Shown piece by piece: positions 1 to 64,000 of a stretch of DNA of 64,000 nt. The notes under the pieces were generated by a model that did not search any database, had not been told where the DNA came from, and worked only from the letters and a program-made list of their open reading frames with translations. Origin of the DNA: Algoriphagus lutimaris (GTDB taxonomy: Bacteria > Bacteroidota > Bacteroidia > Cytophagales > Cyclobacteriaceae); NCBI RefSeq assembly GCF_017051705.1, contig NZ_JAFIDJ010000002.1, positions 516,384 to 580,383 of the forward strand, in the 5' to 3' direction. Position numbers and translations under genes: made by a program. Positions within the stretch are counted from its first letter, which is position 1. Every line of letters begins with the position of its first letter.

Positions 1-2417
1 ACAGCTCCATTGGCATATACCACATAGGTTTGCTTTTTATTGGCTCTCCGTTCAAATCCTCCTGCACCATTGATGTAATGCTTCAAACTTTTATTGGATT
101 CATGTCTTAGAGTTGTTGGATATACCACATCCCCACGCATTCTAACGGTTTGCAAAAGCTTGGGCACCGATAAAATATCTCCTTCTTCCAGTAACAGGTC
201 ATCTTCCGAACCTGGATTCTTTACGATCGCCTCTAAATCAATAGCGACCGCTTCCGTTTCTTTGATTTTAACAGCAAACCCAGGAGTTTCCGAAGCAATT
301 TGATCCAAAGATTCCTTTTTGTTTTGAGCCAATTGGGTATCGACTGGAGAATCCTTCTCTTTGGGAAGGTCCTTAAATAGTCTTTCCAATAATTGTTCCT
401 GCGCTTCGGAATTATTCGGGTCAGCCAACAGTTGAAGTTTCAAATTCTCCAAATTTCTCTGTCTTCTCAGTTGTTCCGATTCAGTATTGAAAAATTCAGT
501 TCTTCGGATCAAGGTAGCTCCTTTAGAATATGCAAATTGGTTGAGTCCTCCGGCCCGTTTCACCAAATCGGAAATTCGTTCTTCACTTGTCTGGATGGCG
601 AAGATGCCTGGAGAATTGACCTGACCTTCTACTGCCACCAGCTTTTGCATGTTAAAATTTGCCCTCTTTCTTACAATCACCTGATCATAGGGTTGAAGTA
701 CTTCTCCATCTAGATTAAAAGACAAGTCAGCATTAACCTGGACAGGAATAATTTCAGACAAAGTCCCTAAATCCGCATCTTCTAGCCTTCTGGCTATTTC
801 AATATCATCGGTATTGGCGGATTCTTGGAGGCCTCCTGCCATGATAATCAATTCCTCCACTTTCATCTTAGAGGAATATGGGAAAATTCCTGGCCGCTTT
901 ACTTCCCCAAGAATCTGAACATATTTTTCATTATTGATATCATAAATACTGGCAATTCTAACCACATCTTCCCGTTTCAAAGTAATATCCGTAGCTGTTC
1001 CATCCAAAATGGATTGGAGGTTTACCTGTACCATTTCCGTACTGAGATCTTCTTTGGTTCGAAGGATACTTGCCTGCTGTGTATAGGCATCTCCTCTGAG
1101 CCCTTCGGCATTCTTTATCAATTGAGAAAGGGTTAACCCATCGGTCAAAGCAAAAGTACCTTCTCTATAAACTGCCCCTTTGATTTGAACTCGATTGGAA
1201 TACCTGTTTAATATTCGCTGAACGGTGATCTCATCTCCACCTTTCAATGGAAACATATTAAACTGGCTTTGGTATAAGTCAGAAACCGAACGTTGATTCC
1301 CGGTAATTCTAGAAATGGCCACCCGATCTTTAAATGCTTCATCTGTAAATCCACCTGCATATTGAAGTAAATCCTCAAAGGTATCCTCATTGGCGATTTC
1401 AAAGGTCATGGGACGCTTTACCTCTCCTTTGATTTTTGCTCTTGAAATAAATGGGGAAACCAATATCACGTCTTGATCTTGCAATTGTCTATCCAAGTCA
1501 GCCGTCCCTTTGATCAACAAATCGTAGACATCGATCTCCGCAATTTGCTTATTGTTTCTCACCAATTTGATGGCACGCATGGTACCATTGACATTAGGCC
1601 CACCTGCTGCATATAATGCATTGAAAACTGTAGAAAATGCACTTAAAGTGAAAGTACCTGGAAGTCTTACCTCTCCCAAAATATGTACTTTGATCGTACG
1701 AACATCACCCAAGGTGACTTTCAAAAAAGTAGAAGGGTTACTTCCTGTTAACCCAGTATAATACCTGGAAACTCTATTTTTAATGATTCCAGTGGCCTCA
1801 TCAATACTTTTTCCAGAAACGGATACCGGCCCAATATTATCCAATAACACAAACCCATCAGGGTTTACTGTTGCTTCATAATACTGCTCAGATTCGCCGT
1901 AAATATCTACATACAACAAATCCCCTGGCCCCAAAATATAACTGCTTGGCGTAGCTTGATTCAAACTTGGCTCAAAACTCAAGTTTCTCTTTTTGTTATA
2001 AAACAAGGAGGTTCCAAAAATTTGATTTTCGGGGTCTATCTCCTCCATTTCTTCTTGTGGCTGAAAAACACCTCCTGCAATCAAATCAAAGTCTGCTTGT
2101 TTCCTTGGGTCTCTTTTGGATGCTTCCGAGGATCTTTTGAGACCTCGCTCCCCTAAGTCCAATTTCGCAATACGAGCTTTTAACTTCGTCACTTCCATGG
2201 TAGGCATTCCCCTTAACTCTGCCATTTCCAAAAATTCCTCAATGGAAAGACCTGCTTGTGCGGACCTGTTCAATAACTCCTGAATTTCAGCATCACTCAT
2301 ATCATCCACCTGTATTTTGGTGAAATCACTGTTTTGCTGAGCAATTACCTGTGGAGTTGCCAATCCTAGGAAGGCAAGTAAGGCAAAAAAGTACCAGAAT
2401 CTTTTCTTTAAAATCAT
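1..2417 (-). CDS. SLBB-domain polysaccharide export protein (partial, 3' end off window)
   Basis: This is an outer-membrane polysaccharide export protein of the Wza/SLBB type, expected to form or gate the exit channel for a capsule or exopolysaccharide. The first 26 residues form a signal peptide ending TPQVIA before QQ. A helical stretch follows, then a poly-export domain starting near residue 160 with ILGPGDLLYVD. At least six SLBB-like beta-grasp repeats follow, each with a G-x-V-x-x-P-G-T-F-like core (for example LGEVRLPGTF, KGEVKRPMTF, KGAVYREGTF, LGEVKRPGIF, EGQVNSPGIF). About 805 residues are visible and the frame is open to the window edge. It lies on the same strand as the radical SAM and glycosyltransferase genes, which fits a surface-glycan locus. 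The family is clear; the exported polymer is unknown. Confidence 0.9.
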   Translation of the reverse strand, partial: MILKKRFWYFFALLAFLGLATPQVIAQQNSDFTKIQVDDMSDAEIQELLNRSAQAGLSIEEFLEMAELRGMPTMEVTKLKARIAKLDLGERGLKRSSEASKRDPRKQADFDLIAGGVFQPQEEMEEIDPENQIFGTSLFYNKKRNLSFEPSLNQATPSSYILGPGDLLYVDIYGESEQYYEATVNPDGFVLLDNIGPVSVSGKSIDEATGIIKNRVSRYYTGLTGSNPSTFLKVTLGDVRTIKVHILGEVRLPGTFTLSAFSTVFNALYAAGGPNVNGTMRAIKLVRNNKQIAEIDVYDLLIKGTADLDRQLQDQDVILVSPFISRAKIKGEVKRPMTFEIANEDTFEDLLQYAGGFTDEAFKDRVAISRITGNQRSVSDLYQSQFNMFPLKGGDEITVQRILNRYSNRVQIKGAVYREGTFALTDGLTLSQLIKNAEGLRGDAYTQQASILRTKEDLSTEMVQVNLQSILDGTATDITLKREDVVRIASIYDINNEKYVQILGEVKRPGIFPYSSKMKVEELIIMAGGLQESANTDDIEIARRLEDADLGTLSEIIPVQVNADLSFNLDGEVLQPYDQVIVRKRANFNMQKLVAVEGQVNSPGIFAIQTSEERISDLVKRAGGLNQFAYSKGATLIRRTEFFNTESEQLRRQRNLENLKLQLLADPNNSEAQEQLLERLFKDLPKEKDSPVDTQLAQNKKESLDQIASETPGFAVKIKETEAVAIDLEAIVKNPGSEDDLLLEEGDILSVPKLLQTVRMRGDVVYPTTLRHESNKSLKHYINGAGGFERRANKKQTYVVYANGA

Positions 2418-2546
2418 GTTATAGGCTAGCTGTACCGATCAACTTGGGTGTACGTCGAACAAATATTGACATTAAAAATCCGTGAATTTCTTATTTCTAC
2501 CAAATATAGTTCCAAAAACCTACTTTCCCGAAATCCTGAATTCAGG

Positions 2547-3551
2547 CTATTCGGTACAATTTTGACAGATATTAATCTGAGAGCGATCCGCAAGCAATTG
2601 ATTCCTAAAAATTTGATAAGCCGGGGATTTCCAAACATCCAACAAAGGTTGTTTTTTCAATTCTCCCATGACATGGCTGGCATCTTTATCAAAACAACAA
2701 GGGACTACTTTACCATCCCAAGTCACCACTGCTCCTTGCCACATCCGCCAACACTTATTTTCCAACTTTTTTTTGAGTTTCCATTTCCCATCTTTGTTGG
2801 GTAAATACCTAGAATATCCCAGATCAGAAGGAATTAACTCAGAACCATTTTCAAAGTCATAAATCTGGGTAGTTTTCAATTGCAACTCATCTACACTCAT
2901 CTCCTGAGCCCATTGCTTTAATTTAGGAAGTTGATGTTCATTTTGCCCAGTCACCAAAAATTGAAGTACAATCCGAGGATACATTGAATTTGATTTCTCT
3001 CTTTCTCTTATTAGAAGGCTTAATCCTTCTTTGACTTTTTCCAAATTACCTCCCACCCGATATTGTTCATACACTTCCTGCGTGATCCCATCCATGGAAA
3101 CAATCAATTGCTTGAGCCCACTTTTCAAAATTTCCTGTACGGTTTCCTCTTTCAAATAATGCGCATTAGTGGAAGTAGAAGTGAAAATCTTTTGAGAATC
3201 AGCGAATTTGACCATTTCCAAAAATCTTGGATTTAAGAATGGCTCTCCCTGGAAATATAAATGCAACCAGCTAAGATGGGCTTTGGACTGAAGGATGACT
3301 TTTTCAAACAACTGATCCTTTAGCATACCAGTAGGACGTGAAAAAGACCTTAACCCTGAAGGACACTCCGGACATCTGAGGTTACAGCTGGTCGTCGGTT
3401 CAATGGATAAGGTAGTAGGCATTCCCCATAAAATCGGCCTTCCCATGATTCTGGAAATTTGAAATGAAATTTGTAGTAAGCAATAATTCCAAACTTTCAA
3501 AAAAGTCAGGTAGTTGAGAAATGCTTTTGCTGTAATCCATTTGTTTTTCAC
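2547..3551 (-). CDS. Radical SAM protein with SPASM domain
   Basis: A 334-residue radical SAM enzyme. Cys56, Cys60 and Cys63 form the CX3CX2C site (CNLRCPEC) that binds the SAM-cleaving 4Fe-4S cluster. The C-terminal part holds further cysteines (CWRMW, VVPCCFD and the terminal ICQNC) arranged as in SPASM domains, which carry auxiliary clusters. The HLYFQGEPFLNP segment and the SMDG motif belong to the radical SAM barrel. The substrate cannot be read from sequence. Members of this kind beside glycan genes often modify sugars or peptides, so a role in the neighbouring polysaccharide locus is an inference. A short cytoplasmic N-terminus of about 35 residues precedes the domain; Met36 is an alternative start. 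Confidence 0.85.
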   Translation of the reverse strand: MKNKWITAKAFLNYLTFLKVWNYCLLQISFQISRIMGRPILWGMPTTLSIEPTTSCNLRCPECPSGLRSFSRPTGMLKDQLFEKVILQSKAHLSWLHLYFQGEPFLNPRFLEMVKFADSQKIFTSTSTNAHYLKEETVQEILKSGLKQLIVSMDGITQEVYEQYRVGGNLEKVKEGLSLLIREREKSNSMYPRIVLQFLVTGQNEHQLPKLKQWAQEMSVDELQLKTTQIYDFENGSELIPSDLGYSRYLPNKDGKWKLKKKLENKCWRMWQGAVVTWDGKVVPCCFDKDASHVMGELKKQPLLDVWKSPAYQIFRNQLLADRSQINICQNCTE

Positions 3552-3657
3552 CTTAGCAAGTAAATCAAATGCTTTGTTGCTACAAAGTGTATTTCTTTGA
3601 ATTAATAAAAAGTACTTCCGATCGTTTACTTACTTTTGAAAGTCAAAACCATCATTC

Positions 3658-4662
3658 ATGAAGCTTCTAAGATTTTCGATTTACGTGTTCTTGTTAATCA
3701 TCGCCTTTTCCTGTGGGAAAAAGGAAGTAGCATGTGAACTTGACTCTGAGATATTAGATCAAGACTTAACGGTTGAAATTGTTCGGTTAGAAGATCAATT
3801 CTTCACAGCTGATTCGAAAGAAGATTTTGAATTTCTACTCGAAAAATACCCGGATTTTGCGGAAGGATATTTAGGGAAAAGTCTCTATGCAAGTCCTGAT
3901 TCCTTGATTTCAGAACTACTCGCCATTCATCAGGATTCTGCAATGAATGTGCTTTATGATTCCGTCAAAATAGAATTTCAAGATATTTCCGATGTACAGA
4001 ATGATCTTGAATATGCCTTCAAAGCCATCAAATATTACTTCCCGGAGTTTCAAGTCCCTAAAGTTTATACCTTTTTAAGTGGCTTCAATTCAGATTTGAT
4101 TCTTACTGAAGACATGATTGTGATTGGATTGGATTATTATTTACCCATCACTCATACATTTCAGCCAGACTTACCTCGATACATGGCTGAGCGTTATGCT
4201 CGTCCCTACATCGTACCTATGATTGTGACGGCCATTTCATCTCAATTCAATGAAATCAATCCACAGGACAATACCATGCTGGCTGAGATGATCTATTATG
4301 GCAAAGCTTATCATTTTACCAAAGCCATCATGCCCTGTACTTCAGACCAATATATTATTGGGTATACAGAGGAAGAAATTGCAGAATGCTATGCCAATGA
4401 GGAATACATCTGGGCTCATTTTGTAGAAAATGAATTACTCTACGAAACCAATCCATTTGAAATCACCAAATATTTGGGAGAAGCACCATTTACAGATGCC
4501 ATCAGCACCAAAGCGCCAGGTCGGTTAGGAAGATGGTTGGGATGGAACATCGTGGATGATTATCAGTTTAACCAAGATGTAACCTTCACGGAATTGATGG
4601 ATAACCCAGATGCAGAGGAGATTTTTAGGCAGTCAGGATATAGGCCTCGTCCCCAAAATTAG
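3658..4662 (+). CDS. gldB: Gliding motility lipoprotein GldB
   Basis: A 334-residue lipoprotein whose signal peptide ends with a lipobox at Cys19 (IAFSC). The body matches GldB as I know it: an N-terminal VEIVRLEDQFF segment, a middle LEKYPDF/FSGF-type core, and the C-terminal APGRLGRWLGWNIV stretch followed by ELM. GldB is required for gliding motility in Flavobacterium and is conserved in Bacteroidota, associated with the Gld/Spr type IX machinery. It is transcribed divergently from the radical SAM gene (106 bases apart). Its last 38 bases overlap tail-to-tail with the glycosyltransferase gene. No other gld genes are in the window, so motility itself cannot be inferred. Confidence 0.8.
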   Translation: MKLLRFSIYVFLLIIAFSCGKKEVACELDSEILDQDLTVEIVRLEDQFFTADSKEDFEFLLEKYPDFAEGYLGKSLYASPDSLISELLAIHQDSAMNVLYDSVKIEFQDISDVQNDLEYAFKAIKYYFPEFQVPKVYTFLSGFNSDLILTEDMIVIGLDYYLPITHTFQPDLPRYMAERYARPYIVPMIVTAISSQFNEINPQDNTMLAEMIYYGKAYHFTKAIMPCTSDQYIIGYTEEEIAECYANEEYIWAHFVENELLYETNPFEITKYLGEAPFTDAISTKAPGRLGRWLGWNIVDDYQFNQDVTFTELMDNPDAEEIFRQSGYRPRPQN

Positions 4663-5848
4663 CGGGGAATTTAGTAGGGTCAATCACCTGTAGGACCTTA
4701 GAAACCGCCAGATCTTTGGAAAAATACCTTTCGGCCAAGGTTCTGGAGTTCTGTTTCATCTGCAGCAAAAGTGCTGGATTTTCTTCCAGCTTTTCCAGTT
4801 TCGAAAAACTCTCTTCCAGTTTTCCAGGAAGAAATGATATCCCCAATTTATTCTGTTTCGAAAGCTGATAAACCCAGCCTTTGTGGTTGACCATAATTGC
4901 TTTTCCTGCGGCAATGGCATCGAAAAACTTATTGGGGCTATTGGTTTTTAATACAGGTAAATGAGCAAAGGAAATCCAGGCAAAATCAGCAAGGGATAAA
5001 ACCTCCTTCACCTTTTCTTTTGAGCCAAAAGGTATAAATTTGACATTTTTCAACCCATTTGATTCCGCAGTTTTCTTTAATGCTATCTCCAAACTACCCG
5101 TTCCCATGATCAAAAAGTGCCAGTTCTTCTTTTTGAACTGAGCAAACTTTGCCAAATCCAACAGTTCTTCCACTGCATTCACTTGGCCCAAAGCCCCGGT
5201 ATAAGCAATCGTTATAGCATCTGAAAGCCCATATTTATTCAGAATGGCAGGAATCTTTTTCTCTGGCTTAAATAGTTGAATGTCGGAGAAATTTGGAATC
5301 AGAAATACTTCTGAGGTTGGACTGACTAACCTGAGATGACTAGCAATCCCAGGAGATAGTGCCACCAATTTCAAGGCATTACTATAAATTTTCTTCTCCA
5401 ATCTTCGAAAGTAATTGATCAAGAATCTGTTCTTTAGCGCTCCTACCTCGATGGGGGCTTGCGGCCAGAGATCCCTAATTTCAAAAATATATGGAATTGC
5501 CATTTTTCGCTTTGCCCAAAGTCCGATCCACCCAGTAGTCAACGGAGTAGAAGTAATGTAAAGAAGATCCGGTCTACTTAGCTTTTTTAATAGCCTTTTT
5601 ACTTGGACACTAAACTCGTAAAACGCTGTGCTCCGCTTAAAAAATCCAAATTTTTGATCATAGGCAACTGGCAAATAATGCACCTTCATCCCATCTATCC
5701 ATCGTTGATCATAGTCCTTTTGCTTTCCGGCGGTAATTATTTCTACTTCTATTCCAGCATCCACCATTCCTTTGGCCAGATGATAGGACCGAACTGCTCC
5801 CCCTTCACTTGGAGTCCGAAAATACTGATGGATATAGATAACTTTCAT
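4625..5848 (-). CDS. Glycosyltransferase family 4 protein
   Basis: A 407-residue GT-B glycosyltransferase resembling WbuB/GT4 enzymes of surface polysaccharide synthesis. The N-terminal half begins MKVIYIHQYFRTPSEGGAVR, which carries the acceptor-domain glycine loop, and contains YLPVAYDQ and EIRDLWPQAP. The C-terminal half has IAYTGALGQVNAVEELL, the start of the nucleotide-sugar domain, and SPNKFFDAIAAGKAIM, where the usual glutamate of the E-x7-E signature region is replaced by aspartate. Its start overlaps the end of the asparagine synthase gene by four bases (ATGA), so the two are translationally coupled. The donor sugar is not predictable. Confidence 0.88.
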   Translation of the reverse strand: MKVIYIHQYFRTPSEGGAVRSYHLAKGMVDAGIEVEIITAGKQKDYDQRWIDGMKVHYLPVAYDQKFGFFKRSTAFYEFSVQVKRLLKKLSRPDLLYITSTPLTTGWIGLWAKRKMAIPYIFEIRDLWPQAPIEVGALKNRFLINYFRRLEKKIYSNALKLVALSPGIASHLRLVSPTSEVFLIPNFSDIQLFKPEKKIPAILNKYGLSDAITIAYTGALGQVNAVEELLDLAKFAQFKKKNWHFLIMGTGSLEIALKKTAESNGLKNVKFIPFGSKEKVKEVLSLADFAWISFAHLPVLKTNSPNKFFDAIAAGKAIMVNHKGWVYQLSKQNKLGISFLPGKLEESFSKLEKLEENPALLLQMKQNSRTLAERYFSKDLAVSKVLQVIDPTKFPANFGDEAYILTA

Positions 5849-7620
5849 AGCTTTCTTAATTCAACCCATTCTGCCAACAAAAAGATGTTGAATAAGATCA
5901 AAAAATGCGATTTGGCAGCAGATGTTGGATTTTGAACCACCTCTCTAATAGGTGAAGGGATATATTCTCCATACGATTTTTCAAATAATTCCAATCGGTT
6001 GAATACTCTTTTGGAAAAGGCTCCTCCCTCTGCAAACCATTCTTCCAAAGGTAAGCCAAACCCAAATTTTCCCCTTTTTGTAACCATCTCCAAATCTGCT
6101 TCAATTAGCAGCTCTTTAATCCAAACTTTCCCTTTCAATAGAGATTCATCCTGTATTTCATTCCAAAATGCAAGCATGCTTCCAGAAAGGTAAGGAGCTC
6201 TCCCTTCCAAGCTATGTGCCATCAATGCCTGATCATGGATTTTCAGCACATCCTGAACCAAATAAACTTGTCGGTCAAAATCCAAAGCTCTTTTGTAAGT
6301 ACTCAACTTTGGGTTGAAAACCCGATCGTAATCTGAAGCCAAATCATCAGAAATAGGGTTCAGAGCAGTAAAATTAAGAAAGGTTTTGGTAGGGTTATTT
6401 TCCAAAGAGTTGAGAAACTTCTGTGTCTTCCTACCCAACGGCAAATAGTTCAACCAAGGCTGAAGCATCATCAATACATTTTGATTTTTTAGGTAAAAGT
6501 CAAACGCTCCATGTCTTGAATATCCACCCCATAGTTCATCAGCTCCGGCTCCAGAGATTAAAACTTTCACCTCTTTTTTGGCCTCTTTTCCAATCAGCCA
6601 AGTCAGGAATCCTGCAGAATCCCCAATTGGGAAATCCAATGACATCAAATAGGCCTCCCAATTATCCCAGAATACCTGCTGGTCCACATGGATCAGACGA
6701 TGCTCCGCAGGAATCCTCTCGATCAACGCGATGGCAGCATCTCCATCAGCATATTTTTTTATGTATTTCTTTTCAACCTGAATGGTATAAGCCGGTAAGG
6801 GTGTGCCGGATTGTTCATACCAAGTCGCATACAACAAACTGCTGTCCATTCCTCCGCTTAGCATGATTCCTACAGGAACATCCGCTTGGAATTGTGTAGC
6901 AACAGCCTGAGATAAAATATTCTTAAACTCCTTTTTAGTAAACTCCTGAGCCTTTGATTTAGCAATGGGGATGTTGTCCCATCTAAATGTAGAATGTTGT
7001 TGGATATGGCTATACCTGGAAGGCTTCCATTCTTTTACCCCTTTAAAAAAGGTCTTCCCTGGAGTCGGGAATCTTAAAAAACAATAATTCTCTATTTGTT
7101 TTTTATCCAGCTTCATCTCCGAAAGTTTTGCTATGCCACTTGCTACTGAGGAAATGATCAATCTATCTTGATTCTGAGAATAATAGAGCGGTTTTTCTCC
7201 ATTTGGGTCTCTCGCAACTAAAATAGAATTGTCGTTTAGGTCTATAAAGATCAAAGCAAACATCCCTTCTAGTTTTTCTAGACCTTTAATTCCAAAAATC
7301 CGGATCCAATGGATCAAAACTTCAGTATCGCAATTGGTGGAGAACTCGATCCCCATCTTTTCCAATAAGCTACGAAGTGTTTTATGGTTATATATTTCCC
7401 CATTCCAAACCAATAAAGTCTTTCCATCACTGGACCAAAAGGGTTGATCCGCCTCTGGACCTGGATGCAATATCTTGAGTCTATTTGCTCCCACCCACAT
7501 TCCTGGCCAAGGACTGATCGCCTCCTCCTGGTCCGGACCTCGGTAGGCACTTTCGCCCATCAAGCTTTGAATAGCAGCTTTATTTGCTCCCTTCCCCCAA
7601 TAAAGATGAATTCCACACAT
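5845..7620 (-). CDS. asnB: Asparagine synthase (glutamine-hydrolysing)
   Basis: A 591-residue class B asparagine synthetase. Met1 is followed by the catalytic Cys2 (MCGIHLYWGKG) of the N-terminal glutaminase domain, with YRGPD and VWNGEIYNH substrate motifs. The C-terminal synthetase domain has the ATP pyrophosphate loop LSGGMDSSLL. Such genes embedded in polysaccharide clusters often amidate sugar acids or other carboxylates rather than make asparagine, so the substrate here could be a glycan precursor. It overlaps nth by one base (TAATG) and the GT4 gene by four, which points to one operon nth-asnB-GT4. Confidence 0.9.
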   Translation of the reverse strand: MCGIHLYWGKGANKAAIQSLMGESAYRGPDQEEAISPWPGMWVGANRLKILHPGPEADQPFWSSDGKTLLVWNGEIYNHKTLRSLLEKMGIEFSTNCDTEVLIHWIRIFGIKGLEKLEGMFALIFIDLNDNSILVARDPNGEKPLYYSQNQDRLIISSVASGIAKLSEMKLDKKQIENYCFLRFPTPGKTFFKGVKEWKPSRYSHIQQHSTFRWDNIPIAKSKAQEFTKKEFKNILSQAVATQFQADVPVGIMLSGGMDSSLLYATWYEQSGTPLPAYTIQVEKKYIKKYADGDAAIALIERIPAEHRLIHVDQQVFWDNWEAYLMSLDFPIGDSAGFLTWLIGKEAKKEVKVLISGAGADELWGGYSRHGAFDFYLKNQNVLMMLQPWLNYLPLGRKTQKFLNSLENNPTKTFLNFTALNPISDDLASDYDRVFNPKLSTYKRALDFDRQVYLVQDVLKIHDQALMAHSLEGRAPYLSGSMLAFWNEIQDESLLKGKVWIKELLIEADLEMVTKRGKFGFGLPLEEWFAEGGAFSKRVFNRLELFEKSYGEYIPSPIREVVQNPTSAAKSHFLILFNIFLLAEWVELRKL

Positions 7621-8285
7621 TACTTTTCAGATCTGGTCACAGTGCCATAATTTTTCTCAAAGTATTTGCAGAGATGGGTAATGGAACATTCCTCACATTT
7701 CGGTTTTCGAGCTAGGCAAGTATACCTTCCATGCAAAATCAACCAGTGATGTGCCACATGCACATATTCTTTTGGAATATGTCGTATCAGCTGCTTTTCT
7801 ACCTCCAAAGGAGTCTTGGCGGTTTGGGTAACTAAGCCTAATCTTTTGGATACCCGAAAAACATGGGTATCTACGGCCATGTTGGGTTGGTTCCAAACAA
7901 CCGAAGTAATCACATTCGCAGTCTTCCGACCCACTCCTGGCAATTTGATCAATTCCGCTACTGTCTCTGGAACTTCCCCTCCAAAGTCCTCCACCAGCAT
8001 TTTGCCTAGCCCTAACAAGTGTTTGGTTTTATTATTTGGGTAAGAAACAGATTTGATATATGGAAACAGTTCATCAAAATTGGAAGCTGCTAAATATTCC
8101 GGTCCTGGGAAGTCCCTGAAAAGCGCGGGAGTCACCATATTGATTCTTTTATCTGTACACTGAGCAGATAATACCACTGCTACCAATAATTGAAATGGAT
8201 TTTCATAATGCAGCTCAGTTTCTGCCACTGGCATATTTTCAGAAAAGTGTTTTATAAAAGCTTCGTACCGTTCTTTCTTCAGCAT
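7620..8285 (-). CDS. nth: Endonuclease III (DNA glycosylase/AP lyase)
   Basis: A 221-residue base-excision repair enzyme that removes oxidised pyrimidines and nicks the abasic site. The helix-hairpin-helix reads LPGVGRKTANVI and includes the catalytic Lys; the catalytic Asp lies in VDTHVFRVSKRLG. The C-terminal 4Fe-4S cluster ligands are present as C-x6-C-x2-C-x5-C (CLARKPKCEECSITHLC). Length and motifs are normal for the family. It is the first gene of the minus-strand operon, with 98 bases separating it from the divergent P1 peptidase. Confidence 0.95.
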   Translation of the reverse strand: MLKKERYEAFIKHFSENMPVAETELHYENPFQLLVAVVLSAQCTDKRINMVTPALFRDFPGPEYLAASNFDELFPYIKSVSYPNNKTKHLLGLGKMLVEDFGGEVPETVAELIKLPGVGRKTANVITSVVWNQPNMAVDTHVFRVSKRLGLVTQTAKTPLEVEKQLIRHIPKEYVHVAHHWLILHGRYTCLARKPKCEECSITHLCKYFEKNYGTVTRSEK

Positions 8286-8383
8286 GGAATCAAAATTTCT
8301 TTGAGTTTTGAAGATAGTTAAATTGGAAAATTTGAAGTATGAAAGGGAAGAATTTAGTTGAATTTTAAGAAAACTTTATTGGA

Positions 8384-9556
8384 ATGCGGAAAAGAGTCCT
8401 GACAATTTTATCTTTCATCATGCAACTGAACCGATCCAACTTAGGACTACCTAAACTATTATTCTCACTAATCATGATTTCCATCACTTCAGCTAGTTTT
8501 TCACAGCAGGGACCACGTGAATTGGGAATTCACTTCGGAATTCTACCTACTGGAACTTACAATGCAATTACAGATGTGCCAGGAATCAAGGTGGGACAAC
8601 TTACCAAAATTGAAGGGAATTCTATACGAACTGGGGTGACCGCAATCCTTCCTCATGGAGGGAACATTTTTCAGCAAAAAGTACCTGCAGCAATTTATGT
8701 GGGCAATGGGTTTGGGAAATTAGCTGGGGTTACTCAAGTGCAGGAATTGGGAAGCCTAGAAACTCCGATCGTTCTGACCAATACTTTGAGTGTGGCAGCA
8801 GGCATAGAAGGAACAGTAAAATACAGTTTGAGTCTTCCGGAAAATGAACAGGTACAATCAGTCAATGCGGTAGTAGGAGAAACGAATGATGGATATTTGA
8901 ATGATATCCGAGGAATGCATATTTCAGCAGAAGAAGTAATAGAAGCCATCAAGTCAGCCAAATCTGGCCCCGTAACCCAAGGAAATGTGGGGGCAGGTAC
9001 CGGAACCGTTTGTTTTGGATGGAAAGGTGGAATCGGAACTTCCTCTAGAAAACTTCCTGAAAGCTTGGGAGGGTATACTTTGGGAGTTTTGGTACAAACC
9101 AATTTTGGTGGGAATTTACAGATTGGAGGAATTCCCGTAGGTGAAAAGTTAGGTAAGTATCCATTCAAAGATGCGCTGGAAAAGTCAGATGGGAGTTGCA
9201 TGATCGTAGTTGCCACTGATGCACCTTTATCTGACCGGAATTTAGAGCGTTTGGCCAAAAGAGCCATGATGGGTTTGGCAAAAACCGGAGGAATTGCCTC
9301 CAATGGTTCGGGAGATTATGTGATTGCCTTTAGTACCGCTGAAGGATTAAGAATACCTTATTCAGCAAAATCAGGAGAGTTGATGCAAACTGAAACGTTA
9401 AGAAATGACGATATGACTCCACTTTTTTTGGCTGTAATTGAAGCGACGGAAGAAGCCATTATCAATTCTCTTTTTGCCGCTGAAACCATGGAAGGGAAAG
9501 AGGGGAGAAAGGTGGAAAAACTACCCACTGAAAAAATCATCGAATGGTATAAATAA
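8384..9556 (+). CDS. P1 family peptidase (DmpA-like aminopeptidase), exported
   Basis: A 390-residue member of the P1 family, whose enzymes cut themselves into two chains and act as aminopeptidases, esterases or D-amidases. The family signature GTGTVCFGWKGGIGTSSR is intact near residues 205-222. The segment LGVLVQTNFG that follows contains the region of autoprocessing in relatives, but here the usual nucleophile context should be checked. A hydrophobic signal peptide (LLFSLIMISITSASFS) ends near residue 40, so periplasmic activity is likely. The start is uncertain: Met13 would remove an unusual pre-signal extension. Its ordered neighbour on the other side is nth, transcribed divergently. Confidence 0.85.
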   Translation: MRKRVLTILSFIMQLNRSNLGLPKLLFSLIMISITSASFSQQGPRELGIHFGILPTGTYNAITDVPGIKVGQLTKIEGNSIRTGVTAILPHGGNIFQQKVPAAIYVGNGFGKLAGVTQVQELGSLETPIVLTNTLSVAAGIEGTVKYSLSLPENEQVQSVNAVVGETNDGYLNDIRGMHISAEEVIEAIKSAKSGPVTQGNVGAGTGTVCFGWKGGIGTSSRKLPESLGGYTLGVLVQTNFGGNLQIGGIPVGEKLGKYPFKDALEKSDGSCMIVVATDAPLSDRNLERLAKRAMMGLAKTGGIASNGSGDYVIAFSTAEGLRIPYSAKSGELMQTETLRNDDMTPLFLAVIEATEEAIINSLFAAETMEGKEGRKVEKLPTEKIIEWYK

Positions 9557-9627
9557 TCGAATTTACGATAGCAGAAACTGGATATTCAGGAATACCAGTA
9601 GCTAAAAAGCTTGGAATTAAATATGAT

Positions 9628-9825
9628 ATGGTGATCCATGCCCTCCATTCACCTAAACCCTATATCCATTTTTTTCTTGATTTTTCAAATGAGATTATTG
9701 TCGAAGAAAATGATCCATTTTCTCCCCAAGTTGATTTAATCCATTTATTTGTAAAAAGTGAAGAAGAACTGATAGAAGGTTTCAAGCATGTGCATCAGCA
9801 CTTAAAAAGAATTGGTTTGGTCTGA
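9628..9825 (+). CDS. Hypothetical short protein or 5'-truncated fragment
   Basis: A 65-residue frame that I do not recognise. The same frame is open upstream to 9553, giving extra coding-like sequence (ETGYSGIPVAKKLGIKYD) without an ATG, GTG or TTG start. That suggests the 3' end of a once longer gene, beginning right at the stop of the P1 peptidase. It has a mixed alpha/beta look with a VKSEEELIEGFKHVH helix. It may be a pseudogene remnant. Confidence 0.4.
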   Translation: MVIHALHSPKPYIHFFLDFSNEIIVEENDPFSPQVDLIHLFVKSEEELIEGFKHVHQHLKRIGLV

Positions 9826-10161
9826 GCCACTTGCCCTGAAAGGACTTAAAATATGGTTTGGGAGTCGGTTTGGTAAATGTAAAAGTAGTTGCAATAGACC
9901 AGGATTAAAGTGGGTTAAAATTTATATACCGACTAAAGGATAGGTAATTGAAACTTGATATCTTTCTATTAACTCTTATTTCACATTGAAATATTTGCAG
10001 TTTAAAATTTAACTTTTCTAATAAAAACGATTAACTTTTAAGTCTAGTAACTCTAATTTTTAACGTTGTTTGAGCTAACCCAGTTTGCACTTTACTCCTC
10101 AAGCAAACTATCTGCGATTCAACTAGTGCTTTTTTTCAATTGACCAATACAAAAAATACTT
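9826..10161. other. AT-rich intergenic region, 336 bases
   Basis: No coding frame, RNA fold or convincing repeat was seen. The region is AT-rich and should contain the promoter of the downstream methyltransferase gene, but I could not pick out a confident -33/-7 pair of the Bacteroidota type. Confidence 0.5.
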
Positions 10162-11202
10162 ATGGAAACATCATCAAACCATCCCACTCCTGAAAACATA
10201 TTAAAAATCGGATCTGGGTTTATGGCTTGCAAAGCCTTACTTACCGCAGTAAAATTCCAGCTTTTCACCAAATTAGCTGCGCATCCCGACCAAACGGCCT
10301 TGGGATTGAAAAAGCAGTTGGACTTAAAATGTTCGGATCGGCATTTTTATGATTTCATGGATGCATTGACCGGTCTGGGCTTCCTTCAAAGAACCGGTCT
10401 ATTGGAAAATGCCTTATACGCTAATAGTGCTGACACTGAAGTCTTTCTAGATAAAAATAAACCCACCTATATCGGGGGTATCCTGGAAATGATGGATGAA
10501 AGATTATATGGATTCTGGGACAATTTGGATGAAGGGTTAAAATCTGGTAAACCTCAAAATGAAGCTGTCCATGGGGTCAATATTTTTGAGGAGATCTACC
10601 AAGATCCTTTCCTTTTGGAAAATTTTGTGAACGGAATGACAGGGGTGCAACTCGGTAATTTCATGGCATTTGCGAAGCAATTTGACTTCTCAAATATAAA
10701 AACATTGACAGATGCCGGAGGATCTGCTGGATACCTATCCTTATTAGTAGCCCAAGAAAACCCCCATATGACCTGTACCAGTTTTGACCTCCCTCCAGTG
10801 GGCCCCATTGCTAAGTCCACCATCAAAAAATTCCATTTAGAGGATCGGGTAAAAAGTATGGATGGAAACTTTTTTGAAGACCCTATCCCCAGTGCTGATA
10901 TGATTGTAATGGGAAATATTCTCCATGATTGGAATGAAGAAGAAAAAATAAGTCTCATGAAAAAAGCTTATGAATCCTTGCCCGAGGGAGGTGTATTTGT
11001 TGCTATCGAAAACATCATCGATCAAGAGAGAAAGCAAAATGTCTTTGGACTATTGATGAGTTTAAACATGCTGATCGAAACAGAAGGAGGTTTTGATTAT
11101 ACTTTTACCGATTTCTGTAATTGGGGTGAAAAAGCTGGATTCAAATCATTCAATTTGATGCCATTGGCAGGACCCGCAAGTGCAGCAATCGCTTACAAAT
11201 AA
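10162..11202 (+). CDS. SAM-dependent O-methyltransferase (acetylserotonin/caffeate OMT-like)
   Basis: A 346-residue methyltransferase of the O-methyltransferase family 2 fold. An N-terminal winged-helix dimerisation region (residues 1-90) is followed by the SAM motif I, LTDAGGSAGYLSLLV, around residues 180-195. Motif VLHDWNEEE is present as GNILHDWNEEE, whose His is the general base in plant-type OMTs. The family methylates hydroxyl groups of small aromatic or polyene substrates; the substrate here is unknown. It stands alone, flanked by a long upstream spacer and a strong terminator. Confidence 0.85.
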   Translation: METSSNHPTPENILKIGSGFMACKALLTAVKFQLFTKLAAHPDQTALGLKKQLDLKCSDRHFYDFMDALTGLGFLQRTGLLENALYANSADTEVFLDKNKPTYIGGILEMMDERLYGFWDNLDEGLKSGKPQNEAVHGVNIFEEIYQDPFLLENFVNGMTGVQLGNFMAFAKQFDFSNIKTLTDAGGSAGYLSLLVAQENPHMTCTSFDLPPVGPIAKSTIKKFHLEDRVKSMDGNFFEDPIPSADMIVMGNILHDWNEEEKISLMKKAYESLPEGGVFVAIENIIDQERKQNVFGLLMSLNMLIETEGGFDYTFTDFCNWGEKAGFKSFNLMPLAGPASAAIAYK

Positions 11203-11208
11203 TAATTA

Positions 11209-11266
11209 GCCAGTTCAAATGATATAGAATCATGATTTAACTAATTCTATCTTAAATTGAACTGGC
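11209..11266 (+). terminator. Strong stem-loop terminator after the methyltransferase gene
   Basis: A 10-base perfect inverted repeat, GCCAGTTCAA at 11209-11218 with TTGAACTGGC at 11257-11266, encloses a second inverted repeat, ATAGAAT at 11224-11230 with ATTCTAT at 11244-11250. A CCCTTTATT run follows. It starts seven bases after the stop codon. Confidence 0.75.
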
Positions 11267-11438
11267 CCTTTATTACCTCTATCAAATTTATATTATTAGT
11301 ATATGAATTGCATTTTTTAGTATATTAAAGATTCCTAGAAGTTTTTCTTTTTTGGAATACCATAGTGCTTTTTAAAACTAGACCAAAAATTCTGTTCAAT
11401 CCGAAAAAAACGGATACGTCATTTTAATTCTCTTTCAG

Positions 11439-12203
11439 ATGAAAGCCAAAGAGTCTATTAGTACGATATACCCAAATATGGGGTATTGGTTGATGCTATT
11501 TATTTTCGCCACTTTCGCAGGGTTTTATGTTACCTATTTTTCAAAGCTTACCTATACCTTCCCTGGAATAGTTCATATTCATTTTGCTTTTATGGGCACT
11601 TGGATGGCTATGGCCATTGTCCAACCCTTACTCATCAAATACAAAAAGATTTCTTTACACCGTAAAGTAGGAAGGTTAAGCTATGTGGTATTGCCTCTCG
11701 TGATTATCACCTCCTTACTCATGATCAGGCATAGTTATCAAACCCAATTGAGCCTAATGACTGAAAATATAGCTACAGGCATGGAGTCAATGTCATTGGA
11801 GCAGGGTTTAATTCTACTGGGTTCCTATCAAGCTCTACCTATTGTTTACTTGATCTGGTTGGCCATTTTCTTTACGCTGGCTATTTACAATAAGAAAAGC
11901 CCAAGCGTACACGCTAGATATATGATCGCAGCGGTACTCACCTTCATAGGCCCCACCTTTGATCGCATACTATTTTACTTATTTGACATGCCATTTATCC
12001 TACCCGGCATTCCTGCTGAATATGCTTCTTTCTTTTTAATTGATTTGATTCTTTGCTTCCTAATTATCAAGGATGTCCAAAAAGAAAAGAACTATATGCC
12101 TGTAGCCTTTTCCTTGGTGATTTACATTTTGTTTCAGGTGCTTTATACGCTGGTGCCAAAGACAGAGCCATTCTCCAACCTAGTCAACTTCTTATTAAGT
12201 TAA
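11439..12203 (+). CDS. Seven-transmembrane protein of unknown function
   Basis: A 254-residue polytopic membrane protein with about seven hydrophobic segments (near residues 14-35, 43-66, 80-95, 122-148, 162-185, 192-208 and 217-238). His residues in the second segment (IVHIHFAFMGTW) and a charged HRKVGRLSY loop resemble DUF2306-like heme- or quinone-associated membrane proteins, but I cannot assign a family with confidence. Its stop is 11 bases before the start of the dioxygenase-like gene, so the two probably share a transcript. Confidence 0.7.
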   Translation: MKAKESISTIYPNMGYWLMLFIFATFAGFYVTYFSKLTYTFPGIVHIHFAFMGTWMAMAIVQPLLIKYKKISLHRKVGRLSYVVLPLVIITSLLMIRHSYQTQLSLMTENIATGMESMSLEQGLILLGSYQALPIVYLIWLAIFFTLAIYNKKSPSVHARYMIAAVLTFIGPTFDRILFYLFDMPFILPGIPAEYASFFLIDLILCFLIIKDVQKEKNYMPVAFSLVIYILFQVLYTLVPKTEPFSNLVNFLLS

Positions 12204-12214
12204 ACCCAAGTAAA

Positions 12215-13093
12215 ATGAAACGAAGAAAATTTATTGAAGCCTCTGCCCTTAGTGCAGTTGCTATTAGCTCTTTTGGATTTATTCGATTTGACGGTAAAAA
12301 ATATGTGGGAGATTGTGAAACCACCACAGATATTTTAGGTCCCTACTACAGACCTGACAGCCCTATGAGGAGTAATTTGAATATCTCGGGAAGCAAAGGA
12401 AAACCCATCCATTTGACAGGATATATCTTAAATGAGGACTGTAGCACCCCCTATGCCAATGCAAAAGTAGAACTCTGGCATTGCGATCATGAAGGAGTTT
12501 ATGATAATACCACTCCTGCCTATAATTACCGTGGAACTGTGATGACGGATTCCAAAGGTCAATATGCTTTCGACACCATATTGCCTGTTCCCTATGATGC
12601 CGGAGGAGGATTGATCAGGCCTGCACATTACCATTTAATGGTTACAGCAGCGGGATACCAAACGCTGGTGACCCAACTGTATTTTTCAGGAGATGAAAAC
12701 ATCAAAAAAGATCCATGGGCATCTAATGAAGCTGCAAAAAAAAGAGTTTTGGAAATTTCATCTGATGGCAGTAACGGAAACATAGTAACCTATCATGTAG
12801 GGCTTTCCAAAAAATTAAATGTGGAAGAGGCGTCCTTGGAAAAACTTACAGGAACGTATAAGTCTGAAAATGGGGATGATTCACTGGAGCTCTTCCAAAA
12901 GGAAGGAAGGCTTTGGCAAAAAAATGAGGTCTTTGGAATTGTTTACGATTACTTAGGGAATAATACGTTCGAATTCCCTGGCTTACACGATGGATCTTAT
13001 AGAAGATTAATATTTCAGAATGGAATCTTGAAGCAGGAAATGTTTCAACCTGGATCAGAAGTAATTTCACGATCTTTCACCAAAATTTCTTAA
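12215..13093 (+). CDS. Intradiol ring-cleavage dioxygenase-like protein with extra C-terminal domain
   Basis: A 292-residue protein of the protocatechuate 3,4-dioxygenase fold. The chosen start gives MKRRKFIEASALSAVAISSF, a twin-arginine-like signal; the longer frame upstream runs inside the preceding gene. The four Fe(III) ligands expected for the family are visible: Tyr in GPYYRPDSP, Tyr in YNYRGTVMTDSKG, and two His in RPAHYH. Family members open catechol rings. After about residue 200 comes an extra module of about 90 residues (LTGTYKSENGDDSLELF...FEFPGL) that looks like a small beta-rich domain. The substrate and whether it acts in the periplasm are inferences. Confidence 0.82.
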   Translation: MKRRKFIEASALSAVAISSFGFIRFDGKKYVGDCETTTDILGPYYRPDSPMRSNLNISGSKGKPIHLTGYILNEDCSTPYANAKVELWHCDHEGVYDNTTPAYNYRGTVMTDSKGQYAFDTILPVPYDAGGGLIRPAHYHLMVTAAGYQTLVTQLYFSGDENIKKDPWASNEAAKKRVLEISSDGSNGNIVTYHVGLSKKLNVEEASLEKLTGTYKSENGDDSLELFQKEGRLWQKNEVFGIVYDYLGNNTFEFPGLHDGSYRRLIFQNGILKQEMFQPGSEVISRSFTKIS

Positions 13094-13110
13094 AGCAACC
13101 AATTTATTAA

Positions 13111-14181
13111 ATGAAAAAATCACTTCTTCTTTTGGTCATTCTGGCAGTTACTGGTTTGGGACTGAGAGCTCAAACTTCCAAAAAACTTATCTATACTACA
13201 CAAGACTTTCTTAGCTCCTTAGATCCAGATCAAAAAAGCCAAGTTATGTTCACTATGGAAGATTCCATGAGAACCAAATGGACCAATCTTCCTTTGGGTC
13301 TAGCCCCTCGGACAGGCCTTCGCTACGGAGATTTTACAGAAGAATCGAAAATCAAGTTCCATAAGGTATTGAGTGCCATTTTTAGCTCTCAAGGGTATCT
13401 GAAAACCTTCAGCATTATGCAGGTGGATGATATATTGCATGAATTGTTTGAGATCCAATACAAAGAGGGAAAGATTCCTGAAAATACCATCCAAATGATC
13501 AGGGGGCTCAATTGGGATTATGGGAATTACTTTGCGGCAGTGTGGGGCGAACCCAAAGCAGAAGGTACTTGGGGGTTAAAATTTGAAGGACATCATATTT
13601 CCATCAACCTAACCATGGTGGATTCAGAATATTCCTTGACTCCCTTGTTTCTTGGATCAGATCCAGCAGTAGTGGAACAAACCCAATATGCTGGACTAAG
13701 ACCTTTGAGTAAAGAAGAAGATTATGGGTTTTGGTTTGTAAACCTGCTTAGTGATGAGCAAAAAGCCAAAGCTGTATTTGAGGACAAGGTCCCTGGAGAT
13801 ATCATTACCAGTCCAGACCGACCTCAATGGATCTCTGAGTATAGAGGTATCAAAGGATCTGAACTGAATCCCGAGCAGCAAAAAATATTACACTATCTGA
13901 TCGAGGAATATATCGGAAATCTTGAAACTCAAAAAGCAGAGGAATACATGGCTATTCTTCATGAAGGAGGATTGGACCAAGTCTATTTCTCTTGGATCGG
14001 TAGTTTAGAACCCATGAAACCACATTATTACCTCATCCATAGTCCAGATTTTATCATTGAATATGACAATGTCGGATTCTTGGATAATGCCAACCACATC
14101 CATTCTATCCTCAGACAAAACAACAACGACTTCGGTGCTGATCTTTTGAGAAAACATCGAATGGACCACAATCACAATTAA
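13111..14181 (+). CDS. DUF3500 family exported protein
   Basis: A 356-residue protein with a signal peptide (residues 1-20, ending GLRA before QT). The body matches DUF3500 as I know it: LNWDYGNYFAAVWGEP, TWGLKFEGHHISINLT, and the C-terminal YSWIGSLEP/PHYYLIHSPDFIIEYDN region, rich in conserved His, Tyr and Trp. No biochemical role is established to my knowledge. It follows the dioxygenase-like gene by 17 bases, which suggests co-transcription. The tail ends in a His-rich HRMDHNHN, possibly metal binding. Confidence 0.8.
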   Translation: MKKSLLLLVILAVTGLGLRAQTSKKLIYTTQDFLSSLDPDQKSQVMFTMEDSMRTKWTNLPLGLAPRTGLRYGDFTEESKIKFHKVLSAIFSSQGYLKTFSIMQVDDILHELFEIQYKEGKIPENTIQMIRGLNWDYGNYFAAVWGEPKAEGTWGLKFEGHHISINLTMVDSEYSLTPLFLGSDPAVVEQTQYAGLRPLSKEEDYGFWFVNLLSDEQKAKAVFEDKVPGDIITSPDRPQWISEYRGIKGSELNPEQQKILHYLIEEYIGNLETQKAEEYMAILHEGGLDQVYFSWIGSLEPMKPHYYLIHSPDFIIEYDNVGFLDNANHIHSILRQNNNDFGADLLRKHRMDHNHN

Positions 14182-14229
14182 TACCAATAGCCAAAAAGTT
14201 CTTTTTACCCATGTATCATTTTATCACCT

Positions 14230-15562
14230 ATGCTAGATCAAACTTCACCAAAAATTGCTGCTACCCTAGGGATGGAGCGCATTCAGTCTCTCGATGTCAT
14301 GAGAGGCTTTGTTTTATTTGGTATTCTATTAATGAATATCAACGGATTTGGATTAGCCAAAGCCTATAAAGACCCAACAGTGGCTGGTGGGTATACCGGT
14401 TATAATCTGTACACTTGGATCACCACCAATCTGTTTTTTGAAGGCACCATGCGAGCCTTGTTCTCTCTCTTATTTGGAGTAGGGATGTTTATTTTTTTGG
14501 ACAGACTTTTAAAAAAGGATGCGGGGTATAAAAGCCGCAGATATTTACTTTAGAAGGCTGATGTACCTATTGGTTTTTGGTCTTATCCATGGATACCTCT
14601 TGCTTTGGGTGGGTGAGATCCTTTATCAATATGCCTTGATGGGTTTCTTGGTTTATTCATTTAGACAAATGGCCCCCAAACGTTTGATCGCAGTGGCTAT
14701 TTTATTGATTTCCATCGGCACTTTTTGGAATTATATGGATTATAAAGACACCAAGAAGTTTGTTGCAAATGTGGAAGAAGCTGCTGTTTACAAAGTGGAA
14801 GGAAAAGAATTGACCAAGGAATTAAAAGGGGCTTCAGAACGATGGGAAAAGAGAGAAGAAGACCGCTCTCCAAAAGCTATTGCAGAGTATAATGCGGAAA
14901 TGCATAAGGGATATTTTAGCGTAGTTGCTTTCCTTGCCCCTATCAACTTTGAATTTGACACTATCTGGCCTTATCGGGGTGATGTTTGGGATGTCCTAAG
15001 CATGATGCTCATTGGGATTGCCCTTTTTCGATGGAAAATACTTTCTGGCGAAAAGTCTTTCAGTTTTTATGGATCCATGGCCCTCATAGGCTATGCCTTG
15101 GGCCTTGCTATCAATTATTATGAAGTAAAAACCGTTTTGGATGCTGAATTCTCCTTATTGGCCTTTTCAAAATCTAATATCACCTATTATTGGGGAAGAC
15201 TGTTTATCTCATTTGGGCATGTAGGTGCTATTATGATATTCTGTAAATCAGGAATTCTTTCAGGTTTTCAACAAAGTATGGCAGCTGTAGGAAAAATGGC
15301 ATTAACCAATTACATGATGCATTCTGTTATCTGCATGTTCATTTTTACCGGAGTAGGTTTTGGAATGTTCGGTAAGCTCCAACGATATGAATTACTTTAT
15401 GTGGTTTTCAGTATCTGGATTTTTCAGTTAATCCTAAGTCCAATTTGGCTCAAGTATTTTTATTTTGGACCTATGGAGTGGCTTTGGAGAAGCTTGAGTT
15501 ATCAAAAAAGACAACTCTTTAAACGACCAAAAATAAGCCCACCTTCATTGGCAGTACAATAA
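14230..15562 (+). pseudogene. DUF418 membrane protein, split by a one-base frameshift
   Basis: Two overlapping frames (14230-14553 and 14519-15562) together encode one DUF418-type polytopic membrane protein of about 440 residues. The first half has RIQSLDVMRGFVLFGILLMN and FSLLFGVGMFIF; the second has IKAADIYFRRL, LFGLIHGYLLLW and the C-terminal ALTNYMMHS. Removing one G from the GGGG run at 14523-14526 joins DAG to IKAADIYFRRL exactly as in the family, so the gene carries a single-base insertion (or the assembly does). As written, the first product would end at codon 108. DUF418 proteins are probable transporters of unknown substrate. Confidence 0.85.
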
Positions 15563-15765
15563 AAGCCTAACGGTTGAAGAAAAACATTGGTGATTTCGGA
15601 GCAAACATTCTTAGAAAACAGCCAATGGATCATGAACACTGAATATCCTATTCAGATGTAACTTATTATGGAATTCAGCTTAGACTATGGAAAAAAAATA
15701 TAAATTATTGAATCTTAAATATTTAACCTCTAATCTTATGGATTGGGAATGAGATTTTTTTGGCT

Positions 15766-17685
15766 ATGGCAAAATTTCAGTTTTTATTTATTCTACTTTT
15801 CATCCTCTCTTTTTCTCTGAAAGGTCAGAACTTAGATAGCCTCCTTTCAAAGGCTTATTCCTATTATTCAGATTACAACTATGAGGAGTCCATACGATTT
15901 GCGGATGAAGCGATTCTTCTCGCCAAAAATGAAGGAAATGAGCCTGGCTTGCTTATCGGTGAGTTTTATAAAGCGCTGAGCGTTCAAGAACGGGATCCTA
16001 CTCAATCCGATACAGAATTAATCGAGCACATGATTATCCAAATGGATAGTTTAGGTTTGAAGTTAGAGCAAGCAAGAGCCCATAACTTTCTGGCTAACAC
16101 CTATGCCCGCTTCGGGGATATAGAAAAAGCGGTTGAAAATCATCAAGCCACCATGGACATATATGAGTCCACAGGCAATTTAACTGGAGTGTCTTCTTCC
16201 CATTCGAATCTCAGTTTGCTTTATTACGATCAACATGATTACGAGGAGGCGTTTTATCATGCTAGAAAGGCGTTGGAAATGGATATCTCCTTAGGAAATC
16301 CAGAAAACATTCAAAGTAGCTATAACAATCTAGCCATCATATTTGAACACACAGGCCCGCTTGATTCTGCTATTTATTACCATAAATTCTCTTTAGAATA
16401 TGCAAAAGAGGATGAAAACCCCTATTCCATAGGTTTAGCCCTCAGTAATTTGGGTAATAATTATGCCAACAAAGGAGACCTAAAGCTAGCCGAAGAAACT
16501 TTACTTGAGGCACTCCGAATTCGAGATTCTTTAGGCTATTCTCGCGGCCTTGCTTATACTCATAACCGACTTGCCAATCTTTATCAAAAAACTGATCAGT
16601 TGTCAAAAGCTAAATACCATGCTGATAAATCATTGGAACATGCCCAGAAAGCAAGAGAAGTAAAAGTACTTCGAATGGCTTATGAACGACTTCAAGAGGT
16701 AGCAGAAAAAATGGGGGATTATCGTGCTGAATTAGCTTATTTAAAGGAGGCAACCTTACTTAAGGATAGTATCTTGAATGAATCGAACACAAAAAGTATC
16801 ACCCAAATGATGCTTAACTATGAATTCGAGAAAAAACAGATTCTAGATAGTATCAAAAATGAGCAGGAAAAGCGAGAGCGGGACTTGATTTTCAACGAAC
16901 GTCTCGAATTAGAGAGAAGCCGTAAGATCATTTTCATGATTTCCGGATTATTCCTGTTCCTACTCGTTGTTGGACTTTTTCTTCGATATCAATTCATTAA
17001 AAAATCAAAAGAAGTTCTTACAAAAGAGAAGGATCGATCAGATAAACTTTTGCTAAACATTCTACCTTCAGAAGTGGCAGAGGAACTAAAAGCAACAGGA
17101 AGTTCGGATGCCCGAGACTTTGATCAAGTCACTGTCATTTTCACAGATTTTGCCGACTTCACTAAAAAAGCCCAACATCTCAGCGCAAAAGAACTTGTCA
17201 AAGAATTGAATATTTGCTTTAAAACATTTGATGAGATCATTGTAAACCTAGGTTTAGAAAAAATCAAAACTATCGGGGATGCCTACATGGCAGCTGGGGG
17301 ACTCAATTCCAAAGCTGGAGTTAAAGAAGTTGCCTTAGCGGCAATTCAGATGAAGAAATTTATTGATGAGCGAAATGCCGACCCAAATATTCCCAAAAAA
17401 ATCAAATTCGATATGCGTTGTGGAATCAATACGGGGCCAGTTGTAGCAGGAATAGTAGGGATCAAGAAGTTCCAATATGATATCTGGGGTGATACGGTAA
17501 ATACTGCTCAAAGAATGGAGGCAAATTGCGAAATAAACCGAATAAATATTTCTGAAAACACCTATTTATTACTGAAAGAGGATCCGCATTTCACCTTTAC
17601 CGAAAGAGGAATCCTACCTGTAAAAGGAAAAGGTGAAATGAAAATGTGGTATTTAGAATCTTATGAAAAGAAAATTGATGAATAG
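15766..17685 (+). CDS. TPR-domain adenylate cyclase (class III), membrane anchored
   Basis: A 639-residue protein: signal peptide (to about residue 20), tetratricopeptide repeats (about residues 30-330, with pairs such as YNNLAIIFEHTGPLDSAI and ALSNLGNNYANKGDLKLAEE), a coiled linker, one transmembrane helix (IIFMISGLFLFLLVVGLF), then a cyclase catalytic domain (about 440-635). Metal-binding Asp residues are in VIFTDFADF and KTIGDAY. The adenine-selecting Lys (KTIGD) and Asp (YDIWGDTVNTAQRM) and the transition-state Asn/Arg are all present, which indicates cAMP rather than cGMP. The TPR part would sit in the periplasm as sensor. The ATG at 15766 is preferred over an upstream TTG. Confidence 0.92.
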   Translation: MAKFQFLFILLFILSFSLKGQNLDSLLSKAYSYYSDYNYEESIRFADEAILLAKNEGNEPGLLIGEFYKALSVQERDPTQSDTELIEHMIIQMDSLGLKLEQARAHNFLANTYARFGDIEKAVENHQATMDIYESTGNLTGVSSSHSNLSLLYYDQHDYEEAFYHARKALEMDISLGNPENIQSSYNNLAIIFEHTGPLDSAIYYHKFSLEYAKEDENPYSIGLALSNLGNNYANKGDLKLAEETLLEALRIRDSLGYSRGLAYTHNRLANLYQKTDQLSKAKYHADKSLEHAQKAREVKVLRMAYERLQEVAEKMGDYRAELAYLKEATLLKDSILNESNTKSITQMMLNYEFEKKQILDSIKNEQEKRERDLIFNERLELERSRKIIFMISGLFLFLLVVGLFLRYQFIKKSKEVLTKEKDRSDKLLLNILPSEVAEELKATGSSDARDFDQVTVIFTDFADFTKKAQHLSAKELVKELNICFKTFDEIIVNLGLEKIKTIGDAYMAAGGLNSKAGVKEVALAAIQMKKFIDERNADPNIPKKIKFDMRCGINTGPVVAGIVGIKKFQYDIWGDTVNTAQRMEANCEINRINISENTYLLLKEDPHFTFTERGILPVKGKGEMKMWYLESYEKKIDE

Positions 17686-19324
17686 AAAAAATCTTGGGCT
17701 AGTAATTCTTGTTAGTTTATGGTTCTTCGGCTGTACCAATAACCAACTAGATGACGGATCAGAAGATTCTCGCCCTAATATTTTATTAATTGTAGCGGAC
17801 GATTTAGGCTACGCAGATATGGGGGCCTATGGTGGAGATATTGAAACACCTAATCTTGATGCATTGGCTGCCAGTGGAATCCGGTTTAGCCGGTTTCACA
17901 CTGCTCCTCTTTGTGCAGTGACCCGAGCTATGTTATTATCAGGCAATAATAACCATATTGCTGGTATGGGAGTACAAGGTTTACAAACTCAAATTCCAGG
18001 TTACGAAGGTCATTTAACAGATAGAATCATACCCTTGCCAGCCTTGCTTCAATCTGCAGGATACCATACCTATATGGCAGGTAAATGGCATCTAGGAGAC
18101 CGGTTGGAAGATGGCCCTATGGCTAAAGGTTTTGAGCATTCCTTTTCGATCAACGGGGAAGGGGCAGCAAATCATTATAGTAATTTGGGCATCTTCTCAG
18201 AATCTGCAATTACAGGCTATACCGAAGATGGAGAAAAAGCTGACTGGAAGGAAGGAGATTATTCCACCGATTTTTATACAGACAAACTTATTTCATACAT
18301 TGATCGACACAGGGAAGATGGAAAGCCTTTTTTCACTTTTGCAGCATACACCTCACCACATTGGCCATTACAAGTGGATGAAAAATACTGGAAGAAATAT
18401 GAAGGACGCTATGATGATGGGTATGAATCCTTAAAAGAAAAACGATTTGAAAGCCTTAAGAAAGCTGGAATGATTCCTCAAGATGCCGTACTTCCAAAAA
18501 CCCATCCCAGTGTTAAGGCTTGGGATTCTCTTTCTCCAGAAGAGCAAAAAAAGGAGGTCCGAAAGATGGAATTATATGCTGGCATGGTAGATAACCTGGA
18601 TTACAACATTGGAAGATTGATTAATCATCTAAAGGAAACAGGACAATACGAGAACACGCTGATAGTATTTATGTCAGACAATGGCGCTGCTGCGGAGGAT
18701 TTTTATTACCATGAGAGCTTGGGACCTTTCATTAAAGAACACTATTCTGATGAATATTCCGAAATGGGAAAAGTAAACTCTTTTATTTCCTATGGAGCTC
18801 AATGGGCTGAAGCAGGATCCTCACCTTTCAAATATTTTAAAGGCTATACCACAGAAGGGGGTATCAACACTCCAATGATCGTTGCGGGACCAGGAGTAGA
18901 AAATAATGGAAAAATCAATGACTCATTCCTGACTTTAATGGATTTTGCACCTACCTTCTATGAGTTGGCCAATGTACAATACCCAAATGAATGGAAAGGA
19001 AAAGTAGTAAAGCCCTTACTTGGCAAATCAATTCTACCTTTACTCTCAGGAAAATCAACTACAGTACACGATTCTACCTTTGTCTTTGGATTGGAGCTTG
19101 AAGGTTATTCTATGATCAGAAAAGGAGATTGGAAAATTGTGAATATTGATTGGCCATTTCTTTTGGAAAATTTCCAGTTGATGAATCTCCAAACTGATCT
19201 CGCAGAGCAGCAAGATTTGAAGGAAATCTACCCAGAAAAATACCAAGAAATGCTGGCCGAGTGGGAACGCTTTTCCAAAGAAGTTGGAGTCGTTTACCCC
19301 ACTCCAAGTCCAGAATCAAATTAA
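17678..19324 (+). CDS. Arylsulfatase-family lipoprotein with altered active-site motif
   Basis: A 548-residue alkaline-phosphatase-superfamily sulfatase. The N-terminus has a lipobox (LVSLWFFGC), so it is probably anchored in a membrane facing the periplasm. Metal ligands appear in LLIVADDLGYADMG and FMSDNGAAAE; the KWHLGD motif is intact. The formylglycine site is Cys79 in LCAVTRAMLLSG: the usual C-x-P/A-x-R has Val in place of Pro. Whether it is still matured by the formylglycine enzyme is open. The start at 17678 overlaps the cyclase gene by eight bases; ATG 17663 is an alternative. Substrate unknown. Confidence 0.87.
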   Translation: MNRKNLGLVILVSLWFFGCTNNQLDDGSEDSRPNILLIVADDLGYADMGAYGGDIETPNLDALAASGIRFSRFHTAPLCAVTRAMLLSGNNNHIAGMGVQGLQTQIPGYEGHLTDRIIPLPALLQSAGYHTYMAGKWHLGDRLEDGPMAKGFEHSFSINGEGAANHYSNLGIFSESAITGYTEDGEKADWKEGDYSTDFYTDKLISYIDRHREDGKPFFTFAAYTSPHWPLQVDEKYWKKYEGRYDDGYESLKEKRFESLKKAGMIPQDAVLPKTHPSVKAWDSLSPEEQKKEVRKMELYAGMVDNLDYNIGRLINHLKETGQYENTLIVFMSDNGAAAEDFYYHESLGPFIKEHYSDEYSEMGKVNSFISYGAQWAEAGSSPFKYFKGYTTEGGINTPMIVAGPGVENNGKINDSFLTLMDFAPTFYELANVQYPNEWKGKVVKPLLGKSILPLLSGKSTTVHDSTFVFGLELEGYSMIRKGDWKIVNIDWPFLLENFQLMNLQTDLAEQQDLKEIYPEKYQEMLAEWERFSKEVGVVYPTPSPESN

Positions 19325-19342
19325 ACCACCAGTATATTTTAC

Positions 19343-21040
19343 ATGAAGATTAACCCTTACCTTAATTATTTAGCTCTTAGCCTACTTTTAAGCACATTCC
19401 TTCCAACTTACCTTTTTGCCCAGACCTATGGTCAAAACGGCATGGTAGTTTCGGACCATTATTTAGCCTCAGAAGTGGGAGTAGAAATTTTAAAAAAAGG
19501 TGGTAATGCCATAGATGCCACAGTGGCCACTGCATTTGCATTGGCAGTAACCCACCCTGAAGCGGGAAATATCGGTGGAGGAGGCTTCATCGTCTACCTA
19601 CCCTCAGATGGAGAAGTGACCACTTTTGATTTTCGGGAAAAGGCTCCATTGGCTGCTAGCCCCACGATGTTTTTAGGGGAAGATGGCAAAATCAAAGATA
19701 ATTCCAATCATCGCGGATTATTGTCTGTGGGAGTTCCAGGAACAGTGGCAGGACTCTATCAAGCCCATCAAAAATATGGGAAACTACCTTGGAAAGACTT
19801 AGTTGAACCATCTATTAAATTGGCAAAAAAAGGCTTTCCCATGTCCTGGGGTTTATATAAGGCGGCCTTGAGAATGTCAGAGGGAGATGAATCTTGGGAT
19901 ATCATGAAAGATTATTTCCGAAACACTGATGGCGAAGTGGTTACTCCCGGAGAACTATGGAAGCAACCAGCATTAGCCAAAACTCTGGAAGAAATCAAAA
20001 AACATGGCAGAGATGGTTTCTATAAAGGAAAAGTAGCAGCAGAAATTGAAGCCTATATGGAGGCGAATGGAGGAATCATCACCCAAGAGGATTTGGCCAA
20101 ATATGAGGCGATAGAAAGAAAGCCAGTAACAACCAGGTTTAAAGAATTTGATATTTTCTCTATGCCACCTCCAAGTTCCGGCGGCGTTGCATTGATCGAG
20201 ATGATGAACTTATTGGAAGCAGCAGATATCTCTTCCGTGGAATTTAATTCTACTGCCTATGTGCATTTGGTAGCCGAAGCTATGAGAAGAGCTTTCGCAG
20301 ATCGAGCAGAGTTTTTAGGAGACCCGGACTTCAATCCCGACATGCCTGTTGAAAAGTTGATTTCAAAGGAATTTGCCAAAGCAAGATTCAAAAACCTGGA
20401 TTTAAAACATGCTTCTAAAAGTGATTCATCAAAATTCGGGCAGCTCTATGGAGGCGATCATACTACCCATTTCTCGGTAGTTGACAAAGATGGAAATGCC
20501 ATTTCCATGACCTATACCTTGGAGAATTCTTATGGAGTCAAAATGGGATCCTCCAAACTCGGATTTATTTTCAATAATGAGATGGGTGATTTCAATCCCA
20601 TCCCCGGAGTAACAACCTCTACCGGACTTATTGGCTCCACCCCTAATCTGGTAGCTCCTGAAAAACGCATGCTTTCAAGCATGACACCCACAATTGTAGC
20701 CAAAGACGGAAAACCTTATTTAGTCATTGGTAGCCCAGGAGGAAGAACCATCATCAATACCGTATTTCAAACGGTGCTCAATGTATTGGTGTATGACATG
20801 AGAATAGACCGGGCCATTGAGGCCATGAAAATCCATCATCAATGGTTACCAGATCAAATTCTCTACGAAAGAAATCTACTATCTCCAGATACTAGAAAGG
20901 CATTGGAAGAAATGGGACATACTTTAAGGCCCACTACCAATATTGGAGTATTGATGGGGATCACATACGATTCCAATTTAAAAGTATACATGGGCGCAGC
21001 TGATTCTTCAAGTGAAGATGGGGCGGCTAGAGGATATTAA
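19343..21040 (+). CDS. ggt: Gamma-glutamyltransferase, exported
   Basis: A 565-residue Ntn-hydrolase that cleaves gamma-glutamyl compounds such as glutathione and transfers or hydrolyses the glutamyl group. A signal peptide (LLLSTFLPTYLFA, before QTYGQNG) exports it. The autoprocessing nucleophile is Thr375 in GGDHTTHFSVVDKDGNA, which would become the first residue of the small subunit. Substrate-loop motifs GGGGFIVY and PNLVAPEKRMLSSMTP are present. It lies 18 bases after the sulfatase gene and upstream of two amino-acid permeases, which fits salvage of amino acids from peptides. Confidence 0.94.
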   Translation: MKINPYLNYLALSLLLSTFLPTYLFAQTYGQNGMVVSDHYLASEVGVEILKKGGNAIDATVATAFALAVTHPEAGNIGGGGFIVYLPSDGEVTTFDFREKAPLAASPTMFLGEDGKIKDNSNHRGLLSVGVPGTVAGLYQAHQKYGKLPWKDLVEPSIKLAKKGFPMSWGLYKAALRMSEGDESWDIMKDYFRNTDGEVVTPGELWKQPALAKTLEEIKKHGRDGFYKGKVAAEIEAYMEANGGIITQEDLAKYEAIERKPVTTRFKEFDIFSMPPPSSGGVALIEMMNLLEAADISSVEFNSTAYVHLVAEAMRRAFADRAEFLGDPDFNPDMPVEKLISKEFAKARFKNLDLKHASKSDSSKFGQLYGGDHTTHFSVVDKDGNAISMTYTLENSYGVKMGSSKLGFIFNNEMGDFNPIPGVTTSTGLIGSTPNLVAPEKRMLSSMTPTIVAKDGKPYLVIGSPGGRTIINTVFQTVLNVLVYDMRIDRAIEAMKIHHQWLPDQILYERNLLSPDTRKALEEMGHTLRPTTNIGVLMGITYDSNLKVYMGAADSSSEDGAARGY

Positions 21041-21043
21041 ATT

Positions 21044-21124
21044 CAGTAGGCAGAAGACAGTCGCAGTAGGCAGTATTCAGAATAGAATTATCAGGAAAAA
21101 ATAGCCTTCGACTCCGCTCAGGCT
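21044..21124. repeat. Intergenic short repeats of Bacteroidota type
   Basis: CAGTAGGCAG occurs twice, at 21044-21053 and 21064-21073, with a 20-base period. A 22-base element at 21103-21124 begins AGCCT and ends AGGCT and contains TTCGACTCCGCTC. I recall both sequence types as dispersed intergenic repeats in Bacteroidota genomes; that cannot be confirmed from a single window. Confidence 0.5.
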
Positions 21125-21182
21125 GATATTGGAGATTTAGAATACAAACAAGGAATTAACCGATAATTATTAACAAATACAG

Positions 21183-22481
21183 GTGGAAAAAGAAACAGGT
21201 TTAAAAAGAGAAATTGGCGTCTGGGGGCTTTCTGCCAACATTGTCAACATTATAGTAGGGGCAGGGATTTTTGTCTTGCCGGCCATTGTTGCGGAAATCA
21301 TGGGTTCCTCGGGAATCATCGTCTACCTATTCTGTGGATTCTTGATTGCCTTGGTCATGCTTTGCTTCGCGGAGGCAGGAAGTAAAGTCACCCGATCTGG
21401 AGGAGGGTATGCTTATATAGAAACGGCATTCGGTCCTTACCCCGGGTTTTTGTCAGCTATTTTTATAGTGGCTGGCAGTGTCTTTTCTGATGCAGCTGTG
21501 GCCAATGCCTTAGTGGAGTTGATCGGCTTAGCTTTTCCAGTTTTTACAGACCCTGTCAATAGATTCCTTTTAATGTTTGTGTTTTTCTCCAGTTTGGCTT
21601 TCCTCAATGTCATAGGAATAAAACAAGGAATCGGCTTGGTCAAAATCAATACGGTTGCAAAACTCACCCCCATCTTATTATTGATAATTTTTAGTTGGAA
21701 AGATGTATCATTTTCCAACCTTTATTGGGAAACAGCTCCCTCTTTTAATCAATTTGGACAGGCCTGTCTAATATTGTTCTTTGCTTTTCAGGGTGGCGAT
21801 GCAGGCTTATCAGTTGGAGGTGAAATCAAAAACCCTCAAAAGACCGTTCCAAAAGCAATTTTTACTGGAATTCTATTTGTATTAATCCTATATGTCTTAA
21901 TTCAAACCGTGGCACAAGGCGTCATGGGAGATCAATTACCTGAGTATAAGGAGGCTCCATTAGCGGCAGTGGCTAACGTGGTTTTTGGACCAATAGGGTA
22001 TTCTGTTTTATTAGTAGGCGCTGGAATTTCCATGTTCGGTATGTTAAGCGGAGAAATCCTTAATCTTCCAAGGGTAATTTTTGGACTGGCCAGTGACAAA
22101 GTCATACCACTAGATAAGTTGGCATTAATTCACCCAAGGTTTAAAACTCCATACATGGCCATTCTACTTTATGCGAGTTTAGGTTTTACGCTGGCCACAT
22201 TGGGAGGCTTTCGTCAACTAGCGGTTATCGCTTCAGCGAGTATGCTGTTGGTTTATTTCGGAGTTTGTTTATCTGTTATCTGGTTGAGAAAAAAACAAAA
22301 AGCCAAAAAAGGCGATTTCAAAATTCCATTCGGCAATACGGTGCCTATCCTTTCAGCAGGTATTATTCTTTTTTTCCTTTCCAATTTGACGGGATATGAG
22401 AAAACAGGTCTTTTCGTTTTTTTCCTCGCATTGACAGTAATTTATTATATGGTGAAAGCTATTCGAACTAAAAAATCATGA
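21183..22481 (+). CDS. APC-family amino acid permease (first of tandem pair)
   Basis: A 432-residue transporter of the amino acid-polyamine-organocation superfamily with about 12 hydrophobic helices. The first helix carries the unwound VGAGIFVLPA signature that contacts the substrate amino group, and helix 6 region has FFAFQGGDAGLSVGGEIKNP. The start codon is GTG. It is followed by a paralogue after only four bases. The substrate is probably one or more amino acids; specificity is not readable. Confidence 0.88.
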   Translation: MEKETGLKREIGVWGLSANIVNIIVGAGIFVLPAIVAEIMGSSGIIVYLFCGFLIALVMLCFAEAGSKVTRSGGGYAYIETAFGPYPGFLSAIFIVAGSVFSDAAVANALVELIGLAFPVFTDPVNRFLLMFVFFSSLAFLNVIGIKQGIGLVKINTVAKLTPILLLIIFSWKDVSFSNLYWETAPSFNQFGQACLILFFAFQGGDAGLSVGGEIKNPQKTVPKAIFTGILFVLILYVLIQTVAQGVMGDQLPEYKEAPLAAVANVVFGPIGYSVLLVGAGISMFGMLSGEILNLPRVIFGLASDKVIPLDKLALIHPRFKTPYMAILLYASLGFTLATLGGFRQLAVIASASMLLVYFGVCLSVIWLRKKQKAKKGDFKIPFGNTVPILSAGIILFFLSNLTGYEKTGLFVFFLALTVIYYMVKAIRTKKS

Positions 22482-22485
22482 TTTG

Positions 22486-23802
22486 ATGGGAAACAACCAA
22501 ACTGGCTTGAAACGTGAGATTGGTATATTGGGCGTAGTCACCAATGTTCTTAGTATCTCAATTGGAAGTGGAATATTCCTCTTGCCAGCCTTGGTATTTG
22601 TTATTTTAGGAAACGGAAGTATTCTAGCCTATATTTTTTGTGGACTGATTTTTTTAGCCCTTGGCTTATGCTTCGCGGAAGTAAGTAGTCGAATCTCCGA
22701 TACAGGAGGGATGTATGTTTACATAGAGCGGGCATTTGGCCCTTTGGCTGGTTTTCTAGCGAATATTACCTATTTATTTGGAGTAGCCGTATTGGCCTGT
22801 GCGGCATTGCTTAATGCCATGGCGGATATTGCCTCCACCTCATTTCCGCTTATTCAGGAATCATGGGTAAGAATCTTATTTTTCCTATTGATTTTGGGAA
22901 TCATATCCCTACTTAGTATTCGAGGAATTAAGGACAGTATGGTCTTTGTAAAATTACTGACTTTCACAAAGGTTTTGGCAATTCTAGCACTGATGATTTT
23001 TGGGCTTTCAGCAATCAATTTAGAAAACATCATGTGGACTGGATTTCCTGAATTTTCCAAAATTGGAGAAGCTTCCCTCCTCTTAATTTTCGCTTTTCTT
23101 GGGGGTGAATTAGCATTAAGTATCGGGGGTGAAATGAAAAACCCAAAGCGGACCGCACCTTTAGGATTCGTGATTGGAATATTTGGAGTGGTCTTAATTT
23201 TCTGTTTAATCCATTTGGCGGTTCAAGGAGTCCTTGGCCAGACTTTGGTCGACAATCAGGATGCCCCTCTTGCAGAATTAGCAAAAAATCTGGCTGGAAA
23301 TATTGGGTTTATTTTGATCCTTATTGTCTCATTTATTGCAGTATGGAGCACATTTAGCTCCATTTTTTTACTTAAGAACCGGATTCTTTATGCTGGAGCT
23401 GTAGATGGACTTTTGCCAAAAATATTCGCAAAACTTCATCCCAAATATGGCACACCAACCATCGCTATTCTTTTCTTAGCAATTTTAGAATTAGTAATTG
23501 CAAGCACGGGAACCTTTCGATACTTACTGATTTTAGTTACAGCTAATTCCATTCTGATCTATTTAGGTGCAATTTTAGCCTTTTTTAAATTCAGGTTAAT
23601 AGATAAAAAACCAGGTCCAGAAGTATTCAAAGTAAAAGGAGGATACTTTATTGGAACATTTGCCTTGATTGCATTGGCCTGGGTTTTTTCACGCTTACCA
23701 TGGGTGGAGATTCAGGGAGTTTTAATTTCCCTTGTCACCTTAACCCTGATTTATTTTATGCTTAACTATTTGAAAACCAAAAGGGAAAAAGAATTTACCT
23801 AG
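22486..23802 (+). CDS. APC-family amino acid permease (second of tandem pair)
   Basis: A 438-residue paralogue of the preceding permease: both begin GLKREIG and share the GIF-LPA first-helix motif (here IGSGIFLLPALV), AFGP and GGEMKNPKRTAP. Divergence is substantial, so the duplication is old and the substrates may differ. An upstream in-frame TTG (22483) exists, but ATG 22486 is more likely. About 12 transmembrane helices. Probably co-translated with the first copy. Confidence 0.88.
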   Translation: MGNNQTGLKREIGILGVVTNVLSISIGSGIFLLPALVFVILGNGSILAYIFCGLIFLALGLCFAEVSSRISDTGGMYVYIERAFGPLAGFLANITYLFGVAVLACAALLNAMADIASTSFPLIQESWVRILFFLLILGIISLLSIRGIKDSMVFVKLLTFTKVLAILALMIFGLSAINLENIMWTGFPEFSKIGEASLLLIFAFLGGELALSIGGEMKNPKRTAPLGFVIGIFGVVLIFCLIHLAVQGVLGQTLVDNQDAPLAELAKNLAGNIGFILILIVSFIAVWSTFSSIFLLKNRILYAGAVDGLLPKIFAKLHPKYGTPTIAILFLAILELVIASTGTFRYLLILVTANSILIYLGAILAFFKFRLIDKKPGPEVFKVKGGYFIGTFALIALAWVFSRLPWVEIQGVLISLVTLTLIYFMLNYLKTKREKEFT

Positions 23803-23919
23803 CTTTTTTGCAAGAAAATCCTCACTCATATGACAAAAGAATTTTGGTAAAATTAATATCATCCCCCATTCATGCTCCAAACCATAAACCCAACCCATTT
23901 ATCTAAAAATCAACCAAAT

Positions 23920-25953
23920 ATGAATATTAAATTTTATCTAATAGCTGTATTTGCGCTAGTATCATCTATGCCGCTAAATGCCCAGCAGAAATCAAACTTG
24001 GAACTCAGAGACATTTTTGATCTGGAGTATGTGACAAATCCATCCATTTCACCAGATGGAACCAAAGTAGTTTATGTCAGAAATTTCAAGGACATCATGA
24101 CTGACAGAGATTATTCAAACCTCTGGATTAGTAATCTTGATGGAACTCAAAACCGCCCATTAACTCAAGGGAATCATCGGGATCTAGGTCCAGTCTGGTC
24201 TCATGATGGCACCAAAATCGCCTATAGATCCAATCAACAAGATGATAAGATGAAGCTTTTTGTCCTCTTTCTGGACACCCAAGAATCCGTGGCATTAACC
24301 AATTCTGCAAATGCACCAGGTCCTGTTTCCTGGTCCTATGACAATCAGGAATTGGCTTTCACTCAGTTTGTTCCCAAATCCAAAAAATCAATCCTGAACA
24401 TTCCAACTAAGCCTGAAGGAGCAAACTGGAATGAATCCCCCATCTATATTGATGAGATGAATTACCGTGGTGATGGTGCTGGGTATTTCAAGGCAGGAAA
24501 TGCTCAGATATTTACGATCGGACTAGCAGGAGGTACCGCTCGACAACGGACTTTTGATGATAATAATTACAGTTCTCCAATTTGGAGTAAAGATGGAAAA
24601 AGCCTGTTTTTTTCCGCCAATCTTCATGAAAATCATGATTTGGAACCTGGCAATTCCGAAATCTACCAACTCGATCTTCATTCAGGAAATGTCTCCGCAT
24701 TGACATCGAGATTTGGACCAGATAGTGGGCCTGTACTTTCTCCTGATGGGACACAGATTGCATATACAGGATTTGATGATTCATATCAAGGGTATCAGGT
24801 AACAAATCTTTATATAATGAACATGGATGGTTCAGGGGTTAAAAACCTGACTGCAGATCTGGATCGAGATGCTGGAAATCTACAATGGGAAGCGAATGGA
24901 AAAGGAATCTATTTTCAATATGATGAATTTGGCGATACAAAAGTTGGGCATGTAGCACTTACTGGCAAAATAAGAACGGAAGTAGAAGGGCTTGGTGGCT
25001 TGGATCTAGGGAGACCTTACAATGCCGGTGATTTTTCAGTTTCTAATAATAACAAGTTTGCCTTTACCCTGGGAGGCCCGGAACATCCCTCCGATTTAGC
25101 GGTTTGGTCCGATGGGGAAATCAAAAGGATTACAGCTCTAAACGACGATGTTTTCTCCTACCGTAATTTAGGAAAAGTGGAAGAAATCTGGTGGGAATCC
25201 TCCTTTGATGGATTGAAAATCCAAGGATGGATTGTAACGCCACCTAATTTTGACCCAAATAAAAAATATCCGTTCATTCTGGAAATCCATGGAGGTCCTT
25301 TTGCCATGTATGGTCCTGCATTTTCGTATGAAATTCAGCAATATGCCGCTGCAGGTTATGTTGTGCTTTATTCCAATCCGAGAGGAAGTACCGGTTACGG
25401 GCAGGAATTTGGGAACGCTATTCATCATGATTATCCGAATCATGATTATGAAGATTTGATGTCCGGTGTGAATGCGGTCATTGAAAAAGGATATATAGAC
25501 ACCGACAACCTCTTTGTCACTGGTGGTAGTGGCGGTGGTTTGCTGACTGCCTGGATTGTAGGAAAAACCGATCGTTTTAAAGCTGCTGTCGTTGCAAAGC
25601 CCGTGATCAACTGGTCCACACATGTCCTATATGCCGATAACCCAGCATTTTTTACGAAATACTGGTTTCCCGGCAATCCATGGGAAGAACCTGAAAATTA
25701 TGCCAAGCGCTCTCCAATTACTTTTGTTGGAAATGTAACTACTCCCACCATGCTCCTGACTGGAGAAGCAGATTACCGAACTCCTATAGCCGAGTCGGAG
25801 CAATTCTACGCAGCATTGAAATTACAGGAGGTAGAGACTGCGATGGTACGCATTCCCAATGCCTCCCACGGTTTGGTCGATAGACCCAGTATGCTGATGA
25901 GCAAATCGGCTTCTATTTTAAGTTGGTTCAACCATTACAGAGATCAAAAATAA
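23920..25953 (+). CDS. S9 family serine peptidase (prolyl oligopeptidase/DPP-like), exported
   Basis: A 677-residue peptidase. The signal peptide is MNIKFYLIAVFALVSSMPLNA before QQ; the ATG at 23920 is chosen over one 16 codons upstream because it puts the signal at the N-terminus. A seven-bladed propeller with TolB-like repeats (SPDGTKVVYVR, SHDGTKIAYRS, SPDGTQIAYTG) covers about residues 30-400. The alpha/beta-hydrolase domain follows, with a triad of Ser537 (GGSGGG), Asp618 (GEADYRTP) and His650 (NASHGLVDRP). It cleaves short peptides in the periplasm. Its position after ggt and two permeases supports a peptide-use cluster. Confidence 0.92.
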   Translation: MNIKFYLIAVFALVSSMPLNAQQKSNLELRDIFDLEYVTNPSISPDGTKVVYVRNFKDIMTDRDYSNLWISNLDGTQNRPLTQGNHRDLGPVWSHDGTKIAYRSNQQDDKMKLFVLFLDTQESVALTNSANAPGPVSWSYDNQELAFTQFVPKSKKSILNIPTKPEGANWNESPIYIDEMNYRGDGAGYFKAGNAQIFTIGLAGGTARQRTFDDNNYSSPIWSKDGKSLFFSANLHENHDLEPGNSEIYQLDLHSGNVSALTSRFGPDSGPVLSPDGTQIAYTGFDDSYQGYQVTNLYIMNMDGSGVKNLTADLDRDAGNLQWEANGKGIYFQYDEFGDTKVGHVALTGKIRTEVEGLGGLDLGRPYNAGDFSVSNNNKFAFTLGGPEHPSDLAVWSDGEIKRITALNDDVFSYRNLGKVEEIWWESSFDGLKIQGWIVTPPNFDPNKKYPFILEIHGGPFAMYGPAFSYEIQQYAAAGYVVLYSNPRGSTGYGQEFGNAIHHDYPNHDYEDLMSGVNAVIEKGYIDTDNLFVTGGSGGGLLTAWIVGKTDRFKAAVVAKPVINWSTHVLYADNPAFFTKYWFPGNPWEEPENYAKRSPITFVGNVTTPTMLLTGEADYRTPIAESEQFYAALKLQEVETAMVRIPNASHGLVDRPSMLMSKSASILSWFNHYRDQK

Positions 25954-25975
25954 CTTCCCTTCAACTCAAATTGAC

Positions 25976-26512
25976 ATGAAAAAGCTCCTATTTACTTTGA
26001 TTTTGACTTGTTCCATGATGGCATTCATACATGCCCAAGGAATAGTATACCCAGCCATTCAGGGATATGGAGGCGTCAACGAAGTTCCGTTTGAAGCTAT
26101 TAAACCGGATCCCAACAAGAAGTACCGATTCGTCATCGAATTCAGCAACAGGATAGAAGACAAAAAAAAGGTATCAGATGATTTAGACTACGCTGCCAGA
26201 ATGTACAATCTGCATATTTATGCAGGGGTTCCAAAAGAGAATATTGATCTGGCCTTCGTGGTTTTTTCTGGTTCAACACCTATTGTTCTTTCCAACGAAG
26301 AATACAAAAAGCGATTTGGAGTAGAAAACCCTAACGGTGAACTCTTGGACGAGTTTAAAAAACATGGCATCAGGGTGATTGTTTGTGGACAATCCATGAT
26401 GAAGCAAGACCTAACCCCTGAAATGATCTATCCAGGAGTGGAAATGGCAGTTTCACGGTTTACAGCGACAACTGACTTGATGAACAAAGGATACCTATTG
26501 TTTACCCTTTAA
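25976..26512 (+). CDS. DsrE-family-like exported protein
   Basis: A 178-residue protein with a signal peptide (ending AFIHA before QG). The body resembles DsrE/F-like small alpha/beta proteins: VIEFSNR, LDYAARMYNLHIYAGVPKEN, a GIRVIVCGQSMM strand with a conserved-type Cys, and a C-terminal amphipathic helix. Exported versions occur in Bacteroidota; cytoplasmic relatives handle sulfur. The single Cys in VCGQS is the likely functional residue. The gene lies 22 bases after the S9 peptidase gene. Confidence 0.75.
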   Translation: MKKLLFTLILTCSMMAFIHAQGIVYPAIQGYGGVNEVPFEAIKPDPNKKYRFVIEFSNRIEDKKKVSDDLDYAARMYNLHIYAGVPKENIDLAFVVFSGSTPIVLSNEEYKKRFGVENPNGELLDEFKKHGIRVIVCGQSMMKQDLTPEMIYPGVEMAVSRFTATTDLMNKGYLLFTL

Positions 26513-26521
26513 TCTTTCCCT

Positions 26522-26977
26522 ATGAAGCCTTTAACAAAGCCATTTTTCAGGTTATTCTTAGTCTTATTAATGCTTCTGACTTTCCAAGTATTTGGACAAG
26601 AAACCGAAATCAATCAAATCCTTACCCAAAGGGAAGCATCCAATCAAGCCTTAAGAAATTTTGATGATGTCCTTAACAATACGTTCTTGACTGAGGATGT
26701 GTTAATAACTACCGGAGCAGGAACCTTGATATCAGGAAAAGCTAAGCTGATGGAATATATCAAAAATTCAAGTGGTCCTAGAATGTATTGGGTGAGAACC
26801 CCAGATGAAATCAAGGTAAATCCTGAAACCAACTTAGCCTGGGAAACTGGAACTTGGAAAGGGTTTGTAGAAGGGTTAAAAGAATCGATTGTAGGCGGAA
26901 AATATTCCGCTCAATGGACGAAGGAAACTGGAGTTTGGCTAATTCAATCCCAATTATTTGTAACCCTACCTAATTGA
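26522..26977 (+). CDS. NTF2-like (DUF4440-type) exported protein
   Basis: A 151-residue protein with a signal peptide (ending QVFG before QETE) and an NTF2/SnoaL-like cone fold: an N-terminal ILTQREASNQALRNFD helix, VLITTGAGTLISGKAKLMEY, then beta strands ending WLIQSQLFVTLPN. This fold binds small molecules or acts as an enzyme; no catalytic assignment can be made. It is nine bases after the DsrE-like gene and four bases before the first DUF6090-like gene, so the array may be read from this same transcript. Confidence 0.75.
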   Translation: MKPLTKPFFRLFLVLLMLLTFQVFGQETEINQILTQREASNQALRNFDDVLNNTFLTEDVLITTGAGTLISGKAKLMEYIKNSSGPRMYWVRTPDEIKVNPETNLAWETGTWKGFVEGLKESIVGGKYSAQWTKETGVWLIQSQLFVTLPN

Positions 26978-26981
26978 CCTA

Positions 26982-27746
26982 ATGATGAGAAAGAATGACG
27001 GGGTGGAGAAAGAGTCAACATCCAAAAAAACAAAAGAAAAGCGAGGCTTGGTCTCCTATCTCAAAGATTTTTTCATGCTTTTTCTGGCAGTATTTTGTGG
27101 GTTTCTGGCTGAAAATTACCGGGAATCTCTCAGTGCTCAAAAGATTGAAAAGGAATACATGGTTTCACTGATTGAAGACTTGAAAACAGATACCTCGAAT
27201 CTTAAAACCTATATAGCATTTAGGAAAGAAAGGAGTAAAAGCATGGATTCTTTAGCGGTAATGATTCTTTCTGAAGAAAGAAATCAATTTGGAAATCAGA
27301 TATACTATTTAGCAAGGCAAGTCTTTAACGAAGAACCATTTATATACTCTGATGGCACCATTCAACAGCTAAAAAATGCAGGAAATCTTCGCCTGATCAA
27401 AAAAAGGAACATTGTCGATGAATTACTCAATTATGAAAAGAAAGTAAGGATTGTGGAAGAATGGGACCAAAATGAAAACAAAACAAAATCTACATTCAGG
27501 GAGATGGGAGGAAAAGTATTTAATTCCAATGATCTTAATGCAACCATGGATGCAAATATGAAATTTGTCCTCCCTACAACGAACCCTCAGTTGATTACCG
27601 ATGATTTCAACACCATCAATGAGTTGGCATTTCAAATCCATTTTTTATCTAAAATGTCCTTGGGAAATAGTAATCGAGCAGAATCCTTGCGAAAAAGTGC
27701 CATAGAACTATTAAGGTTAGTACATGAAGAATATAACTTAAATTGA
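26982..27746 (+). CDS. DUF6090-like membrane protein, N-type D (first)
   Basis: A 254-residue single-pass protein. A Lys/Arg-rich N-terminus of about 30 residues precedes the helix KDFFMLFLAVFCGFLAENYR. The acidic residue at the helix start, Asn 16 residues later, an aromatic at 17 and Glu at 19 match the register of the other N-types, which ties this divergent gene to the array. The C-domain has the core motif as DGTIQQLKNAGNLRLIKKRN and is helical. Translation may start at either of two adjacent ATGs. It overlaps the frame of the next gene at its stop. Confidence 0.7.
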   Translation: MMRKNDGVEKESTSKKTKEKRGLVSYLKDFFMLFLAVFCGFLAENYRESLSAQKIEKEYMVSLIEDLKTDTSNLKTYIAFRKERSKSMDSLAVMILSEERNQFGNQIYYLARQVFNEEPFIYSDGTIQQLKNAGNLRLIKKRNIVDELLNYEKKVRIVEEWDQNENKTKSTFREMGGKVFNSNDLNATMDANMKFVLPTTNPQLITDDFNTINELAFQIHFLSKMSLGNSNRAESLRKSAIELLRLVHEEYNLN

Positions 27747-27748
27747 CT

Positions 27749-28501
27749 ATGGCAAAGTCCTTAAAAAACCAAGGGCCGACAGGTAAAAAAAGCCCGCTAA
27801 TTCAATCCATAAATCTGGATAAAAGAAACTGGGAATCCTATATCAAAGAATTTTTGATGTTGTTCCTAGCAATCGTCCTCGGTTTTTTTGTAGAGAATCT
27901 TCGAGAATCCTATGTGGAGCAACAAAGTGCCAAAGTACTTACCCAATCGATGCTGGAGGATTTAAAACAAGACAGAATTGCATTACAGGAAGCAATAAGG
28001 TTTGCAGAAGAAAAAGACCTGGTGATCCAAAATTTCCTCCAAATGCTTCACGCTCCAAAAGAATCTTGGGATACAGTAGCCATTTATAAAAGCATGACGA
28101 CGGTTTTCACCACTTTCCCTTTCTCCCCTACAGATGGCACCTATTCGCAAATGAAATCATCGGGAACACTTCGATATTTTAATCAAATGCTAGTCAATCA
28201 AATGAATGCCTATGATAATCAGTTGAAGAAAACTGTTTTTAGAGATGAAATTGTTGAAAAGGCTGAATGGGAATTAGTCCCGCTAGCAGGTACTCTGATC
28301 AATTTTGAAGTAACTGGAGAATTACGATTTGACAAGCCGGTAACCAAAGAAATGTACCTCAAAATTCCCGATAAAAACATTTTGGATATTCTTATCAATA
28401 ATGTCGCTGTTGTTCGGACAATGATGGGAAGATCTCTTCAGGAGTATAAGTCTCAACTTACTTTGGCAGAGGACCTTATTACTGAGCTAGAATCTCGGTA
28501 A
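27749..28501 (+). CDS. DUF6090-like membrane protein, N-type D (second)
   Basis: A 250-residue paralogue of the preceding gene, with helix KEFLMLFLAIVLGFFVENLR after a basic N-terminus of about 35 residues. The core motif reads TDGTYSQMKSSGTLRYF. The ATG at 27749 is chosen; a TTG at 27743 overlaps the previous stop by four bases and could allow coupling. The C-terminal half (ELVPLAGTLINFEVTGELRF) is less like the type A proteins. The two D genes differ strongly from each other outside the membrane helix. Confidence 0.7.
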   Translation: MAKSLKNQGPTGKKSPLIQSINLDKRNWESYIKEFLMLFLAIVLGFFVENLRESYVEQQSAKVLTQSMLEDLKQDRIALQEAIRFAEEKDLVIQNFLQMLHAPKESWDTVAIYKSMTTVFTTFPFSPTDGTYSQMKSSGTLRYFNQMLVNQMNAYDNQLKKTVFRDEIVEKAEWELVPLAGTLINFEVTGELRFDKPVTKEMYLKIPDKNILDILINNVAVVRTMMGRSLQEYKSQLTLAEDLITELESR

Positions 28502-28592
28502 TCTCTGGAAAAATATCGATATTATATTCCTTACTTAATAAACCTTCTGAAAAATTCAGTTGGAATGTATGTAAACAAATAATTAGGAAATC

Positions 28593-28784
28593 ATGGGAAT
28601 GTTTTGGGATTTAATTCAGCAGAGTGAAATAGAGGAACAAAAGGAGAAGGCAGTTTCTATCGAACAACGTGTACTTTATTTAGAGGAAGAGCTTGAAAAG
28701 ACTAGAAAACTTTTAATAAAAACATTGCATCTACTGGAAAAACATATTGGAAAAGATATTGATGAAGATGGAAAGTTAGGGTAA
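28593..28784 (+). CDS. Small coiled-coil protein, 63 residues
   Basis: A short, highly charged frame with heptad spacing through residues 10-55 (IEEQKEKAVSIEQRVLYLEE, then LEKTRKLLIKTLHLLEKH). No signal or membrane segment. I do not recognise a family. It lies between two DUF6090-type genes on the same strand; the helical character and codon use look genuine. It could be a cytosolic partner of the membrane proteins, which is speculation. Confidence 0.5.
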   Translation: MGMFWDLIQQSEIEEQKEKAVSIEQRVLYLEEELEKTRKLLIKTLHLLEKHIGKDIDEDGKLG

Positions 28785-28813
28785 ACAGCAGTTTTTTTGG
28801 TTAAAAACAAGTT

Positions 28814-29545
28814 ATTATATCACTCTTTCGAAGAATCCGACAAAAACTCATTCAGGAAAACAAGTTCACCCGCTATTTGGCTTATGCTTTTGGAGAAATT
28901 TTTCTAGTTGTGATTGGAATTTTGATTGCGCTTCAAGTAAACAACTTTAATAACGGAAGACTTGCAAAAATAGAGGAAGAGCGGATAATTGAAGATTTAT
29001 CTACTGAAATCTTACTTGCAATGAAAAGCAGGGAAGAAATAAGATTAGAATATTCTACCACAATCACACTTATTGCTCAAGCTTTAGATAAAATCTATTC
29101 CAATCTCCCAGCTTCTTTATCTGATGAGGAATGTAGAAGCATAGTATTTTCTCATATTATCCGTTGGGATCCTCATACCATTTCGACGCTTGAAGAAATA
29201 GTAGCAACAGGAAAAATCTCACTTTTAACAGATATTGAGCTAAGAAATATGCTGGTGGAGTTCAGAAACTTGTCCATAAGAAACAGAGAACGTTTAAATC
29301 AAACCATTTTTGAAGCAAATGTCTTGGTGGATGATTATCCAATAGAACTAAAAAGAACTTGGAGTCTTGAAATTCAAGATTCGGAATTTGCTTGTGACAT
29401 AAACAAGATTAGAACCAATGATGCATTGCTTGCAAAGTTGCAAAGCAACAGAGGAAGAATGACTTCTCCGAGAAGCTCAGCAAGAAGAGAATTAGAAATG
29501 CTACAAGCTATTCAAAAGCTGATTAACAATAGAAACATAAAATAA
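28814..29545 (+). CDS. DUF6090 protein, N-type A, with ATT in place of the start codon
   Basis: The family-typical N-terminus (ISLFRRIRQKLIQENKFTRY) is encoded from 28814, but the position of the ATG is ATT, followed by ATA TCA CTC TTT. The nearest conventional start in frame is TTG 28877, which would remove the basic N-terminus and begin inside the membrane helix (LAYAFGEIFLVV). Full length would be 243 residues. The C-domain has STLEEIVATGKISLLTDIEL as core motif. Either a rare ATT start is used, or the gene is losing expression. A TAA lies just upstream at 28802. Confidence 0.6.
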   Translation: MISLFRRIRQKLIQENKFTRYLAYAFGEIFLVVIGILIALQVNNFNNGRLAKIEEERIIEDLSTEILLAMKSREEIRLEYSTTITLIAQALDKIYSNLPASLSDEECRSIVFSHIIRWDPHTISTLEEIVATGKISLLTDIELRNMLVEFRNLSIRNRERLNQTIFEANVLVDDYPIELKRTWSLEIQDSEFACDINKIRTNDALLAKLQSNRGRMTSPRSSARRELEMLQAIQKLINNRNIK

Positions 29546-29685
29546 TGCTTCACTACCTTCATCAAAAACTCATTCTTTAAGTAAACTCCTAACAGTATTT
29601 GCTATACGCCGTTGAAGAAATTCTTTTGGTTGCCATTGGGTTTTTGATTGCCTTTTCACTTAGGAATTTAGCCAGCAATCCTTAG
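29545..29685 (+). pseudogene. Decayed DUF6090 N-cassette
   Basis: ATG CTT CAC TAC CTT at 29545 resembles the family start, is stopped after 11 codons, and in another frame 29593-29685 reads QYLLYAVEEILLVAIG then FLIAFSLRNL before TAG. This is the membrane cassette ([19 protein letters not shown]) with GE changed to EE and no C-domain. The start overlaps the previous stop (TAATG), as in intact pairs. The 279 bases after it, to 29964, are AT-rich and hold nothing I recognise. Confidence 0.8.
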
Positions 29686-29964
29686 GAATCTAAAGAAAAA
29701 TTGGAACTCCTTATTTCAATAAACCCCTATGATCTTTGGGGTTTCATTTAAAACTTGATTGGTTCAATCGAAAGTTTATCAAAATATTTGAACAGGAAAT
29801 TACGGGAATCAACCTGTATACAAAATCAGGATAAATATTTATAATTTTTTTGCTTAATTCTATAATTAATCCTATAAATCATCAAATCACAATATTAATT
29901 TTTTAGATTTTCAATTTCATAGTCTTTAATTTTCGATATTGCTTCCTGCTAATTTATACAAAAC

Positions 29965-30468
29965 ATGAAGACAATTTATGCCCTAACCTTAGTCCTTTTC
30001 TTGTCGCTTAAGGTCAATGCCCAAAATGACATTTATGCAACTTCGCAAAAGCCGGATACCTACTCCAAGCCCAAAGAAAATACCTCAGTAAAAACTCCTG
30101 GAGAATCAGATGAAGTAAAAAATATTATGAGTATAAAGGCAGGAATTACAGATCCATTCCTTGCTTTTACTTATGAACGCTTATTTTCACAAAAGGTAGG
30201 CGCAGAAGTCGCTATCGGTCTTATTGGCCTTTCAGTAGGCCCAAAATTTTATCTCCCTTCCATAAGGCCCGAAAAAGTGAATTTCCATACCGGTGTAGTT
30301 GTGGGATGGGGATTTTTTGCCCAAGGAATGTATGGTTATTTACCAATCGGCATTAACCGATTAACTAAAAATAATTTCATGCTTAGTTTTGACGTAGGGC
30401 CTCAATATATATTTGAAGACGAGCAATTTCTCCCAGGAATCAATTTTAGGATAGGAAAAGCCTTTTAA
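29965..30468 (+). CDS. Small exported protein, probable outer-membrane beta-barrel
   Basis: A 167-residue protein with signal peptide MKTIYALTLVLFLSLKVNA before QND. After a polar Pro/Lys-rich linker (to about residue 50) come alternating hydrophobic strands (FLAFTYERLF, GAEVAIGLIGLSVGPKFYL, FHTGVVVGWGFF, MLSFDVGPQYIF) ending in the terminal phenylalanine of GINFRIGKAF, as in outer-membrane barrels. Family not recognised. It interrupts the DUF6090 array and has its own terminator. Confidence 0.65.
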   Translation: MKTIYALTLVLFLSLKVNAQNDIYATSQKPDTYSKPKENTSVKTPGESDEVKNIMSIKAGITDPFLAFTYERLFSQKVGAEVAIGLIGLSVGPKFYLPSIRPEKVNFHTGVVVGWGFFAQGMYGYLPIGINRLTKNNFMLSFDVGPQYIFEDEQFLPGINFRIGKAF

Positions 30469-30504
30469 AACCGAATGAGGAATTTAATCTTTCCCGGTTT
30501 TTTT
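30468..30504 (+). terminator. Rho-independent-like terminator
   Basis: AAACCG (30468-30473) pairs with CGGTTT (30495-30500) and GGAA (30479-30482) with TTCC (30491-30494), with a five-base bulge; seven T follow (30498-30504). It overlaps the stop codon of the small beta-barrel gene. Confidence 0.65.
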
Positions 30505-30597
30505 ATCTAGCAAATTTTCAGCTATCCTGAATTTAATTTAATAGAACTTTTTTTAGAGGATTACGAGTAATTTTCCTGTTTTTAAAACTTTTTTTAG

Positions 30598-30621
30598 GGC
30601 CATTCATGTTTTAGAATGGCC
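30598..30621. promoter_or_regulatory. Perfect 8-base stem-loop upstream of the main array
   Basis: GGCCATTC (30598-30605), an eight-base AT loop, then GAATGGCC (30614-30621). A T-rich tract precedes it and no T run follows, so it is not a standard terminator for either strand. It lies 108 bases upstream of the first gene of the long array and could be an operator or leader hairpin. Confidence 0.4.
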
Positions 30622-30728
30622 TGACAAAACTCAAAACCCAGCGATTACAATTCAATCATTTCACTTTTTTTCAGATCATAGAATTAATGTATCTTATTGA
30701 TTCTTTTTCAGTTTTATTTGAATTTCCA

Positions 30729-31460
30729 ATGCTCACTATATTCCGGAAAATCCGCCAAAAACTCCTAACTCAAAACAAGGTCACTCGCTATTTAGCCTAT
30801 GCCATAGGTGAAATTTTTTTGGTTGTCATTGGAATTTTGATCGCCCTACAAGTAAATAACTGGAATGAAAGTAGAAAAGAGGATGCAAGAGAGCGGGAAC
30901 TATTAATATATGCATTGGAAAATATTAAAACAGATTCCTTAAGCTTGGACAGCATCACATCAAGAACAGATAAAATACTTGCAGTACAAAGGGATTTGAT
31001 TCTTCTTTCAGAAAATAAAATTCCTGCACAATCCATTGGAAACCTTGATTTGATTCGAGCTTCAGAGCCTAATATTTTGATTATCAAAAAAAACAATCCC
31101 AACCTTCCAAATGAAGTAAAAGACCAAGAGATAAAGAAAATGCTCTTGGATCATTACTTGACAATAGAATGGTTGGAAAACACCATTCTCAAACATAATG
31201 ATATTATTGAGGGTGTAGTGAGGCCCTTTATGGCAGAAAAACAACTACTGAATTATGGAGAGCAATTAAACACCGACCGCGCGAAATTTGATTTGGTAAA
31301 CGATGAAAGGTTTTATGAAGAGTTCAAAAATGAAGAACTCAGGCAGATTTTATTCGAATCGGGAGTGAAATTGAGAATAATGAGAACCAATGTTGAAAGA
31401 GTCGCCGAAAAAAATGAAAATTTAAAGAAAGCTATCAACTCATATCTAAACCATCGATGA
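30729..31460 (+). CDS. DUF6090 protein A1, N-type A, C-class NP
   Basis: First gene of a 13-copy run. 243 residues from ATG 30729 ([13 protein letters not shown]), preferred over an upstream ATG 14 codons earlier because it fits the family start. The membrane helix is about residues 21-42. The C-domain differs from most: NPNLPNEVKDQEIKKMLLDHY, then VVRPFMAEKQLLNYG. The only close match is the gene at 57598 in the second array, which has [20 protein letters not shown] and [14 protein letters not shown]. The stop overlaps the next start by four bases (ATGA). Confidence 0.8.
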   Translation: MLTIFRKIRQKLLTQNKVTRYLAYAIGEIFLVVIGILIALQVNNWNESRKEDARERELLIYALENIKTDSLSLDSITSRTDKILAVQRDLILLSENKIPAQSIGNLDLIRASEPNILIIKKNNPNLPNEVKDQEIKKMLLDHYLTIEWLENTILKHNDIIEGVVRPFMAEKQLLNYGEQLNTDRAKFDLVNDERFYEEFKNEELRQILFESGVKLRIMRTNVERVAEKNENLKKAINSYLNHR

Positions 31461-32212
31461 TCTCTTTTTTTAGAAAAATCCGCCAAAAACTCCTTTCCCA
31501 AAATCGGGTAACCAGATACCTCGTTTATGCGATAGGAGAAATCCTATTGGTGGTTATAGGTATTCTAATTGCACTTCAAGTCAACAACTGGAATGAACAG
31601 CGCAAAGCAGCAAACAGATGGAATACCTATCAAAAACGATTCCTTGAAGACTTTGAGGTAATTCTGGAGGACACAGATAATTCTATCCGTGGAAATGAAA
31701 AAAACTTGAGGAATTCAATCTTGGTGAAAAACTCACTGGAGTCTAAAAACCTACATGATTCTAGTAGAATAAACTTTGAAACCTACCTAGGTCAATATCA
31801 CCAGTATTACATGACTATGACACCCTTTTCTACTTACGAAGAGATGATCAGCGCAGGAGAACTCAATCTGATTCCAAGTAGCAAGATTAGAGATGCCTTT
31901 TCTAGTCTTTCAGGGTATCGAAATTTCATAATCGAAGTAAACAAAGCTTACCATGATGCTGAAATCATGAAAACCAGTGAGTTTCAGCGGTATGTTCGAT
32001 ATACCCTTCTAAATCCAGGAACGGATTCCAGCAAAGTCATCCCTTCTTATGATTTTAATTCCATGGCTGGAGATTCTGTCCTGATCAATAAGGTTTCCCG
32101 GCAATCAGTTGCCTGGAATAGTATTTTGGGGATGTTTAAGAGGTATAAAACGTATGTTTCCGCATTTCGAGATTCGATCCAATTAAACCTGGAAAAAATT
32201 GAAAACCCTTAA
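31457..32212 (+). CDS. DUF6090 protein A2, N-type A, C-class DF
   Basis: 251 residues. N-cassette [20 protein letters not shown] then [13 protein letters not shown]. The C-domain begins KRFLEDFEVILEDTDNSI, has core motif TYEEMISAGELNLIPSSKIR and ends with YDFNSMAGDSVLINKVSRQS. These three blocks align with the gene at 37662 (RLLEDFELIETRTQ, TYDEMKSNGKLDLI, YDFEKMANDPEYQNKLSRVG), so the two share a C-class. Translationally coupled to A1. Confidence 0.8.
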   Translation: MISFFRKIRQKLLSQNRVTRYLVYAIGEILLVVIGILIALQVNNWNEQRKAANRWNTYQKRFLEDFEVILEDTDNSIRGNEKNLRNSILVKNSLESKNLHDSSRINFETYLGQYHQYYMTMTPFSTYEEMISAGELNLIPSSKIRDAFSSLSGYRNFIIEVNKAYHDAEIMKTSEFQRYVRYTLLNPGTDSSKVIPSYDFNSMAGDSVLINKVSRQSVAWNSILGMFKRYKTYVSAFRDSIQLNLEKIENP

Positions 32213-32221
32213 CCTGCTCCC

Positions 32222-32989
32222 ATGATTTCATTTTTCAGAAAAATCCGCCAGAAACTCCTTTCCCAAAATAAGGTAACCCGATATTTAGTCTATGCGATTG
32301 GAGAAATATTCTTGGTGGTGATGGGAATATTAATTGCACTTCAGGTGAATAACTGGAATGAGAGTCAAAAAAATAAAGCCACTGAACAAAAGTTATTGAG
32401 GGAACTTAAAGACGACTTATCGGCAACTTTAGAAGACCTGAAATCTGATATAGTTATTGCCTCAGAACATTTAGCAATTTCCGATTCTATCTATACCTCC
32501 CTCTATTTAAAAGAAGAACCACCAACTGACATCAGTATTGATTTCTGGTTTTTATTTAAAAGAGGGTCACTTTTCGCAAAGATTTCGTCCTACGAATCCA
32601 TAAAAAATACAGGCATTGATTTAATTCAAGATGATGCACTGAGAATTCAAATCACTAATTTTTATGAAATGAGCTTGATGAGAATTGTTAATCTGGAAAG
32701 CATTATTGCTAAAAACAGAGATGAAATTCAAAATATTTTAATCTCCCAAAAATTCAAGCAAAGCACATCTTGTGACACTTGTAAAAATTTAACGGAGCTT
32801 TTATCGCAAGAAAATCTTGATAAAAATATACTTACATCCATCAATGCTAAGACTTTAGCTACAGACACAGAATTCAATCAAAGTCTAAAGCTTCATTTTA
32901 TAAGATACAATACGCTTAATAGATATTACTTGGATGCCGAGCGGGATATTGAGCAAATGATTCAAAGCTTAAATGACTATTTAAAATAG
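32222..32989 (+). CDS. DUF6090 protein A3, N-type A, C-class YD
   Basis: 255 residues, nine bases after A2. Core motif SYESIKNTGIDLIQDDALRI followed by TNFYEMSLMRIV. Unlike most copies it carries a CDTCKN pair of cysteines near residue 184, which could form a disulfide if the domain is periplasmic. The closest relative in the window by core motif is the gene at 38399 (GFEVLKSKGIDLLSDKKLQ). Confidence 0.8.
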   Translation: MISFFRKIRQKLLSQNKVTRYLVYAIGEIFLVVMGILIALQVNNWNESQKNKATEQKLLRELKDDLSATLEDLKSDIVIASEHLAISDSIYTSLYLKEEPPTDISIDFWFLFKRGSLFAKISSYESIKNTGIDLIQDDALRIQITNFYEMSLMRIVNLESIIAKNRDEIQNILISQKFKQSTSCDTCKNLTELLSQENLDKNILTSINAKTLATDTEFNQSLKLHFIRYNTLNRYYLDAERDIEQMIQSLNDYLK

Positions 32990-32993
32990 GCCT

Positions 32994-33782
32994 ATGATCT
33001 CATTTTTTAGGAAAATCCGCCAAAAACTTCTCCAGCAAAACAGCTTCACCCGATACCTGATTTATGCTTTGGGTGAGATAATGCTTGTCGTAATCGGGAT
33101 TTTGATTGCTTTACAGGTAAACAATTGGAATGAGGGAAGAAAACAGCGAAATATAGAGCTGAAGTATTTTTTAAACCTTAAAAATGATCTCTATGCCGAT
33201 CTGGACAGGTTAAACTATTTGATTGATATTTCTAAAGGAAAAGTAACCGCTGCCAGTAAAGTTAAAAAAAGAGCAGATCGTGATTCGGTAGGATCGCTTT
33301 ACGATTTTTCCACAGATATGCTGAATCTGATATATGTTGAAGAATTTCGACCTAATGACAATACCTATGAGGAAATGAAGAGTTCGGGAAACTTCAGTTT
33401 GATTCAAAATGACGAACTCAAATTGGAATTAATGACTTTGAGAAAAACCTATATAGAAATTCAAGCATTTCAAGAGCATCTGAGGTACGATTTTAATGTA
33501 TTCCTTCAGGATTATGAGCGGTATGTCAATTGGGGTAAATATTATGACCTACCTAATTCTAATGTTCCAAAATCAGAGTTGTTATTTGATTCAACATATA
33601 TCGAGAACCATCAAAAAGAAATGGAATCGGAGGTTCGCAAACTCTTAAAAAGTAAAATTTTCCTTAACAATATCTTCCTCCTAGAAATTAATTACAGATA
33701 CGATATGGATGTGCTTCAAAATACTAAATCACAAATTGAAGAAATCATCCAAACATTAAATAATGAACTAGTTTTAGAATAA
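32994..33782 (+). CDS. DUF6090 protein A4, N-type A
   Basis: 262 residues, four bases after A3. Core motif TYEEMKSSGNFSLIQNDELK starts at about residue 124, near the family consensus. The C-domain starts LKNDLYADLDRLNYLIDIS and contains a long aromatic-rich helix (YDFNVFLQDYERYVNWGKYY). It does not fall clearly into the W or YD class. Ends with a predicted coiled helix and the acidic tail ELVLE. Confidence 0.8.
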   Translation: MISFFRKIRQKLLQQNSFTRYLIYALGEIMLVVIGILIALQVNNWNEGRKQRNIELKYFLNLKNDLYADLDRLNYLIDISKGKVTAASKVKKRADRDSVGSLYDFSTDMLNLIYVEEFRPNDNTYEEMKSSGNFSLIQNDELKLELMTLRKTYIEIQAFQEHLRYDFNVFLQDYERYVNWGKYYDLPNSNVPKSELLFDSTYIENHQKEMESEVRKLLKSKIFLNNIFLLEINYRYDMDVLQNTKSQIEEIIQTLNNELVLE

Positions 33783-33786
33783 TATC

Positions 33787-34536
33787 ATGATCTCATTTTT
33801 TCGAAAAATCCGACAAAAACTACTCAGTCAGAATAGAATAACCCAGTACATCTTCTATGCTTTAGGAGAGATTTTTTTGGTAGTGCTTGGAATTCTGATA
33901 GCGCTTCAAGTCAATAACTGGAACCAAGAAAGGATTAGTCTAAAACGTGAAAAGCAAATACTTCAAGGTTTATATCAGGAATTTGAAGCAGCAGCTAAAG
34001 AATTAGATACAGACCTGAATGCCCGAAAGACATATCTCCGAGCAGCGAAGGCTCTTCAGGACAACCATTAGACCGGAGATGCATTAAACCTTCCAATAGA
34101 TTCTATCAAACCCTTTGTTTACTCCCTACTATCAACAAGGTTTTATTCAACTGCCCATCCGATTTTAGATGACTTGTCCTCTTCCGGAAGTCTCGAACTT
34201 ATCCGATCAGATTCTATTAGGTTGCTTTTGGGGACCTATATTCAGGAGAAAAATAGGTACATCTCAGTGGAGGAACGAGAAGGCAAATTTACCTACGAAC
34301 AATTCATCCCTTTTCTTTCGGATATTTTGAATTTAAGCCATATCAGTTCTGACCTAATGACATCTTCAGAATTAGATAAAAATATTGAGATTTTGGAAGA
34401 GAATAATCAATATGGAAGTCTGATCTATATGAGAATTTCTCGTGTAAACGTTGCATTAGATTACGGATATAAAGTCGAACAGAGTATTGAAAATGTTCTT
34501 TTGCAACTTGAAAAGGAATTAAATAACTGGCCATGA
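33787..34536 (+). pseudogene. DUF6090 protein A5, interrupted by one amber codon
   Basis: A full-length frame of 249 sense codons is broken only by TAG at codon 95 (34069-34071, after ALQDNH). Downstream in the same frame, TGDALNLPIDSIKPFVYSLL and the core motif DDLSSSGSLELIRSDSIRLL continue intact to 34536. The C-domain is of the W class, starting YQEFEAAAKELDTDL, with Tyr in place of Trp. The loss looks recent. The next gene still starts at the ATGA overlap, so coupling to its translation could now fail. Confidence 0.85.
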
Positions 34537-35291
34537 TCTCATTTTTTCGAAAAATCCGACAAAAACTACTTGCTCAAAATAGATTGACCAGATATCTCAC
34601 TTATGCGATAGGGGAGATTCTTTTAGTGACTATCGGGATTTTAATCGCCCTTCAGATCAATACCTGGAATGAACAAAGGTTGAATCAAAAAAAGGAAAAA
34701 TCAATACTAGAAAGTCTTCAATTGGAGTTTCTTAACAACAGAGAAAAGTTGCAAGTTATCATTCAGCATCATGAAGCTATTTTAGGAACTACAAGAGATC
34801 TAATGAAGCTTTTTAATGAGCCTGAATCGGTTCTCAAAAACTACAATTTGGATAGTCTTATTGAGAGAAGTATAGATTTCAGAAGTTATAACCCTTCCCA
34901 ATCTGTCATTGAGGATTTGATTTCTTCAGGTAATCTTGATCTAATTTCTTCGGAAACCATGAGGAAATTGATTTTTGAATGGGGGACTGAAACCCTGCAA
35001 AAGGTAGAAAACTATAATACTTTGGATGAGACCTCTCAATTTTTATTGATCCCTTACTTGATGAAAAAAACATCATTGAAGAATATTGATCGGTATGGGT
35101 TTTTGAAATGGGAAGAAAAATCAAAGTTTAAGTCAGAGCCCTATAAGTTATTTCTAGATTTAGAATTTGAGAATCAATTGGACAACTATGCTTGGGGAAT
35201 AGTAAATTACCTGCAGTCATTGTATATTCTTGAGGAAATTACTGATAAAATTATTTCCGAGACAAACCAAGTCCTTCTCCCAGAACAATGA
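34533..35291 (+). CDS. DUF6090 protein A6, N-type A, C-class W
   Basis: 252 residues, overlapping A5 by four bases. The helix ends LIALQINTWNE, with Ile-Asn-Thr where most have Val-Asn-Asn; the next gene shares this. C-domain begins LQLEFLNNREKLQVII, core motif VIEDLISSGNLDLISSETMR, then LIFEWGTETLQ and LLIPYLMKKTSL. This EF...NL start and the Trp after the core are the marks of the W class. Confidence 0.8.
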   Translation: MISFFRKIRQKLLAQNRLTRYLTYAIGEILLVTIGILIALQINTWNEQRLNQKKEKSILESLQLEFLNNREKLQVIIQHHEAILGTTRDLMKLFNEPESVLKNYNLDSLIERSIDFRSYNPSQSVIEDLISSGNLDLISSETMRKLIFEWGTETLQKVENYNTLDETSQFLLIPYLMKKTSLKNIDRYGFLKWEEKSKFKSEPYKLFLDLEFENQLDNYAWGIVNYLQSLYILEEITDKIISETNQVLLPEQ

Positions 35292-36076
35292 TCTCATTCT
35301 TTCGCAAAATCCGACAAAAACTCCTAAGAGAAAGTAAGGTCACCCGCTATCTGATTTATGCGTTGGGTGAGATTATTTTGGTGACCATAGGAATTTTAAT
35401 CGCCCTTCAGATCAATACCTGGAATACTAATCGTCTGGAGCGAATCCAGGAGCAAGCAGTTTTGAAACAACTCAAGGAAGAGTTTGAGTCAAATCTTGAA
35501 CAGATTGATCTCAAGATTGCTCTAAGAGATAATATTATATCCAATGCAACGGAGGTATTACATTATATCGATTCAAAAATGGAGGTAAGCAAGGATACTC
35601 TTTTCCAAAAAATGAGTCCTATCGTCATGGCTCCAACATTTGATCCCATTCAAAATGATATCCTGCAGTCCGAAAAAATCCAATTGATCAGGAATGAGCA
35701 ATTACGCAGGATACTGGCAAATTGGCCGACCTATGTCACTGAGTTAAAAGAACAGGAAGAAGAGTGGGTGAAAATTTACAATAATTTCACTTCCCCTTAC
35801 TTGATAGAAATTGGTCTTTCTAGGGACTTGAACCTGTATTTCTATGACAATCCTAAAAATTTAAAATACCTCATGGATATAAATAATAGTAAGGAAATAT
35901 CCCTGAGCAATTCTAAAAGATCTCCATCAGTAATGGAAATCTTAAATGATATAAAAATTGAAGGCATATTATCGAATGCAGTATTGATAAATATTGGAGT
36001 CAATTGGGAGTCTGAAACCCTTAGAGACAAAATTCTCAAAATTTTAGAATTAATTGAGGGTCAAATAATTAATTGA
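35288..36076 (+). CDS. DUF6090 protein A7, N-type A, C-class W
   Basis: 262 residues, overlapping A6 by four bases. N-cassette has KLLRESKVTRYLIYALGEII. C-domain starts LKEEFESNLEQIDLKIALRD; the core is degraded to DILQSEKIQLIRNEQLRRI, lacking the Lys-Ser-x-Gly, but Trp follows in LANWPTYVTELK. A loop of alternating Ser and Asn (SKEISLSNSKRS) follows near residue 205. Coupled to its upstream neighbour. Confidence 0.8.
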   Translation: MISFFRKIRQKLLRESKVTRYLIYALGEIILVTIGILIALQINTWNTNRLERIQEQAVLKQLKEEFESNLEQIDLKIALRDNIISNATEVLHYIDSKMEVSKDTLFQKMSPIVMAPTFDPIQNDILQSEKIQLIRNEQLRRILANWPTYVTELKEQEEEWVKIYNNFTSPYLIEIGLSRDLNLYFYDNPKNLKYLMDINNSKEISLSNSKRSPSVMEILNDIKIEGILSNAVLINIGVNWESETLRDKILKILELIEGQIIN

Positions 36077-36081
36077 TAAAA

Positions 36082-36846
36082 ATGATTTCATTTTTTAGAA
36101 AAATCCGACAGAAACTTTTTCAACAAAACCGGCTTACCCGGTACTTGGCCTATGCATTGGGGGAAATATTACTAGTGGTCATCGGAATTTTGATTGCGCT
36201 GCAATTAAATATTCAAAAAGAATTGGCTGAAGAAAAAAAAGAAACGGAGCAGCTTTTAATCGGTGTTCAAGCTGACTTGAAATTGGAAGCTGAACGGATA
36301 GACTTTCTGATTGACTTTTATGGGGAGATTACAGATGGCATTCAAAAGGTCCTTTTAAACTACCAAGGAAAGGAAATTAATACCAATAAAGAGTTAGGCC
36401 AATATTTCCTGAACACTTTTGAATTCCGAAAATTTTTCAAATATAATACTAGCTACCAAACACTTTACGGAAGCGGTCTTCTCCAGGGAATTGAGGACAA
36501 AAAACTATCTGAAGAAATCATTACCTATTATTCCATACAATACTTAGAGTGGTCTTTGGAGATTTATCAACAAAAAGCCAGCTCGTTTAATTTTAACAGT
36601 ACCCCCCAATTTTATCCTCTTGATAAACTTGAACCAAGTGCCAATTATCAATCCATCCCTAATTTCCGATTGGATATTGATGATAATTTTAAAACCGATT
36701 TTAAAGAATTTATCAAAGAACCTGAGGTTTTGAACTTCCTCGTGGATCTCTTGCATCAAAGTGAATTGGTTTTTTTAAATCTAAAAACCTATAAAGAATC
36801 TAACCTGACTTTATCAAACAAAATAAAAAATCACCTTGAGCAATGA
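36082..36846 (+). CDS. DUF6090 protein A8, N-type A with altered helix end
   Basis: 254 residues from ATG 36082; an in-frame TTG at 36073 overlaps A7 by four bases. The helix ends LIALQLNIQKELAEEKKE, so the conserved Asn-Trp pair after the membrane is missing. Core motif SYQTLYGSGLLQGIEDKKLS. The C-domain has a Phe/Tyr-rich region (FLNTFEFRKFFKYNTSYQ) and does not match another class member closely. Confidence 0.78.
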   Translation: MISFFRKIRQKLFQQNRLTRYLAYALGEILLVVIGILIALQLNIQKELAEEKKETEQLLIGVQADLKLEAERIDFLIDFYGEITDGIQKVLLNYQGKEINTNKELGQYFLNTFEFRKFFKYNTSYQTLYGSGLLQGIEDKKLSEEIITYYSIQYLEWSLEIYQQKASSFNFNSTPQFYPLDKLEPSANYQSIPNFRLDIDDNFKTDFKEFIKEPEVLNFLVDLLHQSELVFLNLKTYKESNLTLSNKIKNHLEQ

Positions 36847-37586
36847 TCTCACTTTTTCGAAAAATCCGCCAAAAACTCCTAACTCAAAATAGAGTGACCA
36901 GATACCTTGCATATGCTGTAGGAGAAATCCTTCTCGTGGTGATTGGAATTCTCATTGCATTGCAGGTAAATAACTGGAATGAAGAAAGAAAGAATAATAA
37001 AATACGTGAGATCTTTCGAAGTTCCCTAAAGAAAGATCTCCAAGCAGACACTTCCTATCTAAAAGCCACTATTCAAAAACTTCAATTGGAAAGTGAGCAA
37101 TTAGCGCAGTTTAAAAGCCTTATCAATGAAATAGGGACTGATAAAAATGCTTTGATAGGCTTAATAAATACTAAAATAGAGCCTTTTATTACCCCATTTA
37201 GTGGGTTCAATAATAACACTTATCGTTCATTTGCCAACTCCGGAAGGCTTGAGCTTATAAGTTTAGACCTCCAAGAAGATCTATTTAAACTAAATTCATT
37301 TCAAGTTATTGTTGAGCGCGATTCAGAAAAATATCTTGATCTTTATTTCAGTAATATCGAGGCTTTTAAACTACCAATTCCGGTCGATATTCAATTATTA
37401 CAAAATGGACCAGTCACCGATGCAATATGGAAGGCAACTAATTTTGAAACAATTGGAGTCCGACTGAACTCTTGGGGTACTTCCAAAAAGAACTATTATA
37501 GAATCATATTGCCATATTTGATTCAAGCACAAGAAAGGACAACTCAGATTCTTAAGAAATACTTTTCTGAAGAAAGTCAAAACTAA
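36843..37586 (+). CDS. DUF6090 protein A9, N-type A
   Basis: 247 residues, overlapping A8 by four bases. Core motif TYRSFANSGRLELISLDLQE; C-domain starts LKKDLQADTSYLKATI. Its 5' segment (bases for [17 protein letters not shown]) is nearly identical at the DNA level to that of the next gene, including synonymous positions, while the C-domains are unrelated in detail. A 75-base gap follows, the longest inside this run, so a new ribosome entry or internal promoter is possible there. Confidence 0.8.
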   Translation: MISLFRKIRQKLLTQNRVTRYLAYAVGEILLVVIGILIALQVNNWNEERKNNKIREIFRSSLKKDLQADTSYLKATIQKLQLESEQLAQFKSLINEIGTDKNALIGLINTKIEPFITPFSGFNNNTYRSFANSGRLELISLDLQEDLFKLNSFQVIVERDSEKYLDLYFSNIEAFKLPIPVDIQLLQNGPVTDAIWKATNFETIGVRLNSWGTSKKNYYRIILPYLIQAQERTTQILKKYFSEESQN

Positions 37587-37661
37587 ATAGTATAGGTATG
37601 GCTGTGATTCTAATTATTGAAGAACTGGAAAAGTTTTAAAAATCTGACTAAAGAAATTAAG

Positions 37662-38402
37662 ATGATCTCCTTTTTCCGCAAAATCCGTCAAAAACTCCTA
37701 GCTCAAAATAGAGTGACCAGATACCTAGCATATGCTGTAGGTGAAATCTTTCTAGTGGTGATTGGAATTCTCATTGCCTTACAGATTAACGAATGGAATC
37801 AGGAACGGATTAATAAGAAAGTCTCTCTACAACTTCACCAACGACTTCTGGAGGATTTCGAGTTGATAGAAACTCGTACTCAAAATTCTATTTCAGATGC
37901 AACTGAGTCTATGGAGCTTATAAATTTCGCACTTTTCTGCTTTGATCAGAAAAGCATTCCAAAAGGAGAAGAAGAAAAATTTGACCTTGCCATTCGACAA
38001 TTTTACCGATTTACTTATCCAGCCTTGCCAATGGCTACCTACGATGAAATGAAAAGTAATGGGAAGCTTGACTTGATTTACAACTTAGAGGTCAGAAACC
38101 AACTGAACGCCTTTATCAGCCTACTAGAATCGACCGAATTAATATTGGGAAATGCAGGGCAATCAATTCAAAACAATCTCATTTATTATGACAAATACAT
38201 CCGATCAGAAACTAATCCACAGACATTGAGTATTTCTTTTTTTTATGACTTTGAAAAAATGGCAAATGATCCAGAATACCAAAATAAATTATCAAGAGTA
38301 GGTGTAAACTGGAGGGCAGTAGCTTTTTTCAACAAGGGAATTCAAAAACAAGTAGGAAACTTAAGAAGCCTGATTGAAGCAGAAATAATCAAACTAAAAT
38401 GA
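37662..38402 (+). CDS. DUF6090 protein A10, N-type A, C-class DF
   Basis: 246 residues from ATG 37662; an in-frame TTG 45 bases upstream would add a basic extension outside the family pattern. Helix end LIALQINEWNQ. Core motif ATYDEMKSNGKLDLIYNLEV. C-domain begins RLLEDFELIETRTQ and includes YDFEKMANDPEYQNKLSRVG, as in the gene at 31457. Two Cys-flanking aromatic residues (FALFCFDQ) are unusual. Confidence 0.8.
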   Translation: MISFFRKIRQKLLAQNRVTRYLAYAVGEIFLVVIGILIALQINEWNQERINKKVSLQLHQRLLEDFELIETRTQNSISDATESMELINFALFCFDQKSIPKGEEEKFDLAIRQFYRFTYPALPMATYDEMKSNGKLDLIYNLEVRNQLNAFISLLESTELILGNAGQSIQNNLIYYDKYIRSETNPQTLSISFFYDFEKMANDPEYQNKLSRVGVNWRAVAFFNKGIQKQVGNLRSLIEAEIIKLK

Positions 38403-39133
38403 TCTTATTTTTTCGAAAAATCCGCCAAAAACTCCTTTTCAACCTGCCCGCTGGCAAGGCAGGAAACAGGATCACTAAATACCTGACCTATGCGATTGGT
38501 GAGATAGCCTTAGTCATGATCGGAATTCTTTTGGCCCTTCAGGTAAATAATTGGAATGAAAATCGTAAAGCTCAGATATTTGAAAGGGATATTCTTTCTT
38601 TAATTGATCAAAACCTTTCTAGGGATTCAGTCTTGATTGCAATAGAACTTCAGAAGGCTGTACTAGCGAACCAAATCACGGACTCCATTTTAAATCAAGT
38701 TGAACTCGGAATTTATGATGAGCAATTGAATAGATGGATGGGTAAAGTAGTTCGATTTGAACGCTTTAAATCGCAATCAAGTGGATTTGAAGTATTAAAG
38801 TCAAAAGGAATAGACCTATTATCCGACAAGAAGCTCCAGGTTAATTTGATTAATTACTATGACGAAACATTGTTTAGGGTCTATCAGTCGATCTTGGATG
38901 TAGAAAATTCCTTCAATGTGGATTGGGTCCCTGTGGTAAAAAGCGAATTCAATGACTTTGATTATGAGGACTACCTAGAGCCACGAAACCCGAAAGATTT
39001 TTTTGAAAACCCAAGCCACATCGTTCTTTTTAAACTATTTCAAGATAATCGACAAGGGGCTATCCTTAGAATGGAAACTGCTCTAAAAGAATTATCAGAC
39101 CTGAAAATTCTCATTAAAAATCAGAATCAATGA
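38399..39133 (+). CDS. DUF6090 protein A11, N-type A with in-frame palindrome insertion, C-class YD
   Basis: 244 residues, overlapping A10 by four bases. Between KIRQKLL and NRITKYL, where other copies have two residues (SQ, TQ or AQ), this copy has nine, FNLPAGKAG. The extra seven residues match the 21-base element at 38443-38463. The rest of the cassette is intact (YAIGEIALVMIGILLALQVN). Core motif GFEVLKSKGIDLLSDKKLQ, then NYYDETLFRVYQ. Confidence 0.8.
   Translation: MILFFRKIRQKLLFNLPAGKAGNRITKYLTYAIGEIALVMIGILLALQVNNWNENRKAQIFERDILSLIDQNLSRDSVLIAIELQKAVLANQITDSILNQVELGIYDEQLNRWMGKVVRFERFKSQSSGFEVLKSKGIDLLSDKKLQVNLINYYDETLFRVYQSILDVENSFNVDWVPVVKSEFNDFDYEDYLEPRNPKDFFENPSHIVLFKLFQDNRQGAILRMETALKELSDLKILIKNQNQ
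38443..38463. repeat. 21-base palindromic element inserted in a coding region
   Basis: The element starts CCTGCC and ends GGCAGG (six-base stem) with CGCTGGCAA between. It is exactly 21 bases, so it adds seven codons (LPAGKAG) without changing frame. It is GC-rich relative to its surroundings. I recall similar CCTGCC...GGCAGG elements dispersed in Bacteroidota genomes. Confidence 0.65.
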
Positions 39134-39858
39134 TCTCCTTTTTCCGCAAAATCCGTCTAAAGTTCCTTTCGCAGAACCGTGTTACGCGATACCTGATTTA
39201 TGCTTTGGGTGAGATACTGCTTGTCGTAGTCGGGATTTTAATCGCTTTGCAAGTGAATAACTGGAATGAGGGTAGAAAACAGGAAAAAATCTCCGACCAA
39301 ACCCTCCATAGCCTTGAAGAAGAAATCAATGAAGCCCGTTCAAATCTGGATAAAATAATTTCTTTCAACGAGCGAATTTTAGGAATTTCAGACCTTTTCT
39401 TATATGGAGAGTTGACCAGTGATTCCTTGGAAAAGGATCCAACTCAAATTTTCTTTTTAACGACCTATGCATCCGCCACGTTAAACTTTACTATTACAGA
39501 GCAGGAATTAAGCTCCGAAAGAACTATTCTAGGCAGGCAGAGCCTGAATGAAAAACTACGTGAATCGCTTCAGGATTACTTGATGATGGGAGATCTAGAG
39601 GATTTATTAAAGAATTTCTGGAATAATCAAGTTCTCCCCTACTTTATCGAAAAGAAAATGATGGTGGTTTATAATCAGTTTCTGAAAAAAGAAACCATCA
39701 ACAAGGAGGATGTACAACTAATTATAAATGAGGAAAAGTTTGTCAATTTAGTAGCAACTACAAATTCGATGAATTATCAATTTCTTATTTTATTGAAAAA
39801 GCTCGATCAAGACTTAGAAGAGTCATTGGCATTAATTAAGCAAGAAGCCCATGATTAG
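39130..39858 (+). CDS. DUF6090 protein A12, N-type A, C-class SPF
   Basis: 242 residues, overlapping A11 by four bases. The core motif is not recognisable; instead ITEQELSSERTILGRQSLNE and FWNNQVLPYFIEKKMM are present. The gene at 58320, which has an N-type B cassette, shows the same layout ([14 protein letters not shown] and [15 protein letters not shown]). C-domain starts LEEEINEARSNLDKII. It overlaps the next gene by eight bases. Confidence 0.8.
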   Translation: MISFFRKIRLKFLSQNRVTRYLIYALGEILLVVVGILIALQVNNWNEGRKQEKISDQTLHSLEEEINEARSNLDKIISFNERILGISDLFLYGELTSDSLEKDPTQIFFLTTYASATLNFTITEQELSSERTILGRQSLNEKLRESLQDYLMMGDLEDLLKNFWNNQVLPYFIEKKMMVVYNQFLKKETINKEDVQLIINEEKFVNLVATTNSMNYQFLILLKKLDQDLEESLALIKQEAHD

Positions 39859-40588
39859 TATTTTCCGAAAAATCCGACAAAAACTTCTCCAACAAAATCG
39901 TGTTACCCGATATTTGGTCTATGCTTTGGGTGAAATACTTTTGGTTGTAATCGGGATTTTGATTGCGCTCCAAGTCAACAACTGGAATGAAAATAGAAAA
40001 GATGCAGAAAAAGAAATTCAATTATTGACAAATCTTCAGGTTGAATTTAAAGACAATCTGAAAGACTTGGATTCTATCACAATAGAAGTAGAAGAGGTAA
40101 TATATTCCTTAGAAAAATTATTTGATTCTTTCTCGAAGGATCCATCTCCCTATTTGAGGGACTCAGTCGATAGGTGGATAGCTTCCGGCCTCCAATCTCC
40201 AAATTGGAAGCCAAGTCAATATATTCTAAATAGTTTAACCAGTTCTGGAAGTATTACCAACCTAAAAAACGAACGGTTAAAACTTTTACTATATCAATGG
40301 TCAAGACAACAAAATGAAATGTTGGAAGTACAGTTGAGATCAGAGGAGACAGGAGAGGAAATCATCTCATACGTCAAAGAGTTTGGGTCCTTAAGGAATA
40401 TCGATACCACCCATTCTGATTTTAATTACAAATCTTCAACATTAGGGAAAAGTAATAGCGGTTTGCTATCAGATGTTAGATTCGAAAACCTGATCGATGA
40501 TAAATTGTACATGTACAAATTAACTAAGAAATGGTTAGATACTGCCAAAAAAACATTGGAACAATTGATTGAAGAGACAAACAGTTAG
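39851..40588 (+). CDS. DUF6090 protein A13, N-type A, C-class W
   Basis: 245 residues and the last of the uninterrupted run. Start [16 protein letters not shown]-domain begins LQVEFKDNLKDLDSI; core motif YILNSLTSSGSITNLKNERL followed by LLYQWSRQQNEML; later EFGSLRNIDTTHSDF aligns with the LKNIDRYGF block of the gene at 34533. 168 bases separate it from the channel-like gene. Confidence 0.8.
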   Translation: MISIFRKIRQKLLQQNRVTRYLVYALGEILLVVIGILIALQVNNWNENRKDAEKEIQLLTNLQVEFKDNLKDLDSITIEVEEVIYSLEKLFDSFSKDPSPYLRDSVDRWIASGLQSPNWKPSQYILNSLTSSGSITNLKNERLKLLLYQWSRQQNEMLEVQLRSEETGEEIISYVKEFGSLRNIDTTHSDFNYKSSTLGKSNSGLLSDVRFENLIDDKLYMYKLTKKWLDTAKKTLEQLIEETNS

Positions 40589-40756
40589 AGGAATAATTTA
40601 TGATTTGTTTCTTGCTTTATAGTTGGCCTGAACTGAAATAATCTTCTTCCATCAAAAGTTAAAATTGTCTTTTTTGAAGGAAAGCCAAGTGCATGATTTC
40701 CAATAATTTCCTTATCTTCTTGGAAGTTTTTATCAGCCATCACCAGCCTCATCATA

Positions 40757-42442
40757 TTGAAGAAGTTTGTTATTATCCTTCTACTTTTTTTAAGCCAAAC
40801 TGCATTTTGTCAGGAAGGTGCACAAAGAAGAACCATTCCTTCTCTCACCGATTGGGTTGAAGAAGTGAATAATTGGCCGGATGAAATTTACAGGCAGGAA
40901 AATCTTAAAATTTTGATCGACCCTATAAAGGACAAAGATTTCATTTCCTTTTCAGAATCCGTGGCCAATGATCCGGCTGATACAATACCAAGGCTGACTA
41001 TAAACAAAAGGCTCATTATCTGGGACATTCAATTTAGGGATGATCAGTCGCTCTACAGTGATTTTGCATTGAAGAATTTACACTTCAAAGAGCGAGTAGA
41101 TTTTTATAGAATAATGAATGGTAGGCTTTCCTTTAAAAATTGCGTCTTTGAAAATGAACACCAAGTTCGTATCATCAATACGCTTTTTTATTTGGGTTAT
41201 TATGATTGTGAATTCAAGGATGAATTTAGAAACAACAATCCTCAGGAGCCACTGGATATCCTCTTTTATAACTGTCAATTTCATAAGTCATTTGAGCTTT
41301 CCAGTGACCAAGGTGTCCCAAATGTTTATATCAAAAATTCAACCTTTGAAGACATAGTCAGCTTCAATGAAACCAGCAAGTATAACACGGTGAGCATTGA
41401 CCAAAGCACCTTCAAATCTGATCTATTATTAAGTCGCCTTCAAATTGACAATACGCTAGAAGTAAAAGCTTCCAACATTTCATTTATCAACCTGGATGGT
41501 AGCAAACTTCCAACTGAAAACACTTATCTCCCATTCCGTCAAATCAGTCATAAAATCGGTGTTCAAAACCTACCGGATCAGACTTATTTTTTCGCGAACA
41601 AAGCTGAGGACTTTTCTTCCAAAACAGACTACGATCATGTAATAGCTCAATACGCAAAACTATTGGCGGTCTATAAATCCAGATCGGAAATGGATAGCTA
41701 TAATGATTGCTACGTGGAGATGCGAGATAAGCAAACTGCTTATTCCCAATACCTTTATAAAAAAGATCGTTCTTTTGAAAACTGGCTGGTTTTTTCTCTC
41801 AATCGATTTTTAAAAATTTTCAGTGATTATGGTACACGTCCATCCAAAGCCATTTTGTTTTCTATCTATGTGATACTAGGATTTGCCCTCATCTATCTTT
41901 TCTTTCCTAATTCCTGGGATGCCCATGGCAAAAATCGAATCCTTAACCGTTACCGCTTCTTCATCAAATACCTGCAGCGAAATGCTGGTGTCCACGAAGT
42001 ATATCTCGAAGAAAAAAAACAGGATCTAATGGGGTACGAGGAATTCAAAATTCTGATTTCCAATTCGGAAAAATCCGTACCGAGGTTCTTTTCTGCTACA
42101 GCCCTTCCGCTCTATCAATGGGCTGTATCAGGTAAACGCCTAACGGCTAAAATCCTAAGTAAATTCGATATCTTGAAAGGAACATGGGAAGATCTTCCTA
42201 CAGGCCAAAAAGCCTGGAAGTCATTTCTGTTGGTTGGAACTTTCTTGATAGCTCTGGCTTATGATCTGTTGATTAAAGTATTGAATGCACTCATGCTCTC
42301 CATCAATACCTTCACCACCTTGGGTTTTGGAGAGATTCCCCTCAAGGGATTACCCAGGTACCTCGCAATTATCCAGGGGTTCATCGGCTGGTTTATGTTG
42401 ACCATATTCTCTGTTTCATTGATATCTCAATTATTGAATTGA
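40757..42442 (+). CDS. Exported/membrane protein with ion-channel pore (Ion_trans_2-like)
   Basis: A 561-residue protein starting at TTG with a signal peptide (KKFVIILLLFLSQTAFC before QEG). Residues 60-270 look like stacked short beta repeats (FKNCVFENEHQVRI, IKNSTFEDIV, IDQSTFKSDL), similar to pentapeptide or beta-helix domains. Hydrophobic segments follow near residues 368-386 and 490-515. The C-terminus has a pore helix and filter INTFTTLGFGEIP (filter TLGFG about 521-525, compare TVGYG of K+ channels) and a last helix GFIGWFMLTIFSVSLISQLL. It is thus a two-TM-pore-type channel subunit. It sits inside the DUF6090 array. Confidence 0.75.
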   Translation: MKKFVIILLLFLSQTAFCQEGAQRRTIPSLTDWVEEVNNWPDEIYRQENLKILIDPIKDKDFISFSESVANDPADTIPRLTINKRLIIWDIQFRDDQSLYSDFALKNLHFKERVDFYRIMNGRLSFKNCVFENEHQVRIINTLFYLGYYDCEFKDEFRNNNPQEPLDILFYNCQFHKSFELSSDQGVPNVYIKNSTFEDIVSFNETSKYNTVSIDQSTFKSDLLLSRLQIDNTLEVKASNISFINLDGSKLPTENTYLPFRQISHKIGVQNLPDQTYFFANKAEDFSSKTDYDHVIAQYAKLLAVYKSRSEMDSYNDCYVEMRDKQTAYSQYLYKKDRSFENWLVFSLNRFLKIFSDYGTRPSKAILFSIYVILGFALIYLFFPNSWDAHGKNRILNRYRFFIKYLQRNAGVHEVYLEEKKQDLMGYEEFKILISNSEKSVPRFFSATALPLYQWAVSGKRLTAKILSKFDILKGTWEDLPTGQKAWKSFLLVGTFLIALAYDLLIKVLNALMLSINTFTTLGFGEIPLKGLPRYLAIIQGFIGWFMLTIFSVSLISQLLN

Positions 42443-42555
42443 TATGAAATCGAGCATGCTCCAAATGGCACACACTGGTATGATTACCAGCTTTGCGAGA
42501 TACCCCGTCCAAATGGTGTCAGCCGGGCCGGCATGTCCCATAAAATTATAAACAT
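42443..42555. other. Short spacer with two palindromes and a GC-rich patch
   Basis: Between the channel and the first type B gene, CTGGTA-TGAT-TACCAG (42475-42490) is a perfect hairpin and GCCGGGCCGGC (42522-42532) a perfect short palindrome around a central G. The stretch is clearly richer in G and C than its neighbours and has no reading frame. It may be a mobile or regulatory element. Confidence 0.4.
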
Positions 42556-43281
42556 ATGAAAAGATTAATTATCACACTCAAAGAAAAATGGCCGGAATAC
42601 ATCCTGGAAATCCTTGTGATTACTATTGGTATTTATGGCGCTTTTGAATTGAATAATTATGGAGAAAACAAAACCCGGCGAAAAGCAGAACTTGAAATCC
42701 TGAAAGGCTGCAAGACAGAATTGATGATCGATCAGGCTGAAATTGATTTAAATATAGGTGAACTCAGGAAAAGCAAGGGCTCTTTAGACCTGCTCTTGGA
42801 AGTCTTGGAAAATGACGGCTCTTACCATGACTCGCTTGCTTTTCACTTCAATTATACACTTCTTCCGATGCATTTTGTTCACTCGACTAGCTCCTTTGAA
42901 ACTGCAAAATCCAGGGGACTCGACATTATTTCCAATGCGGATATTCGGACTAAGTTGATCTCGCTGTATGACTCGCAGTATGATTTTTTCCTACAGGGAG
43001 AGGCAGAGGAATTGGCCGAGGTACAGTATGGGATGAGGCATATCCTGCCGGGTCGGTTTGAAGCAGGTTATAATTATCCGAATTCGGATTATACGTTTTC
43101 AGGAACCATGGTTCCCAACGACTTCGAATCCCTCAAAAGAGACCAAGAGTACCTTTATTTTATCAAAACACAGAGTAATCGTACCAGATCGTATATCGAG
43201 TTCTTTTATACAAATCTTAAGAAATCAGTTGTATCTATGATCCAGGATCTGGAGGAAGAAATCAAAAGACTCGAATCATGA
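42556..43281 (+). CDS. DUF6090-like protein B1, N-type B, C-class YD
   Basis: 241 residues. N-cassette: [20 protein letters not shown] then YGAFELNNYGEN. The Glu in LEIL and Asn-Asn-Tyr-x-Glu keep the same spacing as type A. Core motif FETAKSRGLDIISNADIRTK, then SLYDSQYDFFLQ. A Tyr/Asn-rich loop (AGYNYPNSDYTFSG) follows. This copy has drifted most among type B cassettes (YGAFE for LGAFA). Confidence 0.78.
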   Translation: MKRLIITLKEKWPEYILEILVITIGIYGAFELNNYGENKTRRKAELEILKGCKTELMIDQAEIDLNIGELRKSKGSLDLLLEVLENDGSYHDSLAFHFNYTLLPMHFVHSTSSFETAKSRGLDIISNADIRTKLISLYDSQYDFFLQGEAEELAEVQYGMRHILPGRFEAGYNYPNSDYTFSGTMVPNDFESLKRDQEYLYFIKTQSNRTRSYIEFFYTNLKKSVVSMIQDLEEEIKRLES

Positions 43282-43994
43282 AAAAAATCCTTACCACACT
43301 CAAAGAAAAATGGCCGGAATATATCTTGGAGATTCTGGTGATCACCATCGGTATTCTGGGTGCTTTTGCACTAAATAATTGGAATGAGCAAAAAAAAGAA
43401 AATGTCAGAAAATCCTTACTTCTAAATGCCTTAGTTCAGGAGTTTGAATCCAATCTATCACAATTAAATGAGGTTATTTTTTACGATGAATTAGTCTCAA
43501 CAAGCTCTCTTAGATTATTGCATTTAGAGGAAAAAGAGATGGATATGATTCCTGAAGATACCATGAGATTTCTACTTCAAAATTCAAATTATATTTGGAC
43601 ATTTGACTCTAGATCAGGGGCATTAAGATCAGGTATTTCATCTGGTGATATTCATTTGATTCAAAATGACAGCTTGGTAAATCTATTGTTCAGCTGGCAA
43701 GATATAGTCAGTGATGCGAATGAAAATGAGTCATGGAGTTTAAATCACCGAATGAACAAAGACTTTGTGATAGAGAAGTATGTTCCGAAAGTCACCTATC
43801 GGAGTTTCGCCAACAAAGAAATGGGCGTAAGCAAGCATCCTGCTAACTATAAAAAACTGATTTTAGCCCCTGAATTCGAAACCTATATTACAGAACGGTA
43901 CAGCCACATGAACGACGCCCTGAAGGAATTATATCAGGTAAAGGAGTTAAACACCCTTATCTTGCAACTCATTGAAAATGAGTTGAAAAATTAG
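43278..43994 (+). CDS. DUF6090-like protein B2, N-type B, C-class W
   Basis: 238 residues, overlapping B1 by four bases. Cassette consensus: [20 protein letters not shown] then [13 protein letters not shown]-domain begins LVQEFESNLSQLNEVIFY, core GALRSGISSGDIHLIQNDSL, then LLFSWQDIVSDA: a W-class domain, otherwise found behind type A cassettes in this array. Later block VTYRSFANKEMG. Confidence 0.8.
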   Translation: MKKILTTLKEKWPEYILEILVITIGILGAFALNNWNEQKKENVRKSLLLNALVQEFESNLSQLNEVIFYDELVSTSSLRLLHLEEKEMDMIPEDTMRFLLQNSNYIWTFDSRSGALRSGISSGDIHLIQNDSLVNLLFSWQDIVSDANENESWSLNHRMNKDFVIEKYVPKVTYRSFANKEMGVSKHPANYKKLILAPEFETYITERYSHMNDALKELYQVKELNTLILQLIENELKN

Positions 43995-44001
43995 CAATAT
44001 T

Positions 44002-44709
44002 ATGATTTTATTTTTTAGAAAAATCCGGGAGAAACTTATTCAAAAAAATCAGGTCACAAGATATCTGGTTTATGCTGTTGGAGAAATTGGCTTGGTTATG
44101 ATCGGAATATTGCTTGCACTTCAAGTAAATAACTGGAATGTGGATAAGCAATCCAAAAAATGGCAAACAGACTTTTTAGTTGACACGCAAAACGAGTTAG
44201 AAAAAGACAAACGGCAATTAGAAGAAATAATCAAATTTCAGGAATCAAAAGAACTTAAATCATTAGAATTAATTCCCTTACTTGAAAAGCCGATACCTGA
44301 TAAAAAAGATAAAATTGATTCTTTGTTTTCCTATTTAAGTTCGAGCAATGCCACCTTTTTTCCAAACGTCGGTGTTTTTGAAAATGCTTTATTTGCAGGA
44401 AAAATTGATTTGGTAGAAAACGATGAACTGAAATACACCATTATGGACCTTTACATGAGATCCTATAAAAGGTTAGTCTATAATGGTGAAATATATGATG
44501 AGCGCTATGACCTGGTTTCTTAGGAAAGGAAAAAGTATTTTAATAAAATCAAACAATCTATTAATTCTTGGGAGCAGGTAATATCACAGGAGTTTTACTC
44601 CCATGTTGAATTCCTGTACATACAAAATGAGATTTATACCCGATTGGCGAAAACAAGTCTTCAAGAAATTCAGAAAGTAATTCAAGCTATTGAAGCTGAA
44701 ATTGCATAA
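44002..44709 (+). pseudogene. DUF6090 protein A14, N-type A, interrupted by one amber codon
   Basis: TAG at codon 174 (44521-44523, after ERYDLVS) breaks a frame that otherwise continues intact to TAA 44707-44709, with ERKKYFNKIKQSINSWEQVI and a final IQKVIQAIEAEIA helix typical of the family end. The N-cassette is changed to FFRKIREKLIQKNQVTRYLV with [20 protein letters not shown]. Core region NVGVFENALFAGKIDLVEND. The shortened product would keep the membrane helix and most of the C-domain, so it might still be stable. Confidence 0.83.
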
Positions 44710-44736
44710 ACTACCAAATAACAAACCACACATACA

Positions 44737-44830
44737 TTGATTTCATTTTTTAGAAAAATCCGTCAACACCTCCTAGCTCAAAATAGAGTGACGAGATAGC
44801 TCGCCCATGCTGTTGGGGATGCTTTTTCAG
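44737..44830 (+). pseudogene. Decayed DUF6090 type A N-cassette
   Basis: TTG ATT TCA TTT TTT AGA starts a cassette reading ISFFRKIRQHLLAQNRVTR, then TAG (44797-44799) at the position of the conserved Tyr, then LAHAVGDAFS, where GE has become GD. No membrane helix or C-domain remains. It marks the end of the first array. The bases after it (to 45029) hold only the terminator of the convergent gene. Confidence 0.85.
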
Positions 44831-44942
44831 AAACATCCTGTGTTTTAATTACCTAAGTCCTCATTCAGACGAAGCAGGATAAAAGGATTTTTAATCCTAA
44901 AAAATACTTGCACCCAGAAAGGATTTCTGAAAATTATCGTAG

Positions 44943-44980
44943 AAAAAAAATTCCCCCTCTTCCGAATGGAAAAGGAGGAG
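44943..44980 (-). terminator. Rho-independent terminator of the NHL-like gene
   Basis: Read on the minus strand, CTCCTCCTTTTCC pairs imperfectly with GGAAGAGGGGG around an ATTC loop, followed by a run of eight T (44950-44943). It lies 49 bases downstream of the stop of the minus-strand gene. Confidence 0.7.
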
Positions 44981-45029
44981 TTGGTCACCCTTTTAGCTTA
45001 AAAAAAAAATTCAATCAATATATTTGTTC

Positions 45030-46757
45030 TCAATATTTAGAGATGCGGTAAATCACATTTTTTCCCCCACCCGAAACATAAATATCTCCAGATTGGCCGA
45101 CAGCCACCCCATCAAACCAATAAGTTGGAGTCACAAGATTTTCTAAATTAATGGGAGCAGCACTCAGTTTGAGTCCGTCAGCTACCGTGGTTACTACTCC
45201 GGTTGCCAAGTCAACACGCGATAATCGAGAAGCCTCAGATTCCACAACCAACAATCCGCCTTCTTTATCCCAAGCCAATCCTTCAGGGCCTTTAAATCCA
45301 GTTGCAAGTGCTACTGGGATGTTGTCTGGTCCTAGCTGCCAGATGGTTCCAGTAGCGAAATCGGCCGCCCATAAAGTTTCTCCATCAGTTGCCAATCCGC
45401 TTGGTGCAAGTAGAGTCCCTCCCGGAAATATAGGTGACTGGTCACTTGCACGGACCACGCCGCCGGCGAACAGAGCGGACACAGCAATATCATCTTTGAA
45501 TCGGATGGCATCGATAGGAATACTAGGTATCTCAAAAGCCTGAAGTACCTTATCAGTCTGTGGATTCCAAACCTGAACCAAATTGGAAAACCAGGAAGAA
45601 ACGATGAGATTCTCCCCGTCTGCCGAAAGAGTGAAAGGAGTGGTCAGATTATTATCCGGATCTCCGAGCAAGTCGCCCTTATAATCCATTTCCTCCTTAC
45701 CGGTGAGCCCATTGAATTGTCTCAATCGAAACAAGTCGGCAACAAACAAAGCATCTTGGTTATTGGCCCCCGGCAAAACAGCCAAGCCCATGGGCCCGAT
45801 CATCCCTGCACCACTTACCGTGCGAGGCTGTCCACTAGGTAGAATTTCTACTATTGATCCATAACCCGCATTTGAGATAAATAGGGAGCCCTTGGAGTCG
45901 AAGGCCAGGTTATCGAGATCCGGTTGAATTTTGACAAGGAGTGTTTTTTCTCCGGTCTGGGTATTTACTTTAAACACCTCTCCTGATTGATCCAATACAT
46001 GCAAAACTCCTTTTGAATCAAACTTCGCTGCAACGGGTACAGTAAAGCCTTCTGACACGATTTCGGCAGTTCCATCTTCAAAAGGTTTGGTGGAAGGAGG
46101 AGTCCCTGGCCCTCCTACGTTTACCCGGATCACTTTCCCTCCTGCAAATTGAGGTCCGTACAATTTTCCATCTGGACCAAAATCAAATGCATTAAAAAAT
46201 GCAAGAGGGAAAAAAAAGTTTTCCTCGGCGGCAACAATAATCGGTCTAGGTGGGTCATTGAAGTCGGGGTCCAGCTCGTACAAGCCGTCACCCAGAAAGC
46301 AAAGCCCGACAAACAAACGACCATCCTCTGAGAACGTAATTGGGTTAACCCCAGGTGCCACAAACTGCTCGGTCACTACTCCAGCAGGATTCCTTCGCTT
46401 TACAAATCCAGTGAAAATATCTGTCCAATACAAAGACCCATCCGGTCCAAATGCCAAATCATCCGGTGTAGTCACCCCTTCATTTGGTCCAAGTCGATTC
46501 AAGATTTTGCCGTTCTGACTATTCATCACGATAATTTCCTGCGAATTCACTGCTCCGATGTAAAGGTTGCCATCAGGGCCAAAGTTGATGCCATTGGCAC
46601 CCTTTATGGGTGAGCCAGTGGCAATCTCCTTAACTAGAGTATTAGATTTTTTTTTGCTATTGGCCCCTAGAGGTATTAGTTCATTAAATTCTTGGCATGC
46701 TGAAATTGCGGCAGTAATGACCAAAACTGCCAAAAAGGAAGACATTTTACGTTTCAT
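45030..46757 (-). CDS. NHL/SMP-30-like beta-propeller lipoprotein
   Basis: A 575-residue lipoprotein with lipobox Cys21 (TAAISAC). Repeats of the type INFGPDGNLYIGA, LAFGPDGSLYWTD, ITFSEDGRLFVGL, FDFGPDGKLYGPQ and LAFDSKGSLFISN form a beta-propeller as in NHL, SMP-30/gluconolactonase and related proteins. Asp and Asn residues in the repeats could bind calcium, but the gluconolactonase metal site cannot be confirmed. A surface binding or scaffold role is as likely as enzymatic action. It is transcribed toward the end of the first array; its N-terminal Met5 is an alternative start. Confidence 0.8.
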   Translation of the reverse strand: MKRKMSSFLAVLVITAAISACQEFNELIPLGANSKKKSNTLVKEIATGSPIKGANGINFGPDGNLYIGAVNSQEIIVMNSQNGKILNRLGPNEGVTTPDDLAFGPDGSLYWTDIFTGFVKRRNPAGVVTEQFVAPGVNPITFSEDGRLFVGLCFLGDGLYELDPDFNDPPRPIIVAAEENFFFPLAFFNAFDFGPDGKLYGPQFAGGKVIRVNVGGPGTPPSTKPFEDGTAEIVSEGFTVPVAAKFDSKGVLHVLDQSGEVFKVNTQTGEKTLLVKIQPDLDNLAFDSKGSLFISNAGYGSIVEILPSGQPRTVSGAGMIGPMGLAVLPGANNQDALFVADLFRLRQFNGLTGKEEMDYKGDLLGDPDNNLTTPFTLSADGENLIVSSWFSNLVQVWNPQTDKVLQAFEIPSIPIDAIRFKDDIAVSALFAGGVVRASDQSPIFPGGTLLAPSGLATDGETLWAADFATGTIWQLGPDNIPVALATGFKGPEGLAWDKEGGLLVVESEASRLSRVDLATGVVTTVADGLKLSAAPINLENLVTPTYWFDGVAVGQSGDIYVSGGGKNVIYRISKY

Positions 46758-47245
46758 GAATCATGAGTTTTAATGGTTAAAAATTTTGAAATGAAAGGTA
46801 ATTTGAATGTAAAAAGCAGGACTTAGCTATTGTTTCAAATGCATTAGATATGGTTCCAAATCCAAAAAAATTAGGCTTAACTGTTTAATTGGTCACGAAG
46901 GATAGATTAAGGAAAAGCTGAATCAGATCAAAGATGAAAAACCGGTTTTTAAGCTAAAAATTTATCCATTTCTAAATTACCTATGGATCAACTACAAAAT
47001 AAAAAAAAGCCACAGTCTACAAGTCAATGGCTTTTTGAATTCTCTAATCTATGTTTATGTAGAAGCTAATGTAAAGACCTGCCTAAAACATTGGTTTATC
47101 TATTGATTCATAAACTTTAGACTTTGTTCCAATTCATTCAAAAAGTTGATTACGCCTGTTTTTTAATACAGAAAGAATAAATTCATAAGAATTTGAATCC
47201 TCTGATCAGCCTTGGAAAACCTGGTCTTTTGTTTAGAAAAAAGGA
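46758..47245. other. 488-base intergenic region between two minus-strand genes
   Basis: It should hold the promoter of the NHL-like gene. The only structure seen is the stem-loop at 47004-47036. The rest is AT-rich with no frame or repeat that I trust. Its length and the terminator indicate that the regulator gene and the NHL-like gene are separate transcripts. Confidence 0.55.
47004..47036 (-). terminator. Bidirectional stem-loop terminator
   Basis: AAAAAGCCA (47004-47012) and TGGCTTTTT (47028-47036) form a nine-base stem with a 15-base loop; the A and T ends give a U tract on either strand. It lies about 210 bases beyond the stop of the hybrid two-component gene. Confidence 0.75.
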
Positions 47246-50200
47246 TTACCCTTTTCTATAAAAGCTCGGTGCCTGCCCAAACTCTTTGATAAATTCCTGT
47301 GTAAAATGGCTGGGATTACTGTAGCCTACTTCATAGCCAATTTCAGAAATATTTAAACTAGAATTTTCTAAAAGTCTTATGGCCTCCTGCATACGAATGG
47401 TTCGGATCACCTGAGAGGTTGATTTATTAGTCAAAGCCTTCAGTTTGCGATGAAGCTGGGTCCGGCTGACGCCTAGCATTTTACAGATCTCCGAGATACC
47501 AAATTCTTCATTTCCCATTTCACTTTCTATGAGATCTCGGATTTTTTTAAGGAAGGCATCCTCTTTCAATTCAGAAGATGTCTTTGGCCCGGGTAGGGTC
47601 TTCAGCCCTTCATATCGGGTAATGAGTTTTTGTCGGACCTCTATCAATTTACGAAGCCTAATCTCCAACTCATTTTTATTAAAAGGCTTGGTCAGGTAAG
47701 CATCGGCTCCTGTTTCCAATCCGGCCAAACGGGAGTCCATGTCAGCCTTAGCGGTAAGTAGGATGATAGGGATATGACTGGTTCGTTCATCGTTTTTTAA
47801 CCTTTCCACCACTTCAAAGCCGTCCTTTTCTGGCATCATTACGTCGGAGACGATAATATCCGGGATTATTTCAATAGCCAGGTGAATTCCTTGAAGACCA
47901 TTTCTTGCTTTCTGAATTCGATAGTGTCCCCTGAGGCAAAGTTCCAAATAACCTAAAATATCCTCATGGTCTTCGATAAGCAATGCGAGTGGAAGGCTTT
48001 CATCGTAATTTTCTTCCACCCCAATTGCGGAGGCTTTTAGTGTATCCTTGACAAAAGGCTTTGAATTTTGGGTCAATTCAACCGCAGAACCTTTGGGAGC
48101 GTGGTTTCGGATGGGTAGCCTAAGCGTAAATTCTGAACCTTTTCCAAGCTGACTGCTAGCCTCAATAGTTCCTGCCATGAGTTCGACGAGTTCTTTGGTA
48201 AGTGCCAATCCAATTCCACTACCTTCCTCAGTTCTGGTGGCGGAGTCATCCACCTGAAAAAATCGGTCAAAAATCCGCGATAATTGTTCAGAGGGTATTC
48301 CTTTACCTGTATCGACAACCCTCAATTCAAGCATATCTTCTCCTTCTTTAACCCTGATTTTTTCCATCTTGAGGTAGATGTTTCCACCGGATGGAGTGAA
48401 TTTGATCGCATTGCCTATGAGGTTAGAAAAAATGATTTGAATTTTTTCCGGATCAAAGTCCATACGCAAGGTCTCTAAGTCTGTAAAAAAGTGTATCCGG
48501 ATATCCTTAGAGTCTGAATAAGAGTGAAAGGATTCTGTCAAATAGTGTAAATACTCCAAAATATCATCATGGATCATTTTTGCAGTTAAAACCCCAGATT
48601 GAAGTTTGGACAAATCCAGGATCTGATTGACCAGCCTTAATAATTGGACACCATTCCGCTTGATCATAGGCAATCCATCCCTCAAGTTTTCCACCGTCGG
48701 GTGACTCAATATATAGTCTGAAATCCCTAAAATTACAGTTAAGGGGGTTCGGAATTCATGGGTCAAATTGGTATAGATTCTGGTTTTAAACTGATCCAAT
48801 TCCTTTAGCTGGATCACTTCAGCTTGGGCCAGTTTTCTTCTCAACAAAAAGCTATAAATAAAGTAAAGGATCAAAAACATCACTAAGCCATACCCCAGCC
48901 ATGCCCACCATTGGGTAAACCATGGCGGCCTAATTGTAATAGGTATGGATCGCTGACCCAGCTTTCCGTATCGATTTGTAGCAAGGACATGAAAAATATA
49001 GTCTCCCGGGGGTATGGAATAATAATTGGCAGTATAGGATGAGCCGCTTCTCCAGTTTTGATCAAAGTTTTCCAGCTTATAGCGGAGGTTTTTCTCAGAT
49101 TCCTCAGTCACGAAATCAATAATGCCAAATTCAAGGGTAAAGGTGTTTTGATTGTATGCCAATTGAATCTCATTAGTTTCATTGAGATGCTTCGGAAGGA
49201 TTTTTTTATCCGTTTGGGATGAAATATTACGGTCACCCAGAAAAAAAGCAGAGAAATACGGAATAGGCTCATCGGGATATTGCTTTTCCAATTCTCCCGG
49301 ATAGAAAGAAAAATACCCTGAAGCATTTCCGACAAAAATCTCCTTTTCCTTGGAAATAAATGCATTTTTAGAGTAAAATCCAGTCTCGTTAGGTTTTTTC
49401 CAACTGTACCCAAAAAGGGCTGCGTTATTAGTTTCGGGATCCAATCGAATGAACCCAATATCTGTGTACAACCAAAGAAATTTTGAATCATCCTCAACTA
49501 ATCCTGTGATGAGAAGCAAATCTGTAATTAGACCGGTATTGTCGTAGTACCGATTAAAAATTCCTGTTTCCGGATCTAATAAAAAAAATCCTGACCTGTA
49601 GGAACTGGCCCAAATTCGCTTTTTGCTATCTTCAAAAATTTCGATAATACGCACCCCTGTACTATCTAAAAATCTTTCAAAATCAGCTGATTCTTTGCGA
49701 AAGAGGTTAATGCCATTACCTGTACCTACCCAAACTCTTCCATTGGAATCTTGAAGGAGACTATGCACATCGAATGCGCTTAAACTGTTGGGATTGTTTG
49801 GGTTAGGGGTAAAATGCTTAAATTTTCCGCTTTTTGAATTGAACAGGTCAAGTCCGCGATTTGTGCCTATCCAGATAGTATCCTCACCGATAGGCAAAAT
49901 GACATGTTGAAACGAAGAGGAAAGACCGTTTTTACCCTTCTCCTCCGGTCCATATAGCTTGTAGGTCATTGTCTGTCGATCGAAAAAGTACGCTCCACCC
50001 CATCGGTTGGCGACCCATAAATTGTATGCTTTGTCAAATTTTAGATCATTTATTGTTACTGATCTCAATGTATTTTGGACAAAAGTGAAAAAACTATCCC
50101 TTGATTGGTTCAAGTCATGGCCAAACACGCCTTGCCCGGTGCCAATCCAAACGCCAGTTTCTTGGTCTTGGGCAAAGACCATTGCTCGTGTTCCGATAGG

Positions 50201-51349
50201 GGTATGTTCAAAATTATTTTTAAAAGTGGAGATTTGAAACAACACTTGATTCTCTGTCTCGGGCTCCCATCCCGAAACCCATATAAGATTATCCTTGGTT
50301 TTCAGCAAGGACCGAAAGTCATTTTTCTCCATGTAATTCGGTCCAATTCCCGAAATCCCAAAAAACTCAATGGTCTTCGATTTCGGATTGTAGCGGTTGA
50401 TTCCTCCCGCATAAGTTCCGATCCAAATACACCCTTGAGAATCTTCATTGATAAAGCTAATGTGATCTACTGCATAGCGAGCGTTTGGGTTGACAGGTGG
50501 ACGGGAGAATGCATGTGGATTGTTAGGGACGTTGGGCAATCGTTGGAATGTACCTTGTTCCCGGTCCATGATATGGAGTCCATCCCCATCTGAACCGACG
50601 TAAAAATTACCTTTGCTGTCTTCAAACATAGCCCGAATCCTATTTCCAACCAGTGACTTCGGGTCTTCCGGATCATGTGTAAAATGAGTAATCAAACCGG
50701 ATTCTTTTTCAAAATGGTACAAACCTGATGAATGATAATCATTAGGATCGAAAGGGTCGCCTGCGCCAATCCAAATCCGTCCGGCATGATCCTCATAGAT
50801 ACTTCTTACTGTTGCCTCGGTAATGGAACGACCAGCAGGTGTGTCGTCTTGTATATGAACAAAATGCCCGGTCTTCCTGTCCAAGGTATCGAGTCCTTTT
50901 GCTGTTCCAATCCATAAGGTACCCGAGCGATCTTCCAGAAGAGCATTTACCCGATTGTCACGAAGACTAGTGGTATCGCTTGAATCATGTTCGTAATGTG
51001 TGAAAGTTTCAGTAGCAGGATCAAGTCTATCCAAGCCCTCAAAAGAGCTCCCAATCCAGATAATCCCACCTTTTCCTGCATATAGGCATTCCAGCCGGTT
51101 GGTATGAAGGGAGCTGCTGTCATTTGGATTGGACTTAAAATACTTTTTATTCGTCCCATCGTATCTTACCAAACCATTGTAGTTGTCCGCAAGCCAGATA
51201 AAGCCCTTATCGTCCTGGCACATTCCCATAATATTGGTATGATTTGGATCAAAAATGAAAGGCACAGGAGAGATTTTAACCTCCTGACCAGTCGTAAGAA
51301 AAGAGGTTAAGAAAAAAATAATTAGAAAAAATAACCTAGCGCTTCTCAT
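47246..51349 (-). CDS. Hybrid two-component system regulator (HTCS)
   Basis: A 1367-residue one-chain sensor-regulator. After a signal peptide come two-component-regulator propeller repeats (about residues 30-720; for example DRSGTLWIGTAKGLDTLD, DSNGRVWVGTGNGINLF), then a Y_Y_Y domain (about 730-805, PPGDYIFHVLATNRYGKLG), one TM helix (about 812-835), HisKA with phospho-acceptor His864 (THEFRTPL), HATPase (ATP lid with GSGIGLALTKELVELM), a receiver with Asp1169 (IIVSDVMMP) and an AraC-type HTH at the C-terminus. HTCS proteins usually sense glycan fragments in the periplasm and activate nearby use genes. The local target is not obvious; the NHL-like or VPS10-like genes are candidates. Confidence 0.95.
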   Translation of the reverse strand: MRSARLFFLIIFFLTSFLTTGQEVKISPVPFIFDPNHTNIMGMCQDDKGFIWLADNYNGLVRYDGTNKKYFKSNPNDSSSLHTNRLECLYAGKGGIIWIGSSFEGLDRLDPATETFTHYEHDSSDTTSLRDNRVNALLEDRSGTLWIGTAKGLDTLDRKTGHFVHIQDDTPAGRSITEATVRSIYEDHAGRIWIGAGDPFDPNDYHSSGLYHFEKESGLITHFTHDPEDPKSLVGNRIRAMFEDSKGNFYVGSDGDGLHIMDREQGTFQRLPNVPNNPHAFSRPPVNPNARYAVDHISFINEDSQGCIWIGTYAGGINRYNPKSKTIEFFGISGIGPNYMEKNDFRSLLKTKDNLIWVSGWEPETENQVLFQISTFKNNFEHTPIGTRAMVFAQDQETGVWIGTGQGVFGHDLNQSRDSFFTFVQNTLRSVTINDLKFDKAYNLWVANRWGGAYFFDRQTMTYKLYGPEEKGKNGLSSSFQHVILPIGEDTIWIGTNRGLDLFNSKSGKFKHFTPNPNNPNSLSAFDVHSLLQDSNGRVWVGTGNGINLFRKESADFERFLDSTGVRIIEIFEDSKKRIWASSYRSGFFLLDPETGIFNRYYDNTGLITDLLLITGLVEDDSKFLWLYTDIGFIRLDPETNNAALFGYSWKKPNETGFYSKNAFISKEKEIFVGNASGYFSFYPGELEKQYPDEPIPYFSAFFLGDRNISSQTDKKILPKHLNETNEIQLAYNQNTFTLEFGIIDFVTEESEKNLRYKLENFDQNWRSGSSYTANYYSIPPGDYIFHVLATNRYGKLGQRSIPITIRPPWFTQWWAWLGYGLVMFLILYFIYSFLLRRKLAQAEVIQLKELDQFKTRIYTNLTHEFRTPLTVILGISDYILSHPTVENLRDGLPMIKRNGVQLLRLVNQILDLSKLQSGVLTAKMIHDDILEYLHYLTESFHSYSDSKDIRIHFFTDLETLRMDFDPEKIQIIFSNLIGNAIKFTPSGGNIYLKMEKIRVKEGEDMLELRVVDTGKGIPSEQLSRIFDRFFQVDDSATRTEEGSGIGLALTKELVELMAGTIEASSQLGKGSEFTLRLPIRNHAPKGSAVELTQNSKPFVKDTLKASAIGVEENYDESLPLALLIEDHEDILGYLELCLRGHYRIQKARNGLQGIHLAIEIIPDIIVSDVMMPEKDGFEVVERLKNDERTSHIPIILLTAKADMDSRLAGLETGADAYLTKPFNKNELEIRLRKLIEVRQKLITRYEGLKTLPGPKTSSELKEDAFLKKIRDLIESEMGNEEFGISEICKMLGVSRTQLHRKLKALTNKSTSQVIRTIRMQEAIRLLENSSLNISEIGYEVGYSNPSHFTQEFIKEFGQAPSFYRKG

Positions 51350-51582
51350 CTACTTAAAACAATTAGCAATCAACAACTTAGCCCTATTATTTTTAATAGC
51401 AAAAAAAGGAATAGTGAGAATAAAAAAATCCCGCTGGAATTTCGGAAGAAACACCATATCAAAATCAGAACCCTTAAATCCATAAGGCCTCAAAAATCCA
51501 GCATCAAGTTATATCCATACTTTCCCTTAACTTACTTAAAGCTATGCAACTAGTTGACCTTTAATTCATTTCTTACCCATTT

Positions 51583-51727
51583 ATGATTCAATTTTTCTGG
51601 GAAACCCGTCAGAAAACTCCTCGAAGAAAATCCAGTGACTTATTTGCTCTCCATTATTCTAGGATTTATCGGCTGGTTTATATTGACTATATTCTCAGTG
51701 TTATTGATTTCGAAATTGTTGAACTAA
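51583..51727 (+). pseudogene. Chimeric remnant: DUF6090 N-cassette joined to channel C-terminus
   Basis: From ATG 51583 the sequence starts MIQFFWETRQK. Dropping one A from the AAAA run near 51612 restores RQKLLEENPVTYLL, the type A cassette. In that same corrected frame it continues IILGFIGWFILTIF then SVLLISKLLN and TAA. This matches the last 23 residues of the channel-like protein (IIQGFIGWFMLTIF, SVSLISQLLN). The piece therefore fuses about 26 codons of a DUF6090 gene with the end of the channel gene and has since been frameshifted. Confidence 0.85.
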
Positions 51728-51819
51728 GACGTCATTCCTGTCGGAGCAAAGCGGAATTCAGGTATCTTTTCCAGTGCCCCCATTGCTTATTGAGCGAAAC
51801 GAAATTCAAGAATCTACCC

Positions 51820-54800
51820 CTAGTTCTTGATCTCTAAAACTCTTCCTGGTGTCCATGGGGCTTGATTTGCGTCAAGCTCCGCATTGATGGCCGGTACATC
51901 AACCTCTATCAGTTGCTTCAGACTTGCAATGACTGGATTCAAATAGTTCTCTGCAATTCTTTTTACCTCTTTAGACGTAGTAGTGGGGTCGGTTAAACTG
52001 GTAGATCCGGAATAAATTGCTGTATTCACCCGACTACTTAGCGATGGCGCCTGATCGATTTCTAGTTCTCTTTTGATTGGATCCCCAAACATGGTCAGCT
52101 CAATCTCATCCAATACATTTTCCATGGCATCAATTTTTTCATCCAGAGAGGCACTTTTCACTACTCTTGCAGCTGCCTGGTAATATTTCAATGCTTCACG
52201 CAATTGATTATAAGAATTTCTCGCACCATTTGCTGATTTGGAAAGCTCCATTAGTTCCTGATGAAAAGCGAGCATAGCTGCGGGATCTGACATCGGGACG
52301 GTTTGGTTATCCAAGGTTTTTACTTCGAAGGATACCGCTTCTGTGAGTGGAGTTATTTCACCATTAATACTCTTTGCTAGCTCCACAGTATAGGTTCCAG
52401 GCAGCACCATAATTCCTGAAGGGAGGTCCTTCATGGGATCTGCGAGACTAGGATTCACTTGATCGATAGCAGGATACGTTAAATCCCAGTATACTCGATT
52501 AATTCCTTCAGTCGCACCGCTCCTAATCTCATTGACCACCTCACCATTTACATCTTTAATGGTGAAAATCAGGAAGGGTTTTTCTTCGTCTTGCTCAGCT
52601 TTTAGCTGCTCGTAGCTAGGATAGTAAACAGTCTCACCGGCTTTCCTTTTCTCTTCTTCAGTTTTCTTTCGCTCACTTTCAAGCGTAGGGTATTTCTCCT
52701 TCAGAAAATAAGTAAAAGCAGCTCCAAATGGGGGGTTTTCACCTAAATAGTAGGTCTCACCCTGAAATCCTTTTGGCCCTAACCAAGAGATGGTTTTACT
52801 TGCAGCAATGGGACTATATGGCTCGTACTGCAATGCTTCCGAAACGGGGAAAATATGTGCTTCTTTTTCTAAAAGCTCATTGGATAATTCGCGCAATGCG
52901 GAGTAATCATCCAGGATATAAAACCCCCTACCAAATGTACCCAATACCAGGTCCTTTTCTCTTTCCTGAATGTTAATGTCTCGTACAGCGATGGTGGGTA
53001 GTCCTTTTGATAGCTTTTGCCAATATTGTCCACCATCGAGCGAAGTATAACACCCAAACTCAGTACCAACAAATAATAAGTTTGCAGCTACAGGGTCTTC
53101 TGCAATAGCATAAACGGATCCTTTTTCGGGCAGATTAGCTTTAATGGTTGTCCAGCTTTTTCCCATATCCGTGCTTTTCAAGATATAGGGTTTAAAATCA
53201 CCTTGTTTGTGATTATTAAATGCCGCATAAACGGTATTCTTATCATGAGCAGAAGCGATGATTTCATTCACATAGGTCATGTCAGGCACGCCTGGAAATG
53301 AACTGTAGCGTGTCCAGCTCTCTCCTCCGTCTGTGGACACATGAATCAACCCGTCGTCTGTACCAGCGTAAAGTAAATTCTGATCAATTGGAGATTCTGC
53401 GATGGCCACAATGTTACCATAAGGTGTAGTCGATGCATGCTTTGCCACTGCATCCATAGGCCATACCTTGCCCATTACTTCTAGCTTGTTTCGATCTATT
53501 CCTCTAGTCAGATCACCACTCACTTCACGCCAGCTCTCGCCCATATCATCACTTCGATGTACTCGATCAGAAGCATAGTACAAACGTTTGTGGTCGTGAC
53601 TACTGACAAGTAAAGGTGCATCCCAATTCCAGGTATAGGAATAGTCTCCATCCAAAGGCTGTGGTACAATGTTCTTTGTCTGACCGGTTTTCCTGTCAAA
53701 TCTGGCCAGGTTACCATACTGCGATTGACTGTAAATAATATCTGGGTTTTCAGGATCCACATGTGGTTCAAAACCATCACCCAAGGTCGTCACGAACCAA
53801 TTGCGATTGCTGATTCCAGTAGTTTCAGTCGTTTGAGAAGGTCCACCGAATGTGAAATTGTCCTGTGTTCCTCCATAAACAAAATAGAAGGGATAGTCAT
53901 TGCTTACTCCTAGCTTATAAAACTGTGTCACTGGAAGATTTGGGAAGAAACGCCAAGTTTTTCCTCGATCCCATGACTCGTAAACTCCCCCATCATTTCC
54001 ATTCAGTAAATAATTTGGGTTCTTAGGATCAATCCACAGCGCATGATTATCGATGTGCTTGTTCTTCTCACCAACATTTTTGAATGCCTTACCTCCATCT
54101 TCAGAAACGGCTGCATAGGTATCCATCACATAGACAAGCTCTACATCTACCGGATCTGCTATCACCTCTTGGTAATAGAGTCCACTGGTTGTAAAGTCAC
54201 TTTGACGCACCCAGGATTCCCCAAGGTCTGTGGATTTATAAAACCCACCTTTATCTTCCTGTGCTTCCACTATGGCATAGATCACGTCTGGATTAGCAGG
54301 AGAAATATCCAGTCCAATTCGTCCTAAATCACCACTCGGAAGTCCATTGACAATCTTACGAAAATTCTCTCCTCCGTCTGTTGACTTGTAAACAGAGGAT
54401 TCGGGTCCACCACTGATGTAGGTAAACACATGGCGTCTCCTTTGGTGCGCCACTGCATAAATCACATTGGGGTTTCTAGGGTCGAGATGCACCTCATGAA
54501 TGCCTGTATGCTCATTGATATCCAAAATCTTTGTCCAAGTATCTCCTCCATCTATCGTTTTATATAATCCGCGATCACCTCCAGCACTCCAAAGCGGACC
54601 AGCAGCCGCTACATATACCACATCTGAATTGTTCGGATCAATGGCAATCATCCCAATGTGCTCTGAGTTTTTGAGCCCCTTATGCTCCCAGCTTTTTCCT
54701 CCATCCTTACTTTTATAAATCCCATCCCCATAGGCTACACTTCGCTGGTTATTGTTTTCTCCTGTTCCAACCCAGATGACGTTATGGTTATTGGGATCCA

Positions 54801-55113
54801 TCTCCACCACCCCGATGGAGTAAGAGCCCTCAGCTTCAAATACCGGATCAAAATTGAGCCCTTTGTTGGTGGTTTTCCAAACCCCTCCTGCGGCAACGCC
54901 CACATAAAATTCACTTGGATTGTCTGGGTTTACAGCAAAATCAGCGATCCTGCCCGAAGTGAAAGCAGGTCCTATAGATCTGAAGGAAAGACTATTCCAA
55001 TTGGTTTTATAAATGGCAGGTTTATCATCTTCCTTTTTTTGAGCTACTGCGAAAAAAGCAGAACCGGTAAGTAGTAGAAGCAACAGCGAAAAAGCGATGG
55101 TTTTTTGTAGCAT
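51820..55113 (-). CDS. VPS10/BNR-repeat propeller protein, exported
   Basis: A 1097-residue protein with a signal peptide (LLLLLLTGSAFFAVA before QKK). Sialidase-like BNR Asp-boxes recur through residues 60-700 (KTTNKGLNF, KSKDGGKSWEHKG, KTIDGGDTWTKIL, KSTDGGENFRKI, STDGGESWTRYS, KSTDMGKSWTTI), which predict a large beta-propeller as in VPS10/sortilin and the 'WD40/YVTN/BNR-like' glycosidase-annotated proteins. The C-terminal part has FTIKDVNGEVVNEIRSG and RVYWDLTYP beta-sandwich motifs and a helical end. The common label glycosyl hydrolase is not supported by any visible active site. A paralogue starts at the right edge of the window. Confidence 0.85.
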   Translation of the reverse strand: MLQKTIAFSLLLLLLTGSAFFAVAQKKEDDKPAIYKTNWNSLSFRSIGPAFTSGRIADFAVNPDNPSEFYVGVAAGGVWKTTNKGLNFDPVFEAEGSYSIGVVEMDPNNHNVIWVGTGENNNQRSVAYGDGIYKSKDGGKSWEHKGLKNSEHIGMIAIDPNNSDVVYVAAAGPLWSAGGDRGLYKTIDGGDTWTKILDINEHTGIHEVHLDPRNPNVIYAVAHQRRRHVFTYISGGPESSVYKSTDGGENFRKIVNGLPSGDLGRIGLDISPANPDVIYAIVEAQEDKGGFYKSTDLGESWVRQSDFTTSGLYYQEVIADPVDVELVYVMDTYAAVSEDGGKAFKNVGEKNKHIDNHALWIDPKNPNYLLNGNDGGVYESWDRGKTWRFFPNLPVTQFYKLGVSNDYPFYFVYGGTQDNFTFGGPSQTTETTGISNRNWFVTTLGDGFEPHVDPENPDIIYSQSQYGNLARFDRKTGQTKNIVPQPLDGDYSYTWNWDAPLLVSSHDHKRLYYASDRVHRSDDMGESWREVSGDLTRGIDRNKLEVMGKVWPMDAVAKHASTTPYGNIVAIAESPIDQNLLYAGTDDGLIHVSTDGGESWTRYSSFPGVPDMTYVNEIIASAHDKNTVYAAFNNHKQGDFKPYILKSTDMGKSWTTIKANLPEKGSVYAIAEDPVAANLLFVGTEFGCYTSLDGGQYWQKLSKGLPTIAVRDINIQEREKDLVLGTFGRGFYILDDYSALRELSNELLEKEAHIFPVSEALQYEPYSPIAASKTISWLGPKGFQGETYYLGENPPFGAAFTYFLKEKYPTLESERKKTEEEKRKAGETVYYPSYEQLKAEQDEEKPFLIFTIKDVNGEVVNEIRSGATEGINRVYWDLTYPAIDQVNPSLADPMKDLPSGIMVLPGTYTVELAKSINGEITPLTEAVSFEVKTLDNQTVPMSDPAAMLAFHQELMELSKSANGARNSYNQLREALKYYQAAARVVKSASLDEKIDAMENVLDEIELTMFGDPIKRELEIDQAPSLSSRVNTAIYSGSTSLTDPTTTSKEVKRIAENYLNPVIASLKQLIEVDVPAINAELDANQAPWTPGRVLEIKN

Positions 55114-55367
55114 AAGAAGTTACTTAGGTCAGTAGTATAGAGGAAGTTATAAAAATTCTTAGAAAATAGCAGGTTTCTCTACCCAAAAGGCCAGCCTGAA
55201 CCAAAATGGGTAGCAATCATTGGGGATCGCAAATTTCACTTTGGATACCAAAAAATGGTGCTAATTCCCACCAATTCCCTAGTATTAGTTATCCGATAAT
55301 CTGCAGGATACAAAAACAAATGCTAGAAATTCTTAACTTCAACGAAAGCGAAACTCACCCAGTTTGA

Positions 55368-56108
55368 ATGATCTCATTTTTTAGAAAAATCCGCCAGAAA
55401 CTTCTTCAGCAAAATCGTCTGACCCGATACATGTTGTACGCTGTGGGCGAAATTGTGCTGGTCGTAATTGGTATATTGATCGCATTGAGTATCAATAACT
55501 GGAACGATCAGAAAAAAGCACGAGATTTTGAAGTTAAAATGCTTGGTGAACTTCAAAGCACTCTTAGAGCTGACCTTAATTATATTGAAAACCACTTATT
55601 GGGAAATCGAAATCAAGCAGAATTAGACGCGATTGACTATTTCAGCGACCTACTTAAAAAAGTGAATAGAGACACTGACTCCTTGAGATACCATTGGTCA
55701 AGGTTAGCATATGGGCAAAATTTTCGAATGAACTTAGGCCCCTATGAGAGCCTTAAATCTATTGGTGTAGAAAAGATTAGCAATGATTCCCTGAGGTACC
55801 AGATCGTTCGCTTTTATGACTTTATTTTTCCAAGAAATAGAGATTTGATTCAAACGGCTCAAGATAGAGTTGAACTTGATGATGACCGCCTAGCCCAACT
55901 AATGGACAACATGACCTATGAGCTGGTAGATGACGAGGTAATCATTGATCGGCCAATCCCAGATCCATCCATTATATATAACCCTATATTTCTAGAAGTA
56001 CTCAGAAATGCGCAGAGGAGAACCTCATGGACAATCCAGCACACCAATGCGGTAATTGAGGAACTAAATTTTTTACTGGGAAAAATATATGACGAATTAA
56101 ATAAGTAG
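55368..56108 (+). CDS. DUF6090 protein A15, N-type A start with C-type helix end, C-class YD
   Basis: 246 residues; first gene of the second array, 254 bases from the divergent VPS10-like gene. It starts as type A ([20 protein letters not shown]), but its helix ends LIALSINNWND, as in the two type C genes that follow, not [11 protein letters not shown]. The core motif GPYESLKSIGVEKISNDSLR and the following RFYDFIFPRNRDLI also match type C genes. It reads as a type C gene whose first 20 codons are of type A. The stop is directly followed by the next ATG. Confidence 0.82.
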   Translation: MISFFRKIRQKLLQQNRLTRYMLYAVGEIVLVVIGILIALSINNWNDQKKARDFEVKMLGELQSTLRADLNYIENHLLGNRNQAELDAIDYFSDLLKKVNRDTDSLRYHWSRLAYGQNFRMNLGPYESLKSIGVEKISNDSLRYQIVRFYDFIFPRNRDLIQTAQDRVELDDDRLAQLMDNMTYELVDDEVIIDRPIPDPSIIYNPIFLEVLRNAQRRTSWTIQHTNAVIEELNFLLGKIYDELNK

Positions 56109-56840
56109 ATGCTCAACTTCCTCCGTAATCTCAGACGAAAAAATATGAATACCAAGTACTTTAAATATGCTTTGGGTGAGATAATACTAGTTGTTATCGG
56201 AATCCTGATTGCTTTAAGCATCAACAATTGGAGCGAAAATAGAAAGGAAAGAAAGTTTGAGAAGAAAATGCTTGCAGAAATACAATTGGCGCTTGAGAAC
56301 GATATCGACTATTTTAATCGTTGTATCGCACGATTAGAAAGACTGGATTCATCAGTTGAGGTCATGCTAACGCTCATAGAGCAAAAGGCAACTTTTGTAG
56401 ACTCCATGTATGATCAACCAAACCAGAGGTCATATAATTTGGCTACAGGCATCTTATATCGATATAATCCCGGACCCTACGAAGCATTGAAAGCTACCGG
56501 TGTTGATAAGATCAGAAATGAGGTTTTGCGAAAAGAACTCATCAACTTGTATGATTTTGAATATCCCCGCCATGAAGAAATAGTGAAGTATTACGATCAA
56601 GATTACAAGGATCAAACAGATCGATTCTTTGCATTCCAATCTCCCCCATTTATTGAAAACAGAAATGGAGAAAGATTTATACTAACAAAATTTCCATCAG
56701 ACCTTTTACAAAAACCTGAATTCCTTCTCTTACTAGATGATATTAGAGCTCGAGCTCGACTTGAGTTAAATATGTTTAACAATTTTATCCCCGAGCAGAA
56801 CAGTGTATTGAAGCTTTTAAAAAAAGAATTAGAAGAATAA
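56109..56840 (+). CDS. DUF6090 protein C1, N-type C, C-class YD
   Basis: 243 residues. N-terminus MLNFLRNLRRKNMNTKYFKY then [20 protein letters not shown]. Core motif PYEALKATGVDKIRNEVLRK followed by NLYDFEYPRHEEIV. Second Met (codon 13, MNTKYFKY) is an alternative start. The membrane-helix DNA is identical to that of the next gene over 83 bases. Confidence 0.82.
   Translation: MLNFLRNLRRKNMNTKYFKYALGEIILVVIGILIALSINNWSENRKERKFEKKMLAEIQLALENDIDYFNRCIARLERLDSSVEVMLTLIEQKATFVDSMYDQPNQRSYNLATGILYRYNPGPYEALKATGVDKIRNEVLRKELINLYDFEYPRHEEIVKYYDQDYKDQTDRFFAFQSPPFIENRNGERFILTKFPSDLLQKPEFLLLLDDIRARARLELNMFNNFIPEQNSVLKLLKKELEE
56142..56224 (+). repeat. 83-base exact repeat, copy 1 (membrane cassette)
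   Basis: Identical base for base to 56876-56958. It covers codons for NMNTKYFKYALGEIILVV and the rest of the membrane helix to ALSI. Identity stops abruptly on both sides. Confidence 0.9.
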
Positions 56841-56842
56841 TT

Positions 56843-57589
56843 ATGCTCAACTTCCTTCGCAAATTCAGACGAGATAATATGAATACCAAGTACTTTAAAT
56901 ATGCTTTGGGTGAGATAATACTAGTTGTTATCGGAATCCTGATTGCTTTAAGCATCAATACTTGGAATGAGGACAGAAAAGATCGGATTTATGAACAAAA
57001 AATGCTGAATGAGATATACCGATCTCTGATCAATGATGCATCATATATTCGAAATCACACGATTGGCTATAGAATAGCAACTGTAGATTCAAGCATCAAA
57101 TACTTTGATCAAATGCTTTTGGGTCTTGACCCAAATCCTAATAATCTGAAATATTATTTTGAAAGATTAACATGGGGGCTGACTTTTCAAATAAACGAAG
57201 GGCCATATGAAGGACTCAAAGCCAATGGATTGGATAAAATCAGGAATGATTCACTACGAAATACCCTAATGAGGTATTTTGACTTCGCTATTCCAAGGTA
57301 CGAGGAACTAATAGAATGGAAATTAACCTCCACCCAACAAGAAATGGTGAAAATTTCTGAGGAATACAAAGGCAATTATCTTGCAAAGGAAGAAAACGGT
57401 GAAATTGTCCTTTATAGAAATATATCTTCCCCTTATTTCATAAGAGACCATGAATTTCTAAAGCTTTTAGCCCTTTCTAAATCCACTAATAAATGGAATA
57501 AGGATCGGTTTGATGAACTCCTTAAAGAACAATCATTTTTGATAAAAATGTTAGAAAAAGAACTTTCCATTGACCCTGCAAAACATTAA
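56843..57589 (+). CDS. DUF6090 protein C2, N-type C, C-class YD
   Basis: 248 residues, two bases after C1. N-terminus MLNFLRKFRRDNMNTKYFKY; helix end ALSINTWNEDRKD. Core motif PYEGLKANGLDKIRNDSLRN and RYFDFAIPRYEELI. Outside the shared cassette, the C-domain shares the YD layout with C1 but few long identities, in contrast to the perfect DNA match in the cassette. Confidence 0.82.
   Translation: MLNFLRKFRRDNMNTKYFKYALGEIILVVIGILIALSINTWNEDRKDRIYEQKMLNEIYRSLINDASYIRNHTIGYRIATVDSSIKYFDQMLLGLDPNPNNLKYYFERLTWGLTFQINEGPYEGLKANGLDKIRNDSLRNTLMRYFDFAIPRYEELIEWKLTSTQQEMVKISEEYKGNYLAKEENGEIVLYRNISSPYFIRDHEFLKLLALSKSTNKWNKDRFDELLKEQSFLIKMLEKELSIDPAKH
56876..56958 (+). repeat. 83-base exact repeat, copy 2 (membrane cassette)
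   Basis: Partner of 56142-56224, in the same orientation and 734 bases downstream. Confidence 0.9.
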
Positions 57590-57597
57590 GCTGATCT

Positions 57598-58323
57598 ATG
57601 ATCGCATTTTTTAGAAAAATCCGCCAAAAACTCCTAAAGACCAACTCCGTTACTCGGTATCTAGCCTATGCTATAGGAGAAATACTTCTAGTTGTAATCG
57701 GTATTTTAATTGCACTCCAGGTAAATAACTGGAATGAAAACAGGAAAGAAGAAGTCGCCCAAAATGAATTATTGACAAATTTTGTGGTTGACCTAATGGC
57801 GGATACAGTACTGCTCATGGATTATGAATCGGATTTATTTGCTGTAATTCAAACCCACAAGCAACTCTATCTGGCACGAAAAGGAATACTTTCGTTTTCT
57901 GAAATTGAAAATCCACAATTAATCAGAGGTTCGATTAGATACCATTCTATTACCCTTAGCAATCATCCAAATATCGGCACCCAAGTAATGGATGATGAAA
58001 TTAGAAATGAAATTCTCGACTACTATCAATTCCTAGCAAGAGTTGACAACTCTTATTTACAATATGACAATGTTGTCAAAGAAACCGTTAGGCCCTATTT
58101 AGCAAAAAACCTAGCATTAAATCCTGATTTTCTTTTTGATAATGAGAAAGAAAATAAATCCCCTTTAGATCTAGATCAATTCTCTCAAGTAATCTTTCAG
58201 GATGATTTTGGACAGGTGCTTTTTGAAGCAAATCTTAAAGCTGAAGAAACCATGGAGTTTTTTGAAGAACTAGAAAGTAGAAATTATGCCCTTCGTATTT
58301 TGATCAAAAAGAAAGTTTCATGA
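57598..58323 (+). CDS. DUF6090 protein A16, N-type A, C-class NP
   Basis: 241 residues. Cassette [20 protein letters not shown] and helix end [16 protein letters not shown]-domain with [20 protein letters not shown] and [18 protein letters not shown]; the counterpart is the first gene of the long array (30729). Thus this C-class is represented once in each array. It overlaps the next gene by four bases, joining a type A to a type B gene. Confidence 0.82.
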
Positions 58324-59018
58324 AGAGAATCCTCCATATCCTGAAAGAAAAATGGCCGGAATATATTCTGGAGATTCTAGTGATTACCATCGGTATCTTG
58401 GGTGCCTTTGCACTAAATAATTGGAATGAAAATCGAAAAGAGACCTACTCAAGGAAGGAAATGCTCAATTCATACCGAAATGAGCTAACCGACAACATTG
58501 CTTTTTTAGAGGACCGAATTACTACCAAAAATGAACCGATAATGAACCGATTGGATGCTTTCATACAATCGAATGTCGGATTGGAAAAGGATGAAGCAGG
58601 AAGATGCATATTGGATGTCTTATCTTTTCCCCCTTCGGTACCTGAGATATCTGTCCTGAATGAATTACTAACCTCAAATCTGTTTAAAAATCAGCTGGAG
58701 ATCCTTGACCCATCTAGAAAACTAAAGCTAACGGTTAATCAAATCGAAAACTCTGAAAATTTTCTAAATCAATACTGGGTAAATGAAATCAGTCCATTTG
58801 TAAATCAAAACAACCTAAATGTAATCATCTTCTCAGTTTCACGGGATCTTCCTTATAGTTTGACAGATGAGCAACTAGAAACAGTAAACTCTCCGCAGTT
58901 CAAAAATCTGGCAGTAAATAAATACTTCCTATTGTCCGACTGGATCAGGCTTCAAAAATTAGCCTTAGACCAAATGAAAAATATTTTAGAATTGGTAGAA
59001 GAAGAACTCGCGAAATGA
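58320..59018 (+). CDS. DUF6090-like protein B3, N-type B, C-class SPF
   Basis: 232 residues. Cassette [20 protein letters not shown], helix end [16 protein letters not shown]-domain lacks the core motif and has [14 protein letters not shown] and [15 protein letters not shown], as in the type A gene at 39130. C-domain begins [16 protein letters not shown]. Coupled by ATGA overlaps on both sides. Confidence 0.82.
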
Positions 59019-59713
59019 AAAGAATCCTCTCTATACTCAAAGAAAAATGGCCAGAATATATCTTGGAGATTCTGGTGATTACGATTGGTATTTTAGGCGC
59101 CTTTGCGCTGAATAACTGGAATGAAAATCGATTGAGTGAGCGAGAAGAAAGAATACTGTTATCCAACATTCGAGAGGATCTCATCAATACCATCAAAAAA
59201 TTTGAAAAGGACACTGTATTCAATGCCCAAACCATCCGTAATGCAGAAAGGATTGAATATTATATTCATGAAAATCAACCTTATTCAATCGAACTCGATA
59301 GTTGTTTTGCATCATTAGGCGGCTGGAAAAGCCCATATGCAATATCTTCAGCCTATCAATCCCTAAAGTCGCAGGGTATAGATCTCATAGAGAATAAAGC
59401 ACTTCGAAATTCCATTGTAAATCTTTACGACGGAATCTTAATTTTTGTAGAAGATGATTATGACCATGTGGAATGGTCTTATTATGAATCGGTCTTTATG
59501 CCCTACTCTTCCAAAAATATTAGAAGAGTGAATGAAGCATCTTTTCCAAGTGCTAGACCAAACGATTTTGAAGCCATCAAACAAAGTCAAGAATTTCAAA
59601 ACATCCTGAGCACAATTATCAGGTATCGAAAAGCAGGAATAGAAATTTATGGGGATGCAATTGAAGAGATAAATCAGGTGATTGCTATGATAGATCAGGA
59701 GTTAAACGAATAA
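59015..59713 (+). CDS. DUF6090-like protein B4, N-type B, C-class YD
   Basis: 232 residues, overlapping B3 by four bases. Core motif [20 protein letters not shown] followed by [17 protein letters not shown]-domain begins [16 protein letters not shown]. The first 110 bases are close to those of B3 and B5, with most differences synonymous. A block [20 protein letters not shown] resembles VPNDFESLKRDQEY in B1, so B1 and B4 share a C-subclass. Confidence 0.82.
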
Positions 59714-59720
59714 TCAACCA

Positions 59721-60464
59721 ATGAAAAGAATCCTTTCCATCCTCAAAGAAAAATGGCCAGAATATATCCTAGAGATTCTGGTCATTACGATCGGTATTTT
59801 GGGGGCATTTGCGCTGAATAATTGGAATGAAAATGTCAACAATAAGAGAATTGTAAATGATTATTACTGTCGCTTTTTGGCGGATTTAAATCAAGATGAA
59901 GTACAGGTTTCCGGTTTGCTCAAGGATAGTGGACTCAGATTAAAAAGTAGTAACGAAATGCTTGCTGAACTCCTAAGTACTAATCCAAACAAAGAAAAAA
60001 TTATCCAACTCATGCTGGAATCCACCGCAAAAATCACCTATCAGTTCAACCCCATTTCTGCAGGATATGATGATATCAAGTCCAGTGGAAATCTAAATAA
60101 TTTTACTGACCAAGCAATATTGGATAAACTTGGAGCCTATTTTCAAGAGGTAAAGGGACTTGCAGCCAATATTGCCAATAATGGGCAGCTAGGTTTGAAT
60201 GAGGTGTTTGAAATTGATGACTTTTATAAGATTGGATTTATTGATAATTCATTCTTGGAAGAGGCCATAGATACCACAGTGGTACGAAAAGAATTTTTGG
60301 ATAAAAATCCCTTAACCTTATCCCAAAACCAGGAATTAAAACATATCGCTTCCTTATTAATGGCGGTGAATTATCGAAATATCAAACATTATGAATCCAT
60401 AATTTCTAAAATCGTAGCTATTAAACCTGTTTTGGAAAGTCATTGCAACAACACATCAAATTAA
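59721..60464 (+). CDS. DUF6090-like protein B5, N-type B
   Basis: 247 residues, seven bases after B4. Helix end [15 protein letters not shown]. Core motif GYDDIKSSGNLNNFTDQAIL. C-domain begins CRFLADLNQDEVQVSGLL, distantly like the DF class (RFLEDFE). The C-terminus ESHCNNTSN has a lone Cys. A 65-base gap follows. Confidence 0.8.
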   Translation: MKRILSILKEKWPEYILEILVITIGILGAFALNNWNENVNNKRIVNDYYCRFLADLNQDEVQVSGLLKDSGLRLKSSNEMLAELLSTNPNKEKIIQLMLESTAKITYQFNPISAGYDDIKSSGNLNNFTDQAILDKLGAYFQEVKGLAANIANNGQLGLNEVFEIDDFYKIGFIDNSFLEEAIDTTVVRKEFLDKNPLTLSQNQELKHIASLLMAVNYRNIKHYESIISKIVAIKPVLESHCNNTSN

Positions 60465-60529
60465 GCCAACAATTAATATCGAAAAATTCACAAAATCTAC
60501 CTATTCTTTAAATCAATGATTCTTACAAA

Positions 60530-61276
60530 ATGAAACGAATCTTCAGCGCCCTCAAAGATAAATGGCCAGAATACATCTTAGAAATCCTGGTGATTACAAT
60601 TGGTATTCTTGGAGCCTTTGCGCTGAACAATTGGAATGAAAACCGATTAGAGGAGAAGGAAGAAGATGAAATACTTAAAAGCGTCAAAAAAGATCTAGAG
60701 AACACTATCAGCGAATTCGAGTTTTTGAATGTAATTAGGGAGTCCATACTTTATGGAACAAGAGGTATTTTAAATTTTTCAAATGCCACAGAATTACCAA
60801 AAAATGAGTTGGATAGCTTGCTTGGACTCACATTTAGCGTTCCAACTTTCAATAATAAAATGGGAACCATTGAACTGCTATTTACTTCAGGTAAGGTCAA
60901 CCTGATAAAAAATGAAACAATAAAAGCCCGCCTAATCGCCTGGCCTGGATACATAGAAGATATGACAGAGGAAGAAATCTTTGCGGTTAATCTATTTCAC
61001 GGACTTTATTATCAAACTTTGACGAAGTATGTAGTCATCGATGATCTTGTCACAGAAGTTGAAGTAGTATCATTCTTTGGTGGTGAAGCTGCTCCAGAAT
61101 CCTTCCCGAGACCCCCTCTAGAAAGTGATTATTCTGGTTTATTGAAGGACAAAACCTTCCTTAATCATCTGAGAATGCGTGCCCTTAATATAGAACGAAC
61201 AAATGCTGAAACTCGAGATTTAATAGAACAAGCAAAAGAAATTATTCAAATGATTGATTTAGAACTAGAGAAATAA
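60530..61276 (+). CDS. DUF6090-like protein B6, N-type B, C-class W
   Basis: 248 residues and last gene of the second array. Cassette [20 protein letters not shown], with Asp for Glu at LKEK. C-domain begins VKKDLENTISEFEFLNVI; core TIELLFTSGKVNLIKNETIK followed by LIAWPGYIEDMTEEE, which matches LANWPTYVTELKEQEEE of the type A gene at 35288. Another W-class domain behind a type B cassette. Confidence 0.82.
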   Translation: MKRIFSALKDKWPEYILEILVITIGILGAFALNNWNENRLEEKEEDEILKSVKKDLENTISEFEFLNVIRESILYGTRGILNFSNATELPKNELDSLLGLTFSVPTFNNKMGTIELLFTSGKVNLIKNETIKARLIAWPGYIEDMTEEEIFAVNLFHGLYYQTLTKYVVIDDLVTEVEVVSFFGGEAAPESFPRPPLESDYSGLLKDKTFLNHLRMRALNIERTNAETRDLIEQAKEIIQMIDLELEK

Positions 61277-61325
61277 AATATCTGAGCCTCATTATTTTTC
61301 TATAATTCTAGTTTTCAAAATAAAA

Positions 61326-61341
61326 TTTTAAAGCTTTAAAA
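61326..61341. promoter_or_regulatory. 16-base perfect palindrome upstream of the VOC gene
   Basis: TTTTAAAGCTTTAAAA, 73 bases before the VOC start and 49 after the array's last stop. AT-rich palindromes occur by chance, but it could be an operator. Confidence 0.3.
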
Positions 61342-61414
61342 GCTACAAAAAGAAAGAAACCAACCCTTAGCACCCCCAAAGAAAAAGGATACCCGAATTA
61401 GAAAGTGAAAAAAT

Positions 61415-61945
61415 ATGAAAAATCAAATGCCAGTTTATTTATGTAGACGAGCTTATCTTTTATTGGTATTGCTGGCTTTTGTTGGATGCCAGACCAAATC
61501 GGATGAAGTTCAGCTTTTGTCTCGGTTTAATCATGTATACCTAAGCGTTGCTGATATGGATCGGTGTATTGCATTCTACACTGCTGCATTCGATTTGGAA
61601 GTTGCAAAACATGTCAAAAAATTAAAAAGAACTACTGAAGATGGAATGTCCACGGAATCTGACATCAATTTGGCATTTTTCAGATTTCCTGGGCAAGGTT
61701 TTGTACTAGAAGTTGGCGAAAACCCTGAATTTAAACCTGAAAACAGTTCGGCAAATTATCTCCATGTATGCGTCGAAGTGAAAGATATAGAAACAGCAGG
61801 AAAGCGTGTGGAAGAAGCAGGTGGAATACTTTCACGACCTTTATCTTTGGTTGAAATAGAGGGCGTGACAGCCAAAACCATGTTTTTCACAGGACCTGAC
61901 GGAGAGACCATAGAGCTACTCCAACTTATCTCCGGAGGAATTTAA
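61415..61945 (+). CDS. VOC (glyoxalase/bleomycin-resistance) family lipoprotein
   Basis: A 176-residue lipoprotein with lipobox Cys25 (LLAFVGC). The vicinal-oxygen-chelate fold has two beta-alpha-beta-beta-beta modules: RFNHVYLSVADMDRCIAFYT with LEVGE in the first, and NYLHVCVEVKDIETAGKRVE with GETIELLQ in the second. The four likely metal ligands are His in NHVYL, Glu in VLEVGE, His in YLHVC and Glu in TIELLQ, the lactoylglutathione-lyase arrangement. A membrane-anchored VOC protein is unusual; substrate unknown. It converges on the VPS10-like gene, 100 bases away. Confidence 0.85.
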   Translation: MKNQMPVYLCRRAYLLLVLLAFVGCQTKSDEVQLLSRFNHVYLSVADMDRCIAFYTAAFDLEVAKHVKKLKRTTEDGMSTESDINLAFFRFPGQGFVLEVGENPEFKPENSSANYLHVCVEVKDIETAGKRVEEAGGILSRPLSLVEIEGVTAKTMFFTGPDGETIELLQLISGGI

Positions 61946-62045
61946 CTCCTTAAAAACCTATTAAGCACTAGCCTAAAACTGCTAGAATATAAATAGTACT
62001 CTTCATTAAAATGCTAGATGGGCAAAACAAAACTATCCGCCCAAA

Positions 62046-64000
62046 CTATTCTTTCACCTCATTCCAACGTAATTTGATTTTCTCCAAACTCTCCTTTAAA
62101 GAGTTTACTGCTTGAATGGTTTGTTGAGTGGGCTGAACATCCGCTGACTGAATCAGATTCATCATAAACAGAAACTTTTGCTGAAGGTCCACCAAAGTTT
62201 CATCGGACGGATCTGTCTCACGAATACTCCCATATAGGATATCAGGATTTCCTGCCCTTCCAATACCTCTGAGTGTTAATTGCCTTTCACTTGGCTTGGA
62301 ATAAGCATCTATCGCTTCAATAATCGCCTGCAATTCATGGTAACTGTCATAGCAAGTTTTGCTCAATTCCGTTTGCATTTGTAAGGCTTCCTCCGAAATA
62401 GTTACCCGGGGATCCATTTTGATCGTTAATGGTTTTTCAAAGACCTCACCATCCACTGCCAATCGTACACGGTAAGTTCCAGGCCTCACAAAAGGTCCTT
62501 GTGGTGCACTCGGCGTGTTTTTGTAAACTGCAGCAATTGAATACTCTCTCTTGGAACCTCTAGGAGCTTCATACTTTAAATCCCATATGAATCGATGGTG
62601 TCCCTGAGAAACACCTACTTTTTCCTCTGGCCTGATCCAATAGGTAGGATGAGGCAAAGCAGTGCTGTCTATTTCTTCCGGTTCCTGATCACTTGAAAAG
62701 GTTCTAATTAACTCCCCTTGTTCATCCAGAATTTCCAATTTTACTTGTTGAGCCGACTGATTGAGTTGATAATCCAAAATTGCTCCATCTGGAGGGTTTT
62801 GACCGGTGGGCTCTTCAGGAGGAAGTGGTGTGTCCGAAAACATATTCCATCTTACCCGATAGCTATCAGAAGGGGAGTACAAATAAGCTGACCCTTCCTT
62901 AGATTTTGCCAACTCTCTCAAGGGAGCTATGTTATCTAAAATCCAAGCAGATCGGCCATGTGTTCCAACGACTAGGTCATTTTCATGGATCACCAAATCT
63001 CGAATAGAGGTAGCTGGCATATTATTCCTAAGGGATTGCCAATATTCCCCATCATTTATTGAAAAATACACTTCCCGTTCTGTCCCAGCATATAATAACC
63101 CTTCTGTGACAGGATCTTCACGAACTACGTTCACGGGACCATTTGGATTCAGTCCATTCGTGATCAAATCCCAGGTTTCTCCACCATCCCTAGTCCGATA
63201 AATGTAAGGAACCATGTCATCCTTACGGATGGCATTAATGGCTAAATATGCGGTCTTTTCATCAAAATGACTTGCATCGATCTGGGATACCTTATCCCAA
63301 GAACTCATCGTAAGAGGAGTAACTTCTTTCCAGTCTTTGCCTCCATTGGTAGTCAAATGCACACGTCCATCATCGGTTCCCGCCCAAATGATATCTACAT
63401 TCAAAGGAGAAGGTCCAACGGCATAAATCACTCCCCTTCTTGCCATCGTTTCCATTTCAAGAGTCTTGTAATGGCCTACGCTAGATGGAACCTCCGGTTG
63501 CTCGTAGGTCAGGTCAGGACTTATGATTTCCCAGCTTTGACCTTCGTTGGTGGTTTTCCATAATACATTGGTGCCAAAAAGAAGCATCGAATCATCAGCA
63601 GGATGGAAAAGTAAAGGCATGGTCCTTACAAATCGGTAATCACCTGAACGCAAGGCTTCCGGAGCAACATTGGTAGATTGACCTGTCCGTTTATCAAAAC
63701 GCATCACACGCCCTCCATAAATAATATCAGGATTCTTTGGGTCAGGTGCTACGTAAGCATATTCATCCGCTCCCACTCCCATAAATTCTCTAAAACTAAT
63801 TTGTCCCCCATTTCCACGGCTGGCAACTCCGATGGCACCGCTTTCTTGCTGACCACCATAAACCCAATAAGGAAATGCATGATCGGTAGTGACATGATAA
63901 AGCTGGGTGGTAGGTTGGTTGTACCAAGAGCTCCAAGTTCGACCAGCATTCACAGTAATAACTGCCCCTTGGTCCGCCACAAAAAGCATGATGTCCGGAT
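62046..64000 (-). CDS. VPS10/BNR-repeat propeller protein (partial, 5' end off window)
   Basis: At least 651 residues; the frame is open through 64000 (PDIMLFVADQGAV), so the true start lies beyond. BNR boxes include KTTNEGQSWEII, TTNGGKDWKEVT, TRDGGETWDLIT and SINDGEYWQSLR. The C-terminal third has KLEILDEQGELIRTFSSD, HHRFIWDLKYEAPRG and an FVRPGTYRVRLAVDGE sandwich, parallel to the protein at 51820-55113 (TYTVELAKSINGE, RVYWDLTYP). The two are paralogues that bracket the second DUF6090 array. Confidence 0.85.
   Translation of the reverse strand, partial: PDIMLFVADQGAVITVNAGRTWSSWYNQPTTQLYHVTTDHAFPYWVYGGQQESGAIGVASRGNGGQISFREFMGVGADEYAYVAPDPKNPDIIYGGRVMRFDKRTGQSTNVAPEALRSGDYRFVRTMPLLFHPADDSMLLFGTNVLWKTTNEGQSWEIISPDLTYEQPEVPSSVGHYKTLEMETMARRGVIYAVGPSPLNVDIIWAGTDDGRVHLTTNGGKDWKEVTPLTMSSWDKVSQIDASHFDEKTAYLAINAIRKDDMVPYIYRTRDGGETWDLITNGLNPNGPVNVVREDPVTEGLLYAGTEREVYFSINDGEYWQSLRNNMPATSIRDLVIHENDLVVGTHGRSAWILDNIAPLRELAKSKEGSAYLYSPSDSYRVRWNMFSDTPLPPEEPTGQNPPDGAILDYQLNQSAQQVKLEILDEQGELIRTFSSDQEPEEIDSTALPHPTYWIRPEEKVGVSQGHHRFIWDLKYEAPRGSKREYSIAAVYKNTPSAPQGPFVRPGTYRVRLAVDGEVFEKPLTIKMDPRVTISEEALQMQTELSKTCYDSYHELQAIIEAIDAYSKPSERQLTLRGIGRAGNPDILYGSIRETDPSDETLVDLQQKFLFMMNLIQSADVQPTQQTIQAVNSLKESLEKIKLRWNEVKE

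Follow-up and report, generated by a model that had tools for sequence, protein, structure and literature searches.

Tandem arrays of DUF6090 membrane proteins in Algoriphagus lutimaris as possible repertoires of exchangeable heads for envelope defence

In the published descriptions on which we draw, three kinds of bacterial gene array come closest to the locus described here. Homogeneous polyimmunity loci are tandem, same-strand arrays of distantly related paralogs, adjoined in several cases by a recombinase (Zhang et al. 2012, PMC3482391). The esaG and tipC arrays of type VII secretion systems (T7SS) change in copy number and contain mosaic genes formed via crossovers in conserved blocks; in the same account TipC is described as membrane-bound and facing the outside, and a shared receptor is suggested as a possible binding partner of the conserved N-terminal helices of TsaI (Garrett et al. 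2022, PMC9484751). Finally, recombinase-associated orphan arrays of the Bacteroidales encode SUKH-domain immunity proteins with non-synonymous mutations at the predicted interface (PMC12247911).

We analyzed a 64,000-nucleotide stretch of the Algoriphagus lutimaris genome (the window), in which members of one family lie on one strand in two arrays. A home-made profile built from 22 window copies identified 28 frames, all on the + strand within 26982-61276, consisting of 25 open copies and three frames of two copies broken by an in-frame TAG. The original prediction had described this make-up together with three remnants; two clear remnants were recovered at E ≤ 1e-3 (29548-29745 and 44737-44853), and the third was not found at this threshold. 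The genes are arranged head to tail with frequent overlaps of 4 or 8 nt. The copy at 28805-29545 has no ATG, GTG or TTG ahead of the anchor, its first listed start being a TTG within the anchor. The features are as follows, with G018 denoting the sister genome.

26982..27746, +, head gene 1, divergent anchor type C (family profile 7.6e-12), in a 92% identical block common with G018
27743..28501, +, head gene 2, type C, conserved at the array 5' end (PF19578 22.0 bits, just below cut-off)
28805..29545, +, type A copy without the usual start codon before the anchor (profile 1.7e-36; sequence read)
29548..29745, +, remnant resembling family members (tblastn 1.1e-5 and 9.5e-7)
30687..31460, +, type A copy (head 90% nt identical in G025)
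31457..32212, +, type A copy (head 94% nt identical in G034, transfer)
32222..32989, +, type A copy (PF19578 42.8 bits)
32994..33782, +, type A copy (family profile)
33787..34536, +, type A copy, TAG-interrupted at 34069-34071 (profile and sequence)
34533..35291, +, type A copy (profile, head comparison)
35288..36076, +, type A copy (head 90% aa identical in locus L054)
36073..36846, +, type A copy (profile, head comparison)
36843..37586, +, type A copy common with G018 (locus comparison)
37617..38402, +, type A copy common with G018 (locus comparison)
38399..39133, +, type A copy missing from the G018 array (21-nt palindrome at 38443-38463)
39130..39858, +, type A copy missing from the G018 array (head 83% aa identical in G029)
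39851..40588, +, type A copy (G018 has the same head on a different anchor)
40757..42442, +, K+-channel-like membrane protein (Ion_trans_2, Pfam), non-family, within the array
42556..43281, +, type B copy (profile, anchor sequence)
43278..43994, +, type B copy (profile, anchor sequence)
44002..44628, +, copy TAG-interrupted at 44521-44523 (PF19578 positions 1-181 of 182 on read-through)
44737..44853, +, anchor remnant (tblastn 2e-10)
55368..56108, +, type A copy opening the second array (PF19578 44.0 bits)
56109..56840, +, type A-like copy, shortened anchor (profile, anchor sequence)
56843..57589, +, type A-like copy, shortened anchor (profile, anchor sequence)
57598..58323, +, type A copy, the sole whole second-array gene retained in G018 (locus comparison)
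58320..59018, +, type B copy (head 89% nt identical in G029, transfer)
59015..59713, +, type B copy (head 97% nt identical in G025, transfer)
59721..60464, +, type B copy (profile, head comparison)
60530..61276, +, type B copy at the second array's end (profile)

The family name DUF6090, given in the original prediction, proved correct: 23 of the 25 window proteins match PF19578 at E ≤ 0.01, and the genes form one family. When ten window proteins were scanned singly, six scored over the curated Pfam cut-off of 23.5 bits, with matches that begin at the transmembrane helix and span varying head lengths. Genome-wide, PF19578 matches 53 places (48 over cut-off), the home-made profile recovers 58 frames from the window plus twelve fetched genome stretches, and the family comprises about 57 genes. 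Pfam labels DUF6090 a family of unknown function and under-detects the divergent type C members, relatives of which occur in 25 of 58 genomes, including several without a Pfam DUF6090 match; the orthologs of head gene 2 are 71-91% identical in six other genomes of the genus. No paper naming DUF6090 or PF19578 was found in the literature searched. At least 577 related places were found and 80 loci retained. The comparison of 474 members leaves out locus L120, which is identical to G029, and may include other overlaps between genomes and loci.

Across the loci used, all 292 pairs of neighbouring members less than 500 nt apart are co-directional, which is not expected by chance, and 196 of 253 gaps between adjacent members are no longer than 30 nt; the array genes are probably co-transcribed and translationally coupled. 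In tandem arrangement, shared strand, close spacing and distant relationship of the paralogs, the arrays resemble polyimmunity loci as described in PMC3482391. Our preferred reading, held tentatively, is that they constitute a chromosomal repertoire of single-pass inner-membrane proteins for preventive envelope defence. Its genomic part is very probable: sequence comparison shows the arrays to be collections of separate heads that crossovers around the anchor join anew. Each protein combines a constant anchor with one of many distinct, probably periplasm-facing heads. The repertoire changes as whole heads are gained and lost or move laterally between species, and a homologous crossover within or close to the 5' end that encodes the anchor places a head on another anchor. 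The defence role is a possibility that we advance with caution: each head may bind and neutralise one class of incoming envelope-acting protein, for example a toxin, and would be fixed to the membrane through the conserved anchor face, perhaps on a single shared partner.

The earlier description of a constant anchor and a variable C-domain (the head), probably located outside the inner membrane, is supported. The cytoplasmic and transmembrane anchor spans about 47 residues, the median net charge across the 474 members is +5 in the first 21 residues versus +0.5 past the helix, and hydropathy backs a single pass, with a possible second helix in two of the 474. Within the anchor, an alignment of 120 rows shows no variation at E28, G35 or A39 (E28 in 120/120), and with the search pattern left open at position 28 this residue is E in 470 of 474 members, D in one and unmatched in three. 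Conservation in the alignment tracks a 100-degree helical period (permutation p = 0.0028). Docking is suggested by the invariant glutamate E28, which lies within the membrane on a conserved helix face. One helix face is conserved more strongly than a simple tether needs, which counts against our preferred reading.

Two other readings draw on this feature. In the first, a rather unlikely one in our estimation, the heads bind different extracellular or periplasmic ligands and the shared anchor passes the signal to one membrane partner common to all, much as exchangeable receptor chains serve a single signalling core. E28 and the conserved face favour such sensors, as do the mostly free synonymous sites of the helix, which show that the face is kept by selection on the protein, the purifying selection on heads described below, and the C-terminal modules on some of ten long members scanned (TPR, 1.3e-7; DUF6197, 1.3e-8; DUF3471-like and SusE/F-like matches below cut-off). 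Yet the proteins lack a cytoplasmic signalling domain and no kinase is consistently linked to them; response regulators adjoin some single copies, but neighbours are mostly generic. The lateral exchange of heads also speaks against sensors, being more typical of conflict genes. The second reading, which we consider unlikely, is that of a plug-in receptor repertoire, in which a plug with the invariant glutamate docks on a putative common membrane core and carries interchangeable periplasmic heads, one per kind per genome, gathered from other species. The anchor would then be both docking part and recombination handle, with heads re-joined to resident plugs.

Among 17 window copies, synonymous codons of the helix are mostly near random expectation (exceptions are codons 24, 26 and 36). 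The helix is therefore conserved at the protein level, and gene conversion as the process keeping anchors alike is unsupported for this segment. Several of the first 13 codons have array-local nucleotide conservation; the I8 codon is ATC in 17/17 window copies, versus 9/22 other copies of the same genome and 94/228 foreign copies. A 21-nt palindrome was considered as a recombination site and dropped, since it is a dispersed repeat elsewhere, with 24 copies in genome G021, which has no Pfam DUF6090 hit. In the A. lutimaris genome it lies in family anchors only (3/3 places, at most 1 mismatch), and of ten exact hits in 1.86 Mb of fetched loci, eight are in anchors and two in anchor remnants recognised by eye; only hits with at least 16 self-complementary positions were kept.

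The heads within a genome are markedly distinct. Not one of 3,846 within-genome head pairs among the 474 members reaches 50% identity (maximum 45.8%), and 203 of the 474 heads have a partner of at least 50% in another genome. For the 54 heads of the A. lutimaris genome, 36 have a partner of at least 55% in another genome and 20 a partner of at least 80% among 28 sampled sister-species members. The original prediction had envisaged that the genes were amplified in tandem and that their exported parts diverged. The tandem layout and the shared anchor fit this, as do the few window neighbours with common anchor codons. However, the lack of similar heads within genomes contradicts it for recent time, as does the presence in other species, at up to 97% nt identity, of heads missing from the sister array; ancient duplication is possible, and we regard amplification in place as highly improbable. 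A lack of close paralogs is not peculiar to the family, which weighs against our preferred reading: the nine other Sortilin/BNR copies listed for the genome are at most 42% identical to the window copy. Kept heads are under purifying, not positive, selection (sister-species heads, pooled dN 0.028, dS 0.284, dN/dS about 0.10), which we count against the defence reading.

Array content differs greatly between close relatives, as in polyimmunity loci (PMC3482391). The variation in copy number implied by the original prediction was borne out: the syntenic loci hold 27 members in the window versus nine, plus a 40-residue fragment, in G018, with eight in common (for G018, collection was confined to the surroundings of PF19578 hits). 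The housekeeping proteins GldB and GyrB of the two are 96% and 100% identical, and a control family (Sortilin/BNR protein) is equally numerous in both, at 15 matches per genome. All seven array-internal breakpoints relative to G018 fall within 37 nt of a gene start. Between species, 11 of 57 head pairs exceed the four-fold-site identity of gldB plus gyrB (uncorrected p < 1e-3; eight of the 11 at p < 1e-4, and two of the 11 being a single head of genome G001 against both sisters); one such pair is identical at 62/68 four-fold sites versus 116/323 for the two reference genes. These 11 pairs are too alike at synonymous sites for vertical descent, and the other 46 are not above the vertical expectation. 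Among 41 pairs with heads at least 85% nt identical, 13 show significantly lower similarity in codons 1-36 than in the head (uncorrected p), and 28 show no significant drop. Twelve pairs could be tested for a closer anchor within the same genome: in seven, a resident anchor lies nearer than that of the ortholog, and in five none does. As judged from these comparisons, variation arises when pre-existing heads are gained, lost, transferred laterally or moved between anchors by crossover.

Searches for a cognate toxin or partner were made around the family genes. No toxin was recognised, by eye, among neighbour clusters found in at least three genomes (602 ORFs clustered), nor in 20 non-family window proteins scanned against Pfam. 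The recurrent clusters are response regulators and kinases, serine hydrolases, S9 peptidases and other generic families, and among them we rejected an adjoining cognate toxin. PADLOC, NCBIfam and PHROGs gave scattered weak matches only, and T6SSiii TssD has no match in the A. lutimaris genome and is present in two of 40 genus genomes; these results weigh against the defence reading. The best PDB match by sequence has E 0.18. The idea of a recognition repertoire, proposed at the outset, is still the best reading, with no ligand, toxin or partner identified.

The probable periplasmic topology, the non-redundant heads and their lateral exchange would also suit a repertoire that stops the DNA entry of particular phages. 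We consider this quite improbable: the PADLOC matches of the 25 window members fall in three different families with one member each (best E 0.0047), none a convincing anti-phage match. Moreover, 0 of 27 pattern matches on viral contigs were confirmed, the member at 34533-35288 has no match in 50,697 phage records, and a SieB-like score in one of the ten long members is weak (E 0.026, below cut-off). Carriage on mobile elements was likewise rejected, that member having no match in plasmid records either.

The conserved transmembrane face, the operon-like spacing suggestive of co-expression and the K+-channel-like gene within the array would agree with subunits of one large hetero-oligomeric membrane complex for stress or transport, with the heads as structural variants. 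We consider this very improbable, given Pfam counts of 0 to 32 in other genus genomes (type C members being missed) and the 20 of 54 heads with a partner of at least 80% in the sister-species sample. The channel gene occurs in three of 40 genus genomes, A. lutimaris included, and was rejected as a common partner.

Returning to envelope defence, further likenesses to the polyimmunity loci of PMC3482391 are lineage restriction and the lack of a recognised toxin between the genes. Unlike in that account, where nearly all immunity proteins are called cytoplasmic, the proteins here are anchored and probably periplasm-facing, there are several loci per genome, and the array is interrupted by other genes. 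No immunity family was found among the Pfam, NCBIfam and PADLOC matches of the 25 window proteins, and neither a toxin nor a recombinase was noticed among the neighbour clusters recurrent in at least three genomes. The arrays share with esaG/tipC (PMC9484751) the mosaics and copy-number change by conserved-block crossovers, but belong to another phylum and have one homology block, at the 5' end, rather than two or three; their heads are far more divergent, transfer between species is seen, and no toxin is known. With the Bacteroidales orphan arrays (PMC12247911) they have in common gene arrays in a Bacteroidota host, and differ in consisting of one anchored family under purifying selection, with no recombinase noticed in those recurrent clusters.

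An uncharacterised family thus fills about 57 genes of one genome. Because the arrays turn over between species with near-identical housekeeping proteins, the surroundings probably exert strong and changing selection on the family. Should the defence reading hold, recombining immunity-type arrays would be extended, in Bacteroidota, to the periplasmic face of the inner membrane.

We derived a profile from 22 copies of the DUF6090-type (PF19578) single-pass membrane proteins in the window; it detects 28 family frames between 26964 and 61273 of the window (G000:C8:516384-580383 in a genome of 4.7 Mb), and 58 in the window plus twelve further genome stretches. All 28 window frames lie on one strand, as the original prediction stated, namely the + strand. 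Pfam DUF6090 matches 53 places genome-wide, 48 of them above the cut-off, in agreement with the family name originally proposed. The estimate of about 25 expressible genes and two interrupted copies also holds (25 open copies, two with an in-frame TAG), but only two of the three supposed remnants are clear. Three anchor types occur in the window:

Anchor type A, sequence [39 protein letters not shown]
Anchor type B, sequence [35 protein letters not shown]
Anchor type C, copies at 26982 and 27743, + strand, a divergent pair

The array begins at its 5' end with the divergent type C pair (26982-28501). The second type C gene has orthologs 71-91% identical in six other genomes of the genus, which is close to GldB wherever both values are available. 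Named Algoriphagus loci rank among the best of the matches listed. At least one Pfam DUF6090 match is present in 26 of 58 genomes (G000, the window's own genome, included), and counts in other genus genomes range from 0 to 32. Pfam DUF6090 undercounts the family; relatives of the type C copies are present in 25 of the 58 genomes. An evenly drawn set of 118 genomes from the phylum has DUF6090 in 18 (G000 counted), and some of these reach 15 to 26 places; one genome has 41 family frames within 59 kb, with one gene cut by the locus boundary. Across the 80 loci kept, from at least 577 related places, 312/312 family frames are oriented like the query copy.

The variable C-domains (heads) were compared in 474 members, each with an anchor and 120 or more head residues. 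None of 3,846 head pairs inside one genome reaches 50% identity (maximum 45.8%), thus each examined genome has at most one of each head kind. Between genomes, 219 pairs involving 203 of the 474 genes reach this level. The proposed tandem amplification is therefore not borne out: the close partners of heads sit in other genomes. Recent amplification of heads in place is ruled against by the within-genome result together with array turnover between sister species. Lack of close paralogs alone would also fit many old families. In the Sortilin/BNR control family, nine other G000 copies, among the matches listed, share no more than 42% identity with the window copy. What sets the DUF6090 family apart from this control is turnover, not the absence of close paralogs.

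This turnover is apparent against the sister species G018, whose contig flanks are mostly 88-92% identical to those of the window (GldB 96%, GyrB 100% identical). Array size, which the original prediction proposed to compare, differs: the window has 27 locus members and the syntenic G018 locus nine plus one 40-residue fragment, eight of the nine being common to both and one its own. Sortilin/BNR matches number 15 in each genome. With G018 sampled around Pfam hits only, 20 of 54 G000 heads have a G018 partner at 80% identity or more. The dS of matched sister heads ranges from 0.044 to 1.10, and they therefore do not share one divergence time. Adjacent-pair gene order is retained in 12/14 cases between sisters and 14/46 between other genomes (both directions counted). 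The following genes lie between the two arrays of the window:

47246-51349, - strand, hybrid two-component regulator, absent from the corresponding G018 stretch
51820-55113, - strand, Sortilin/BNR propeller protein

Lateral transfer was evaluated against the 4-fold-degenerate identity of gldB and gyrB in seven genomes, which for G000 and non-sister genomes is about 35%, near saturation. Leaving out the sister pair, 11 of 57 cross-genome head pairs with at least 55% identity exceed this yardstick (p<1e-3), these being partly dependent since one G001 head was scored against both sisters. Examples are 31457 and a G034 head (62/68 sites identical; yardstick 116/323), 59015 and a G025 head (49/54; 107/319), and 58320 and a G029 head (46/59; 112/325). 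DNA comparison is consistent with transfer in the clear cases: the 31457 cassette matches G034 at 90% over 895 nt, the array 5' end with the type C pair at 67.5% over 1,858 nt. The other 46 pairs show no excess over the yardstick; vertical descent followed by differential loss would account for many of them, whose proteins are 70-78% identical.

Each of the seven array-internal breakpoints relative to G018 lies no more than 37 nt from a gene start:

36842, 38436, 39863, 44036, 55405, 57598 and 58330, window positions

The anchor, most alike between paralogs, diverges faster than the head between orthologs (dN 0.066 and dS 0.54 versus 0.028 and 0.28). In 41 pairs whose heads share 85% or more of their nucleotides, identity averages 81-87% across codons 1-35 and 89-94% thereafter; the anchor is significantly less alike in 13 pairs and not in 28. 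Among 13 individual identity profiles, the clear ones rise between about codons 32 and 48; that of G034 versus G025 rises only near codon 64 (profile numbering), already within the head. Of 12 testable cases, seven have a resident anchor in the same genome that is more similar than the anchor of the ortholog, and five do not. The G018 partner of 39851 (39851..40588) has a resident anchor at 94% versus 68% for the ortholog's, and directly follows the 37617 partner, where G000 has 38399 and 39130 in between. Within a different taxonomic family of the phylum, two arrays whose blocks match at 95 and 98% are distinguished by a single clean cassette (G099 L178 7378-8103); in the shorter array the blocks on either side overlap by 48 nt, shortly before a gene start, and the 3' tails differ as well. 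Anchor 5' ends are fused in frame to a sulfatase (L044:3819-5594) and an amidohydrolase-like lipoprotein (L094:6543-7994, identified by eye), possibly by-products of anchor recombination. Separately, a 21-nt GC-rich palindrome (CCTGCCT-N7-AGGCAGG type) lies in frame in the anchors of three family genes (38443-38463, L034:290-310, L036:3639-3659). With up to one mismatch, G000 has no further site; in other phylum genomes the palindrome is dispersed as a repeat, with 24 copies in G021.

The predicted constant anchor and variable C-domain agree with the data: E28, G35, I36 and A39 are invariant in a 120-row alignment, and heads are at most 45.8% identical within genomes. Of the 474 members, 470 have E as the residue seven before the helix's conserved small residue, a place left open in the search pattern; one has D and three are unmatched. 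Across positions 24-45, conservation is periodic at 100 degrees (permutation p=0.0028, and p=0.0026 for the pattern-selected set). Helix codon choice is mostly near random among window copies, so conservation of the helix reflects selection on the protein. The face of conserved acidic and small residues suggests docking between helices, of the anchor with itself or with a partner. As predicted, the heads are probably extracytoplasmic, judging from charge and hydropathy, and look helical by eye. Seventeen frames reach 310 residues or more and carry something extra; ten were scanned, giving one TPR, one DUF6197, one sulfatase fusion and weak below-cut-off tails (two DUF3471-like, one SusE/F-like).

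Inside the array, 40757-42442 encodes a membrane protein with an Ion_trans_2 channel domain (2.1e-5), a long N-terminal region and, by eye, a TLGFGE filter-like motif; such a gene occurs in 3 of 40 genus genomes. At L055, L064, L072 and L171 (family gene near 8 kb), response-regulator genes precede the family-gene place and a ~1,200-residue protein follows; this recurring setting may mark a core copy.

DUF6090 or PF19578 is mentioned nowhere in the CC-licensed PubMed Central papers searched. The window array agrees with the organisation of polyimmunity loci (PMC3482391) on most of the points compared and differs in the missing toxin link, the several loci per genome and the other genes interrupting the array. 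Recombination in DUF6090 arrays is similar to that in esaG/tipC arrays (PMC9484751). Since no immunity or toxin match appears among Pfam, NCBIfam and PADLOC matches of 25 window proteins or recurrent neighbour clusters, we do not class the family as immunity proteins. On the basis of the polyimmunity-like organisation and esaG/tipC-like recombination, an envelope-defence repertoire is our tentative first choice and a sensor repertoire, which we consider rather unlikely, the second. Comparison of genomes shows a repertoire in which the anchor stays constant while the heads, distinct from one another and each conserved, are gained, lost, transferred and exchanged through crossovers around the anchor. 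Its heads would be exposed in the periplasm, the array genes would be co-expressed and their products would dock through the anchor, and the repertoire may serve in defence of the envelope.
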